DNA of 64,000 nucleotides, from assembly GCA_028532985.1 (NCBI GenBank), contig JANCIK010000005.1:998501-1062500 (forward strand). The letters run 5' to 3'. Below the pieces are notes generated by a model. The model made no database searches, was not told where the DNA came from, and saw only the letters and a program-made list of their open reading frames with translations. Position 1 is the stretch's first letter. Every line of letters begins with the position of its first letter. Positions 1 through 64,000 of this stretch are shown piece by piece. The stretch comes from Stropharia rugosoannulata. Taxonomy: Eukaryota > Basidiomycota > Agaricomycetes > Agaricales > Strophariaceae. The position numbers were made by a program, and so were the translations under genes.

Positions 1-718
1 ATCGTTGCACGTTGGGCAACTCCTGCGGAAGCAACCAGCGACATACCGAATAATACAACTTGGACTTCGGACGAGATAAGTTGGAATTTGAGTTGATTTG
101 AGACTTGTAGAAGTAGTCCAAGGGAAGGCGAACCGACTAGAGTTGTCTTATAACGTTCGTTTGTTATAGCTGACTCGAAGACTTGAGCAAGACTTGAATT
201 GTTGTCGGGAACGTCGCGGGACCAACGCTAGAGTCTAGACTCCAGACTCCAGGCTGGCGCCTGGATGGGCTGGTAAATTCCTGGATCACGTGCTCTCTGG
301 ACGCGATGCGCCTTATGTAAGAGAACTTGGCCACGGCTAATAGGAGGCTATTAATAGACTATACCCTCAGCGGCGCTGAAGACTTTGGCCATAACGGACC
401 CATCTTTACAGGCATGCATATCTCTTCTTGACTATGTATAATTACGGATTGACCACTATTGTCACCTGTGGAACAACTATATCGTGCGCTTGGCCATTTG
501 AAGTATGCCACTGATGGGTCGCTCAGCTTGAAGCCAAGCTGCAGTTCAAATAGCTATCTGGTGCTTTAGAGACGTGGCCCATATTTACTCAGGACAAAAC
601 TGGTAATGGACCGTGCCACAGGCTATATAAAAAGCGCTAAAATGAAGGTTGCTCTTTGCTTACAACTCCCTATTCCCCTCTTCCGTCTGTCCAGCAGCCT
701 ACTGTTACAGCGGTAGAC
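1..718. other. Upstream region, no gene recognised
   Basis: I see no supported coding exon here. A TATA-like element (CTATATAAAAA) lies at about 623-633, just before the zinc-finger gene that follows. An ATG at 642 opens a short frame that soon stops, so the next in-frame ATG at 719 was preferred for that gene. Confidence 0.4.
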
Positions 719-1633
719 ATGAGATCCCACTCAGAAATCAGTTTCTCCACATTCAAACACACATCTTCCAGGCTCCAGCTGCCCAGGATATATTTTGGTA
801 CCGGTCATTCTCGTGGAAAGGGACTGAGAGCCATGAAGTACTCAAAATACGGCGCATCCACTAGTAATTTGAGCCTCGCTAGCAACACTGTCGACCAAAA
901 CGAGCCACAGCCTCCCAGACAGGGAAAACAACTCCCTCCAATGCTAACAGAGCACGGCAGCAGAACGTCACCAACTCATTCTGAAGAATACCTACTTGAA
1001 TACGCATCTCCTCCCTACACGCCACCAGAATTTTCGACTCATTCCGAAGAATATTTACTTGAATACGCATCTCCTCCATACACGCCACCAGATTTTTCCA
1101 ATGGTTACTTGCCCACGTTACCACATTGTCAAGCCTATGCAAGGATCCAACAAGCTTTACAAGCAGTGGTCAGTTATGTTTTCAAGTGTTGCAAGTCCTC
1201 ATTAATCGTTCGCGTTTTGAATACTCATAGAGACGAGAGGTAGATGAAGTAGTGAGAAGTTCGAAACCGGGCGGTAAGTTTATGTGCCCGCGCTACAAGT
1301 GCAGAAAACGCTTTGCCAATGAACGCGGTTTGACATCTCACATACTTTCGCATAATAGCTCCCAGGACATCACGTTAGTGCATGCCATCGTACCCAACGC
1401 TGCTTAAATACTTACCTAGTATCTGCCTATCAGATTATCTACTTGTCGTCGTTGTCAAGGAGCCTATTACGCCCCTACGCCAGAGCATCTTTGTGATCAG
1501 AACTTAAAAGAACGCGATTCCAGTAAGTTATCCTTCCCACCTTGCATAATGTAAATTTTGTCTTCATACACTGCGGTCTGTCATAGATCGGCGCTTCTTC
1601 CACAAGCTGAAATCTACGCTTAACTTCGCCTAG
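719..1633 (+). CDS. Small C2H2-type zinc-finger protein with a duplicated 21-residue motif
   Basis: The frame is continuous if introns are taken at about 1171-1231, 1380-1432 and 1531-1586, all with GT..AG ends. The second exon encodes a textbook C2H2 finger at about 1282-1350: CPRYKC, twelve residues, then HILSH (C-x4-C-x12-H-x3-H). The third exon encodes a second possible finger, CRRCQGAYYAPTPEHLCD. The first exon carries two adjacent copies of a 21-residue unit beginning THSEEYLLEYASPPYTPP, produced by a 63 nt tandem duplication. The product would be about 240 residues and is probably a nucleic-acid-binding protein. I do not recognise a named orthologue. The start codon is uncertain, and the fingers could also derive from an old mobile element. 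Confidence 0.5.
972..1097 (+). repeat. 63 nt tandem duplication inside coding exon
   Basis: Two adjacent 63 nt units differ at only a few positions. Both keep the reading frame and encode 21-residue repeats with the shared core SEEYLLEYASPPYTPP. The differences are mostly silent, which suggests the repeat is translated. Confidence 0.75.
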
Positions 1634-1832
1634 TTCCTGCTGCGCTTATCAAGTCCACTGTAATGTATATGAGTCAGACTTCCTTTTTACTTCTGATAAA
1701 CAGGAGAATTGAGCGGTGACAATCAAGGATATTATGTATTTTTTATAGAGTTATATTAGAAACTAAGGAATGTTGATGACTGCCGCACCAGGCAGCGTCA
1801 TTAATACCTATAAACCTGACACAAAGACCTAC

Positions 1833-2914
1833 TCAGTACGCGTGCTTATCCCGCGACTCCTTTCGGCACGCGTCTGAGCAGAAATAATCGTCCTCGCTCT
1901 GCGGCATGGTCAGACATAGAATACAAGGTTGGGCGTATCCGCTAGTGACTGCCATCCTTTAATTTCCACATAGGATGAACATATCGAATTAGCACTCGCA
2001 AAGAACAAGGACACAGCGTAAAAATAGACTCACTCCGCATGCGCCGAGGAGCAGTAGTCGTTCAGCTTCCTCCCCCGCGCGTCGCGCTGTACAGGTTCCC
2101 CGCAGCCAGTGATAAGGCACTCAAGATTATCGGCAGATTCTGGATCGCCCGTCCTAGTATGGGCGAGAAGTTGAGCGTCCTGCTCGGGCGCGCAGGAGAC
2201 TTGGGGGACCGCACCGTTCGTCATTACTACATGACCGGCAGTTGCCTGCGACGCGGCATCGGCCCCGGCGTGTGCGGGCGCGCTCGGAAGGAAGGGGTTG
2301 TTGGCGCTCGCCGGGTGGTGTAGATCAGTACCGGCGGGGTCGGCGAATGGGTCTTGCGGCGAATGATATTGTGGGGGAGGAGCAGGCGCGCGTGCGGTCG
2401 CTGCGGCGAGGGCAGCGGCAGGCTGTAACATGGCTTGTATTTGAGGTATATGCTGTATCACGAGCTCTGTGGCATTGCGGGTCAAAGGACGAAAAAAAGC
2501 GGCTCTACCGATTATTTGAACTCACTCGCTATTTTAATTGGGTCGAATGATCCCTGGACAGTACTCCCAGTCCTGCCGCCCCCTTTCCCTTTTGGGTTGG
2601 CCAACAAAGCACAGGTCTTGCCACAATATTCATATCCTTGAAATTTCGGCCTCTTGTGACAGTGCTTTGACAAGGGAGTCAAGATTGAACACAGTATCTC
2701 AGTCGCATTTACGACTGCACTCTTACCTTGCACAAGGCTGCTGCATGTCCGGCACAGGTCTTTGAGCAATATGGATGGTTATCGAACTTGGGTCGCTGAT
2801 TGCAGTACTACGTCACGCTAGCGTTATCATCGGAATAATACAGAGAGGCTGACAGAGACAACTAACACTGCAGAGTTCGAGTGTTTCCGAGGAGTTAGAT
2901 GAAAGTGCGGCCAT
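1833..2914 (-). CDS. Zinc-array protein related to the PARP N-terminus, no catalytic domain
   Basis: The start at 2914 begins MAALSSNSSETLELCS. The next exons give a first module (YCNQRPKF...YCSKTCAG) and a second (HCHKRPKF...YCGKTCA). A long Ala/Pro-rich linker follows, and then CLITGCGEPVQRDARG...YCSSAHAE at about 2030-2120. The last exon has CILC...DYFCSDACRK and stops at 1833. These are the same Cys/His modules, in the same order, that precede the PARP domain in the gene at 22618-24386, but no PARP exons follow. The protein is probably zinc-binding, and its role is unknown. It is transcribed in the same direction as the NADAR gene 257 bp upstream. The paralogue at 19931-20921 has the same layout but carries a stop codon, whereas this copy reads through intact. 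Confidence 0.7.
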
Positions 2915-3170
2915 CTGTTTTAACGATAATTTGCAATGCCGAACGTTGAACGCTGAACGACGGACGCTGGAGGAGGAAGGCCACAGAGTTGTAGACGTCA
3001 AGATATATATCCACATGCCCTCCTCGAGGCAAGCATAGCAGAGTGTAGCCATTGTGTTATAAAAATATATAGCAACGCATGCAACAAGCGTTCCAGACGC
3101 TGATATTAAAATGGCCATGCACAGTGAACATTGAACTGAGGAACGAGGCGGGTATCGATGACCACCACCG

Positions 3171-4269
3171 CTAATCAGATCTCCCCCGCAATTTGTTTCT
3201 GAGCCTTTCCAGGCACCTTCCGAGTTCATTCCGCCCTCGCCCATCGGCGCCGATTCCCCAAAATGCATCTTTATCAGAATTCTGAACGCGAGATATTAGT
3301 TTGAATACAGATACACCAAAATAGATAATACACACACACCTCAATAAGTTCTGCGTCCCCTGTTCCGAGGAGTTGTGCCTTCAAATCTGGGTGTTGCGTG
3401 AACTTGTAGAATAATGCCTTGTCCATCTGTTTCAAGCTAATCAGATTGCCGCGCCATACTGTTTTCTCTTTGAAGTTACCTTTTCGATATTGACTTGTTT
3501 CCAGTCAGGTCTCACCTCTGGTGCAAATCGTCGGGCTTCAGAGAATGCCACACTTGGCCTCTCGGAACAGGTCCGGATATGTTCTGCTAGGTTGGGTCTA
3601 TGAGGCCGGAACTAGACGGCGATCAATATTGGTATCTAACGCCAGCTCGTTGCAGATTGCGTACCTTGAAAGATTGAAAAAGGTGTTCGCTAGTAGGATA
3701 GCGCTTGCCCTCATACATTACGGGGTCGGGGGAGAAATTAGTGAAACCGTAATAAGGCTCATCCTTGTGGTAGAATAAGATTGGCGGTTGGCGAATCGGC
3801 TCTGGGACCGGAGGTAAAGCAGGAAGGGGAGGAAAGGTCTTCCGTGGTAAATCTGGGAGAGGCGACGATGGAGCACTTGCAGGCTTTCCCCCTGAACGGC
3901 GTGGGCGGAATATGCTCATGCGTGACGAAGACCTAGAACTCTCGCGACTATGGGAACTTGGGGTATGCTCTTGCTCTAAATTGAAAGGGGTTGTTAGCAA
4001 AGTACAGTACTACATATGGCTGGCGGTGTCTTACTATGCGTAGGGCTGTTATTTTCGCTTTTATCCGCTAAAGAAAATAGAGTATTGAGGCTGGGGGCGT
4101 CCCAATGAGCTGGGTCGGTGTCCGAGGCGACATAGATGGTGCGCACGCGCTCTTCAACGCGGTAGACAGGAGCATGCTTCGTCTTTGGAGAGAGCATTTC
4201 GGAATCCGAAACCGACTTGAGTGTCACAATCGGCGACGTGAGTATGGAGATGGTCTTTGGGGAGCGCAT
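3171..4269 (-). CDS. NADAR (YbiA/DUF1768) family protein with a long disordered N-terminal extension
   Basis: Four or five exons join into one protein. The N-terminal part (about 150 residues) is rich in Ser, Arg and Pro (for example PRKTFPPLPALPPVPEP) and looks disordered. The NADAR domain follows: ILFYHKDEPYYGFTNFSPD and YPTSEHLFQSFKV (before 3660), then RPNLAEHIRTCSERPSVAFS, MDKALFYKFTQHPDLKAQLL with GTGDAELIE, and finally DAFWGIGADGRGRNELGRCL near the stop at 3171. The Glu of SEHLFQ, the FWG-G segment and the GRNELG motif are hallmark positions. The family acts on ADP-ribose-linked compounds such as riboflavin intermediates, and some members reverse guanine ADP-ribosylation. Which of these activities applies here is inference. 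A second copy lies at 21153-21822. Confidence 0.88.
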
Positions 4270-5780
4270 GAAGTTCTAAAACCTATGGTACGGCGGCCTC
4301 GTTCAAAAGAAGTGTATGTTTGTTCAAGTAGCTGCAAGACGTGCTGCTTCGGAGGGAGGTGCGGATTTCTGCCTGAGTGGAACCACTGAATGTGCTGCAG
4401 TTAACATGACTGGTGCCACGAGGTATAAGCATTGCTCCTGCGTTGCTTTCACCTGATTATCGCAAATTTAGAATCAAACGGAGTGGCGTTGGTACAGTGG
4501 TAATATCAAAAATAACACTTCCGTGCCCCAAACAAGCTGCGATCTTGCACTAGAAATCGTGAAAAAAATCGCGATGACCGATGACTTGCACTTTCTCCTG
4601 CAATGTCAAGTTGATGAATGAGCGCTGAGCGCTCAGCACGCTGCAAGAGCCGTGTGCGACGTGTCTGACGAGTGACCGTGAGAGTAAGAACGGCCCGACA
4701 CGCCCGCACACGGTTGCAGCCGTTTGGAAAATCTCCGAATCGTCCTTCGTTGACTCTTCGTATCTAAGCCTACGGCGTACGAGATCTTGAAATGCATACC
4801 ATCTACTTGGCATCTACAACTCTGTAACGGGATTGACCTCCGTATTTACTTGGTATATCCTCTGGAACTCGCCCATTCAGTCGATGCGACCTCCGCCTTT
4901 AGGGATCTACCCCATTTATGAGAAGTTGTTCCGGGCAGTGACATATCTGATGTAGGATGCTGAAACTGAGGCAGATCCTGTCAAAGCGGTAAGTATGCAA
5001 AAAGTATCATGTACGCCTAATACTTTCAGATTTAATGCGGAAATAGTGTGCACTACCGACAAGAAAGGGACTGGTTAGTGGCGAACGTACTAGGTTTCCG
5101 GACTTGGCGGTCAAGGCCTATCTTATACGAGCTACTTCGTCGATGAAGATATAGTGTTTACGATCATACGGACCGCTTCCAACGCGTCATCAGGGTCGAC
5201 TAAAATCTATGTTTACACCAGTGCCGTCATGGGCTGTACAACCGGTGTTCGCTTTACGATTAACCGTCTATTCAAAAATAGGCGCCTATATGCACAGAAT
5301 TTGCGGGACCGGAGTTGCTTTCTACTTCTGTAGCAGGTTTACAAATGAGGTGACAATAGCAAACACCTTAAGGAGGCGCTCACTGACAATACGCATTCTC
5401 TTAGCATATGTATCATCTATGTGCAGCCAATTTTTGTTTCGCCAGTACATCTAGTGGGTGATCAGATGCCAAGGTATGCACACATAGTAGTGACTTTAAG
5501 TTTGCGGTAATTTGTCCCCGCCCACGCTCTGCTTCCTATTGGGGTGCGCGACGCAATGATTCACAACGGTGTAATTGACCACTGACCACTTTTTTCAGGT
5601 CAATCAATATATATGATTGTTAATTGCTGTGCCACAGAAATCACAATGTTCTCCGAGAATACAATGCACACATTTCAGGTCACCTCCGGAAGTAGCGCTA
5701 TGAAACAGAAAAGAAGCCGTCTTTCCTATTGCCGCAATCTATGAATATAGCTCACAAAATGTAGATTGAGGAACGTCGCG
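4270..5780. other. Intergenic, no supported gene
   Basis: This stretch lies between the NADAR gene, which reads leftward, and the P450, which reads rightward. Short open frames exist on both strands (for example about 4550-4813 on the minus strand), but they show no family motif, no consistent exon joins and no repeat in the window. It probably contains both promoters. Confidence 0.4.
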
Positions 5781-5790
5781 CATATATAAG
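5781..5790 (+). promoter_or_regulatory. TATA-like box of the P450 gene
   Basis: The sequence CATATATAAG lies 43-52 bp upstream of the ATG at 5833. This is a reasonable distance for a TATA element with a short 5' leader. Confidence 0.5.
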
Positions 5791-5832
5791 CCTCTCAAGA
5801 CATGGGGATGTGCACAGACAATATCACTAGCA

Positions 5833-7985
5833 ATGGCGTCGTTTTTTAACCTTCTTCTGTCTCTCGCCGCAGCATCTCTTAGCATCACCGTATTTATATT
5901 CTTTCAGCAAAGAAAACAGCGAAAACTTCAATATCCTCCAGGCCCGCGGCCCCTGCCTCTCATAGGCAACATGCTTGATATGCCCTCCAAAGACGCTGCC
6001 CGCGTATTCATTGAATGGGGCAAAAAGCATAACAGTACGTTCACATTGACCAAACGCTTCTGCATACATGTATTTGACTACTATGGCTTCGTAGGTGATA
6101 TTCTATATGCAAGCGCGCTGGGTAACAACGTGTTTGTTATGAACAAGCTCAAAGACGCGGTTGAAATTTTCGAGAGGCGTAGCAGAGTATACTCTGATAG
6201 AGAAAAAATTCCCTTGGTCAAAATGTGCGTATTACGGTAGCTCGGTCGTATTTCTTTATCTTGTTATACTGACGACCGCAAATTAGGATGGGATGGGATC
6301 GCAACATTGGTTTGAATCAATACGGGGACACGTGGAGAATTCATCGCAAGATATGCCAGCAGAACTTCAACCAGAGAGCTGCAGTAGAATATCACCCGAT
6401 TATCAGATCTAAGGTACACGGACTATTACAAGCCTTGCTTAAAACTCCGGAGCATTTCGAAGAGCACACTAAGACGTGGGTCCAGTAGTTTGTGTCGTAC
6501 GCCACGTCATTCTGATGCCATTGCAGGTTTTCAACTTCAATCCCGTTGTCCGCCATGTACGGCTACGAGGCAGAGTCGCTTAATGATCCATGGGTCGAGC
6601 TCGCAGATAAGAGCCTTCTTATGGGTGCAGCGTTGCTAACTCCTGCTGGAAGCCTCATCAACATCTTCCCGTTCTTGAGACATATTCCTTCTTGGTTCCC
6701 TGGGGCTTCGTCCAGGAAAACAGCGGATGAGGTGAAACGACTAACCGAATGGCTTATTGAGAGCCCACTAGATTGGGTCAAGAAAAAGATGGCGCGTAAT
6801 TGATTGGAAAAATAATAATATTGCTAACATGCGACCATTCTATAGGCCGATGGTACTTATACTCCATCTCTTGTTTCGAAACACTTGGAAGGATCCGGCG
6901 GGAAAGCTGCAACCAAGGAGGAAGAGACCATCATAAGCGACATAGCTTTCTCCATTTATGTTGGTGGGTCCCCCTCGCCTTTTTCTCAGTACTAAACATG
7001 CTCACATGTAACTCTATAGGTGGCTCGGATACGGTATGTTCGTGCTTTTACCCACATAGCACATTTCATCTAAGATGAAACGCGATGACTAAGGCGAAAT
7101 CGCTCACCCGAACGTTTGTGTATCTAATGGCTACCCATCCGGAAGTTCAGCAGAAGGCACAGATGGAGATAGATTCCGTCACTGGCGGAGCACGCTTACC
7201 CGACTTCGAAGATCGACCCTTTATGCCGTATATGGAAGCTATGTACAGAGAGCTCATGCGTTGGATGCCCCCTCTTCACATTGGTCTTCCTCATTACTCG
7301 ACCGAAGATGACATGTACCAGGGATACTTCATACCAAAAGGCAGGTCAATTTCTATGCAGCTAATATGACAAGGCTCATGATCATACTTCTAGGTACCAC
7401 TATTATTGGAAATATCTGGTAAGATCTCAGAACTGTCTAAGTTACGCAGAGAATTGACGCTCTCTAGGGCGATGACGCATGACGAAGAGGTTTACCCCGA
7501 ACCTGACCTGTTCAAGCCTGAGCGCTTTTTCAACGAAGATGGTACACTTAACGACGACGACACCGTTCTTGCATACGGATTCGGTAGACGGTTAGTAACT
7601 CTTGCATATAGTGCGACACGATGTTGATTAGCAAGTAATGTTTGTATAGGATTTGTGTAGGAAAGCATGTCGCGTCGTCCATTGTACGTGAAATTCCTGT
7701 AAGCTATTACCCAGGCACTAACGAGTTAATTGCCAGGTCTGGATGATGATGACATCACTAATAGCGAGCTTCCACATTGGCAAGGCGAGGGACGAACTCG
7801 GACTGGAAATTGAAATCAAAGACGATTTCATCGACTACGGCATCTTGACGTGAGTATTTCTTATTCCCTATATGTGATTCTACTCACATCCATCTTTATA
7901 TAGTCATAAGAAACCATTTGAATGCTCTTTTAAGCCTCGGTCAGATGTGGCCACGGAGTTGATCACTGAGAAAACAAACGTCTGA
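5833..7985 (+). CDS. Cytochrome P450 monooxygenase
   Basis: The ATG at 5833 begins an N-terminal membrane anchor (FNLLLSLAAASLSITVFIFF) and the proline hinge YPPGPRPLPLIGN, so this is a microsomal class II P450. Later exons show the C-helix motif WRIHRK, the I-helix oxygen-binding segment VGGSDTT at 7010-7090 (split by an intron), the K-helix ExxR as ELMRW, the PERF motif as KPERF, and the haem loop GFGRR|ICVGKH across an intron at about 7595-7650. The Cys ligand is present. The stop is at 7985. The general layout resembles fungal P450s of the O-methylsterigmatocystin oxidoreductase type, but I cannot assign a CYP family or substrate. It sits inside the PARP/NADAR region, and no biosynthetic cluster is visible around it. 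About nine introns are needed, and exact borders are approximate. Confidence 0.9.
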
Positions 7986-8646
7986 CGTATTGGGGCCTGT
8001 CTTTGCTTGTTTATTTCTCCTCTTATGATCTAGAAGACATTTTATAGACGTAGAATACTAACTTTTTTGGTGATAAGTGCAATTCTCGGACAATTTTATA
8101 TTTAAATCGTCATTTTATCATTTATTTAGCCCTTGATAGATTTTCGTTGTAATTGAAGTTTAACTTGTAGGCAGATAAATCACTTAGCATAATTGACATT
8201 AGCGCCTGCGGCGGTCCGGTGGCCGCGCAGGGTCGCGCTCAAGTCGCGTGAGGTCGCATGGCAGCTCGGAAGCGGTTATAACTTGAAGTAACTCCGAGTC
8301 CGACACACTTCGACGCGGGGGCTGAACTTTTATGATCCGTACACGCCGTGTAGTGCACATACTTGGCACACACTCGACGTTTCACAACCATGCACACAGT
8401 GATACAAGTAATAAACACCTAAGTACAGCGGGTCTGTAACATTAAACTGCACTAGCATACATACGCATACAGGAGACCACGCGTTAATCAAAGAATCAAA
8501 ATGTAAATTCCCCACTGTACACGATGAAAGAACGTGTTTCTCCAGGTGAATCAGCCACACACTGGCCGGTCGCCTTTGACCCATGATTCCAGTCGAAAAG
8601 ACAGAAAAGCAATCCTTTACTCAAACAATTCTTCTTCTCACTCACG
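7986..8646. other. Intergenic with a GC-rich patch
   Basis: After the P450 stop the sequence is AT-rich. It is then interrupted by a distinctly GC-rich patch at about 8200-8320 containing short repeats of CGCG and GGTCGC. No coding exon is supported until the PARP gene that starts at 8647. Confidence 0.4.
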
Positions 8647-9727
8647 ATGTCTTCAAGCTCGACGTATGACGAATTCAGCTATAGTCATCCTAAAAATCAC
8701 GGATACGGCAAATCAAAGAGACTGCGGCGCCTCCTGCCTAGCAGTCCCGAGTACTCAGCCGGTGAGTTTGAACCTTTGTGTATGGAAACTCCATACGAAC
8801 TTAGTATCCTCCTGAAGTGACAGCATTATTCGATAAGGGTTGGAGACACCCCAAGAAATTGAAACCATATGTCCATGGCGTATTCAAAGTCCTGTCTTCC
8901 GATAGCGATCTCGAACGATATCTACAATACAGGTACAGCCGTAGTGACATCATCAGTTGGGACAAAGTCTTCTAAAACTTATATTTACTCCAGAAAGAAG
9001 GTGGTATCGTCTTCAGCAGACCTCCGTAGCAAGCTGAAGAATCCAGCCAATGAGAAATACTTGTTTCATGGGACCAATCGTTATTGTCGGTTGGCAGAAG
9101 ACAGGAGCCGAGTTCGCCTTTGCGCCATTGAAGAATGCTATCTTTGTTCGATCCTTTTACGCTCGTTTGATGTTTCAAAATGCGGTGAGCTTTCAGCATA
9201 AATCTTCAGTCATTATATAGTTTAAAATAGTTATGAAAGGCTTGAAGAACAAGTTCCGTCGATTTGGATCTGGAATTTACACCAGCTCCTGTTCGTCAAG
9301 TGAGTTTTGCATAGTATTACTGGTCGGTGCTATTCTTACTGTGGTACAGAGGCTGACGACTATATTGCCAATGGGGACCCGATGACAAACCTCCGAGTAC
9401 TACTTGTGTGTCGAGTCATCGTAGGTAAGCCTTACAGGCGGCGGAGAAACGCTACGAGATTAACAGAGCCTCCAACCGGCTATCATTCCGTGCGTGCAAG
9501 CCATTTGTCATCTTAGGCAATTATAATAATCTTGTTTCATTCGTTTTTATTCACAGATTGTTGGAGAACCTGGCATTGACCTGAATTACGAGGAGACCGT
9601 AGTATACAACAATGACGCAATTCGACCGGCATTCCTGATTGTGTACGGGGATCAGCCACCCTTGGAGGCCAAGAATAACCTCCGATCCGTGATTGCGGGG
9701 TTATTCAAGACGCCTCTTGCTGTATAA
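8647..9727 (+). CDS. PARP catalytic-domain protein, short form without zinc array
   Basis: The first exon (MSSSSTYDEFSYSHPKNHGY) has no Cys/His modules. The next carries GWRHPKKLKPYVHGVFKV, equivalent to the SWRH...VRRVYKI segment of the paralogues. The catalytic domain shows the NAD-binding His in YLFHGTNR, the Tyr in RFGSGIYTSS, and the third triad residue Glu in NYEETVVYNNDAIRPAFLI, an H-Y-E set as in active poly(ADP-ribose) polymerases. The Cys pairs LCAIEECYLCS are family-specific. The stop is at 9727, only 85 bp from the stop of the opposing PARP gene at 9813, so the two are tail to tail. It is likely to be an NAD-dependent ADP-ribosyltransferase. Target and chain length are unknown. 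Confidence 0.85.
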
Positions 9728-9812
9728 TTTTCTTCGATACTATATGTACAGTACTGGATATCACCTAAATTATGTATATTGCTATTACGAAGATATATTC
9801 GCTGCAAACAAT

Positions 9813-11031
9813 TCAGGCGAGGTACATAATGATGTAGACAGGAAGAATAGCGTCAGAGACGGGAACGAAAAGCGGATTGTTATCCGAATTGCTCTGCTGG
9901 GCAATTAGGTACAAAACTATTAGTCATTAGGAAATGTATCACACCTTATCCTTTGATTGCGTTGCGACATCGCATGCAATCGTAACTCGATACGGCGAGG
10001 TTGTGCATGATGTCGCAAAACGATCAGCAAGCGCGGGGTTTTGATACGAGTATATCCCATCCCCAAACCTGTACAGCATATACACCAATGAAAAGCGCGC
10101 TCTAATGTAATCTTAGGCTTACTAACCTTCCGATGTTAAACTCTGCGTCGAAGGCCTGAGTCTTGAAACCCGATTTCGCAATGCAGCATATCCCGCAGGA
10201 CTTGAAGTGACAAAGGACCGGGCCTTTCGTACCGAGGTCGCAAATACACTGAGCGCTATGGAAGGCTCTTATGTCTTCGGTGATATGATTGGCCGTTCTA
10301 CAAAATGTTGGTAAGTGACATACGCTTGGTAAGTTTTATGTGTTGAATGCAGACCTGTAACTATCATGACGACTACGAATTCCGTATGGAAGAACAATCT
10401 CATAAATTTTATCCGCCGATGGACGAGGCTGTTCGGAATCCCATGCAGAAAGGAATTCAGAGCGAACTAAAGATTGAATCGGTTTTTGCGCCGACTTAAA
10501 TAAAATAAAAAAAGCCACAACGTACCAGCCTTATATTCCTTGCTGTTAGAAAGAAGCTCCCGCAAAGCCGGTCCTGGTGGAGGGGCTTGATTGCACGGAA
10601 TACAGATATTACCAATAGTGCGAGGTTGGATATGACAAATATCGCATCCTTTCACGTATCCAAGGCGTACTCCTTCTCTAAATAAACATCCTCAGTAATT
10701 CATCCAGAGGCACCAGATGGATTTACTTTGCATGAGCGTCGGAACAGAAGTTTCCAAACGCTGATTTGCCAGTCGCGCGGCAACCCTGTAGTAAACAGGG
10801 AGTAAGAGATGGTCCTTGGCCATTTCTTGCGCAAGTACGACCGCAATACGGATGTTTATGTCCATTTTCGACATATTTCGGCCGCTTGCCACAGACCTAC
10901 ATACAAGATTAATTTTCTGAAGGGGCGGGACGGCATAATGCAGAGCTTACTTCGCACAAGTCGTTCTGGGCGGGAGGTTTAGCGCGGCTGCCCGAGTTCC
11001 ATCCCATGATATTGCTGATCATTGAGCTCAT
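9813..11031 (-). CDS. PARP-like protein with zinc modules and a missing catalytic Glu
   Basis: The start is taken at 11031 (MSSMISNIMGWNSGSRAKPP). Zinc modules follow: LCE|VCGKRPKY...YCGRTCA at about 10975-10810, CLLQGCRATG...FCSDAHAK, and CDICHIQ...CIPCN at about 10640-10590. Then come KIYEIVLPYG, the His segment AFHSAQC, CDLGTKGPVLCHFKSCGICC, the Tyr segment RFGDGIYSYQNPALADRFA, and the C-terminus NNPLFVPVSDAILPVYIIMY with its stop at 9813. Aligned to the paralogues, the third triad position (Glu in DELVVY) is Pro here, and the His sits in FHS rather than WHG. Loss of the Glu suggests mono-ADP-ribosylation or an inactive enzyme, which is inference. The gene is convergent with the PARP at 8647-9727 and divergent from the one at 11393. 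Confidence 0.8.
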
Positions 11032-11392
11032 GAGATGTGAGGTGTCGAAAGATATACGCCGCACCGCTGATACTAGAGCATCGGTATAAGGATTCCACGA
11101 GTATTGCCTCGTGTACACAATGCAAACACGGCAGCCTCATGTCATGATCACAGAGCTAAGCTCTAAGCTAGGTCGTATGACTATTTTAATGCGTTGTCTT
11201 GCGTCTTCTGTCTCATCGAAATCACATACGATAAGCCTCATGGATATCGTCCCGCAGCCTCGTTCAATGTATCTTTCGTCGGCGGTTGTTCCAATGAAAT
11301 GAAGTGTACCAAAGCAAGTCCGCATCGCAGTTAAAATCTCGTAGACTTGATCTCCATTGCGATACCCACTTTACTTTCAGACAAAAGAAACG

Positions 11393-12929
11393 ATGAACAA
11401 CTTTTGTGATGTGAGCTGATGGTGCACTCTTCGTCGCTGATACTGATACCAGACTTCATTGTAGCAATGCCACAATAAGCCAAAATACTGGGACGGAACT
11501 AGATTCCATCCCTTTTGCGGAAAGACCTGCGCGAGCCAAGCCGCTCTGAATGGCTCCAATCAAGGGAGCGCTCAGCTATGCAATGTGAGTCCGGAAGTCG
11601 AAAATGGGTCGAAGAATTGTAATGCTGACGCAGTTGTCAGCTCTGTCATCTACGGCCAAAGTACTCTGACGGGACGAAGACTCACGATTATTGCAGCAAA
11701 GGCTGCGCTGGTAAGGCTGGCCTTGCCGGTTCAGTCACCGGGACTCCCAACGCTTCCGTAGCAACGATGTGCAATGTATGTATGCACCACTATTAACAAG
11801 GTGATTTCACCCTCTTGACAGTGGTACGTTCCCAGTATTGTCACCAGCGTGCAAAGTATACAGACGGGACGAAAGTTTTTGACTACTGCGGGAAGGGGTG
11901 CGCCCAGCAAGCAGAAACGGCCTGCCTGATGTGCTTGGCAGCCCCGAAGCAGAACCATTCCAACTTCTGCAGCCAGACGTGTACAGCACAAGCAGCAAGC
12001 ATGGCACCATCAGTCTTAGAAGTTCCAGAGGGGCATGTAACGTTCAAAGATGGTGAGGTCGCCGCACTAAGTCTTGAAGGTCGACTGCTGATGATTTGTG
12101 CTAGTGACGAGACAATTCGAAGAGTCTTGGAGACATGACGGCAGCCCTCCACCCGTGAGACGCATATACAAGATTATTGCTACGCATGCGGCTCTTGCTG
12201 GGTACAATATGTACAAGTAAGGCATTATGTTACGTGCTTTCAACGTAATATTCGAGTTTACCTTGTACTTATCCAGAGACCGAGTTGAAGCCAAAGGACA
12301 GTTTGCCAGCAAAGGGAAGGGGTTCACCGCAGGTAATGAGAGGCGAAGATGGCACGGGACGCGAAGAACGTGTAAACTTGGCGACAAGGGCCAGACCCAG
12401 CTCTGCACGGATACGAGGTGTTCTCTGTGTTCTATCATCCGGACTTCGTTCGACATATCGCTCTTCGCATCAAAAACGTCCTGGGGAAGGTGAGAGGCCG
12501 CATTCAAGCTCCTCAGCATAACTGAACGTCTGCCAATGAATAGGTTCGGCAAAGGGATATACACGTCGTCAACTTCTTCGAAGTCAGTTCCACTCTCTCC
12601 GTCTGATTTGGAGCCACATTGATTCCCTGTAGATCGAACGACTATTCTGAAAACGAGTGCGTCTCGAACCTGAAGGCTGTTCTTCTGAATAAAGTCGTCG
12701 TTGGCAAAGGATGCAAGATGTACATAGATCGCACCACGTTAACCCAGCCACCAGCAGGGTTCGACTCAGTGAGTTCGCGTGTTCAACGTCTATATAGTTG
12801 ACATTTGATTCTGAACGTTTCATAATATAGGTGCTAGCAGAGACGGGGATTATCCTAAACTATGATGAGCTCGTAGTTTATGACAACGATGCTATTAGAC
12901 CTTCCTTCCTTGTTATGTATGAACCATAG
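11393..12929 (+). CDS. PARP catalytic-domain protein with four-module zinc array
   Basis: The start ATG at 11393 gives MNNFCD, which splices to QCHNKPKYWDGTRFHPFCGK. Successive exons add LCHLRPKY...YCSKGCA, YCHQRAKY...YCGKGCA and CLMC...FCSQTC. A linker QFEESWRHDGSPPPVRRIYK leads into the catalytic domain: RRWHGTRR (His), CNLGDKG-like CKLGDKG, CSLCSIIRTSFDI, GRFGKGIYTSSTSSK (Tyr), LNKVVVGKG, and NYDELVVYDNDAIRPSFLV (Glu). The H-Y-E triad is complete. The gene ends with MYEP and a stop at 12929. It was probably made by array growth from a two-module ancestor like the copy at 22618. About 360 bp separates its start from that of the minus-strand PARP, so they share a divergent promoter region. 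Confidence 0.9.
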
Positions 12930-13203
12930 GCTTGAGACGTGTAATTAAGCCAGATGAAGAAATATGCTTGGTGACGCCATAAGTAAAGGAACCTTGCAAT
13001 AGCCAACCCCGTTGCCGAAGTGCAGATCGAAGTTTTCATGAAATCGTTGTGAAGTACTTAGTTTGTATGTAACTGTTTGGCAGATACAATGTGTCACTTA
13101 TGTAATGCAAGCTTCAATTACTTATCATCTCCGCTTTAGGGTTGATCTAATTAGTACTCCTACCATTAGAGGTCCTTTCAAGGTCCTTTACTCTCCTGTC
13201 GAA

Positions 13204-14310
13204 ATGCCCAGCGTTGGAAGCTTTTCGGCATGGATACAAGTTAACCAGAAACGCCTCCCAGAATACGCTGTAGAAGTGAAAGAAGACTGTAGTGAAGTGA
13301 CGTGCTGGGTGCCTTCAGAGGCGGGGAAGGTGAGTTCTTGCCGTATATCATGCCAAAGTCGAGCTAGTTGACGATTCCTCTTTATTTCTTCTTTTTCTTT
13401 CCCTGACTGGTTCACAGAACTTTGAGATATGCTATGCCGACTCCAAGCGCCAGTTCTCAACCAGTACACACCTCTGGGTGGACGGTGTACGTTCAACTGG
13501 GAAGATACTTCATGCACGGAGCGACCCGCGCGGGAAAGGGCGCAAGGATACAGTGACCCATCGAGGACTAGCTCTTTCCGAGGATGCACTTCGGCCTTAT
13601 ATGTTTGCAGACTGCGAGCTCGTGGGTGAGTCTATTCCAATGCTCACTCACTCCGTCTGTCCTGCACAGAAGTGGGATAGGGGACCAGTAACTCACTGAT
13701 TCCTCAGAGGATGAAGACTTCGTATCAACACTTTCTCCGGGTGTGGGTGAAATAGGATGTCTCATTAAGGAGGCCAAAGTCTATGGCTACCGCCGCCATG
13801 GGTCATACAACCCGAACGAAACCGACCTTCCTCCGTTGCGCATACAAGAGCGCGCGAAGAAGGGAGTTGTTCATGGAACAAAGTACGGCGCGACTTATTG
13901 ATTCTACCGAGTTTAACTAACAGGTACAAAATGTTAGGTTAGGTCACATTGTGAAGACAAACGGGAAGCCCTCGCGTGGAACAAAATCGATACGCAACAT
14001 TGTTAACTTCAAGTTTAGATACCGCCCTTTGGGTATGTATAGATAATCAAGCTTTTACTGTCTCGTTGCTCATTGTATTTTACATAAGCCGTACTGATAG
14101 CAGAAGGCATCGCTCCAAACCCCGAACAGCCGCCGAAAATATCCAACGAAGTAATCGACCTGACTATGGACGACAACGACAATGTAAAATCTGTATGTCG
14201 CGAAAAACAGGCCTTGCGATGATTCCTCTGATAAGATCTCACAGATTCCTGTTAAACACGAGCCGAAGAGAGAGCGATCTACAACTTATGATTTTATTGA
14301 TTTAACTTGA
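13204..14310 (+). CDS. DUF7918-like fungal protein
   Basis: The first exon begins MPSVGSFSAWIQVNQKRLPE and continues to VTCWVPSEAGK, a pattern I recognise from a widespread uncharacterised Agaricomycete domain (DUF7918): a beta-rich N-terminal domain that starts with an F-x-A-W-I motif and has a W-x-x-S-E-A-G-K turn. Later exons give NFEICYADSKRQFSTSTHLW, then GRKDTVTHRGLALSEDALRP, IGCLIKEAKVYGYRR and a low-complexity tail with two IDLT-type motifs (EVIDLTMDDNDN and YDFIDLT) before the stop at 14310. The repeated I-D-L-T core resembles a SUMO-interaction motif. Its biochemical function is unknown. It lies directly downstream of the PARP gene in the same direction. The exon joins all have GT..AG ends, and the last intron is about 14193-14246. 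Confidence 0.7.
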
Positions 14311-14639
14311 ATGTATGTGTCAGCCTTGTTAGTTTACCGTCCATGTAACCATTGTAAATGTTCGGAATGTACTTTACTATCTATTTTCACAGACCATAAT
14401 CTCAATTCATAATCTCAGTTCGGATGGAGGGCAGTTGGATATGCGTCGCGGAACTATTACTTGAAACCTTCAGCGCTTCAGCGCGTATGTATTATTGGCT
14501 TCGCGACAATGGACCACGTGTCTGAGGCTGAGGTAAGTCGAGTCCAACTTCTTCCACTGCCACCAGCATCGTACGTGATTCAACTATAGTAATGTTCATA
14601 AAGAAGCTGGCGCCCTTTCAGCTTGCCATTCTGTGGAAG

Positions 14640-15095
14640 ACACTAGAAATGGATAATGGATATTTCACCTGTTCCGTGGAAGAGTTCAGAGGGGCGCAGA
14701 ATATTCTCAAATTCTATTGGCAAGACAGAAGGTCCAAGGTTCAATGTGTTTCACAATGGCGTTGAAGGGAGTCTCCGCTCGATCCTGCCTTTGAACATCA
14801 TAAATCCATTTGCGCGCCGCAAGGAACTTCTGAGGTGTATTCTGTACGAGGGCTATTCTGGCCGTCAGCGGGAAGATATGTGATCATAAACAAGACTACG
14901 TCTTCGTCTACCAGCTTTTTCGCGATTCGCTAAATTTTTTGCAGGTACGTAACAGTAGGGCAGATTGGGAATCTACCCCGTTGGGTCTACATGGTCTTGT
15001 TGTAGTCGAACCTCTTCGCACGAGGCATCCAAAGGATGCTGCGGGCCCACATCGTGGGCCTGATACTCTCGAGTGTCCAAAATCAGAAGCTTAGA
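14640..15095 (+). pseudogene. FunK1-type kinase C-terminal fragment, decayed
   Basis: The segment FSNSIGKTEGPRFNVFHNG (about 14695-14765) and the following SLRSILPLNIINPFARRKEL match FDNSIGQTDGIRFDVFHKG and LRTVLPLHLANTF in the intact kinase at 16163-19014. Further on, SRADWESTPLGLHGLVVVEP (about 14958-15020) matches SRADWASTPLGRDGLIEVEP. The kinase lobes are absent and several stops interrupt the frame, so only the tail of a paralogue survives. An open exon-like stretch at 14400-14530 may be a further piece, but I could not tie it to the family. Confidence 0.75.
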
Positions 15096-16162
15096 GTAAA
15101 CTGTTTTTTAAAATGTATTAATTGACTTCCGGTTGGTAAAGCTTGCATTTCACCAGACTACAGCTCCACGTGCGATCATGATAAACATCCTTTTTTCTTC
15201 AGAAGAATACAGTCTGAAGCACTGAAGTGCTGACGCTTGAAGCATGAGAAGATAGGTCCAGGTCCATCAATCTTTTTTCTCAGATATTATAATCAAATCG
15301 ATCTCCTCTAACTCCATTCATAAGCTTCCCTTGTAGTGGCGGAATAGCTCCGACAAGTCCATGAAAATATCGTGTGCTTGATAGGATCTTCTTTTCTACT
15401 ATGTATATACTTAGTACTCAACACACGCTAACTGTCAATACGTGGGTCGAAAGCAACCATACGCAATTTTTAAATCAGAGAAAACATCCTGAAAGAAGAA
15501 ACGCAATACTACTACACCCGGCGGCGCAAGCGCGCCATCATCATGGAGATATCAACCACTAATACATACACGCTGTAAGTGACAAATTTTTCACAGCTTG
15601 ATCATGATCCTTGTGAGTTTTCTATGAAGTATACGTAAGTACAGACTGCGGTTGTAAGCTTATCATAATCACTAAAGCAACTTCTTGCAAGCGCAATGGT
15701 ACGCAATCACCGGAGGATGTATTCGCGAATCGCCAAAAATCAAGAATAATGCGATTGCCATCTGCAGTGGCATAGTCGTTTCTGGCAGGTTGATGATGAG
15801 AATTTTATGCCACGCAGGTCACTTATCGATTGCACATGCATGGTTTATCCAGTCCAATTATCGTGATCAACACTTATTAAGAAATCAGTTTGGCAAAGAA
15901 GCCGCAAAGTAGAACTTGAGAACAATTTTTCCGAAGCGTTTTCGAAGTCACGTCCAACAGTGGCAACTTATAGGGAACAATGGCTGTGACATATTGCTAC
16001 GTGGAACAGATATATATGTACAGCGCTTTTCTTCCTTAACCTCCGTTCCCCCACTTGAGCTTAACGTTCTGACTTCCGAGTCGAACGCAAGTCGAACGAC
16101 CAACAAACAACCACTGACTCGAGTCATCATCATTGCACCATACTCGTTACAAGGAGTAAAAT
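15096..16162. other. Intergenic, nothing recognised
   Basis: This stretch of about 1 kb separates the kinase remnant from the intact kinase. It has short open frames without family motifs. No repeat or inverted repeat that I could see is shared with the rest of the window. Confidence 0.35.
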
Positions 16163-19014
16163 ATGGATGAAAAGCCTTTACTCAGGTATGCACAGCGCTT
16201 TACTTACTCTCATACATTTAATAGTTGGTTACTGACATTTAAATTAATGATAGTCGGGCGTCGACGCCACCCAGTCAATACCCAGTAGTCAACATGCACA
16301 ATCAAGTCCCAACAACGCCACCATCAAATCTCATCAGCCAAGCACGTGCAAGGTAAGTTGAACTTACGACGCGCGAGTCCGCGTTCAGCTTCCAGCTTTA
16401 TTGCTTGTTAATTGCTCTCACTAAGTGTGAAGGAAACGCCTCGAACTGCGCGCTCCGACGCCAACAATATCGCCATTACCCGTGCCCGCCCCACTATAGC
16501 AAGTGAGATGAATGACGAGTTCATCACTTGTTCTTTCGATGAATTCATAGCACACTATATGCCGTTTGCGCCTTCGGAAAGTTATGTCATGCGATTCATA
16601 GATGCAAGCATGGCTCAGGGAAGCTCTGCCTTTACCCACCACGAGGATGATCCTCAAAAGATTGTATTCACGGACTACAAGCAACCTCCGAATTCGCAGG
16701 TTGATACTGAGAAAGTCTTTTACGCAAAGCTCGAACGCATCGCCCGTGAGGTTAAAGACTACCCAGACGCGCCACCAGGACAAGAAAAAAATGGTTTTTA
16801 CTACTACAACTGCCCCGATAACAAAATCTTAGGCGACATTATGGGGCAAAATAATCGCATCGACGCCTGCTTCCGGTCAGGCTGGGGAAAACTACACGTC
16901 CATCAAATTGCTGTTGCTATTGAGCAGAAAACCAAAACGAATCAGACAGTTCAGGTGCGCTACGCGTATCTTGAAAACCCTTGCTACAGACTTACACGCC
17001 CTTCCAGAATAATGGGCAGCTGGTTTCAATGAACGTTCAGTCAATGAACGACGATATCCGTCGTATGTTTATTTTTGGCGTAAGTAGCAGTTAACGTTCT
17101 GCAGTGCTTTGATTGCTTACCTTGTCTGGTCGATTCGACAGATAACCATTGAGGGAGATAAAGTTTGTTTGTTCTATCATTCAAGATCCCACTCTGCCAT
17201 CTCCGAACCTTTCTTTTTTGTTAAGGTACTTAAATATTACAACGTAGTTGGCCATCAATATTAAATCTACACGCAGGAACCCTGGCGACTTGTTCAGGTC
17301 TTCATGGCATTCATGTTTGCGACAGAGGCTGAATTGGGATACGACTCCATGGTGAAACATAATTCAGGTGGTGTATACACCTACGAGATTCCGTCTGAGC
17401 ATGGAAGTCGGTTTTTCCGTACGGGCGAGGCCTTGGCATTTTTCCGCTCGAATAACATTACTGGCCGCACGTCTCGCGTTTGGTCTGTAACCGAGGTCGA
17501 CGCCACTGGTGACCCTGTTAGCGGCAAATCAAAGTTTGTTCTGAAAGACGTATGGTTGGAGGAAGATGCGAAAACCGAAAAAGAGATTCAGCAAGACATA
17601 TTTGACGACATCGAGAAGTTCTTCAAATCTGACAATCAAGAAATCCACGAAGATCTTCAGAACCTTCGCCAGACTCATGCCGAGCTCGTTAAGAGTGGTC
17701 GCTACATGGAATATTTCTTGACAATTGTGACAGATTATGTTGGCCAATTGTCGAAGCCTGTAGCCCCCAATTCGACGCGCGCAGAGACCACCCTGATTCA
17801 ACAAACCAACCGTGCTCCGCCTGCTGACAGCAGTCGTACTACTACAAAGGCCCTTCGTGTTACCGCAGGGACCTCTCGACCCATCAGTACTCCTAATCCT
17901 GAAAGGCCGCATCGTGAATTTCTTCCGAGGAAGCAATATCGTGTCGTTTTCGAAGAGGAGTGTACCGCTGTTCGAGATCTCAGGACGCTAGGGGAGATTG
18001 TTGACGCAATTACATCTTCCCTGACTGGTGAGTGATGTATTTTATCGGACCGCTGACCATTTTGTCTTATCTTTAATTATATCCAGCGCTTGAATTACTG
18101 CTAGGGGCTGGATGGGTTCACAGGGATATCAGCTGTGGCAATCTCTTAGTTGAATATTGTGAAGATGGATTACAAATCAAGTTGTCGGACCTCGAGTACG
18201 CGAAAAGGTTCCCGCCCGCCGCAGGGACAGTAGCCTCCACTGATCCTAAAACAGTGAGTACCAGTACTTGGTTTACTGAAATTTACTTATGATCTCGTAC
18301 AAGGGGACGCCCTACTACATGGCTACAGAGATTCTTCAACGAGCGACTATTTACAAACCTGATGACAATGATTTTTCTACTTCTCCAGAAACTACTGAAT
18401 CAGAGCTGGAAAAAGAAGCGGAAATGATTTTAAGTGGGAAGACACCAGACACTACGCCCACTTTACTTGATCCCATTTTGCACAACTTTCAGCATGATCT
18501 CGAAAGCCTCTGGTGGATGCTTCTTCGTGCTATTATAGACTTTGTCCAAAACACGGAAGCAAACTATTGGGCCCGTCAAGTATTCGATAATTCCATTGGA
18601 CAAACCGATGGTATCAGATTCGACGTGTTTCATAAAGGTGTAATCAAACTCCGCACCGTTCTGCCTTTGCATCTCGCAAACACATTCACGCCCGTCATGG
18701 AATATCTACGGAAGCTTCTGCGCAAGACCTATGGAATTCGCCAGAAAAAAGGCGAGGTCTATTGCCAATTTGCTTATGTTGCAGTGTATCGACTCTTTGG
18801 TGTAATGCTCAGGTCTCTGCAAAAAAGCAGAGCGGATTGGGCATCTACTCCTTTGGGTAGAGACGGTCTCATTGAGGTAGAACCTCTTCGCACGAGGCCG
18901 AAACGGCTATTAGATGAAGAAGATTCGGATTGTAAACTTAACTTTGAAATTGCTACAGGATCTGGCAATATTTCAAACTCGGGCAAGGCAAAGCGCTTGA
19001 AATTCGGTGTTTAG
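16163..19014 (+). CDS. FunK1-family protein kinase
   Basis: Short first exons (MDEKPLLS, then a Pro/Ser/Gln-rich stretch) lead into a long N-terminal domain typical of this mushroom-expanded kinase family, with EMNDEFITCSFDEFIAHYMP and SGWGKLHVHQIA. The middle exon (17304-18027) covers the N-lobe and a charged helical region. The catalytic loop is WVHRDISCGNLLVEY (about 18113-18160). The metal-binding motif reads SDLEYAKR, so Asp is kept but DFG is replaced by DLE. The activation segment continues GTPYYMATEIL, and the C-lobe includes DLESLWWMLLRAI. The stop is at 19014, followed by a decayed copy of its own 3' end. FunK1 kinases are known from mushroom kinomes, and substrates are unknown. At least seven introns are required, all with good splice signals. 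Confidence 0.88.
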
Positions 19015-19154
19015 AATATAAGTAGGTATAGTGGTCCGTTTCGAACCCATACATATGTGTATCACGCTTGAGCTTGATCACGCTTTTATATATTCATTTA
19101 TGTTTCCTTATTAGACATCATTACATATGTATACGTTTAATTCTTAGATGTTGA

Positions 19155-19500
19155 CTTTCGCGCGAGAGACCGAAACGTCCGGATAGGCTTGTGATAGGCT
19201 TTGTCCAAGATACGCAAGCAAACTATTATTGGCCAGTGTCAGATCTTCAAGCGCTAAACTATCTACATCACAGCAGGTCGGATTGGGCATCTACCCCCTT
19301 GGGTTGTGAGGGCCTTGTTAAATTGTCGAGCCCCCCCGCAAGAAGCTGAAACGTCCGTCAGATCATGCGGTTGACCTGGATTATGAGCCTGGAGCTGGGA
19401 CGGCTGGGAGATCCAACTTGTCAAACTCGGGCAGACGCTCGGGCAAAGCGAAGCGGTCTAGGCTCGGCACAAGCCGCCGTTGTCAGGCCGTTGTTTATTT
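19155..19500 (+). pseudogene. Second decayed FunK1 3' fragment
   Basis: The pieces GFVQDTQANYYW (about 19198), SRSDWASTPLGCEGLVK (about 19272) and SNLSNSGRRSGKAKRSRLG (about 19410-19465) match the end of the adjacent intact kinase: DFVQNTEANYW, SRADWASTPLGRDGLIE and SNSGKAKRLKFG. Frame changes and deletions lie between the pieces. It looks like a tandem partial duplication of the kinase tail that has decayed. Confidence 0.7.
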
Positions 19501-19841
19501 CGGGTGAGAGATCCAAACGTCTGGCCAGGGATTTATGTGTTCATAGATTCCGACGTTCAAATGGTGTTCAGATCATGATTGAAGCACTTTCAAGTTAGCC
19601 TTCTCAAACATTGGGAGTGTTCTGAGGCCCCAAAACAGTATTCACCCAGAACGGGTACAGCGGCACCGGCTCACCCACGTGTAGTAATGGCCCGGCATCT
19701 CCTACTTAACACGAGTCAATCCCGTCCGAAACATGCATGAGTCTGGAAGACCGGTTCTTGATTGATTCTTGACGATTTTACTCGTTTGCACTGGATTTGG
19801 TCAGCGTAACAAAGAAAGCCTCATGTTTCCCATGAGGAACG

Positions 19842-19848
19842 TATAAAA
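19842..19848 (+). promoter_or_regulatory. TATA box upstream of zinc-array gene
   Basis: TATAAAA lies 83 bp upstream of the ATG at 19931. Confidence 0.5.
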
Positions 19849-19930
19849 ACTGCAGTAGAAGTCGTGGATATGGCCTCTCCGAACTTTAATTGCCCTCTTT
19901 CAAGATCTTTCAGCGCAACCCTTTCATCAA

Positions 19931-20921
19931 ATGGCTGCAAATTTTACTAAGCTATCTAACCAGGCCAATCTCTGTGATGTGATTCCGCAGTCCTCTCTGT
20001 TACATCTGACTTTCTAATAAGATTACAGTATTGTCATCTGAGGCCTAAGTTCGCCAACCATCGATACTGCTCTAAGACGTGCGCTGGCCAAGCGGCACCT
20101 CTGACGGCGGCGCAGGCACCGCTTTGCAAGGTACAAACAGTGCTTCTGAATAACACGAGTACTCCAACTGACCGACCTTTCTTATATAGCAATGTCATCA
20201 AAAGCCGAAACATCAGATGTTTGACTACTGCGGCAAGACTTGAGCCGCCCTAGCTAAAACAAGTGGGGGTGCTATGGGCTTTGCAGCGGTGCAACAGCCC
20301 AGTACCATACCTTATCCTGTTCGCCCGCGTAAGTTATAACGAATTAAAAAAATTACGCACGTACAATTAAACTTCAATAAAAACTGCACCTCAAGCTCAA
20401 GCCCCAGGAAAGTTTGCCGCCGCTGCCCCGGCGGTGCCTCAAGGGCTCCCCACCGGATACAACGGGGCCACTCAATTGAATCCAATCCCACCCGGCGGAC
20501 AGAAACTCTACCAGGCGCAGCCCATAGTCTCTCCCAATCAAGGAAGCATCGCGCCTCCACATGCTTTCAACAGCGGTCAGATGTCACAGGCTTTGTGTCT
20601 TATACCTGGTTGCGGGAAGCCAGTATATCGTGACGCCCAAGGCGCGTTGAGCACATATTGCTCAATCCGTCATCGCGAGTAAGTCCATTGTATCAGATAT
20701 ATCAACGGATTCAATTTAATCAGTGCTACGACAGCGAGGCCGCGCAGGCCGCCACTGCACCTGTTCAAGTGGCTACGGCACCCCCAAGCGTGCAAGAGCC
20801 ACTGTGTATTATGTGTTCATCAGCTCCGCAAAGGGATGTCGATTACTTCTGCTCAACCGATTGTCGAGACAAGTCTTTGAGCAAGCTACCCGTAGACGCC
20901 TATCCGGAATACCCAGAGTGA
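19931..20921 (+). pseudogene. Zinc-array protein paralogue with a nonsense codon
   Basis: The ATG at 19931 begins MAANFTKLSNQANLCD, spliced to YCHLRPKF...YCSKTCAGQ and then LCK|QCHQKPKH...YCGKT. The next codon, at 20241-20243, is TGA where every paralogue has a Cys codon (YCGKTCA), so the frame stops after about 65 residues. Beyond the stop the frame resumes with a Pro/Ala-rich linker, CLIPGCGKPVYRDAQG...YCSIRH, and CIMCSSAPQRDVDYFCSTDC before a natural stop at 20921. The layout equals that of the intact gene at 1833-2914, and there is no PARP domain. It converges on the NADAR gene at 21153. Alternatives are a sequencing error or a short functional peptide, since no splice site removes the stop. 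Confidence 0.75.
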
Positions 20922-21152
20922 TAGGCTTCATTAATTTTATCGGTACATTCTGTTCTGGTTTGACCTTTCCGCTGCGCAGATTTGTTCGGTCAGATATGTA
21001 CATATAACTTTTCTTAATGATACATTGAGATCTTGCTGTAATTGGACGTGTTAGGGTTATCGTACTGCTCATAGTATGCTCATGATCAGTGGCCACAGAT
21101 ATGAACGGTATATGTTTGATCACACTTGCCGTCGATAATGCTCCAATCCTGA

Positions 21153-21822
21153 CTAGTTCTCCCCAGAGTTGCTCCGCAATTTATTCCGAAGCCTCTCCAA
21201 GCATTTACCGAGTTCGTTTCTTCCTTGTCCATCTGAGCCAACACCCCAGAAGGAGTCCTTATCGGAATCCTATTACACCTACTTAGAACAATCTCTGTTG
21301 CGGAAGAGAAAATAGGCTGACCTCAACTAATTCAGCGTCGCCAGTGGCAAGAAGCTCTGCCTTTAGTGCCAAATGTTGGCTGAACTTGAGTAACAGTGTT
21401 TCATCCATCTGAGCGGTTGACTATCAAGTTTCTGCTGGAAGGATAACTAAGAAAGCAAACCTTTTGGATGTTGATCTTCATCCAGTCGCTCCTAATCTCG
21501 GGATGAAAGCGACGTGCCTCCGAAAATGCGACGCTTGGTCTGTCCGAGCATGTCCGAATGTGTTCAGCTAAATCAGGTCGAACTCCATGAAACTAGGAGG
21601 AAATATTTTCTGATACATTTTTGTTTAGCGCTCATTGATATTGGTTGACTTTACCTTGAAAGATTGGAAAAGATGTTCACTAGTAGGATATCTTTTCCCG
21701 TTATACACCACTGGATGATTCGAAAAGTTTGTGAACCCGTAGTGTGGGTCATCGCTGTGATAAAAGAGAATCTTCGTCCGAGCTGTAAGGGGCTTGTCTG
21801 ATGATTGTAGATGTAAAGACAT
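21153..21822 (-). CDS. NADAR (YbiA/DUF1768) family protein, compact form
   Basis: The start is taken at 21822 (MSLHLQSSDKPLTARTKILF); an upstream in-frame ATG at 21933 is possible. Exons give FYHSDDPHYGFTNFSNHPVV, YPTSEHLFQSFKV, FHGVRPDLAEHIRTCSDRPS, AFSEARRFHPEIRSDWMKIN, MDETLLLKFSQHLALKAELL with ATGDAELVE, and SFWGVGSDGQGRNELGKCL before the stop at 21153. All hallmark NADAR positions are present. It closely resembles the copy at 3171-4269 but lacks that copy's long Ser/Pro-rich N-terminus. It sits between a zinc-array gene and a PARP gene. A role in removing ADP-ribose marks, or in metabolising ADP-ribose-like compounds, is inferred from the family and the neighbours. Confidence 0.88.
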
Positions 21823-22617
21823 GTCAGTTGTGGTTTCTGTCGCGCAGGTCAGTAAGTGGATGACAGAAAACGCTGGACTCAGACATACCACTTTCTGGTC
21901 GAGTAGCAAGTATGTGTTAACCTTAATTTTCACTTTAGCTAAAGAAAAATATCTGACTATTTAGATAGCCAGGTAGTATCTCGTCGTTCTGATGGAAGGT
22001 ATTCTTCCGATAACAGATCGTTGCTCGTCGATTATCTGATGATCAGCCACTAACAGGGAAAGTTCCGAGCTAAACTGGTATGCGACTGGATTTATACAGA
22101 TTCTTGCATTTGACTTAATCGCCAATAAAAACGTGTATGGAAAGCATAAAATAGGTAAGTAGTCTGTATACTACGCAAAGTTGCTCGCCCGCGTCGAGCA
22201 AATTACAAGTACGTGGGAACTTGTTTCTATTTACGGTAAAAGCTCCGACATTGCCCGAGCATCGTCGGGGAGCAAAATTCTGTAGTCATTCTTTACATAT
22301 TTTGACCATGCACACAATGAACAGAGAAAGTCCCAAGTCATTTCATTTTTGACAAAAAGGCTACTATCAGCCTCTTTAATCCATTCTTCAGCCGCAGCAC
22401 TTGGTTCGACCTGGTATTGGTAGTAACACCGCATGACAGAATGCCTCGTGGAAAGCAGAAAGCGGCCTCGTTTGTATCACTGGAAGACAGCCTTTTACTG
22501 CAGAGATACATGACTTTGCATGAAGGCCGGTGCATGGTATAAAACGTCAACGTCCATCTTGTCCTTCCCCATAGAATTTCAGTGTGCACTGCGTGCCACA
22601 GGTCGATAGAGACCGCC
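21823..22617. other. Divergent promoter region between NADAR and PARP genes
   Basis: These roughly 800 bp separate the starts of the minus-strand NADAR and the plus-strand PARP. A TATAAAA at 22538-22544 lies 74 bp upstream of the PARP ATG. Short frames here have no motif. Confidence 0.5.
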
Positions 22618-24386
22618 ATGTCTTCCCATATCCCGTTGGCCTTATCACTTTTGGGCACTTTTGCTAGTCACTACTACCCCTTGGCTTTAGCTCAGAATAC
22701 TGCGACTCCTGCGCCGCCACCCCCTCCTCCCCCACCTAGTCTTGCGCCTGCGCCTGCCGTGAATGCGACTCCCCCTGCCACTAACGCTAATAACAACAGC
22801 AGCAGCACGTCAAGTAATACACTCTGCGAGGTTTGCGACTTTTCTATAGCGTCATGCTCTATTTACTGAACCTTTTCCCCACCGAAGACATGCCATTTGA
22901 GACCAAAGTTTATCGAGGGTGGGAAAATTCACCCGTACTGTAGCAAAACTTGTGCAAGAAAAGCTAGTAACACCCCATCGCCCCCAAACTCGGGCACTTC
23001 TGGAGATTGCGATGTCAGTACATTTTATTTTTGATTGCTTTTATCTTTGCTAACATCCTTCGTCTCAGTTCTGTCATAAACGACCGAAATACACCGACGG
23101 AACAAAGGTACATGATTACTGCAGCAAGACGTGTGCAAGGCAGGCCGGTGGCCCCAAGCGCAAATTAACTTCTGGACCCCAGCCCGGTAAGTAGCGATAC
23201 GTTTTATGACTACACACGCTCATGTTCCGCTCGTAAAAAGCTCCAGCTACATGTCAAGCCACCGGTTGTACGGAACTACCGATGCCTGGTGGCGTCTACT
23301 GCTCTTCGGTGCACAAGCAGTAAATCCATTATCCTGTCCTTCTATCTGCGCGTAACTAAATTTTAACGCAGCCTCGCCGACTCGGCCTGCCTAATGTGTT
23401 TGAAGGACCCTCAGATGTCTAATTCACATTTCTGCAGTCAGGCGTGCAACGACGCGGCAGAGCGGAAGGTACTTCTCGAGGTGCCTGCTGGGCATGCTAC
23501 GTTCAAGAGTGGTATGACTTGTCAAATGATCTCTTGCCGTTCATTCCCCTCATGAAATTCATTCGAATAGTCGCAGATCAATTCGAAGCATCGTGGAGAC
23601 ACGCGGGGACAACCTGCCCTCCTGTGCGACGCGTGTACAAGATCGTGTGCCCAGCTGCCTCACTTGCCAAGTACAACGCATACAGGTAAAGTATAATATT
23701 CAAATTTGGGTCTGTATCCAGACTCTGATCGCATTTGATGGCAGGGCATCTGTTGAGGCCAAAGGCCAGTTTCTCAAAAGCGGACGCTCTGAAGGCAATG
23801 AGAATCGCCGGTGGCATGGGACGAAGAGGGAATGCAATCTCGGAGATCAAGGTCATACTCAGCTCTGTACATCGACGACCTGCTCTCTATGTTGCATTAT
23901 TCGCACGTCGTATGACATAACACTTTGGGGAAAGAAGACAGGCTGGGGACGGTAAGCTACCAATGTATTAACATGGAGTAAATTTGATTTTCGACTAACA
24001 TATGCGTCTTAGGTTCGGCAAGGGAATATATACTTCTTCAACATCTTCTAAGTGAGTATTGTCTATTGTGTTAACTACACAAACTGACGTCATGGAAGGT
24101 CAAACGATTACTCCCAAAATGAATGCATTTCTGATCTTAAAGCGATCCTACTGAACAAAGTCGTGGTTGGGAAGGGCCGCAAACTTCTACATGATAACAC
24201 ATCCCTGACCGCTCCACCTTCTGGATATGATTCGGTAAGCTTGTTCTTCATTTCCGTTGCTTATCTTGTACTCATTGAAATCAGGTTCTGGCGGAGAAGG
24301 GTGGAAGCCTAAACTATGATGAACTTGTTGTATACAATAACGACGCCATACGCCCTTCATTTTTGGTGATGTACTCGGAGCCATAG
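22618..24386 (+). CDS. PARP catalytic-domain protein with zinc array and polyproline leader
   Basis: The ATG at 22618 starts a hydrophobic stretch (IPLALSLLGTFASHYYPLAL), then a run of eight prolines and an Asn/Ser-rich linker. Zinc modules follow in order: LCE|TCHLRPKF...YCSKTCA, CD|FCHKRPKY...YCSKTCA, CQATGCTELPMPGGVYCSS and CLMC...FCSQAC. The linker QFEASWRHAGTTCPPVRRVY precedes the catalytic domain, which has RRWHGTKR (His), CNLGDQGHTQLC, CSLCCIIRTSYDI, GRFGKGIYTSSTSSK (Tyr), LNKVVVGKG and NYDELVVYNNDAIRPSFLV (Glu). The H-Y-E triad is complete, and the stop is at 24386. It is probably an active ADP-ribosyltransferase. The hydrophobic N-terminus could be a targeting signal, though most relatives lack one. 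It lies head to head with NADAR. Confidence 0.9.
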
Positions 24387-24498
24387 GATAATTGATTAAT
24401 CTTTGTGTATAAGTTACTGTCATTATCACCGGGGTACGCTATGTAGTATTTAATCAGCATATGTATCATATAACAAGCTCTGTTTATCCGAATTGTAT

Positions 24499-25643
24499 TC
24501 AAAAGTTCGACATTTGTTGAACTGTAAAACTATCAGTCAAAAATTCCATATGGATGGAGAGAGAAGTGCCAATGCAGACTCGTCCAATGTACCGAGACAA
24601 GCAGAGGAGTGAATCGTCAACGACTCGCATAAAGTTCAAGACACGGATTCGAGCATAACTTCCGATGACGGCATAGGATAGCGGACTGCGTCCCAAGTAA
24701 GCCATAGCATGATTGACATTCCCAGCGTCAATGTAAGACTATATATTATAAAAGTATGGAATTAGTCAGTGAGATGAATAGACCTGTGGGATAGAGACAT
24801 TACGTTTGTGCGATTGCGATGCCTGTGCAAGCAGCAAGAAATGAGTCAACTCCAAACAGATAGTAGAGAGAGAGTTACCAACGCACCATATAGCGCGTGA
24901 ATTTGAGAACAGTAAGCGACTAAGGTGCATCCGCCCTTCCCAAGAAAATTTGCAACCGTCGGATTGATTAACCCAAGACCAATTATCCAAAACATCCACG
25001 TTGCTAAGATCCACAGGCCTTGCGCACCGACAGATGCAAACGCGGTTTTCGACCAGCTAGGATGTAAAAATAGCATTGTCAAAGCCCCTCCAGTGAGCGA
25101 CGTCCAAGCAGACGCAAAGCTGCGATGGTAGATATAAGCATTCCCGCATACAGTGAGAATGAACCGCGGCTAACAGAAGAAGTCTAGTTCCGGTGCGGAA
25201 CTGGACCGAAGGGTAGTTATGGTTGAAACGATATTCAAGTATCAACCAAGTACTCAGAGCAAGCTTATCAATTAATAAGGGTACGATATGCATGGGAGTC
25301 ACATACTACTTACCTCAGCTAAGCTCGTAAGTACGACGAATATATATACACCTTTGAGCAGAATATCAGCCTCGCACGGGGCCCAAAGTGGCACACGAAT
25401 CGGACCTGGAGCGTATTTTCGTAGACGCAGTCCCGAAGTCTTGTTCAACGGACGAGGGTTCTTTGAGGAGTACTTGTATACCCATGAGAGAAGCAACAAG
25501 TACGCTATCCCAATTATTGGGATAATGCACGATATTAGTCCCGTTGTTGTGCTCGACAAGTACGAAGTTCGGGAGGCGACTGGATCATCCGAAGCGAAGG
25601 GGTCTGGAGTAGGTGATGAAACAGAGTCAGATAGGGCGGACAT
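24499..25643 (-). CDS. Multi-pass membrane protein of unknown function
   Basis: Three exons are clear. The first (25643-25313) encodes a Ser/Thr/Pro-rich N-terminus and transmembrane stretches SCIIPIIGIAYLLLLSWVY and LLKGVYIFVVLTSL. After an intron with gtaagt..ttag ends, the second has ALTMLFLHPSWSKTAF and LWILATWMFWIIGLGLI. The third (from about 24740) begins SYIDAGNVNHAMAYLGRSPL and ends at 24499. I count about four membrane spans. No domain is recognised. It is a typical lineage-specific fungal membrane protein and lies tail to tail with the PARP gene (113 bp between stops). Confidence 0.6.
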
Positions 25644-26137
25644 TGCGGTAGAGCTAAGTGTACTATGAACGGATGAGGTCCATTTATATGGTGCGACGCA
25701 TTCCCGGGAAATGTGGGGAGCTGCTGGTATACGGAAGGCACATGTTCATGCGTGTGGCGTGTGGGGGCAACGTGCCGTGGCCGCTGTCGTGCGTGCGTTC
25801 CGGTAGTTGGTAGAAGTCAGTATATTAATAACACTGAACATCGCTCAACGGTGCTAAAGTGTTCCAGGATTCTTATATTGAGGCTAATGGTAATAAGTAA
25901 CTGAAGCGTCAAAGGCTTAATCAGCGAATGAATATTAAACATTACACCTGATCAAGTTTAAGAGTCTAAGGCCAAGCGGTATAATTGAGTACGTTCCCTA
26001 AGAAGTTATATTGTGTCTCCATTATTCCACAGACGTTTGGAGGTATAGCAGTGGCGGTAGTACCGAAGTATACTATGTGGAAACGAATGTCAACGTCGTC
26101 AAACAAAACTACCGAAGGAGAAACAAACTTCGTACCC
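25644..26137. other. Intergenic
   Basis: This 0.5 kb stretch lies between the start of the membrane-protein gene and the end of the second P450. Nothing further is recognised. Confidence 0.4.
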
Positions 26138-26322
26138 TCACTGTGGCAACTTCTCGACAAGTAATGGAAGCTGCGGGATCGCTTCCTTCCCCAAGACGGC
26201 AGGAGTGGTAATTGGTCCCATTTGCCAGCATATTTCATGCTTTGTAGGAGAGAACCGGAAAGTTTCGATTAGATTGAGTAGAACAGCCTCTGCAGGTATT
26301 TGTGTTAATCGATTTTTGATTA

Positions 26323-26355
<33 letters not shown>

Positions 26356-28723
26356 CTGGAATGGAGACGACTCACTCATTTCGAGCTGTGAGAATTTAAA
26401 CCCGCTGGATAGTAGCATGTATTAGAAATTAAGGAAATCGAGTATTTGGGGAATACACAAACATGCATGCCCGACGTCCCCCTATAAACGTCAAACTGAT
26501 AAAGTCGGTACAGGTCGAAGTGGACAGGAAGATTACAAAAAACTCACAGATGCGAATACACACCAGGAAGATGAGCCGCAATAACGGAATCCGGTAAATC
26601 CCCTAGCCACCTCTCAGGTTTCCATTCATTCGCATCCGGGCCCCATATTTCAACGTTGCGATTGGACGCTAAAATTCCGATATGTATTCCAGTACCTTTG
26701 GGAATATGTAGTTCCCTAATCTCGGTTCCGTCGCATCCCTTTATAGCAGAGGATAAAGGGATCACGGTGTCTTGCTCGGCGCTTGGGTGGAATCTTAGAA
26801 GACAATGATTCCGGTAAATAAAACAGAGAAAGACGTACATTCTCTCGACCATAGATACAGGTGGGTATCTGAAAAAGCACACCATTAAAAAACCGCCGAT
26901 CAAGGGAAAAGCGACACTCACAGGCGCAGAGTCTCGCGGCAAATGGCGTCTAAGTAAGGCAGGCTCACAAGCTCATCGTAGGATAAGACTGCGCCTCCTG
27001 CTGTAGCCTCTTTGATTTCATTCCGCAATTTATCTTGAACATGTTGGTTCTTAGAGAGAAGATATAGGATGCGGGAGAGAGCATTGGAAGTCGTATCCAT
27101 GGCAGCAAATATCAATATCCTATGTAAGGAGTATTCTGAATTTCTGAAGTCGAGAAAGAAACAGGTAGGACCACTCACGTCATTTGTCCAAGTAACTCTT
27201 CTCGGGTCATACTCTCTTCTTTGGAAGCGTTCATATTGGCTTTCACTTTAAGAGTATTAATGTACGCTTCCATTATAAACGATAAACCGCTTACTGAGAA
27301 CAGTCATGATATCTTTCCCTCGTCCAGCTTCCTTCTCCAGGGCGTCCCCACCTTCTTCCAAGGCCTTCCGCTTTGACTCAAAAATTGTGATCGAGGTGCT
27401 GTATAGAGTATCGATAATATCTCGTAACTTGTGAAGCCTCCTCGACGGAATGAGATCCACGACCTTCCGTCTAAACCAGGGGGAACCGATTTTGGAAAAC
27501 GGCGCCGCAACAAAATTCGCTGCAGCGATGATGGTGAATAGGGTTGGCCTACATGACGATCAGATAAAACGACATTCAAAACGGAATGTGAGTAGCTTAC
27601 ATGAGTTGTTTCGCAGCGTCGCAATAAGAATGTTGGTGTGACTGGTCCTCGAAGGAATCGAAGGAATATCCTAAGCCGCTTCTACCGATCAATTCGAGTG
27701 CCGTGCGTGTCATCCAGTCCAGAATTTCTATCTGTTAAGACACATTAAGAAGTGAGGAGTAAGCGTATTATTGACGAGACATGTACCTCCTGTGGCCCAT
27801 CTTTGACCTTGTCCGAGATCACGTCGCGTAGCTGGAAATAGTCAGGTCGTCGAATTTAAGAAATGGTTCGTGTGTGCAGCTCATAACTTTTGACGTACCT
27901 TCGAAGAAACGTCATAGAATGTAAGCACTATGTTAACGTGTCATAAATTAAAACAGAAAGGAGTAAGGTTGCGTCACATACACATCTCTCGCATATGAGC
28001 TATAGAGAAAACAGGGTTAAGAATTTTTCTTTGCTTCCTGTGTTGTTCGCCTGTGTGATCTTGAGCAGCCATATTTATTTTGGAGATACAAATTTACTAG
28101 CCTTGGACTGCGCCAACGCCTTCTCCGAACATAAGTTTGTTCATCCTGTCGATTTTAGTCATTAAAAAAGGAACCTTGTCCATTGTGTATCTGGTGACGT
28201 ACGTTATGGCGAAAGGGCTCTCCTCAAAGATATATTGTTCCTAGGCGGCGGTGAGAAACTAGAGTGAGCCAGATGATTAAATAGATGTCACCTTTACGAG
28301 AATATAATGCAGAGCAGTCGGGTCAAACACGTAGAGTCTATTTTCCTGTTGATGATGTTATTGTTACTAGAACGAGCAAGAAACGCAAATAACTGACGCC
28401 TAAAATCCCTTTGATTTTTACGATACCTCCATCTGTTCAACAGTGAGAACATTCCGTTGTCCAATGACTTCACACTTACATTTCTTGGCTATACTCGCGT
28501 GGAAGTCCCACCCATTGAGGTTGAATAGGTCACCCAACGAACCTGAATCATTGTCAGCATAGCAGTAGGCTGTCTCTAATAGCCACACACCAGTGAGGAT
28601 TGACGCAGCAGGCGGGCCTGGGATGTTGTTGAGCGAGGATTTAGCAGCGCGTTTCTGATAAATCTGCCATAATCCACGAATAATGATCAATGAGACCAGG
28701 GTTTTGAGTAGGGGGGCTAACAT
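26138..28723 (-). CDS. Cytochrome P450 monooxygenase (second, different subfamily)
   Basis: The start at 28723 gives a membrane anchor (LLKTLVSLIIIRGLWQIY) and the hinge NNIPGPPAASILTG. Later exons carry RDVISDKVKDGPQEIEILDW, the I-helix segment ILIFAAMDTTSNALSRIL (about 27120), the K-helix ExxR as ETLRL (about 26945), PERW as WKPERWLG, and the haem loop FIGGRRAC|IGFKFSQLEM split by an intron at about 26400-26460. The Cys ligand is present. The last exon ends LLVEKLPQ at 26138. A (TAA)n tract lies in the last intron. About a dozen introns are needed. Substrate and CYP family cannot be read from the sequence. It differs clearly from the P450 at 5833-7985. Confidence 0.88.
26324..26354. repeat. 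(TAA)n microsatellite
   Basis: About ten uninterrupted trinucleotide units lie within the last intron of the P450 gene. Confidence 0.9.
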
Positions 28724-29723
28724 TGGAAGTTGGTTGCCAAAGTATCACGGTCCCATAGTATTTATACAAACGCGCTCATACCAAGGGAGTACACCAGTTC
28801 CCGACTGATGCGGGGTATGCATACTAAAGGGCTGCGCTCATTGAGTGCCAAAAGACGGAATTACAAACAGTATCGCGTCCCGAGTTTTTTGCTACCTGTA
28901 TTGAAGGTTACATTCGGGAGCCGGCTCCCACGAGAAAGTCATACTTTTTTACTCTTCGGGCAAACTTATGACACGTAGACCACCTACCACGTCCATGGTC
29001 GCTTAGAACATATAGAAAACTTGAGTAGGCTGTCGAACATACTGGAAAGTGATGTAAATAGCCATGTATCCCTTAAAAACTCCAGTTGTCATGACATGAT
29101 GATGTACCGAATTGTCTCTTGAACTGATAGACGTCATTTCGCTCCAGTATGCGCAGTTACAAGCCCAAGGGGCGTTGCGCTTCTAGATTCTTGTCTAAGT
29201 TGTCTTGTAAAGTGGACACGACAGACCAAAAGTGATATTGCAAAGCAAAACATTCCGAAACTTGTTGGGGGAAGCTGTAAGATGCTTTCAATGTAGTGTA
29301 GATCCGGATGTGGGCGAAGGTTTACGGGTGTGTAATGCGCGCAGTCGGCGCCTGCAGGTCACGTACATTCAAATTCAAGTAGTAACCGCAGGATAAATGT
29401 ATTTCTGATACTAGGTGCATTCACATAACGCTGCGCAAGTGGATAAACCTCGTCAGCGTATAAGCTTCCGAGGAGACAAATTGTGGGACCAGGCAGAGAC
29501 ATTCATGAGCAGCAACTGTACAGTGAGGACGACAGAAAGTTCAAACCACGTAGCGCGACGGCGGTATTGATTCCGCGGAAGGCGGGAGTCAGGGTGCTTG
29601 TTGTGGTATGTTATGCATTGTCTGGCTGTACAGTTGAGTTCGGCAAAAGCCTAAACGTGTGCGCGGACGAAATGTGTGTGTCTGTCGCCGCGCAAGATCA
29701 GCAAGCCCTCAAGATTACCGACA
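28724..29723. other. Divergent intergenic region upstream of RPL4
   Basis: About 1 kb separates the starts of the P450 and RPL4. Several short frames lack motifs. A GC-richer stretch around 29330-29370 and the segment directly before 29724 are likely promoter DNA. Confidence 0.4.
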
Positions 29724-31097
<1,374 letters not shown>

Positions 31098-31535
31098 GCT
31101 GCTGACCAGGAATATCATTGTTGGGATACATATATGCTATGTTTTATGTCGACGTCGTCAAAATATTCATGTCTTTTGTAAGGCAGCCCAGCTGTTTGCA
31201 GGATCCTCTGTGCTACTGTGCTAGTTGTTGTATGATATGTTTTCGTTGAGGGTTTATTTACCCGTTGTACCGATCGGTTGCCATGAGCCTTTAGCTGATG
31301 ATCCAACATGAACCTGAGGTCTTCCAGAAGATTTTGACCAGGTTGGAATAGCGAAGATAAAGAACTTGTTTGAAAACACAACCCACTAGTAACTACTCTA
31401 CTGTAAAGCAAGACCGTGATGTTCACTGGCTATTGTCCTGAATCCTGGGCAATAAGTCTATGTTTTGCATTCTTTGATTAAAAGTTGGGTATACTGTTAG
31501 TTATGTATTAAGTATCCATTCTGTCCATATAGCAA
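31098..31535. other. Convergent 3' regions
   Basis: This stretch lies between the stops of RPL4 (+) and the MFS gene (-). It is AT-rich, holds both 3' untranslated regions and shows no gene. Confidence 0.5.
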
Positions 31536-32125
31536 TCATAATATATATTTAAAGTCGGGATGTTGGTCTCCGAGATCGAGCCAGGCCTTGACACCACCGT
31601 CTATACGTTCAGAGCTGTCGTAGGAAACCAAGAGTTCTGTGCGATTCTTTTTCTTCTGTTGATTCCGGTAATGAAGATACTTTGCGTTGATGACTGCAAG
31701 GAGAATGATACAAGATTGACTAAGACAGAAACATAATTAAAACACATGCATGTCAGAAGTATGCAACCGTACTAACAAAGTGATATTCAGGATAGTTGCC
31801 TTCCGAAACTTAGGTCCCTCGCGTGATGGGTATAGCCACGTACTCAAAATGCCCCCCTGGAAAAGAGATGACTATGACCATGTTTAAGAATCAATTCAGA
31901 ACGTACCATGTTGGTCGCCCCTAGACCAAGCGCGATGCTCGTAGCCCTTGTATAGTGAGGTTCTGAGTTATTCGATAACCAAGCAGCGATAACAGGGGCA
32001 GTGCTATAGACGCCAGGAACTATGAGGTACAACGCGCCGTAAGCTACATGCTTTGTGTGAGATCCTAAAAATGGGGTAGCTTAGTATCAGTATATGTTGC
32101 CATGTACTATGAAAAGGTAATACCC

Positions 32126-32137
32126 AGGTATACTGCA
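32126..32137. repeat. Target-site duplication, left copy
   Basis: AGGTATACTGCA precedes the retroelement. The same bases follow its poly(A) tail at 33766-33777. The copies are identical. Confidence 0.9.
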
Positions 32138-32261
32138 GGGGGCATATGGCTTAACAGTCAAATGCTGCCCGAAAGGCCATGAAGTGCACTTGGCCGAAAG
32201 GTAGTGGGTTCAACTCCCGCTCATGGCAGATACCATAAAGTCTACCAGCCTGAGAGGCATG

Positions 32262-32375
32262 TGGAAGCATTTTATGCAAACAACCGCAAAGTTGACAAAA
32301 ACTATTACACCAACATGTGACACATGGAAGCATATATGCGAACAACCGAAAAGTTGACAAAAACTAGCACACCAA
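32262..32375 (+). repeat. Imperfect tandem pair (about 52 nt) inside the retroelement
   Basis: Both copies begin TGGAAGCAT and share GTTGACAAAAACTA and the ending ACACCAA. They are spaced 63 nt apart and differ at a few bases. Confidence 0.75.
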
Positions 32376-32965
32376 GCACGTGTCCTTTCAGGCATGGCTT
32401 AATTTGGGCCTGATCTAGGGAAATTGGGACTGAAAAAGCCAGAAAAAGTCAAAAGCCTTGTGCTGCCTGAAAAGGTGTGAATCTGTTCACATAGACGACG
32501 ATAACAGGGGGAATCCTTGTAAAAACAAGCCGAAAAGGCCACCCCACACCCTGAAAATGGGTCGTTAGTCACATGCAGAAAGGAAAACTCCGGATCCCTG
32601 CTGCAAACCCCCAGCAAGGGGTGCACAATCCGGTAGGCATTGTGGCAAGACAGAGAGCCTGGACAGATTGGGGATCCGAGCCACATGGCATAATCGAACC
32701 ATCTGCTGGGTCACGGGAAACAAGGTTGAACTCCTTGCGGGCCGTAACAGGCAGAGGCAGTCCCTCTGTCCTGGTTTGACTGTAGAAAATCCTCTGTCGG
32801 TTCCTGCTAGGATAACAACCTAGGTCGGAGCTTAAGTTCTCTCGGAGATCTAATAGCCCTGGTCCTGCAAGGGCACCAAGGGGTAGCCTCTCAGGGTGCG
32901 GCTGGTCTTCGGATCGCGGCCCTGGGGGGCTATATCTCGGGGCCGAGTCTAGCCTGCTGATACAA

Positions 32966-33265
32966 ATGCGCAGCGAGCACATACCGCTGAATGCCTACCT
33001 AGAAAGATTTGGTCAATCGGACACACCGAGATGCCCGAGATGCTGGGACGAAAGGCAAGTATACAAGGAAGAAACGCTAAAGCATCTGCTATTCGTATGC
33101 CCAAGCTATGCAACGGCAAGGGCCGACATGGACTACCATCTAGGCCGCGACGCGCGAAACATAAAAATTATGCTATCATGCAAAGAAAAATTCAAAATTG
33201 TCCTACGATTCGCAGCCCGCACTGGGCGCCTGCGAACCGTGAAAGGGCAGAGACTAAGTATTTAA
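32966..33265 (+). CDS. C-terminal fragment of LINE ORF2 with zinc knuckle
   Basis: The frame reads IPLNAYLERFGQSDTPRCPR, then ETLKHLLFVCPSYATARADM. The spacing C-x2-C ... H-x4-C, with the surrounding L-x-x-Y-L-x-x-F and H-L-L-F-x-C-P, is the zinc-binding tail found after the RNase H domain in fungal Tad/Tx1-like LINEs. Reverse transcriptase, endonuclease and RNase H domains are missing. The frame ends at 33265, upstream of a roughly 480 nt untranslated tail. It is unlikely to be expressed as a functional protein by itself. Confidence 0.75.
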   Translation: MRSEHIPLNAYLERFGQSDTPRCPRCWDERQVYKEETLKHLLFVCPSYATARADMDYHLGRDARNIKIMLSCKEKFKIVLRFAARTGRLRTVKGQRLSI

Positions 33266-33765
33266 CCCATATGATTAACCATAACTTAACACATATTAAT
33301 AGCAATAAAGCGCAAGCAATCAACGATAATACTAAAGTCAATCCACCCCAGCAAGCTGGGCCCCGACGCAACATCATAAACAACCACCTCCAATCCGATA
33401 CCCGCAAGTACCACCCATCCGAAATTCGCGCCAGCAATCGGCCACGGCAATACCGCCCAAGCTCACCCACAACAACCGACACCCCGTGATTGCACAGTCC
33501 CAAATATCTTAGATGACAGAGCCATGACGCCTCATACCCAGCAAGCATTCACGAGAACCCTCCCTTCAAACTAGAGTGCCTGAAAACTGCGTTTCCATGC
33601 AGGGACGTCCGGGGGGCATAGCTCGTCGGCGCCGCTGAAAGGACTCTAAGGGAAAAGGAGGAGGACCCGGGGTCCTGTATTCTTCGTAGTAGACAGCTCT
33701 GTAACGTCCATATAGCGCGTAGCGCTACAGACTTAAATTGACATCAAAAAAAAAAAAAAAAAAAA

Positions 33766-33777
33766 AGGTATACTGCA
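33766..33777. repeat. Target-site duplication, right copy
   Basis: AGGTATACTGCA follows directly after the poly(A) tail (the first A is shared with it). It is identical to 32126-32137. Confidence 0.9.
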
Positions 33778-35315
33778 TAGCCAGCCACGCCAACTAATGT
33801 AACCATACAGAGAGGTAATACGCGATTTCTCATGCGATCTGACGTCCAGGAAATAATGCTAGTAGCTGAATCCTAGACCGTCAGTGGACTAGTTCAAAGT
33901 GATGAAGGTTGGGTAAACTCACAAATGAAAGCCACTGCAAAGGGGCCTACGCTGAGTAGCTGTGATTTATTGGGACTGTTCCCAAGTTGGCTGACGATTG
34001 ATGGCAGGAACAAGGCAAGCCCGAATAGATTTGTGCCACCCATAAAGAACATCACGAAGACCAGAATAACGTGCGGCGAGCTGAAGGATCGCCAAACGTA
34101 TCCCCACTTGAACTTGTCCAAGGGGCTAATAAACGGTCGGTCGTTCTCCAATCGTGCCATGATTAGTCTACAATTTAGTTCGTATCAGTTCATTTCAAAG
34201 CCATAACAGTTCCTTACTTTTTTTGCTTTTCGGAAAGAAATCTGCAGTCGTTTGGAGTTTTTGGAACAAGCAGAAAGCAGAGCAGGCCGAAGACAACTGT
34301 GAATAAGCCTTCCTACTGAGGTGTAAGCTAGGTGATTTTGGTAGATTACGATGCTCAAGTACCAGAATAAATATCCATGCCCATGCTGGCTTTCCACCTA
34401 CGCCATTCATATTAGAGATCGCGGCTGCCAAAAGTCCAGAGAATGCTCCGGAGAGCTTGAGAAAAACATAAGGTTTGGGTAAGAGTTCAATCCTAAATGA
34501 AATTACTGACCGACGCCGCCGAAAAGAAAAGTCCAATGCTACACGAGAACATAAGCAAGTTAGAATTATGGTAGCTCCAAAGGTTGAATAAATACTATTA
34601 CCGAAGAGAAAGCTCTTTCCTTGTGTAAAAACCTGAAAGATATAGCACAATTCCAGGAAACATAGGTCCTTCAACAAGGCCTAAAAAGGCACGAGCCGTG
34701 GCCAGTCCTGCAAATGAAGTGACAAACCCCTGTAATATGAGGATGATACCCCAGGTGGTAAGCAGGGCAGGCAGTGCAATATTGGGTCCTATTCGCCTAA
34801 GAAGAAGGTTCGATGGGATTTCGGACAGAATGTATGGCCTGTATGCAGTTATCAGTACTACTCCAAGAAGAAATTATTCACCACGAACACATATGTTATC
34901 GTCACACAGACAGAGTATTGGTGGTCCGTGAGATGGAGTCCTTTTTGCAGACCGGCAACTCGTGCATTTCCTAGCAATGCCAAATCAGTACCTCTCATGT
35001 AGTGTATGTTCTTTGATAAGTACCAATATTTGCGCGGTCCTGGAGACTAGCGATTCAGAATAATATTCAAAGAGAGGGCCTAATCGAGCTTACCAGGAAG
35101 GACAGCAGATAGAACATGGTGACGAGAGGGAGCACCGCCACGTCTAACCTTCGCAGAGCGCTCTTTACAGCTGCTTCATGTATATCGTCTCCAACGTGTT
35201 CAAAGTTCAGAGGATTCCTCGATCCGGTCTCAGGCAGGCTGTCTTTTCTGTCGATAGCCAAGCTTGCGATGGTGGATTCGTCGGCATGGGATTCGTCCGC
35301 TCGGTGCTGGGTCAT

Positions 35316-35883
35316 CTCTCACTGTATTCACCACTGATCCAAGCCAGGATAAGGGGGTACCTAGGTAGAGCAGACATCCAGACTCTGCGCGTAGGTCGTC
35401 CATTTGAATGGTTTATGCCAAGACATGTCATGACGGTTCCGATAATAACTCTGGCCTGGGAGACTTGGAGATAGTTGAATCACACGCGAACATATTGATG
35501 GCGGCACGAATCCTCGAAGGGATAGTGAACTACGGCGAGCTACCTTGCTTTCTACTTGAATTTGACCGCAAATACCTCTTCATGACTACGCACCACTCCG
35601 CAAATGCAGGTAGCCCTGCTCAACCCTATAGTAAAGGCTGAAACAGTATTCACATCTTGTTAATATACCTAAAGAAGCGGAGCAGGTAAATATACTCGTA
35701 TGCATTCTTCGAGCAAGCGGAGCGACAGTGCTCTGCTGAACAGGACGGACTTTCGATGCAATCAAGTCTGGTGTATCAGATCATGAATATGCCGGCAGCA
35801 TGTTGTTATTGTCGTGAATAGAGCACAAGAAGCGGATAAGATGGCAATGCATCCTCCGAGTAAAGACATTCGAGTAGACTTAT
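35316..35883. other. Intergenic
   Basis: This 0.57 kb stretch lies upstream of the MFS gene and downstream of the esterase. It probably holds the transporter promoter, and no gene is seen. Confidence 0.4.
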
Positions 35884-38145
35884 TCATTGCCCAATCTGAG
35901 CACCAACGCTCTCCCAAAACCTAGCAAAAATCCACGGTGCTCAGTACTAAATGCAGGGGAAAGGAAAATAAAGACATACTCGCACCGCCGGAGGAGTGCA
36001 TCTGACGTCGTGATTAGCCTGATGTCGGGGGTATTTTCTTCTGTTTTATTGAAGAGCATCTCATTTATCCCATTCCAGGGTTTCCAGAGGGGAGTGACGT
36101 CAGCCGGGTCCCATTTAATATTAGGGTCAAGGGACAAAGCAAAATTGAGAAACGATTCTGGAAACGCTCTGTCGAAGTCTGGGTTGGCAAATGCTGGACC
36201 ACCAGGGTTCAATCTGAAATTCTAGGGTTCAAAGGAAGAAAATACTGGACAGTAGAGGAAAACCTACGAAGGAAAATAGTAGCCAACGTCGCTTGCATGG
36301 GTGCCCGGTGGGATAGCGAACTCTCCCTTTACAAATCATATCAACAACGGTCGGGTGTCAGGGTTTGGACCAGTTCGTGTCACCTTAAATGCTTGTTCAC
36401 CAACTCCGCGCATAAGAGCATATGTGGGACATGAAAATGGCTTTATTGTCGTGAGTCATAGAAGAGTCGGGGATATAAAATAAATACTGACTTTCCCCCA
36501 TGATAGCATTGACCTGGAATAAATTGGTTCCAAGGCCTGCGTACTGTCCAGCGGCTGCAGACACCTGAGAGGCATCCAACTGAGGAAAGAGTTGAGATAT
36601 ATAATCTAGTGGCTGAACGGTATTTGCGGTCGATTGGTTGACGAAAGATACCCCTTCAAATGTGTTGGTAACCGACAAGAGGGACCTCTGTCAAACATCA
36701 GAAGTTGCACGTCGGAAAATTATCAGTGTGGGCCTACCGTATTGACTACATTTTTGCGCAGAAGCTCCAGTGGCCTTTCCATGATGAAGGTCCCGTCAAC
36801 GACAGGTACAAAAGAGAAGGTCCCGAAGAAGCCACTATTACTTATCTGTACATTAGCTTCCTGAAGGGTGTTTGCGGCCACGGAGCGCAAACAGGCTAGT
36901 GTGTTTGGGGCACCGGTACAGCTGAAGAAAGTGCTTAGGCACGATCCTCGGACTTTTCGGAAAAATCAAACTGACGCACTTCGTTTGGGAAACTACCTCA
37001 TTGTAAAGAAGCTATGTGGATGTGTCGTTAATTTTGTTAGGGTGTAAAAGCTAGGGAGCCTGACCTCAGGAATTCGATCATTGAAGTTATATTGAGAAGG
37101 AAGAAATGTTGAGCTTGTCATCGCCGCTCGGAATAGGGGAGGGTTTGTCTTCTCTCTTTCAGCAATAACATGCTGCAAAACAGATCCTGCGCCAGCGGAT
37201 TGACCCCAGATTGTCACCTTGGTGGGATCTCCCCCGAACTTATAAATCTATAACAAGGCGTAATCAACCCCCATTTAAAGATAATGCTACAAATGCTAGC
37301 CTCACATGATCCTGTACCCATCGTAAGGCGAACTGTTGGTCCACTAGGGATAAAAGATAAAAGATATACATGAGAGGGCTGAACAGGGAACTTACGTAGT
37401 CCTGCGTTAAGCAAACCGTCGTTATGAACTTTCTGACCAGCTAAAAATCCAAACAGGCCGAGCCTGTATTGTGGTATAACCAATATAACACCTCCCGCTT
37501 CACGCAATATATCGTTCCCGGGAAGCTGTGAAGCTGCACCAGCAGCGTATCCACCTCTAAGATATCACGTTCAGATACAGATAATTGACTGTAGTCGAGG
37601 CTACATACGCGTGAAGCCAAACAATAACCGGAACTGCTTTACCGTTTGGGCTTACACCACCTGGAACAAAAATACTAAGAGGAAATCAATATCATCTCAG
37701 CTGGTGATAATGGACGAGTCGCACTTCATAAAAAGACAGTCCTCCCCGTTTGGTACGCTCGCTGCCGTATCAACCGCCGAGCTCCTTCGAAACGGTGTCA
37801 CAGCCGAGTTTCCCTGTGCAGCGGCAAAGCATGCCGTTGGTTGCGTGTTTGCCGTCTGAGTTCCAGGAGTATATGCGGGCAGATGTGCGGCTTGAAAACG
37901 TAGGCTTGCTACGGTGATCCCGTTGAGTTCACGAAATGCAATTTAGAGACCCAGTACATACCTGTCGGCGGAGCAGCATATCGAACACCCAGGAAGTTTA
38001 CGTTGGTCTGGTTCGAGACGACATCTTGAAATGCGACGCCCTTATACTTGGAATATCCGAGGTCAACTGTGAAAGCGGCTACAGGCCATATTAATATGGT
38101 GGCTAGTAATGCAACGCAATATATGCGATGCAATAATACTGTCAT
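35884..38145 (-). CDS. Secreted type-B carboxylesterase/lipase
   Basis: The start at 38145 gives a signal peptide (VALLATILIWPVAAFTVDLG), then YKGVAFQDVV and FLGVRYAAPPTG, the classical beginning of type-B carboxylesterases. Later exons show NGEDCLFMKC (the Cys pair region), VSPNGKAVPVIVWLHA, VILVIPQYRLGLFGFLAGQK, the nucleophile elbow VTIWGQSAGAGSVLQH, the downstream SNSGFFGTFSFVPVVDGTF, and a C-terminal part ending SVGAQIGQ at 35884. The elbow has GQSAG where most relatives have GESAG; Ser is kept. It hydrolyses carboxylic esters outside the cell, and the natural substrate is unknown. About ten introns are required. A start 69 bp upstream (38214) is also in frame, but the shorter form gives the better signal peptide. 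Confidence 0.88.
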
Positions 38146-40029
38146 GTCGGCTACTTTCACGAGGTTCCAGTTGGTGGCTGCGTCGAAGTTCAGGTGAAAA
38201 TGAATGGGCCCCAAAGGTGAATATGTCTTATAGCACCTGCAACAAGTTATAAGTAGCCAATCTCAGAGCATGTGAGTCCTGTATTGAGAAACAGAAGCTA
38301 CCATCAGGAAGGACTCATCGATTATATCGATTATAGCGTTCTGCCGTAGTTGCTTTCGAATGAATTCAACCGAGTTATTCAGATGTGCGAGTTCTGAAAG
38401 CGTCACATGTGAGGAGCGATAGACCGTACTTCCGTCTGTTTAGTGTTTACTGTCATAGGGTTGTCGTAGTTTGTCGTGTCCTATAACAGTCGCCAAATCG
38501 TCATACAGAGGTTCCAAGAAATGTGCGGATAGCGTGTTTGAGAGCATGCTAAAGCATGGCTATATAGCGAGAGGTGAGTCAAGAGAACAAGGTCAGCCAA
38601 GATTAAGCATACATAGTGAACAGAGGCAGAGAGGTTCCTTGGGGGTTCCTATGTATTTGTTTCGTTCCTGTTGCGCGTTCCATGGGGCCGGGCGGCCCGA
38701 ATACATCCTTGATCCGAACGAGTTTCGGCCTCGGCACGACCCGGTGCCGATAGTGGCTGTGTCGGGGCTTACCATAAGTATCCCCTTAAACTTCGAGGTG
38801 TGCTTAAAGGATGTACTCTGTTACTAATCTAAGGACGACATAATGACGATGCTAGAAGTTGTTTAATTATGAATATGCAATGCTGGATATGCATTTCGTA
38901 CCGACTACATTCAAAACATGCTTCAAGCTCTTTTTATGGCAGCCCTACACTGCTCGGCTTCAACCGCAGGCCGGCATGTACTAGGTCTTTGAAGAAATGT
39001 CACTGCCGCCGGTAATAAGTTTTTAACTCGTCTCTGTTCAGCTCCCTTCATGCAATGGATCTTTCAAATCTTTCTGTTCATTCTAGATGGCGTTGAGAGG
39101 TCAAGTCAGTTGTCCAAATCACTGATTAGACCAAGATTAGCCTTACCGTAGCCTTATCTGTGCCTTACGTTTTAAGTACTATAGGTGCGGACCGGAAGCC
39201 GTACAACTGCGCGACGCGACAGCGTGCAGCTTTCTTCTTGGAATCTGATCCTCTTCCCTCCTCTTCCTCATCAACTCCAAAACTTTGAACAGAACATAGC
39301 GCTTACGTCGTGTCGAATGAAGCAAGACATCAATTACAGTAGCTTAGGCCGAGCAAAGGCCGAGTCTGGTTCACTTAGCGGACATCGTACTATAAGCAGC
39401 TGTTAATGTCGATGGTCTTCGATTCTTTTTCTATTGGACTTCCCCCGACACTCATAACATGGAATCTTTATCCTCCAATACGGTTATCGCCACACAACCT
39501 TCATAGGGCACTCTGAATACACACCCTTGGGATTCTTGGGCTAATATTTGAATAACATGACATACCGGCAACCAACCGGAGCTTTCTAGAATATTTCGTG
39601 TTCCGACGCAGATTGCCAATATGTCTAACCCGGGATGCATACCACGTATGATCACACCTTTCCTTCTCGCTCAAAGCTAATTGCCTCATCTCTGCTAGCG
39701 GCGAATCTGCTAGCGGCCCTGAGGACTCGTGAGTGGCTAGAAGTTTGGCCCATCAGCGCTCACCATTGGACAGCTACGAGGTTCACATGCTTTGTCCGTT
39801 TTGAAGCGACGGTGAAGATAACAGATTCACGTAAGTCCGTCTTTGTATTATTACAGGTAACAATCATCTTCCCTGACTATCAAGTGTCCACACGTCTGCC
39901 AGTAGATTCATTCCTGTGGAAGAAGCAGTTCTCTCCAAAGGGAACTATCTCTTCATTTCGGGTCGCCTCTGCCCTATAAATCCCAGCCTTCCTTACCACT
40001 CTCCTACCATTTTCCTAACCATTTCTGCA
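38146..40029. other. Intergenic, about 1.9 kb
   Basis: No supported exon is present. A TATA-like CTATAAAT at about 39974-39981 lies roughly 50 bp before the MFS start at 40030. The rest holds only short frames without motifs. Confidence 0.4.
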
Positions 40030-41879
40030 ATGACCAACACGCCCGAAGATACGATTGACGAACGCAGCCATCTTTTACCTAACGAAAACCGTCGACGACC
40101 TTCACGAAAAACCCCCCTTCCCAAAACGCAGATCGCTATTATATTGCTGCTGCAACTATGCGAACCTATTGCGAGTCAATCCATCTTCCCCTATATTAAC
40201 CAGGTATGTGAGCTGCAATGATGAGGAAATCGTACTTATCTATAACTAGCTCATTAGCGAACTTGACATTACTGGAGGGGATGAGCGCAAAGTTGGCTAT
40301 TATGCGGGGCTCATCGTACGTTGCTCCTTGTCAGTCTAAGACCCAATGCAGACAACCCCACACAGGAATCATTGTTTTTCGCCACAGAGGCGCTTACAGT
40401 ATTACAGTGGAGTAGAGCTTCAGATCACATTGGACGCAAGCCTGTGCTGTTAATTGGCCTGTTCGGGATCATGTTATCCATGTTGTGCTTTGGTCTCTCC
40501 AGAACGTTTTTGATGTTGGTCATTAGGTACCATTCAACCCTCTTTCATACATGTCTCGTGCTAAACTATAGACAGTCGCTGCTTTACAGGATTGCTGAAC
40601 GGAAACATTGGTAAGAATACAGTCACTAGTTTCCGTACGGGAAAACTGACGCAGACTTTTGCGATCCAGGGGTGATGAAAAGTGTTATGGGTGAATTAAC
40701 GGATTTAACGAATAGAGCCGAAGGATTTTCTTTAATGCCTGTTGTATGGGGGCTCGGTGCAACGATAGGGTGAGTACTTTTTATAACCAGCTATAAATAC
40801 GGTGGATATCAACTCTATTATTAACCGCGATCCACTCTCAGACCCCTGTTGGGTGGCACTTTGGCCAGGCCGCATGAGAACTTCCCTAAATATTTCTCGG
40901 GCGCGTTTTGGAGGCAGTACCCATACTTCCTCCCCTGCCTAGTTCCAGCATGTTTCATTATGGTGGCATTTTTAATAACTCTCTTTGTTTTCAAAGAGGT
41001 GAGCCACATTAGCCCCCTTCAGTGTACGATAATTGGATCACCAACACCGTTAATGCTCGATTTAGACGAATCCCAGACGGAAGCCCGAGGTTATTCAAAC
41101 CATCGAAGCATCTAACGTCACCAAAGCACAACCACATGATGAGCCAGTTCCAGTCCGCGAGCTTCTGCGCACTCGGTCGATTATCATCTCAGTCTCCAAT
41201 TACGTCGTGCTGGCGTTCCTGAATATATCGTTCTGTGCGCTGTTCCCTCTCTTTTTAGCAATGCCTCTGGAAATCGGAGGCCTCGGACTCGCGCCTCGAA
41301 CAATCGGTATCATCATCGGGAGCTACGGCGCAGGCGGTGCGATCTTTCAAGCGCTCTGCTTTGCGCGGGTCGTGCGCTATTTTGGCGAGCGCGGCGTCTA
41401 TATTGCGGCGATTTGCACTTACCTGCCCATCTTCGTTCTTCTTCCCACTGCAAATATCCTCGCGGGTCATCTTGGTCGCCAGTCGTCAATACCGTGGATT
41501 TTAATCGCTTTGGTGGCGATGATGATGGCTATTAATGACATCGCTTTTGGTGCGTTTGTGATCTTCATTTCTGCAATAACCGGTGTTAATTTAACGCTGC
41601 TTGACAGGGACCATCTTCATGTACATAACCTCATCAGCACCCAATAGACGATCACTCGGAGCCACGAATGGGCTCTCACAGACGACCGTGTCCATAGCTC
41701 GGGCTGTCGGACCTGCACTGGCTACTTCCTTCTTCTCGTTATCCGTTGAGAAGAATCTTCTGGCAGGCTACGCGGTATACGTCTTCTATGCCACGCTTGC
41801 GTGCTTCGCCGTGGTACTTGCTACGCGGCTTCCGGAGAAAGTATGGGATGCGGATGACCAAATGTCACCTTCCCATTGA
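40030..41879 (+). CDS. MFS transporter, ZIFL/YCR023C-like (copy 1)
   Basis: The first exon (MTNTPEDTIDERSHLLPNEN) has an acidic dileucine-like ERSHLL motif, then TQIAIILLLQLCEPIASQSI leads into helix 1. Helix 2-3 carries ESLFFATEALTVLQWSRASD and the MFS motif A HIGRKPVLLIGL. Further exons are RCFTGLLNGNI, GVMKSVMGELTDLTNRAEGF, PLLGGTLARP, ARELL-like PVRELLRTRSIIISVSNYVV, GGLGLAPRTIGIIIGSYGAG and SSAPNRRSLGATNGLSQTTV, with a stop at 41879. The pattern fits the zinc-induced-facilitator-like / DHA1-type transporters, which export small molecules from vacuole or plasma membrane. The substrate is unknown. A paralogue follows in tandem at 42734. About seven introns are present. Confidence 0.88.
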
Positions 41880-42733
41880 GCTTTGGCTGGTCGTGTGGTC
41901 AAAAATTTGGTGCTAGATACTTTTATGGTCGTAGGTTAGACTTCAAGTAATTGCATCAAATCACAAGTTCTGATCAATATTTGGTTATTGGGGAGTTATG
42001 GTGCCTGTCCTTAGCGATCTTCCACTATAGTCCACCATCCTTAACCAGAGTCAGCGGGGGCGCTCAAATGACATTCATATTTTTGTTTCGTCCGCAACTT
42101 CTATAACTGCTGTCTCACAGAAATGCCTCAGTCGAAGTTTAAGTCATCTGCATTAGTGCGTATGATTCAATGGCAATATAGAAGTCCACCGTAATTATAT
42201 CGCTCATTCTTTCTGGTAGTACCACATGATTAGCTTCCTGGCTTAGCGCTCTTCCCTGCTCAGAGTGACAGAATCGAAATGAGATTTCCTTATGAAAAAT
42301 TGTGGAGCCCAAGATCCGAATGCACCTTGGCCTGACAGTGCCGACATTGCGGCCCAGTATAATGTATGACAGTCTATAACAAAACACCCAGTGATCACAA
42401 TTTACGAGAGGTGTACCGCAAGATCGACTATGATTTACCTCTAAGGGCAAAATGCTCTGTTTTCTACGTCCTTCCCTGTCGTTCCAGACCATCACCGCAG
42501 AACCTGGAGACGCGAAGAGCCTATATTCCGCTATGATCCCACCATCTTTGATAATCATCATTGAATGGAATCTACACAGAACTTCATCATTTCTAGGCGT
42601 CGAAATGCACGTACTGGTCAGGACATATGTCCACGTCCGAGGCCGGACGGATTCCGACTGTTATAACTACGGTCGTCCGCTGGACACAATTTCACGGCCT
42701 TTAGGTTCCTCCTGGTAGCCCCATTCACTGTCT
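41880..42733. other. Intergenic between MFS paralogues
   Basis: No exon is supported in these 0.85 kb. The minus-strand frame at about 42139-42561 has no recognisable motif. Confidence 0.4.
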
Positions 42734-44628
42734 ATGGATTCATACACCGAAAATGCCGACGTGCAGGCTCACGATGAGCGGACGCCCTTGTTAGAGCGAC
42801 AAAAGCCCAAGCAGACCAAAACGCCTCTGGACAAGCTGCAGCTTGGAATCATCCTCCTGGGGACGATTGTTGAACCCATATGCAGCCAGTCAATATATCC
42901 TTACATTAATGAAGTGCGTTCGTTTGTTTCTCCTGCTTGCCTTTGCCAACGATCTGCGTCACAGCTGGTGGGAACTCTGGATATAATTGGGGGGGACAAA
43001 ACAAAAGTCGGTTATTACGCCGGAATGATTGTAAGGTTCACATTTGCTCGAGACTTAACCACGTCGCTGAAATACAAGAATAAATCAGGAGTCTCTGTTT
43101 TTTGCAACGGAAGCACTAACTGTATTTCAATGGAGTCGCCTGTCAGATAGCATAGGCCGAAAGCCTGTGTTGATGTTTGGTATGCTGGGCACGATACTTT
43201 CTATGTTATCCTTCGGTCTTTCAAAAACATTTGCTACTCTGGTGATCAGGTAAGTACACAATTGATACTGATGTAATCCATAGGATGCCTCTGATGTTCC
43301 CTTCCCCCCGGACTAGCCGGTGCCTCTGCGGATTGCTTAACGGAAATATTGGTGAATTACTGCCCACTAGAACATCAAATTTGAATAGAACTGATTGTAA
43401 AACTAGGCGTCATGAAGAGTACTATGGGTGAATTAACAGACCATACAAATCGTGCCGATGCCTTTGCGCTTATGCCGGCACTTTGGGCATTTGGAGCGAC
43501 CATGGGGTATGGTTCATTATCCTGTACTACGCGCGGACTGAGCTAATTTGAAAAATCTAGTCCCCTCCTAGGGGGAACATTCACTCGACCAAGTGATCAG
43601 TTCCCAACTGTCTTTACGGGGGAATTCTGGAAGACCTATCCATACTTTCTGCCTTGTTTTGTCCCCGCTTCCATTGTCTTTGTTATATTTATAATTACAG
43701 GACTTTGGTTCAAAGAAGTGAGTGGCTATACTATATGTTTGTGCTTTGCATCTATTAACGGAAATTAATTTACTGGGAAGACTGTCACATGGAAGAGGTA
43801 TTCGGCAACAGCCAATGCGCGTTCCACATCTTCTGATACCCTCGTTGCTGAATATGATCGTCGAAAGGACTTCGAAGAAACGCCGATAACGTTTCGCGGT
43901 CTTCTTACTTTTCCTGTCGTCATTTCAATCGCCAATTACATGTCCCTGGCGTTCTTGAACATCGCAACAAATGCACTACTTCCTTTATTCTTCCACATGC
44001 CTATTGCATTGGGAGGCTTAGGACTCGACCCCGTTATGATTGGGTATAGCATGGGCATTTATGGACTTGGAACAGGTATGTTCCAAATACTGTTCTTCGC
44101 CAAGATCGTGAGACGCTATGGAAATCGCCGGACGTTCATCATGTCTATGGCAGCCTTCATCCCAGTCTTCCTTATGTTCCCCGTCATTAACCTCCTCGCA
44201 AAACGATGTGGCATGTTCTTGGGTGTCTGGCTTCTGGTTGGGATAATGATGTTTCTCCTGTTTTTCATGGATACGGCCTATGGTGAGAGTTTGTCTAATA
44301 AAAAAGATCAAATTTAATTCTGAAATGCTACTCGCCAGGGTGTATATTTATATACGTCACTGAATCCGCTCCGAACCGCCGCTCACTCGGGGCTACAAAC
44401 GGCCTTGCACAGACAGCAGTGTCCATGGCGCGCGCCGTCGGGCCTGTCTTGTCGACTTCACTTTTTTCCTTCTCGGTCCGCAACAATATCCTACATGGAT
44501 ACGGTGTTTACTTTATATTAACTTTTCTGGCATTACTCGCGTTACAGTTAGCATCGAAGTTGCCACCCCGAACATGGGCGTCAACGATAAAGGAGGGCCC
44601 TACTGCGGATGTCAATCGTTGTGAGTGA
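42734..44628 (+). CDS. MFS transporter, ZIFL/YCR023C-like (copy 2)
   Basis: The ATG at 42734 gives MDSYTENADVQAHDERTPLL, with the same ER-PLLE N-terminal motif as the neighbour, then LQLGIILLGTIVEPICSQSI. Downstream are GGDKTKVGYYAGMI, FQWSRLSDSIGRKPVLMFGM (motif A), RCLCGLLNGNI, GVMKSTMGELTDHTNRADAF, PLLGGTFTRPSDQFP, GGLGLDPVMIGYSMGIYGLG and SAPNRRSLGATNGLAQTAVS, ending at 44628. It aligns exon by exon with the gene at 40030-41879 and has introns in the same places, so it is a tandem duplicate. Several residues in the predicted pore-lining helices differ (for example SQLVGTLDIIG versus SELDITGG), so substrates may have diverged. Confidence 0.88.
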
Positions 44629-45215
44629 TGCGAGCAGCATCATCGTCTGTACGCTCAAAGAAATGAAATTAAACCTGCAATTTCAATGAAAGAATGTGTG
44701 CTCAGAAACGTTCAAAATTGAAGCTTGAAGGGTGACCAGAGACAATCCAGAGCGTGTTGTTTGGACCTGTTGCACCGGTGACGGAGTTGTACCTGGGTGT
44801 GTGAAGACCAATGAAGCCGCTGGTCCCGAAAGAGAAAGCTAATAACGAATGACAATAATGACCTTGTCCCTGAGACAGCTTATCGGTCCACCGCACACAT
44901 CATAGTGGGCATAGTCCTCCAGCACTACATTTCATTGATCATTCCCGATCTTGCAGGTGCTGGACAAGAAACTCGTATTCAAGCCACCGTTTGATTTGAA
45001 ACAATAAAAATTGCATTGGGCGTCGCTTACTTAGTACGGCACTATAAAAGAACGACTGCAGGCGACTTCTTAGCTTTTCCACAGTGTCCGGATCAAAAGC
45101 TCTAACAAAAGCGATAAAATCGGCTATTTCTGGCCTTTGTCTTATATACACCAAGCACTCACCACGGCTTCTCTTTACACGTTTCGTTTCTGGAGGACCT
45201 CTTTGCTATGCACTT
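44629..45215. other. Intergenic
   Basis: About 0.6 kb. A 70-codon minus-strand frame at 44939-45154 is open but has no ATG start, motif or splice partner. Nothing else is recognised. Confidence 0.4.
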
Positions 45216-46001
45216 ATGGGCCCTACTGATCCCACTATGATGCAAACCTACGCCATAAAATCTCTTGAGGACGACAGTCTCGTGCTTGGGCCCAAAATAT
45301 CCAACAAGTCTCTACCCCCACCAATGCCTCCTGCCTCTCCTTATGTCGACTCCTCTGACGATGAAGACATTCCTCCAGCTTCTCATAACAATCTGCGCTC
45401 GTCAATTGCAGAGCTGTCTAGCGCCAAGCTCCGTTCTATCCTTGTCAAACTTGCCGACACCAACTCGCGCTGGAAACGCGCCATCGCCAAAGAAGTGGCG
45501 TGTGCACGGGTCGAAGGAGACTCACCACCTATATCTGCTACATCGAGCCCCAAGCAAAGGTCAAAGATACGGCACAGACACAGGCGGGCGTCACATACTA
45601 TAACCCAGCTACGTCTTGAGCCCCTCGTCGACCGCAAAATCGCCTATCACCCAGGTATGCGCCATGCGGTGCCCAAGTCTACGTGTATTCTCACTTACCC
45701 TCTCCACTTAGGACATCTCGACGAAGAGGTATACGAGTTCCTCCCCCATACGCCTCATCAAGCAGTTCTATCAGAAATGCGCGTGATTAAAATGTGGACA
45801 TGCTGCGATGAAGACGAATGGAGCCCTGGGTGCCGCCGGTTATCTATAGATAACGAAATGAAGCACAGTGCACTAGGCGACTCCGACGTCCCGTACGATG
45901 ATAACGATGTTCTGCCTGATTCCGAGCTCGAGCGACGCTCTGAAGATGATGCGCATGAGGCATTAACGCCTGCAAGCGCTCACGAACCGCTGCCAATGTA
46001 G
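45216..46001 (+). CDS. Hypothetical protein with C-terminal WxCCxxxxWxxGC motif
   Basis: The start at 45216 (MGPTDPTMMQTYAIKSLEDD) is chosen because the frame upstream has no ATG. The N-terminal half is Pro/Ser-rich with an acidic patch (DSSDDEDIPPA), followed by a helical stretch SSAKLRSILVKLADTNSRWK. The C-terminal part has HLDEEVYEFLPHTPHQAVLS and then MWTCCDEDEWSPGCRR, a compact Cys cluster that could bind zinc. The YHPG at the end of one exon and HLDEE of the next are separated by a 57 nt segment (45655-45711) with GT..AG ends that also happens to be open. The tail is strongly acidic. I do not recognise a family. It is likely a fungal regulatory or nuclear protein. Confidence 0.6.
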   Translation: MGPTDPTMMQTYAIKSLEDDSLVLGPKISNKSLPPPMPPASPYVDSSDDEDIPPASHNNLRSSIAELSSAKLRSILVKLADTNSRWKRAIAKEVACARVEGDSPPISATSSPKQRSKIRHRHRRASHTITQLRLEPLVDRKIAYHPGMRHAVPKSTCILTYPLHLGHLDEEVYEFLPHTPHQAVLSEMRVIKMWTCCDEDEWSPGCRRLSIDNEMKHSALGDSDVPYDDNDVLPDSELERRSEDDAHEALTPASAHEPLPM

Positions 46002-46177
46002 CGGCGCTGGGATTCGACTCTCGCGGAGAACAAGTACGCATCCTCTTTGGCACCTCATTCGTTCTTTGTCAAGGAGACATCTATTTTATGATTATTATTT
46101 TTTCCTTTCCTCCTATTGAAAGCATGTAATCTATCAGCTCAGGATGTATATTTGGAATAAATTTGTTTGTACTATTT

Positions 46178-48150
46178 TTATACTGAACCGTGCCCCGAGT
46201 CCCTACGTATTATTGAGCCCATTCCTTCGCCATATTCAGTACATTCTCCCCATAGGTCTAGAGAATCAAGCGAGTCTTCCGACGCTATGGAGGTTATCGT
46301 GTAGATTTCTGGGCTTTTCCCCTTCAGCTTTGCTGATAATTTACGCTGACGGAGGTGTATCAGCATGCGGCAAGTAAGAATACCTGTTCCTGCATGAAAC
46401 GGCCTAGTATAAGCAATGTCATCAGTGCTGGCATCGTTAGACATTTTATTGACGTCTTACCCAAATCCAAACCATGGAATACCTGTGACGCCTGCAATCA
46501 TTAGATTGTTGAATATTAGGAGACAAACAACGCTATGTGGGTGTCGTAAGAAACGTGAAGCCTGTCAAGAGAGACGACATAAAACTGACAAAAGAAAGTG
46601 AAGGACGTTACGGGAGACCAGTGCAACAAAGAAGGCCGGCGTTCTATCAGGCAAAATGACGAGTGGTGGCGTGTTTGTTGGTGCCGTAAATTCTTTATAG
46701 AAGGCTTGTAACATGAGAATGAACTCGTAAGCCGTGGCTATGCATAGAAGTGTTTTAGTTAGTATAAGATAAGAACCTTTGCGGAGACACTGACCAGGCA
46801 TCCACAAGGCATATTCGCGGCGGTCGCTTTCCACAGGACACCCAATTGGCCGAACTAGAAGCGTAATGTCTCCGTGTTTTTCGCTTTCTACGGCGTGTGC
46901 AATCATGATCCAGATAAATCCTGCCATTGATATGAAGAAGAGAACACTATTGACAAAGACGATCTTCATGGATTTCAAAAGGAAAACGTCAATGAAGAAT
47001 ATGGCTGATTTTAACGGTAGTGAGTGGGCTGACCTTTTTCGAACGGTCGTACATCATATAAATACGCATCTGCATTACCAACTCCATTGCCCATAGACTA
47101 AATGCTCCTAGAACACGCATGAATGGATCCGCAAAGTCGCACCTGCACAAGGATTACCTCACTTGTCTGCTTCGAGCAATCAGATAACTCACAGGACCTC
47201 GTTGGATACTCCGGGGATAGTGATTCCGTAAATTTGGAGTGCGTCAAATGTGAGATAAAGTATCGTGTAGTAGTGTATCTGTAGAAACATGCTCCAATGA
47301 AGTGCTAATCAATCACCAAGGGTTTAAAACATACGAAGAAATACATGAACTTGGCAAAGCCAAATTTTTGACGCTAGTAACATCACCAACGAATTCAGCC
47401 CGCAATCCCTCACCAGCAACAAGGCAAATTCTCTGACCCATATGTAGGTAACCTGATTGCCTGTCAGTTCGGCACCATCACATCCGGGTAGCTGGAGGAC
47501 TTCTCACCTCATCTTCCAGCATAACGACTGTCGAGACATCAACCATATAGCTCCAGGTAGTCTACGAGATGGGAGTAGCTCACAGTAGTCGTGCAGAACC
47601 CACACTAGGGAAGCAACTATAAAATCATACACATGAGATGATGAGTTCATTTAATAAACAGAGGGCCTGAATAACTCACGTATCACATAGAGGGGAATTT
47701 CGTTCACTCTGTATAGAGAAATAAACTCTGTACGGCTGATAACCGCCATATATCAATACTGTAAGGCTCCAGGCCAGGACTCGTAGATGATGAGAGATCG
47801 TTAACCAGTAACGATGTGGCGGCCAGCGCTCGAGGGTGATCAGTTTCGAGTCTGCGTTTATATACACTACCACGTAGATATTAATAAACTTGGGTTAAAT
47901 ATACAGATGCTGCCAGTGTGTCTAAAAATAGCTTGATTGTACACTGACCACGCATATGCTGTGCGAAGTACGAGAGTAAAGCAACAGGTGATGGTCTAAA
48001 AATGTACTCGTACAATTAGCCTGAGCTAAAGCCTTTGACTATAGTTGTATCTGTCAAGAACTTGCTCACCTGAATTCTAGTACCGGCCTCTTAAGAAGGT
48101 CTAATAGTACAACGTGCCGAATTTGTGCAACGAGAGTCATCATAATCCAG
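46178..48150 (-). CDS. Seven-transmembrane-like fungal membrane protein
   Basis: Several exons encode membrane segments: HYYTILYLTFDALQIYGITI (about 47290), CDFADPFMRVLGAFSLWAME followed by LVMQMRIYMMYDRSKK (about 47150-47035), FVNSVLFFISMAGFIWIMIA (about 46970-46910), and GSYLILTKTLLCIATAYEFI. The C-terminal exon begins TGILTCRMLIHLRQRKLSAK and ends with an acidic/Ser-rich tail at 46178. The x-R-I-Y-x-x-Y-D-x-S-K-K segment after a long helix is typical of a large group of uncharacterised Agaricomycete membrane proteins (DUF6533 and relatives). The 5' exons (47600-48150, for example MTLVAQIRHVVLLDL) are uncertain, as is the start. No function can be assigned. Confidence 0.5.
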
Positions 48151-48610
48151 GAGCGCCGGATGATACGGATACATTCAATATCATCTTACGACGATTGACA
48201 TCTAATCATCCGCAAGGACGATGAAACACCATACTGTGTCACAGTAACCAGATGCCTTATAAATAAAAATTGGATAGCAGTATTTTATTCAATCCAAGTA
48301 CGAAGAAATCGCAGAGTGGCCCTATCGCTGTCAATACAGATAAATAACGTGTCAACAAAGGAGCCGCGTGACTTCTGGTTGCTAACCTTTTATGAATGAT
48401 TTGGCAAAGAAGTATCGAGAAGACAGATAACGTTAACTTCGCACCGAACAAATCATGTTTCTGGTGATTTCAGTGGCATAACTTAAGTGAAGGCCACCCG
48501 TGTACTGAAAATAGATCCTCGCTTACGCGAATTTGAAAGCCAGATTCGGTCCACACTCTAAATCCATAAATTGAACATGCCCTATAGTTCTTTTCAACCC
48601 CTCCTCTATC
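48151..48610. other. Divergent intergenic region
   Basis: About 0.46 kb between the uncertain start of the membrane-protein gene and the start at 48611. No exon is supported. Confidence 0.35.
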
Positions 48611-50569
48611 ATGTCGACTCCAAAGGCACCTCGAGAGCTGCGCCACACAAAAATTTGGCATAGCTTCCCGGACCACAGAAATACGTCGCGGAAGAAAGAT
48701 GACGCGCTCTATCTGGCCTTTCTGAACCATGTCACAAGCTGTAAGGACATGACTCGATTATATGCCAATTCCAGCCAGTTAATCACTTCATACGTAGTCT
48801 CCAACAGGTACAGTCAGGACAGGAACGAAGATAAAGGAGAAGGCCCGTCTACTCAGCGAATGAAAGCCCGGATCAAACGCAAACCACCACCTGTAGCTGA
48901 TGAAGATTATGTCGATCATGTCGAAAAGCAAATGCTTGAGGTCGTTGGCGAATGCCCAAGAGCAGGCGTCCAAAGTGGTTCCAATCAAACTAGTACTTCA
49001 GTAAAGTCGAAAGGCCACTTAACCTCCGAGCCACTGGTTTTACAGGAGGCGCCTGCGGCTATAGACCCCAAAGGAAAAGTGAGTAGAGTCGGCTAGGACA
49101 CCGTCTTCACGCTGTGTTGATACCTTAGCAGCAAATGTCAACTGAGAACGGTCGACGAACAGACACCACACGTAGACTATCAAGACATCGTGCCGAGAAC
49201 CAGACTACCATAGCCGGGAGCTACAACGAGTCACCGAAACCAGGCAAGAGACTAGCAGAGCCTTTGACGCCACCAAGGCCGTTATCTATCAATAAGAAAG
49301 CGAGCCTTCCGGTTAGACCATTGAGTCCGACCAAGCTCCCAGTCAGTCCCCAGAACAATACAAGAAAAGCATCTTCAAGTTATTCAGTAGCGCCCCCACC
49401 ATGTACGACGTCAGGAAAGCCGTCATATACCGCGCATCGCCCGACCGTTCCACGCCGTAATGGCACCTATAATGTACCCAGAGCCCCGGAAGTTACAACC
49501 ACAATGGACGCGACCATGCAAATGACAAAGGATATACAGCCACTACAGCCGAGACGCAGTCCCATGCGTCGCGCAATCACCCATAGATCAGACGTGTTTT
49601 GCTCCGGAAAATCGACCGGCGTGGCGACCGACAAGACACGCATACATAATGACGGACACATCCACGTTCATTTCGGAATGAGCGCCGAGGAGCTGCAATT
49701 GCTGGAGAAGCACCCACAGCCGCGTCGCCCGCCTTTCCAACGAACAATCAGCTTCAGGGATGGTTCCAGAGAGCGGCTTCCGCTCGGTGATATCTCAACG
49801 GCCGAGGATGCGTTAATGCGGTCTCTGTCGGTGTGCAAGCCGTCTGGTCGATTATCACCCAGTCCTAGCCAGTCGAATGCCATTGTGTCTGTTCCACGTA
49901 CTACTTCGCGTGCTGACAGGTCCTCTGCAGCGGAGATACCATTGCGCGGCCGCCCGCCTCTGCGCCGCGAGCCAACTATACGTCCTTCGGCCGACCTCGG
50001 AATGGCGCGTACGGACGACTTTGGGCACCGCGAGGCGTCGACCACAGAGCTTGAGAGTTTCCTCAAGAGGTCGATGTGTGAGTCAGAGACAGACTCAGCC
50101 TTTGAGTTTCCGCTGAGGCCAGGTATGGTGAGTGTACTGATGGAACCCGACAACTCGTTCTGCCACGAGGAGATTGAGGAGCCGGAGAATACCGACCAGC
50201 CGTCTCGCAAGCCGATCCTGGACGACCTGTTTGACGTGCCGCTGACTCCGGATCCGGAGGAGGTCGAGATGATTGCGCGTTCGGCGCCAATTGTCACGCA
50301 GTATCAAGAGCGGAGAAAATATGCTCGATATATGCCCAAGGTACCTAGCCCTATGAATCCCATCCGAGACGGGACGCATGGGGATGCGTGGACCTCCGTT
50401 TTGGATGGGAAGGAAGGCAAATGTTTGAAACACAGGTTGTCCAAGTAAGCGCGTTCAACGTTGGGCATAGTGTTGTTTTCGAAAGTCGGGAGCTAATGAT
50501 GAACATTGCAGATATGGCTTTTGGTACTTGAGCGACTATTTGAGACTTCTGAAGTCCAAGTTTTTCTAG
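48611..50569 (+). CDS. Large intrinsically disordered hypothetical protein
   Basis: The ATG at 48611 starts a short folded-looking N-terminus (HTKIWHSFPDHRNTSRKKDD and DDALYLAFLNHVTSCKDMTR). An intron at about 49080-49131 joins PKGK to QQMSTENGRRTDTTRRLSRH. The next exon encodes about 435 residues rich in Ser, Pro and Arg with many S/T-P sites (LTPPRPLS, VRPLSPTKLPVSP), then a possible helical element HVHFGMSAEELQLLEKH. A final small exon gives GFWYLSDYLRLLKSKFF with the stop at 50569. About 600 residues in total. The composition suggests a phosphorylated scaffold or cell-cycle-type protein, but no domain is recognised. It converges on urease with only 121 bp between stops. Confidence 0.65.
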
Positions 50570-50690
50570 AAATACATCGTATTTCCCCCGTGTAATAGTA
50601 CAGTTTCAGTTAGAAAGACACCTTTGCGAAGTTCCCTGAATAATTCCAAGCCCGGTATACCATACCAGATAAAGTTCCCTCCCGTTAGAC

Positions 50691-53600
50691 CTAAAAGAAA
50701 TTATATGCCCTTGCCAGAGGTACCTTCTCCGCTGGCGGTACGTCCTGCAGCTCCCCATCAGCCGTGACCTTGTACCTCTCCGGGTCAACCTTCATTTCAG
50801 GCGTAGCATCATTCCACTTCATGTCTTTCTTCCCAATATTGCGACATCCCCGAACAGCCACCGCCCGCTTCGCAAGCTTATAAGAGTCGATTATCTTGCC
50901 ATCAAGTGATGCCTGAGATACAAACGCGACGGAGTTGAGAGCCGCAGCAGAGGGTTGTGCACCCCACATCGGCTTCCCGAAGGAGGGTTGCACGGTCGGA
51001 ATGGATGCGTTGGCGTCACCCATCTACACGAGTGCAGTGAGAGAGCTACAGAGAAAATATATTGGGAGATCATACCTTTGCCCATGCAATTACACCTGAT
51101 TTGAGCACCATCTCTGGCTTTGCGCCGAAGTTCTCGGGACGCCACAGTACAAGGTCGGCCAGAGCGCCCACCTTGACCTGGCCCACGTAGTCACTGATCC
51201 CATGAGTGATAGCACTGTCCAAACAACTCATGTCAGAACATACACCAAGGCAAGGCATGTCACTCACGGATTGACGGTATACTTTGCAATGTATCTCTTC
51301 ACCCGCGCGTTGTCCTTGCCCGCAGAGTCACCGAGTCCAGTTAGAGGTCCTCTGATATCACGCATCTTGCTAGCGGTACGCCAGGTCCGGCTCACGACTT
51401 CACCGACGCGACCCATTGCCTGGGAGTCAGAGCTAATCATCGAAATCGCGCCGGAGTCATGTAAGACGTCTTCAGCGGCGACTGTCTCGGCGCGGATACG
51501 CGATTCAGCGAAGGCAAGGTCTTCAGGGATAGCACGGTCCAGGTGGTGACACACCATAAGCATCTGTAAATTTGCCACAGGACCTATTGTCATTCGCAAG
51601 CATAAAATTTGGGTGGAGGACGTACGTCAAGATGCTCATCGAGTGTGTTGTGGGCGTAAGGCCGTGTCGGATTTGTTGAAGACGGGAGCACGTTGGGGAG
51701 CCCACATACAACAATAATATCCGGAGCATGTCCCCCACCTGGCGAAAAGCTATGATGAGAGCCAACCTCGTGTTACTCTAATAATGATATTCACCTGCGC
51801 CTTCAGTATGGTATGTGTGAATCGTGCGTCCACCAAACGCGTCAATTGTGCCTGGATTGGGATCAATCTTAGTACAGCAAAGAAAAGGGGGACTAGAGGT
51901 ACTTACTCTCCACAAACCCACTCTCATTAAGCGTATCCGTATGTATATTCACCTGCACATCGTACTTGTCCCCAACATCGAGACATGCACGGATTGCCGC
52001 GGGAGTGGAGCCCCAATCCTCGTGAAGCTTGAGACCGCATGCACCTGCGCGCACGATATCCTCCATGGCACTTTTACCATCTCCTGCATGTAGTCCGACG
52101 GCGTCGTTGCCCTTCCCGGTGAACCCGAAATTCATGCTCAGCCCGTCTGTTGCCTTTAACATCGTCTCAATATAGAAGGGACTCGAAGTGCACGTCGTCG
52201 CGCAAGTACCGGCGCTGGGACCTGTTCCACCACCCAGAAGAGTCGTTGTGCCTGATGCGAGAGCCTCAAATACCTGGGTTGCGATACATAAGTCATGAGT
52301 AACTCCAAGGAAGTAGTCGATCACATACCTGCTGAGGACAAATGTAGTGTACATGGATGTCGACTGCGCCAGCAGTAAGAATGAGTTTCTCGCCTGCTAT
52401 TACTTCAGTGGAGGAGCCAATGACGAGGTCCGGATGAACGCCTTCCATAACGTCTGGATTTCCTGCCTTGCCGATTGCGTGTATGTGCCCATTTTTCACA
52501 CCAATATCTGCCTGCGGGGTACATTTATTTAGTTTCACAGTCCTCCTCGAAGATGTACACACACCTTGTAAATACCAGACCAGTCGACAACAAGAGCATT
52601 GGTGATGACCAGATCAACTGCCTCTTCTGCAGAGCGGCCCGTGGCTTGACCCATGCCTTCGCGGATAGTTTTACCTATGCGCTGTCAGCATTGCAACGTT
52701 ACTAGTGCCAACAAGACTCACCTCCGCCGAACTTGGCCTCGTCACCATACACTGTCTGTCAATAGAAATCGTCTAGATTCTCATTTGTCACCTGTCGCGG
52801 AGCACGCACATAGTCTTTCTCCACTTCAATCCACAACGATGTGTCCCCAAGCCTCACACGATCTCCTGTAGTTGGCCCATACATCCCAGCATACTCTCGC
52901 CTTCCGATATCAGCCTCTTTGCCCTCTTCGTGAACTTGAGGTATATGCTTGAATCCCTTAGCTACAAGTCCGTTCACGATTGCCGTCACTCTTTCCTCGC
53001 TCGTGTCGACCACGCCAGTGGCGAGCGCGTTCCCTCCGGATACGAGGCGCGAACCAGCAATGGGGACAAGGGAAACGGTGCGCGATGCGCCGGGTTCAAA
53101 GCGCACGGCAGTGCCTGCTGGAATGTCGAGCCGCAGTCCATAGGCTTGCGCACGGTCGAATGCGAGGAGTGCGTTGGTCTCGATGAAGTGGTAGTGGGAA
53201 CCGATCTAGTAGCAAACAGAAACATGTAAGTGGCCGGGGAATCAATACACGTAAACACCGATTCGGCCTTGCACTTGACACATACCTGCACTGGACGGTC
53301 GCCTGTGTTAACGACGCGCAGCTTCGTTCGCTTCCTGCTCTTGTTGATTACAATCCGTCCTGGTGCAACAACCAGAGCTCCCGGCATACGTTCGTCCGCG
53401 TATTCCTCGTCAGGGAGTGGAGGGAATGTACCCTCCTCCGGTAAGGGCAAAAAAGAGCCATACAGAGCCGCTACGAGGTCGCCCTCCTCGGTGCAGATAG
53501 GGTCGTGAACAGTCACGAGAAAGACACTGTAATTGTACCCCGTCTATTTAGACTTCAAGTTATTCCAAGGTGCAGTACTTACCCGTCTTCGAACGTGCCT

Positions 53601-53912
53601 TCGACCTGAATTTCCTTCACTACTCGTACAACGCTTGGGTGGACATGCCGCCTACCCAGCATACGTCGTCCGGCCTGCATCAACTCGGCAACTGAGTGCG
53701 TGCCATCACGAATTAGTTCTTGCAGCTGGGAAGCGATGAGCGCGACGGCTTCAGTCTGGTTCAGCCGCAGGCCACGCGCCAAGCGCTTTTGCGCGAGGAA
53801 TCCTGCCTATACATGCACCTTTTTATTAAACGTTTATGCCTATACCTATGACAGATGTAGGGCGAACCTGGTGCAAGAGGAGCTTTGCCTCGTCGCGTGG
53901 GAGGATGTGCAT
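50691..53912 (-). CDS. URE1: Urease (urea amidohydrolase)
   Basis: This is a complete single-chain fungal urease with gamma, beta and alpha regions in order. The start at 53912 gives [15 protein letters not shown] and [20 protein letters not shown] (gamma). [20 protein letters not shown] and [11 protein letters not shown] follow (beta), then [18 protein letters not shown] (alpha). Nickel-site and active-site motifs are present: [32 protein letters not shown] with the Lys that is carbamylated, [32 protein letters not shown], the flap MVCHHLD, and [14 protein letters not shown]. The stop is at 50691 after ARAYNFF. It converts urea to ammonia and carbamate in the cytosol and needs nickel and accessory proteins encoded elsewhere. 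About eight introns are canonical, and no defect is seen. Confidence 0.97.
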
Positions 53913-54563
53913 CGCGGCTCGCTGTGGTTATACACCAGTTCTTATGGCCCGAGTGAGTCGCTTTCTTCGTTGAACTAGTGCCTTCTCTTACTAAGCTAGT
54001 CTCGTAGGGCTATATGCAATAGTGGTACGTGGAAAGCAACTGGGAAGTGGAAGGAGGCGGGAAAGATAAGGCGATAAGCGAGCAGCGCGTCTACGGTACT
54101 CCTGGCATATGATAGCCGATCAGGACGAGATTAGATCGCTTGAAGTTGATATACGCAGATCATCTATCATCGATCATCTTCAGTACTAGTGCTGACTTGC
54201 CGTAATTGTAATTTACTTTCACTCATCTACAGCTTAATTAATAGCCACAAAGGGACTTTTCAGCCGTAACTAACGACAAGTCTTTGAGGGTATGTCTCAG
54301 AATATCTCTCAGGAACGCAGAGCTCCAATTTGAAGCAACAGATTGGACGTTGGATTACAGTGGATTACACGGCGTTTTAAGCTACATACTAGTAGTATGT
54401 TGTCATATACATACCAACGGTTGGTGAGTATGCTCAGCTATGTATCTACGCGTAGCTTGTCATCCCTCAGTACAGATAAGTGGATTTCATGGTTCATATA
54501 CTACTACCGGCAATACGAGTTGAAACCCGAAATGACCGTTGTACGTATGACCGTTGTACGTAT
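53913..54563. other. Intergenic upstream of urease
   Basis: This stretch holds the urease promoter side and the 3' flank of the dehydrogenase. No gene is seen. A 15 bp tandem duplication (TGACCGTTGTACGTA, twice) lies at about 54532-54561, directly after the dehydrogenase stop. Confidence 0.5.
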
Positions 54564-55416
54564 TCACCACTGGAACTCGTCACCCTTGGGTCCAAAGAAT
54601 TTGGCAGTTGGCGTGTCCTTCTTGACCACTACCAAGTGAAGCAGCCCCTGGGCAGCTTGCAATGGCGTCTCACCACCTTCAATAAAGGCATTTAATTGGG
54701 TCGACGTCAGCCCAGGCGTCACGCAATTAACCTTGATACTCTCCTTCTCCAATTCATAAGCCAAATGAATAGTGTACGAGTTGAGCGCAGCTTTTGTTGA
54801 GCTATACGCGAAGTAGCTGTGGGGGGCATCAGGGCGCGCCAGCCATGAGTTTGATCCAAGTCCGCTTGATACATTTGTGATGGCAGCGAAGCCGTTGATC
54901 GACACGGCCTTCCTGAGCAGGGGTAAGAGAATAGTCGTGGTTTGCACCTGGCCAAAGACATTGGTCTCGTATATGGTGCGCAGAGAGTCGATTGCTACGG
55001 CGGAGGGTTCGCGATTACCACGGCCGTGCAAACTAATCGCGGCATTGTTTACGAGGACGTCTAAGTGCCCTTCAGCAGCTTCAATAGTGGCACGGGCTGC
55101 TTCAATAGTTTCAGGTTTTGTCACGTCCACCACGACGGACTTGACGGTCGAGAGACCTTCCGAATGAAGTGTCTCTCTATAATCATGATAGCATAAGTAT
55201 GTTTGTCAAAATGGCAATCCTTATTGGAATCTTACACTGCTGCTTTTACTGCTGCCTCATTGCGACCCGAGAGATAGACTGTATGCTTCTGTTGCGCAGC
55301 TAAGCGTACGAGCTCGAATCCGATGCCGGTGTTGCTGCCTGTGTCGATTATTGTCAGTTTCCAGAAAGGATCCATTTAAGATGGAAAGTACCAGTGATAA
55401 GGATGACTTGAGACAT
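54564..55416 (-). CDS. Short-chain dehydrogenase/reductase (SDR)
   Basis: The start at 55416 gives MSQVILITG, which splices to a GIGFELVRLAAQKHTVYLSG segment (Rossmann TGxxxGIG-type nucleotide loop split by an intron). Then VVVDVTKPETIEAA, LDVLVNNAAISLHG (NNA motif), the catalytic Ser in AAITNVSSGLGS, the YxxxK in YFAYSSTKAALN, and KVNCVTPGLTSTQLNAF. The stop at 54564 follows GPKGDEFQW. The length (about 250 residues) is normal for a classical SDR. It is an NAD(P)-dependent oxidoreductase; the close of the protein resembles carbonyl-reductase-type fungal SDRs, but the substrate is unknown. Two introns near the 5' end are needed. Confidence 0.9.
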
Positions 55417-58400
55417 TGTGTCTTTGATTGTTCTACTATGACTTTGGATATTTAGAGGACTGCTCAGCGCCCTTTTTCCTGTCTGCTTTTTATACCATCC
55501 GGAATTTATTTTTGAATTACACGTGAACGGGTCCGCAAACAAGGAGAGAGTAGGTCACATAGTGATGCCGACGCCATACGTATGGCGGCATTTCATCACA
55601 TCTGCAGACTGTTATTCCCATTGAACAGCCGAATTCTCACAGGGTGTTCTTATCGATTAGAAACATTATGGAGAGTCACTTTTGCGCCTTCATCGGTTAG
55701 TATTCCTTATACTATGTGTAATTACCTATGACAAAGCCGAAGTATGGCGTCTGCAACGGCTTGTCTAGTATCACGCCTTCTAGGATTGCTTTAATATTTT
55801 TACTGTATACTGCGATGGGAGCCAAAGCCTGAATTTAACTTAATGTAACAGTTAGAAGCGCGGGAGACTTTAGTCACTGCTTAGAGCGCACTATTATTGG
55901 TATTGAAAAGCTGACAACTAACTAGAATTATCACTGGCGTTTAGCTCTGATGTTTGAAACCAAGTTCATGCGATGTTGGTCTGGTACGTTATGAATAAAA
56001 ACCGGGATCTTGGGTTGGCTCGGAATGAGTATTTTGTGAAGCCGATTATGGCTATATACATCAGAGAGTCCCCACAAATCCTATATGACCTTACTATGAT
56101 ACAAAATTGCTATAAGGTACTCTCTTAGGTGTCGTTTTGCGAAAACATTTTAGCGCGCAATATATTACCTTACGGTATTTCCTGTAAACTTCATAACTGC
56201 AATAATCAAGCAATAAGTATTGTGTCGTGTTAAACTAACTTGTCAAATCTGACTAGGCTTACATGTGCCATGATTTTGACTATACCATATCATCAGCATA
56301 TCCGTTATATATAAAAGTATACTCTATTACCATACTTACTCTAAGTTTTAGTTTAAAAAAATTCTGACTAGATATAGCAATTAGAAATAGAACATTTATT
56401 GTATGTATAATATGACACAGTCAATATCAGTGACTGTACTTTTGTATATTAACTGTTGGTAGTAGTATGGTAATGTATTCTTGTTAATGACCTACATATT
56501 AGTATCAAGTTACACCTTTGATACGAGTTCAATATAATATTAGTATAGAATATTATACAATATATTGTACTACAATAATTTCAACCAAGTATCATGAGTA
56601 TCATGTTTATAAAACTGTGGTAAAATGATACATTTTTGTAAACTAATATATCCATAAGGTACGTCATATATAACCCTATACTGAGACACCAATATAACAT
56701 ATACTGATATTTATACACTAATTAGGGCACCTTTTAAAATGTTTTCAAAGATACTAATGAAGATATAGCACTTTGTAACATTGTACATAGACTATAGTGA
56801 TATAAAAGAACATGGTGATCACATAAAGTATTCAAGTGACTACTGATCGGTAGATACCAATGCAAACCAGTGCTAGACGGTAAACCTGCATTCTAGAGCC
56901 ATAACGGGAAAGTTTCACGCATCATGATTCAGGCTTATTGGTCCGGTCCGCGATTGATTCAGAGTCAGTGCGACGTCGACAATATCTCAATGGATACTTA
57001 GTAAATACCTCAGACAGGCTCTCCGGATGCTCATCTCGCCGACCGAAAAGGATGCATACATCGAACTGTCTGGGAGGATGATTCTCGGAGAGGATGAAGG
57101 TCTGCAACCTGAAGAGGTAAGATAAGTTCAGTTGCAGTGACACCACTTTCCGCTCACTAATGCCTTGAAGGCACAGCAACCGCGATCGTCAGGCATGGTA
57201 GAGGGAGCCGAAGGCGGTCATTTTTCGACCTGGAATCTGACTTTGACTGACATAATGTTCGACCAAGAGTACATAAATCTCCGGACATATCACTCTTAGA
57301 TGAACCACTTTGAACAGGGGCAATAGTAAAATTGGAAAGACGATCGGGACTTGATGTAGATGATTGATATTTGATTACGATCAGGAGTTCGGATCTGCAG
57401 ACATCGACGTCAAACTTGGTTGGAGGCAAACTTAGCAGTAGAACATACCCGGAGTTGAAGTTCGGGAGCCTTTCTGTGTTTCTGAGAACGTTCACGCCTT
57501 TTATAAGAAATCCTTACGTTCTCGGGCTAGGATATATGAGGGGGCAGGGGTTGGAGACACGTTGAACGTGTGGAATACGAAGAGTACGCCACAACATTTG
57601 CGCATGATTCATTGCTGGCGGACCTGCAAAGCAATCAGTTTGTCAGCTCTCAGCGACGCATGTATGCACAAACCGTAAGGTCCCTCGATTGTTTTCGAAG
57701 CGAGAACCGTTTCGGACGCGCAGTGTACTACGGGCCAAACGTTAACAGGAGCCTGGTGGTATTACGAAGCTTGCCGTGTGCGCCATGTCTTGTCCTGAGC
57801 GACAGGTGACGCATGCGACAAAATTATGAGGGTGTCCGGTAACAGAGCATATGAATTATTGCCCTGTGCCATACTTACAAAAACTCAAACAGCTCTAGAA
57901 CGAGATGGACAAGGTAAGTACAAGCACGACAAAAACGGGAAAGCGACTCAATGATGTATCATGTGGGATCCAGATCGTTGCCTCGCATAACGCCACACCT
58001 CCCTAATCGTGACCAGAGACCGAGGGCGGGGGATGATGTAAGAGTGGAATAAATGTGGAGAGGTTGGCAGAGGGAGTGAGGGCGTGTATCAAGTCGGGTA
58101 GATCCCACGTCGTTGTTCTGACTAGCTCCCTGACCTGCAAAAGTAGGGCCAAAGTGTTGGGTCTTCTTGTAGACTGGTACTGTGAAAAAAGTGGATGTTG
58201 GCGTTCAGATTCTGTCCCATTGCACGAGATTATATCATCATGCTCTTCACGTTGATTCCAGACCCACCGTGACTGTGCGCTGACTGTGGGCATTGAGAGA
58301 GAGCCACAACAGCCCGAAGTCACATCAAATATGCCTGCCGCGAAAGCTGTTTCGACGGCTCAGCGTGCGGCTAACCGAAAAATGAGCGCTTCCTACTACT

Positions 58401-59183
58401 ACTAGTAGCTCAAGCGCCATATAATGCATCGAGACACCCGTTAGTTAACACCTGCCACTGTACGATGAGCATAAGATACGTACGAGAAATGAACTAATAG
58501 CTGAGGACTTCGATCACACTATTGCCAGGCGAGGTAGTCGTCAATGGAGTAACAGTGGAAGGCTGTGAATTGAACAAGAATTGAAAGCAAATTGAAAAAC
58601 AAAATTGAGTCGAAGACAAGTCGAAGGATAGTCGAACTTTGTCACCGTGGGTCGGCAGAGTGGGCCGGTCAGCCCTTGTGGAGTCCGAGGACTTCGGACT
58701 CTAGTCTCTGCTTTTGCTCTGCTTGGTCTTTTTTTTAGTTTTTCTTACTCACTCTATAACATTATTGTTTCCATCTGCACCTTACCTACAACATTGTCCT
58801 AAAAGACCCTAATACTATCATTATGCACCCTAGTACTAGTAGGTTAGTAAGGTACTTTGAAAGTACAGAGACCTTCAGGGTGAGTCAAGAATACATGTAA
58901 AGGCCCCAGCTGTAATATGCATTTTTGTTAATTTTTACTATTATGATATAAGGAATTCATTTTTTTGTTCAAACTGTAGGTTTTTTATTAATGAAAAATA
59001 CTTTATCAGCTATCTGACAGCAAGGAGGATGTGATTGGCTTTGTTAACAACATCATGGCCATGGTGATTGCCTGTTCATTCAAGAAAACAGTGAAACTGC
59101 TCATGACTTTCATGGAGTGCCCTGGAGGGGGCTTTGCCTGGGGGGTGGGTCACAACTCATGTAGTAAAGTCAGCAAGTTGGCT
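55417..59183. other. Gene-poor region with very AT-rich core
   Basis: From about 55.6 kb, and especially 56.1-56.85 kb, the DNA is strongly AT-rich with almost no open frames. Short frames at 56.9-58.3 kb show no motif or consistent splicing. The segment 58.90-59.18 kb is coding-like in composition (GFVNNIMAMVIACSFKKTVK) but stops quickly and cannot be tied to a family. No tRNA or rRNA was recognised. Confidence 0.4.
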
Positions 59184-59500
59184 GTTGACAGGGCTGCTTT
59201 TTGGCTACAGATGTAAACAGTCAGAAGTTCCGTTAGTGGGTTAGCTGCATGTGGGAAACATGGAGGGACTAGAGTCGAGCCTGGCTTGTAGTCCATAGCT
59301 ATCAGCATGCATCATGACTATAAGTGCCTGCATGCACTGTATTGCGAGAGGGGTTGGTCAGCAAGCTACACAGCCTAAAGTGTATACTTTGGCCATCCAT
59401 GCAAGTGATCCAGGAGGCGTAGAACAGTTAAGCACCAGCAAAGAGTGGTGTGAGTACAGCTGAGCGGGTACCAAAGGCAGTGTGAAGGGCTGTGCGTGCA

Positions 59501-59506
59501 TTGCAA
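59501..59506. repeat. Target-site duplication TTGCAA, left copy
   Basis: TTGCAA borders the inserted element on its left and recurs at 60259-60264. The other palindrome arm has a single TTGCAA at the matching place. Confidence 0.8.
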
Positions 59507-60258
59507 TATGGTGAGTTATTTGCACCATATTCTCACGCGCCCCCGCCCCCCAACTCGGCAAGCCAGACCACTTTCCATCGTGCTGTACTTTGCAAGGATC
59601 ACTTAAGTACACAAGCATACTTATATTTCTAACCCCCTGCGTGAAACTCTCAATGAAATTATATGTATTCGCTCAATATTCACTCGATTTTCACTGCCAT
59701 CATTCCGAGGCTGATGAATTCCCACGCCTGATTCCCCCCCCGACATTCAAGTTTGCCCGCCCCGACTCAGAGCAACAAATTTGAATATGTGGTTTCAAAG
59801 TCATATAAGTGTATATAGATAAGGGCTAACCTAGTTATGTGTATTTTATTCGAAAAAAATCAATCATAATAAGCAGATTGACCAGGACAATTTCCTGATG
59901 TTGCAACAACAAGCAAGTTTAGATAGAATTTACAGAGAATATAGCATCTTCCTCACTTGATTCCAACAGTATATGTATTATATGTTTCATTTATGTATAA
60001 TACACTTAAAAGTACTCTAGAATCTAAGCAGAAATCGAATTATATGTTGTGACTGCCTTACATCAATAATTTGAAATTAAACAGTGAAGAAATGCTACAA
60101 AATATATTTAGAGTCGATATTATCCAACGCTCACACAATAGGAACCATCTGAAGCAATTGTCTGCTGACCCATGAGTTAAGGCCCTCTGAGTTGGGGGGC
60201 GGGCACTCAGATCAGTCCGGGGGGGCGCGTGAGAATATGGTGCAAATAACTCACCATA
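59507..60258. mobile_element. 752 bp non-autonomous TIR element (MITE-like)
   Basis: The ends are inverted repeats of about 38 bp starting TATGGTGAGTTATTTGCACC on the left, with the reverse complement on the right, continuing into a C-rich stretch. The right end has a short insertion in the C-rich part. The first 20 bp themselves form a hairpin (TATGGTG / CACCATA). The interior is AT-rich without a coding frame. The element is flanked by TTGCAA duplications, and the empty site survives in the opposite foldback arm near 62486. Its transposase family is unknown. Confidence 0.85.
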
Positions 60259-60264
60259 TTGCAA
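60259..60264. repeat. Target-site duplication TTGCAA, right copy
   Basis: Matches 59501-59506 and directly follows the right terminal repeat. Confidence 0.8.
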
Positions 60265-61103
60265 AGGCAGAATTTGCCTAAGTCCACACATTATGTGACC
60301 ATGGCGGCACACATCAAAAGACGCGCAAAAGCCCGAGGGAGCAAATGACATGCACGCAGCGGATGCCAAGGGACCAGGACACTAGAGGGAAGCCCGGATG
60401 CGATGCACGGACCTTTGGCCGTGCATTGCTAGTATTTACTTTACCTTATTATTAGTACACATGCATGCATCACATATAAACCTGTATCCTTGTCTATAGT
60501 AATCAAGCAATGGTCTACCCACTAGATCTGTGTGCTGGGTTCTGTCCCAGGCTGTCAGCAGGCTGTGTTTAGCTTTTGTTAGAGTCTTAACTGTGAAGTA
60601 TTTGTGAATTATAGAAGTTTTGGATAGCTTCTGGCCACCGGGTCATTTGGAGAGCTCAGTGGGGAGTCAGTACAACTGTGTACGAAAACTTGCACTGTAG
60701 TGTTTAGACTGTGAGACTGCACCGCTGGGTGAAAGACTTTGGAGAGTCTTGGATTTCTGGACTTTGGAGAGTCTGTGCATCAAACGAGGTCACCGGACCC
60801 TGAAGTGCACGCAGCGAAGCTGTTCGCTAAAACAACTTATTTCATATATCATTTTGCCTAGCACACGCCTCTGGCAACCGGACACTATCCGAGATTTACT
60901 AGAATTAAACCTCTCCTTACAAACGAACTTGCAGGCACTACTTGCTATTACAAAGACTAGAGGACATGAGGTGCACGCATCGCATGCCCAGAACGTGAAC
61001 CAGGGCAGAGCATAGATTAAACTAGCCATTTAGTTGAGGGCATTTGCTCGATCTAAGGGATAGGATCTTGCTCTGCTGGGTGTGTGTGTGTGTTGTGTTT
61101 TGT

Positions 61104-61135
61104 GATTTCAAGTCTAGCTACACAGTAGACCTCTC
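61104..61135 (+). repeat. 32 nt direct repeat at left edge of the foldback centre
   Basis: It matches 61600-61631 at 30 of 32 positions in the same orientation, while the flanking arms are inverted. Confidence 0.75.
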
Positions 61136-61440
61136 ACCGTCTCCTTCATTTCCCCCATGATGACCAGCAATGTCTTCAAATTTGCTGTATCTTCTTCTGT
61201 CTCACTGCTGTGGTTGTTGTCTACACACTGCGATTCCTCGATGGGTGCTTCCAAATACTCGTCCACTGCCTGCTGCAATTCTTCAAAATGTTCATCTGCT
61301 TGAGCACCCGTGACTGCCTCTGTGGCAGAGCTCTTGATGAGCGCACGAGCCTGAAAAACCTCAGCAAAAGCATCAACCATGCAAGCCTGTGTCTCTGGAC
61401 CAAAGATGGGCCCACTGCCACAAATGCATGCATTGGTGAG
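61114..61440 (-). CDS. Possible coding exon in the foldback centre
   Basis: On the minus strand the frame reads FGPETQACMVDAFAEVFQAR, then EAVTGAQADEHFEELQQAVD, EYLEAPIEESQ and TANLKTLLVIMGEMKETV. It is acidic, probably helical, and composed like real protein. An upstream piece (NKLSSESVGQVGSPTMQR, about 61490-61540) may be an earlier exon. There is no recognised domain. It could be a remnant of a transposon accessory protein. The model boundaries are guesses. Confidence 0.3.
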   Translation of the reverse strand, partial: LTNACICGSGPIFGPETQACMVDAFAEVFQARALIKSSATEAVTGAQADEHFEELQQAVDEYLEAPIEESQCVDNNHSSETEEDTANLKTLLVIMGEMKETVRGLLCS

Positions 61441-61599
61441 AAATGATGATGACTGGGAGATATTTTAAAAAACACACCTCTGCATAGTTGGGCTACCAAC
61501 CTGGCCAACTGATTCAGATGACAGCTTGTTCTTAGAGTCCATCCCTGAATGTTCTCGACGAATTGGGTGTGAGTGAGGTTTGGTGGTGATGTGTTTCAC

Positions 61600-61631
61600 G
61601 ATTTCAAGTCTAGCCATACAGTAGACCTCTC
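61600..61631 (+). repeat. 32 nt direct repeat at right edge of the foldback centre
   Basis: Direct-orientation partner of 61104-61135, with two mismatches. Confidence 0.75.
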
Positions 61632-61632
61632 C

Positions 61633-61633
<1 letters not shown>

Positions 61634-61665
<32 letters not shown>
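61634..61665. repeat. (CA)n microsatellite
   Basis: About 16 CA units mark the inner end of the right arm. The matching position in the left arm is a shorter GT tract at 61078-61095. Confidence 0.9.
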
Positions 61666-62806
61666 GGCAGAGCAAGATCCTATCCTTTAGATTGAGCAAA
61701 CACCCTCAAACTAAATGGCTAGTACTATAATCTATGCTTTGCTCTGGTTCCCGTTCTGGGCATACAATGCATGCACCTTGTGTCCTCTAGTCTTTGTAAT
61801 AGCAAGTAGTGCCTGCAAGTTTGTTTTTAAGGAGGGGTTTAATTCTAATAAGTCTTGGATAGAGTCCAGTTGCTAGTGGCATGTGCTAGGCAAAATGATA
61901 TATGAAATAAGTTGTTTTAGCGAACAGCTTCGCTGCGTGCACTTCAGGGTCCGGTGACCTCGTTTGATGCACAGACTCTCCAAAGTCCAGAAATCCAAGA
62001 CTCTCCAAAGTCTTTCACCCAGCGGTGCAGTCTCACAGTCTAAACACTACAGTGCAAGTTTTCGTACACAGTTGTACTGACTCCCCACTGAGCTCTCCAA
62101 ATGACCCGGTGGCCAGAAGCTATCCAAAACTTCTATAATTCACAAATACTTCACAGTTAAGACCCTAACAAAAGCTAAACACAGCCTGCTGACAGCCTGG
62201 GACAGAACCCAGCACACAGATCTAGTGGGTAGACCATTGCTTGATTACTATAGACAAGGATACAGGTTTATATGTGATGCATGCATGTGTACTAATAATA
62301 AGGTAAAGTAAATACTAGCAATGCACGGCCAAAGGTCCGTGCATCGCATCCGGGCTTCCCTCGAGTATCCTGGTCCCTTGGCATTCACTGTGCACACGTT
62401 TATTCGTTCCCTTGGGCTTTTGCACGTCTTTTGATGCGCGCCGCCACGGTCACATGATGTGTGGACTTAGGCAAATTCTGCCTTTGCAATGCACGCACAG
62501 CCCTTCACACTGCCTTTGGTACCTGCTCAGCTGTACTCACACCACACTTCGCTGGTGCTTAATCGTTCTGCGCCTCCTTGATTGCTCGCACAGATGGCCA
62601 GACTATGCACTTTAGGCTGTGCAGCTTGCTGACTGATCCCTCTCGCAATACAGTGCGCACAGGCACTTATAGTCATAAAGCACGCTGATAGCTATGGACT
62701 ACGAGTCAGGCGCCACTCTAGTCCCTCTGTGTTTCCTGTGCACAGCTATCCCACTAATGGAACTCCTGACTGTTTACACCCGTAGCCAAAAAGCAGCCCT
62801 GTCAAC

Positions 62807-64000
62807 GGTCATCTGAAAACCAGTAAACACAAGCTTCATAAAGCGGCCAGGGCTCTGAAGAGCATGTCCAGCAGCGCTCGCTAGTAGAGTGTGCATTGTC
62901 TTCTGAATACAATCTAGTCTGTCAAATTAGGTAGTAGTCAACACATGTACTTCAGGTTGTATTTAATCTTAATTTTAGTGGCAATGTGATGATTACATTG
63001 TTGTGGTTGATGAGCTGTGTTGGTTTCTTTTGGTACAATTGAGCCTAATGTAATATATGTAACATATATAATCTCTTCAGGATACTACATATTCTCCATG
63101 CTAAATTATGTTGGTCATGTAGATCTATGTCACACAGAGCATGACCAATGTCAGCCTATGTAACATCACATGTTATCTATTCAGGCTATGTACAAACAGG
63201 TGGCAGCAATTGCACACAACCCAGGCCTCATAGACCCCATAGAAGTCAGGCACAGCTACCTGTTGAATATCACGTGTTCATGGACTTCCGGTGCTAACAC
63301 GTACATACAAAGCTTACCATCACGATGTATCCTAAATTAGACCTTGACCAGAATACACACATTCTTCCCTCGCACGCCCGAGCCCAGGCACTTTGTGTCC
63401 ATTCCCACACCAGGATGGCCGGTTAGTCGATCTGTTTGGACGACCCCTTGCACCTGCAACACCAGCAGTGTGCCGTACACCCCCTTTCCAGGCCCCTATC
63501 TCAGCAACAGTGACGAGCTGTTTCTAACACTACCGAGTCTACATATGCCTTGCTCAGGCTTACATAGACATTTATTTTTTCCTGATGTAGCTGGCCTTGT
63601 ATCAGGGGGTTGGAAAATGGGTCTAGGGCACCAACAGTTGGTGCTGTCAGTGCTTTCAGGTGTTGGTGCTTTCGGGGCTCCAACTGGCATGATGTCAGGA
63701 CCTCACTCGGATGTGACTGTGGCTGTGAGCTTGGATTCCAGTAGAATGGAGCCGTAGGCCACAGTACATAGTTAGAAACCAGTTCTGTCTGTTAGGTATG
63801 GTCAATACCTTAAAATAGATTCCTCAGGAACAAGACTATAGTGTATAGTATATATTTAGATCCTGGTTACACCATTATGTATGGTACCAGGGGACTGTTC
63901 TATGTGCTGATTCTTAGAGAGGGGGTGATGTCAGGGTATGTTCTCTATTCCAGAACATTCACTCTTCTGGTACCATATCCCACCCCTTTTCTATATTTAC
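62807..64000. other. Repeat-like region to window end, possible LTR edge
   Basis: There are no intact genes. A 137-codon frame at 63344-63757 lacks recognisable motifs. Near the end a purine run AGAGAGGGGG (63916-63925) is followed by TGATGTCAGG, the arrangement of a polypurine tract next to an LTR start. The window ends before a second LTR could be seen. Confidence 0.3.

What the first reader, a model, noticed from the sequence alone, without database searches (positions are those of the whole stretch)
1833..24386. ADP-ribosylation island: four PARP-domain genes with two NADAR genes and zinc-array partners
Four PARP-catalytic genes, two NADAR genes and two zinc-array-only genes of the same family lie within 22.6 kb. 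PARPs attach ADP-ribose. NADAR proteins act on ADP-ribose-linked compounds, and bacterial members reverse guanine ADP-ribosylation by DarT-type enzymes. Each NADAR sits beside a zinc-array gene, and the second also lies head to head with a PARP that has the full H-Y-E triad. This layout suggests a eukaryotic writer/eraser system, perhaps for nucleic-acid or antiviral/anti-transposon control, comparable in logic to bacterial DarT/NADAR pairs. The gene identities are seen directly; the joint function is inference.
Basis: partly seen in the sequence, partly recalled or inferred. Interest (0 to 1): 0.93.

Follow-up and report, generated by a model that had tools for sequence, protein, structure and literature searches.

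The report
Mushroom PARP–NADAR writer/eraser locus
In this mushroom genome, genes for enzymes that are predicted to attach ADP-ribose (PARPs) sit beside genes for enzymes likely to remove it (NADARs), and the same two gene families lie on one contig in 43 of 47 other mushroom-type species compared, which points to a likely, still untested, reversible marking system for nucleic acid or other targets.

Summary
In 22.6 kb of a 48 Mb mushroom-type genome I find four PARP-domain genes (three intact with H-Y-E, one degenerate on the minus strand), two intact NADAR genes and two zinc-array genes (one open, one with an in-frame stop). Beyond the window, PARP and NADAR relatives share a contig in 43 of 47 Agaricomycete species named in both of my (capped) protein lists (about 2.5 expected from contig lengths, species not independent), in some only 2-4 gene numbers apart. 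The zinc-array gene shares that contig in the one species where this could be checked. PARP catalytic residues are kept in 55 of 56 chosen relatives, seven NADAR ADP-ribose-site residues in 43-44 of 44. The macrodomain, PARG and ARH matches of the genome lie elsewhere. Best reading: a conserved mushroom writer/eraser locus, likely for guanine-linked ADP-ribose on nucleic acid; the chemistry is untested. It works like bacterial DarT1-NADAR and YarT-YbiA but is not a member of them. Main rival: conserved gene order without joint function. The listings of my literature searches showed no report of a fungal PARP-NADAR pair.

The parts
1833..2914 (-). Zinc-array gene A: two CxxC...YCxKxC units, disordered linker, then CxxxGC...YC and CxxC...FC units; no PARP domain
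   Evidence: open model for exons 1-4; last exon read by eye; relatives in Hebeloma (47%), Amanita inopinata, Suillus
3171..4269 (-). NADAR1, full-length form with the N-terminal segment seen in the ~300-aa relatives
   Evidence: Pfam NADAR 1.7e-36 (shorter model); four splice choices for the first intron stay open
8647..9727 (+). PARP1: short PARP without zinc array, H-Y-E kept; groups 100/100 with the N halves of Gymnopilus dilepis and Psilocybe cyanescens double gene models
   Evidence: several first-intron choices stay open
9816..11035 (-). PARP4: divergent, degenerate zinc-array PARP (Glu of the triad not kept, C-terminal part shortened); borders approximate
   Evidence: read by eye
11393..12929 (+). 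PARP2: zinc array plus PARP domain, 362 aa, H-Y-E kept
19931..20921 (+). Zinc-array gene F: as gene A, with an in-frame TGA in unit 2 (likely pseudogene as read); later exons not fully modelled
21153..21822 (-). NADAR2: NADAR domain alone, 167 aa, 71% identical to NADAR1 over the aligned part
22618..24386 (+). PARP3: zinc array plus PARP domain, 424 aa, H-Y-E kept; relatives at about 50-68% in many Agaricomycetes

Best explanation
This is a gene locus conserved across mushroom fungi that pairs zinc-array PARPs, predicted to attach ADP-ribose to guanine bases of nucleic acid, with NADAR enzymes that would likely remove it again. Steps: (1) PARP2/PARP3 bind their target, likely RNA or single-stranded DNA, through the Cys-rich array (inferred); (2) the H-Y-E catalytic domain transfers ADP-ribose from NAD+ (predicted from intact residues); (3) NADAR1/NADAR2 hydrolyse the guanine-ADP-ribose bond (inferred from activity of other NADARs, including an oomycete one, and from conserved residues); (4) zinc-array-only proteins compete for or guide to the same target (speculative). 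The linkage itself is shown; the chemistry and the purpose (regulation, or a toxic response with built-in relief) are not.
For: Same contig in 43 of 47 species named for both families, 23 of 23 where all listed PARP contigs are under 600 kb; locus tags 2 apart in Stygiomarasmius, 3 in Amanita phalloides, protein numbers 3 apart in Infundibulicybe and 4 in Jaapia. Zinc-array gene 3 numbers from the PARP in Amanita inopinata. In Mycena latifolia the 78% NADAR shares the PARP contig while a 61% paralogue lies on another. H, Y, E in 56, 56, 55 of 56 PARPs, chosen by hand from the 120 listed; residues matching E43, K50, R79, W89, D130, W133 of the solved oomycete NADAR in 44 of 44 and E125 in 43 of 44 (one gap), 44 chosen from 120 listed, the double-NADAR paralogues left out (numbering from PMC11543638 section 12). 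Duplicates look constrained: pN 0.19 against pS 0.90 (NADAR1/2), 0.26 against 0.85 (PARP2/3), synonymous sites saturated. Of four eraser families searched only NADAR is here; the Macro, PARG and ARH matches lie on C5:1502 kb (440 kb away), C3 and C7. Published: P. nicotianae NADAR and YbiA-type NADARs hydrolyse guanine-ADP-ribose (PMC11543638 sections 11, 12 and first part of 13; PMC11125620 section 6), and among the hydrolases compared in PMC11833690 (passages) NADARs were the only family that did so on RNA.
Against: I know of no activity measured for these proteins. YbiA also acts on riboflavin intermediates (PMC11543638). Agaricomycetes keep degraded macrosynteny within the class (PMC3219968, passages), so contig sharing alone could be inherited order; in Psilocybe cyanescens and Amanita inopinata the genes are 20 and 18 numbers apart. 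4 of 47 species do not share a contig (one of these probably compares two assemblies, by its locus tags). PARPs on C10 and C12 have no NADAR match near. Other ligand contacts of the oomycete NADAR (Y84, D86, R93) fall on different residues in NADAR2 (E88, R90, N97; by eye), and the DarT1-partner lysine is Phe or Leu here in 44 of 44. NADARs of other contexts fail to replace cognate antitoxins (PMC11125620). The PARP catalytic domain models poorly, so no substrate loop could be judged; human PARP10 modifies uracil, not reversed by E. coli C7 NADAR (PMC13036486, passages).
Confidence: 0.45

Rival explanations
1. The PARP and NADAR genes are neighbours by inherited gene order only; NADAR does metabolic repair of riboflavin intermediates (YbiA-like) and the PARP marks proteins.
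For: Agaricomycetes retain degraded macrosynteny (PMC3219968, passages). NADAR here carries the YbiA-type Glu, and the Galerina relative is closest to YbiA by fold, E 1.5e-10. Gene spacing varies from 2 to 20 numbers.
Against: Linkage persists on seven contigs of 65-182 kb and at 2-4 gene numbers in Stygiomarasmius, Amanita phalloides, Infundibulicybe and Jaapia; both partners have extra local copies in this genome that look constrained.
Confidence: 0.3
2. Writer and eraser act together, but on proteins, on other bases or on soluble ADP-ribose products rather than on guanine in nucleic acid.
For: Typical H-Y-E PARPs act on proteins (recalled); NADARs have been proposed to act on soluble ADP-ribose derivatives (PMC9503650, passages). 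Nearest solved PARP chains by sequence are PARP4 and PARP3, protein-modifying enzymes as recalled.
Against: The NADARs tested in PMC11833690 (passages) hydrolyse guanine-ADP-ribose on RNA and not phosphate-end RNA ADP-ribose; ARTD enzymes such as DarT1 do reach guanine (PMC11543638).
Confidence: 0.22
3. Chance crowding of multicopy gene families in a duplication-prone stretch of this one genome.
For: A FunK1-type kinase gene lies between the genes, with what look like fragments beside it, and PARPs also cluster on C10 without NADAR.
Against: The pair is linked in 43 of 47 other species, where crowding in this genome is irrelevant.
Confidence: 0.03

Closest known systems
DarT1-NADAR (DarTG1) toxin-antitoxin system of bacteria
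   Same: ARTD-type transferase gene next to a NADAR gene; NADAR removes guanine-linked ADP-ribose
   Different: Eukaryotic, intron-rich; PARP-type writer with zinc array instead of DarT1; NADAR has YbiA-type Glu not the DarT1-partner Asp and lacks its Lys; toxicity untested
YarT-YbiA pair of myxobacteria
   Same: YbiA-type NADAR beside an ART with H-Y-E motif; eraser rescues the writer's toxicity there (PMC11125620)
   Different: YarT is a minimal Rhs-toxin-like ART, not a PARP with zinc array; operon in bacteria
Canonical PARP1/2 with PARG and macrodomain erasers
   Same: PARP catalytic family and H-Y-E
   Different: No WGR or regulatory domain listed for the three PARPs scanned; the genome's WGR and PARP matches at C12:1185-1187 kb, PARG and macrodomain matches lie elsewhere
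Nematode SNA-3 (three NADAR domains, trans-splicing)
   Same: Eukaryotic NADAR tied to RNA biology
   Different: The word PARP does not occur in the main text of that paper (PMC9303266)

Membership tests
NADAR superfamily (PF08719) | Pfam profile over cut-off (35.1 bits) | tested here: met
   126.4 and 123 bits
NADAR superfamily (PF08719) | ADP-ribose-site residues E43, K50, R79, W89, E125, D130, W133 (P. nicotianae numbering) | tested here: met
   All present in NADAR1 and NADAR2 by alignment; 43-44 of 44 chosen relatives. Y84, D86 and R93 are not matched in NADAR2 (by eye)
NADAR superfamily (PF08719) | Guanine-ADP-ribose hydrolysis | not testable with these tools
   needs protein assay
DarT1-associated (BC4488) NADAR | Asp in place of the YbiA-type Glu, and the antitoxin Lys (K115 of E. 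coli C7) | tested here: not met
   Glu in 43 of 44 (one gap); Phe 43 and Leu 1 of 44 at the Lys site
PARP (ARTD) family, PF00644 | Pfam profile over cut-off (26.7 bits) | tested here: met
   47.7-49.2 bits for PARP1-3; PARP4 not run through Pfam
PARP (ARTD) family, PF00644 | H-Y-E triad | tested here: met
   PARP1-3 by eye; 56, 56, 55 of 56 chosen relatives; not met in PARP4 (by eye)
DarT family | DarT-like sequence | tested here: not met
   Pfam scan of PARP1-3 at E <= 1 lists PARP and, weakly, RPAP2_Rtr1, DUF7576 and Plant_vir_prot, no DarT family
Toxin-antitoxin system | Writer is toxic and the linked eraser rescues | not testable with these tools
   needs expression test

The most novel reading that the evidence does not exclude
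A eukaryotic counterpart of DarT1-NADAR: mushroom fungi carry a conserved three-part locus (zinc-array PARP, NADAR, PARP-less zinc-array protein) that reversibly ADP-ribosylates guanine in RNA or DNA, either as an endogenous epitranscriptomic switch or as an inducible self-limiting defence against viruses and transposons.
Probability: 0.35. Interest if true: 0.92.

Novelty: new variant of a known kind. Interest (0 to 1): 0.72.

Why it matters
Why eukaryotes keep NADARs is an open question in print: PMC11125620 (passages) says that the physiological roles of NADARs found across eukaryotes remain unclear. A PARP that has stayed linked to a NADAR across mushroom lineages names a candidate cognate writer, so the question becomes a direct test with two proteins. 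If guanine is the target it would show reversible nucleic-acid ADP-ribosylation as a native eukaryotic system outside toxin attack.

Tried and rejected
A first regex for the triad Glu matched only 86 of 120 hits; it was too narrow, and the aligned column gave 55 of 56. A first PARP1 model was out of frame and was replaced. I first counted three PARPs and read the plus strand at 10.1-10.5 kb as a kinase fragment; a profile scan showed a fourth PARP on the minus strand. Structure of the PARP relative: catalytic part under 50 pLDDT in long stretches, Foldseek best E 0.27 to PARP14/15, so not used for mechanism; weak hints of a zf-HIT-like zinc unit (E 0.32, E 1.1) are not claimed. No relative of the PARP profile was confirmed in genome contigs or viral contigs, nor of the NADAR profile in viral contigs (exact-pattern scans). 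Literature: eight searches aimed at this showed no report of a fungal PARP-NADAR pair in the rows listed; I saw the top rows only (for example 20 of 42, 15 of 427, 10 of 3,338). The 2012 paper that named NADAR (recalled) is not held, so prior mention there is not excluded.

Limits of the linkage count: rows were typed by hand from the listings (101 of 120 listed rows; 19 dropped for lack of species name or contig; 84 of 120 listed; 36 dropped for the same reason); those lists are the best 120 of 342 and of 1731 hits. Same contig was judged by equal contig length within a species. Genome size was set to 40 Mb for all species. Species share ancestry, so the tail probability printed in that call is not used.
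Full report
What is there. The window is C5:998501-1062500 of a 48.0 Mb, 20-contig genome; the intron-rich genes and the closest relatives (Gymnopilus, Psilocybe, Galerina at 58-65%) suggest one of the Agaricales. Hand-spliced models give NADAR1 (3171-4269, minus), NADAR2 (21153-21822, minus), PARP1 (8647-9727), PARP2 (11393-12929) and PARP3 (22618-24386, all plus), each open from Met to stop; the introns of the NADAR, PARP3 and PARP2 models are 47-62 bp. Zinc-array gene A is at 1833-2914 (minus; its last splice was not modelled) and gene F at 19931-20921 (plus), F with an in-frame TGA. A profile built from relatives found a fourth, divergent PARP on the minus strand at about 9816-11035 with weak support for its later pieces; by eye its His and Tyr are kept and its Glu is not.

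Family checks. Pfam: NADAR 126.4 and 123 bits, PARP 47.7-49.2 bits, all over cut-off; gene A (without its last exon) has no Pfam family. Against solved structures NADAR2 matches E. coli YbiA (3.2e-27) and the P. nicotianae NADAR 8bau (1.3e-7); a model of the Galerina relative matches the same two by fold (1.5e-10, 4.9e-6). Seven residues that hold ADP-ribose in 8bau (PMC11543638, section 12 read) map onto NADAR2 E49, K56, R83, W93, E129, D134, W137 and are kept in 44 of 44 chosen relatives, E129 in 43 of 44 with one gap. Three other contacts (Y84, D86, R93) are not matched in NADAR2 (by eye), and the antitoxin lysine of DarT1-linked NADARs is not kept. In 56 PARP relatives, chosen by hand from the 120 listed, the triad is H 56, Y 56, E 55, and four further cysteines inside the catalytic domain are invariant.

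Linkage beyond the window. I compared contig lengths and locus tags of the best PARP3 relatives and NADAR relatives. Of 47 species named in both, 43 have a PARP and a NADAR on the same contig; about 2.5 would be expected if they fell at random in a 40 Mb genome. All 23 species whose listed PARP contigs are all under 600 kb share; seven of the shared contigs are under 200 kb. The four exceptions are Ephemerocybe angulata (probably two different assemblies, by the locus tags), Lyophyllum shimeji, Mycena capillaripes and M. epipterygia. Locus numbers are 2 apart in Stygiomarasmius scandens, 3 in Amanita phalloides, 18 in A. inopinata and 20 in Psilocybe cyanescens; protein numbers are 3 apart in Infundibulicybe and 4 in Jaapia, which suggests but does not prove adjacency. 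Only three relatives of zinc-array gene A were found; the one in a species with both other genes listed (A. inopinata) lies on the same contig, 3 numbers from the PARP. Two PARP relatives, of Gymnopilus dilepis and P. cyanescens, are gene models that join a short PARP to a PARP3-type one; the short halves group with PARP1 at 100/100. So the short PARP, the zinc-array PARP, NADAR and likely the zinc-array gene look like one old locus, enlarged here by extra copies. When those arose is not resolved: the forks that place NADAR1, NADAR2, PARP2 and PARP3 are weak. The copies look constrained (pN well under a saturated pS).

What speaks against over-reading. Fungal species are not independent, and Agaricomycetes keep degraded macrosynteny within the class (PMC3219968, passages), so sharing a megabase contig is weak evidence; the small contigs and the 2-4-number cases carry the argument. 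The same genome has further zinc-array-type PARPs on C10 (four places in 12 kb) and C12:173 kb, and no NADAR match was found near them. WGR and PARP matches on C12:1185-1187 kb, a macrodomain match on C5:1502 kb, a PARG match on C3 and an ARH match on C7 show that ordinary PARP and eraser genes exist elsewhere in the genome; these six-frame counts are lower bounds.

Mechanism. The best-supported reading is a writer/eraser pair. NADARs remove ADP-ribose from guanine in DNA (PMC11543638 sections 11, 12 and first part of 13 read; PMC11125620 section 6 read) and RNA (PMC11833690, passages), and YbiA-type NADARs also act on riboflavin intermediates. Transferases of the ARTD class can reach guanine (DarT1). 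In myxobacteria a YbiA-type NADAR is the antitoxin of a linked H-Y-E transferase, YarT (PMC11125620); the same paper finds that NADARs are specific for their cognate partner. By analogy the mushroom PARP is predicted to mark guanine in nucleic acid and the NADAR to clear it; target, product and purpose are inferred.

Standing. PMC11125620 (passages) states that the roles of NADARs found across eukaryotes remain unclear, and the rows listed by eight full-text searches show no fungal PARP-NADAR pair, with the caveat that I saw top rows only and that the founding 2012 paper (recalled) is not held. I rate it a new variant of a known kind: ADP-ribosyltransferase plus NADAR, here with a eukaryotic PARP as the partner.

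Noticed in passing
window 16412-19014; fragments about 14.6-15.1 kb and 19.2-19.5 kb: FunK1-type fungal protein kinase gene (Pkinase_fungal 2.4e-13) with what look by eye like decayed copies on either side.
   Followed up: partly
window 13180-14305: Possible gene between PARP2 and the kinase; no Pfam match for three of its reading frames; recalled as like DUF7918 proteins, untested.
   Followed up: partly
window 51896-53543: Urease gene pieces (Amidohydro_1 7.9e-16; Urease_beta 1.6e-7), a possible anchor for synteny controls.
   Followed up: no
G000:C10:1662443-1674333: A second cluster of zinc-array-type PARPs, four places within 12 kb on both strands, without a NADAR match nearby.
   Followed up: partly
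PARP3 N terminus, window 22618-22690, and relatives: A hydrophobic start (like SHIPLALSLLGT) that recurs in 7 of the 16 PARP3 relatives printed, perhaps a membrane or targeting segment; unexplained.
   Followed up: no
P0121, P0124 (Mycena alexandri, Cyathus striatus): Two NADAR domains in one protein, by eye: a paralogous double form in Mycena and Cyathus.
   Followed up: no
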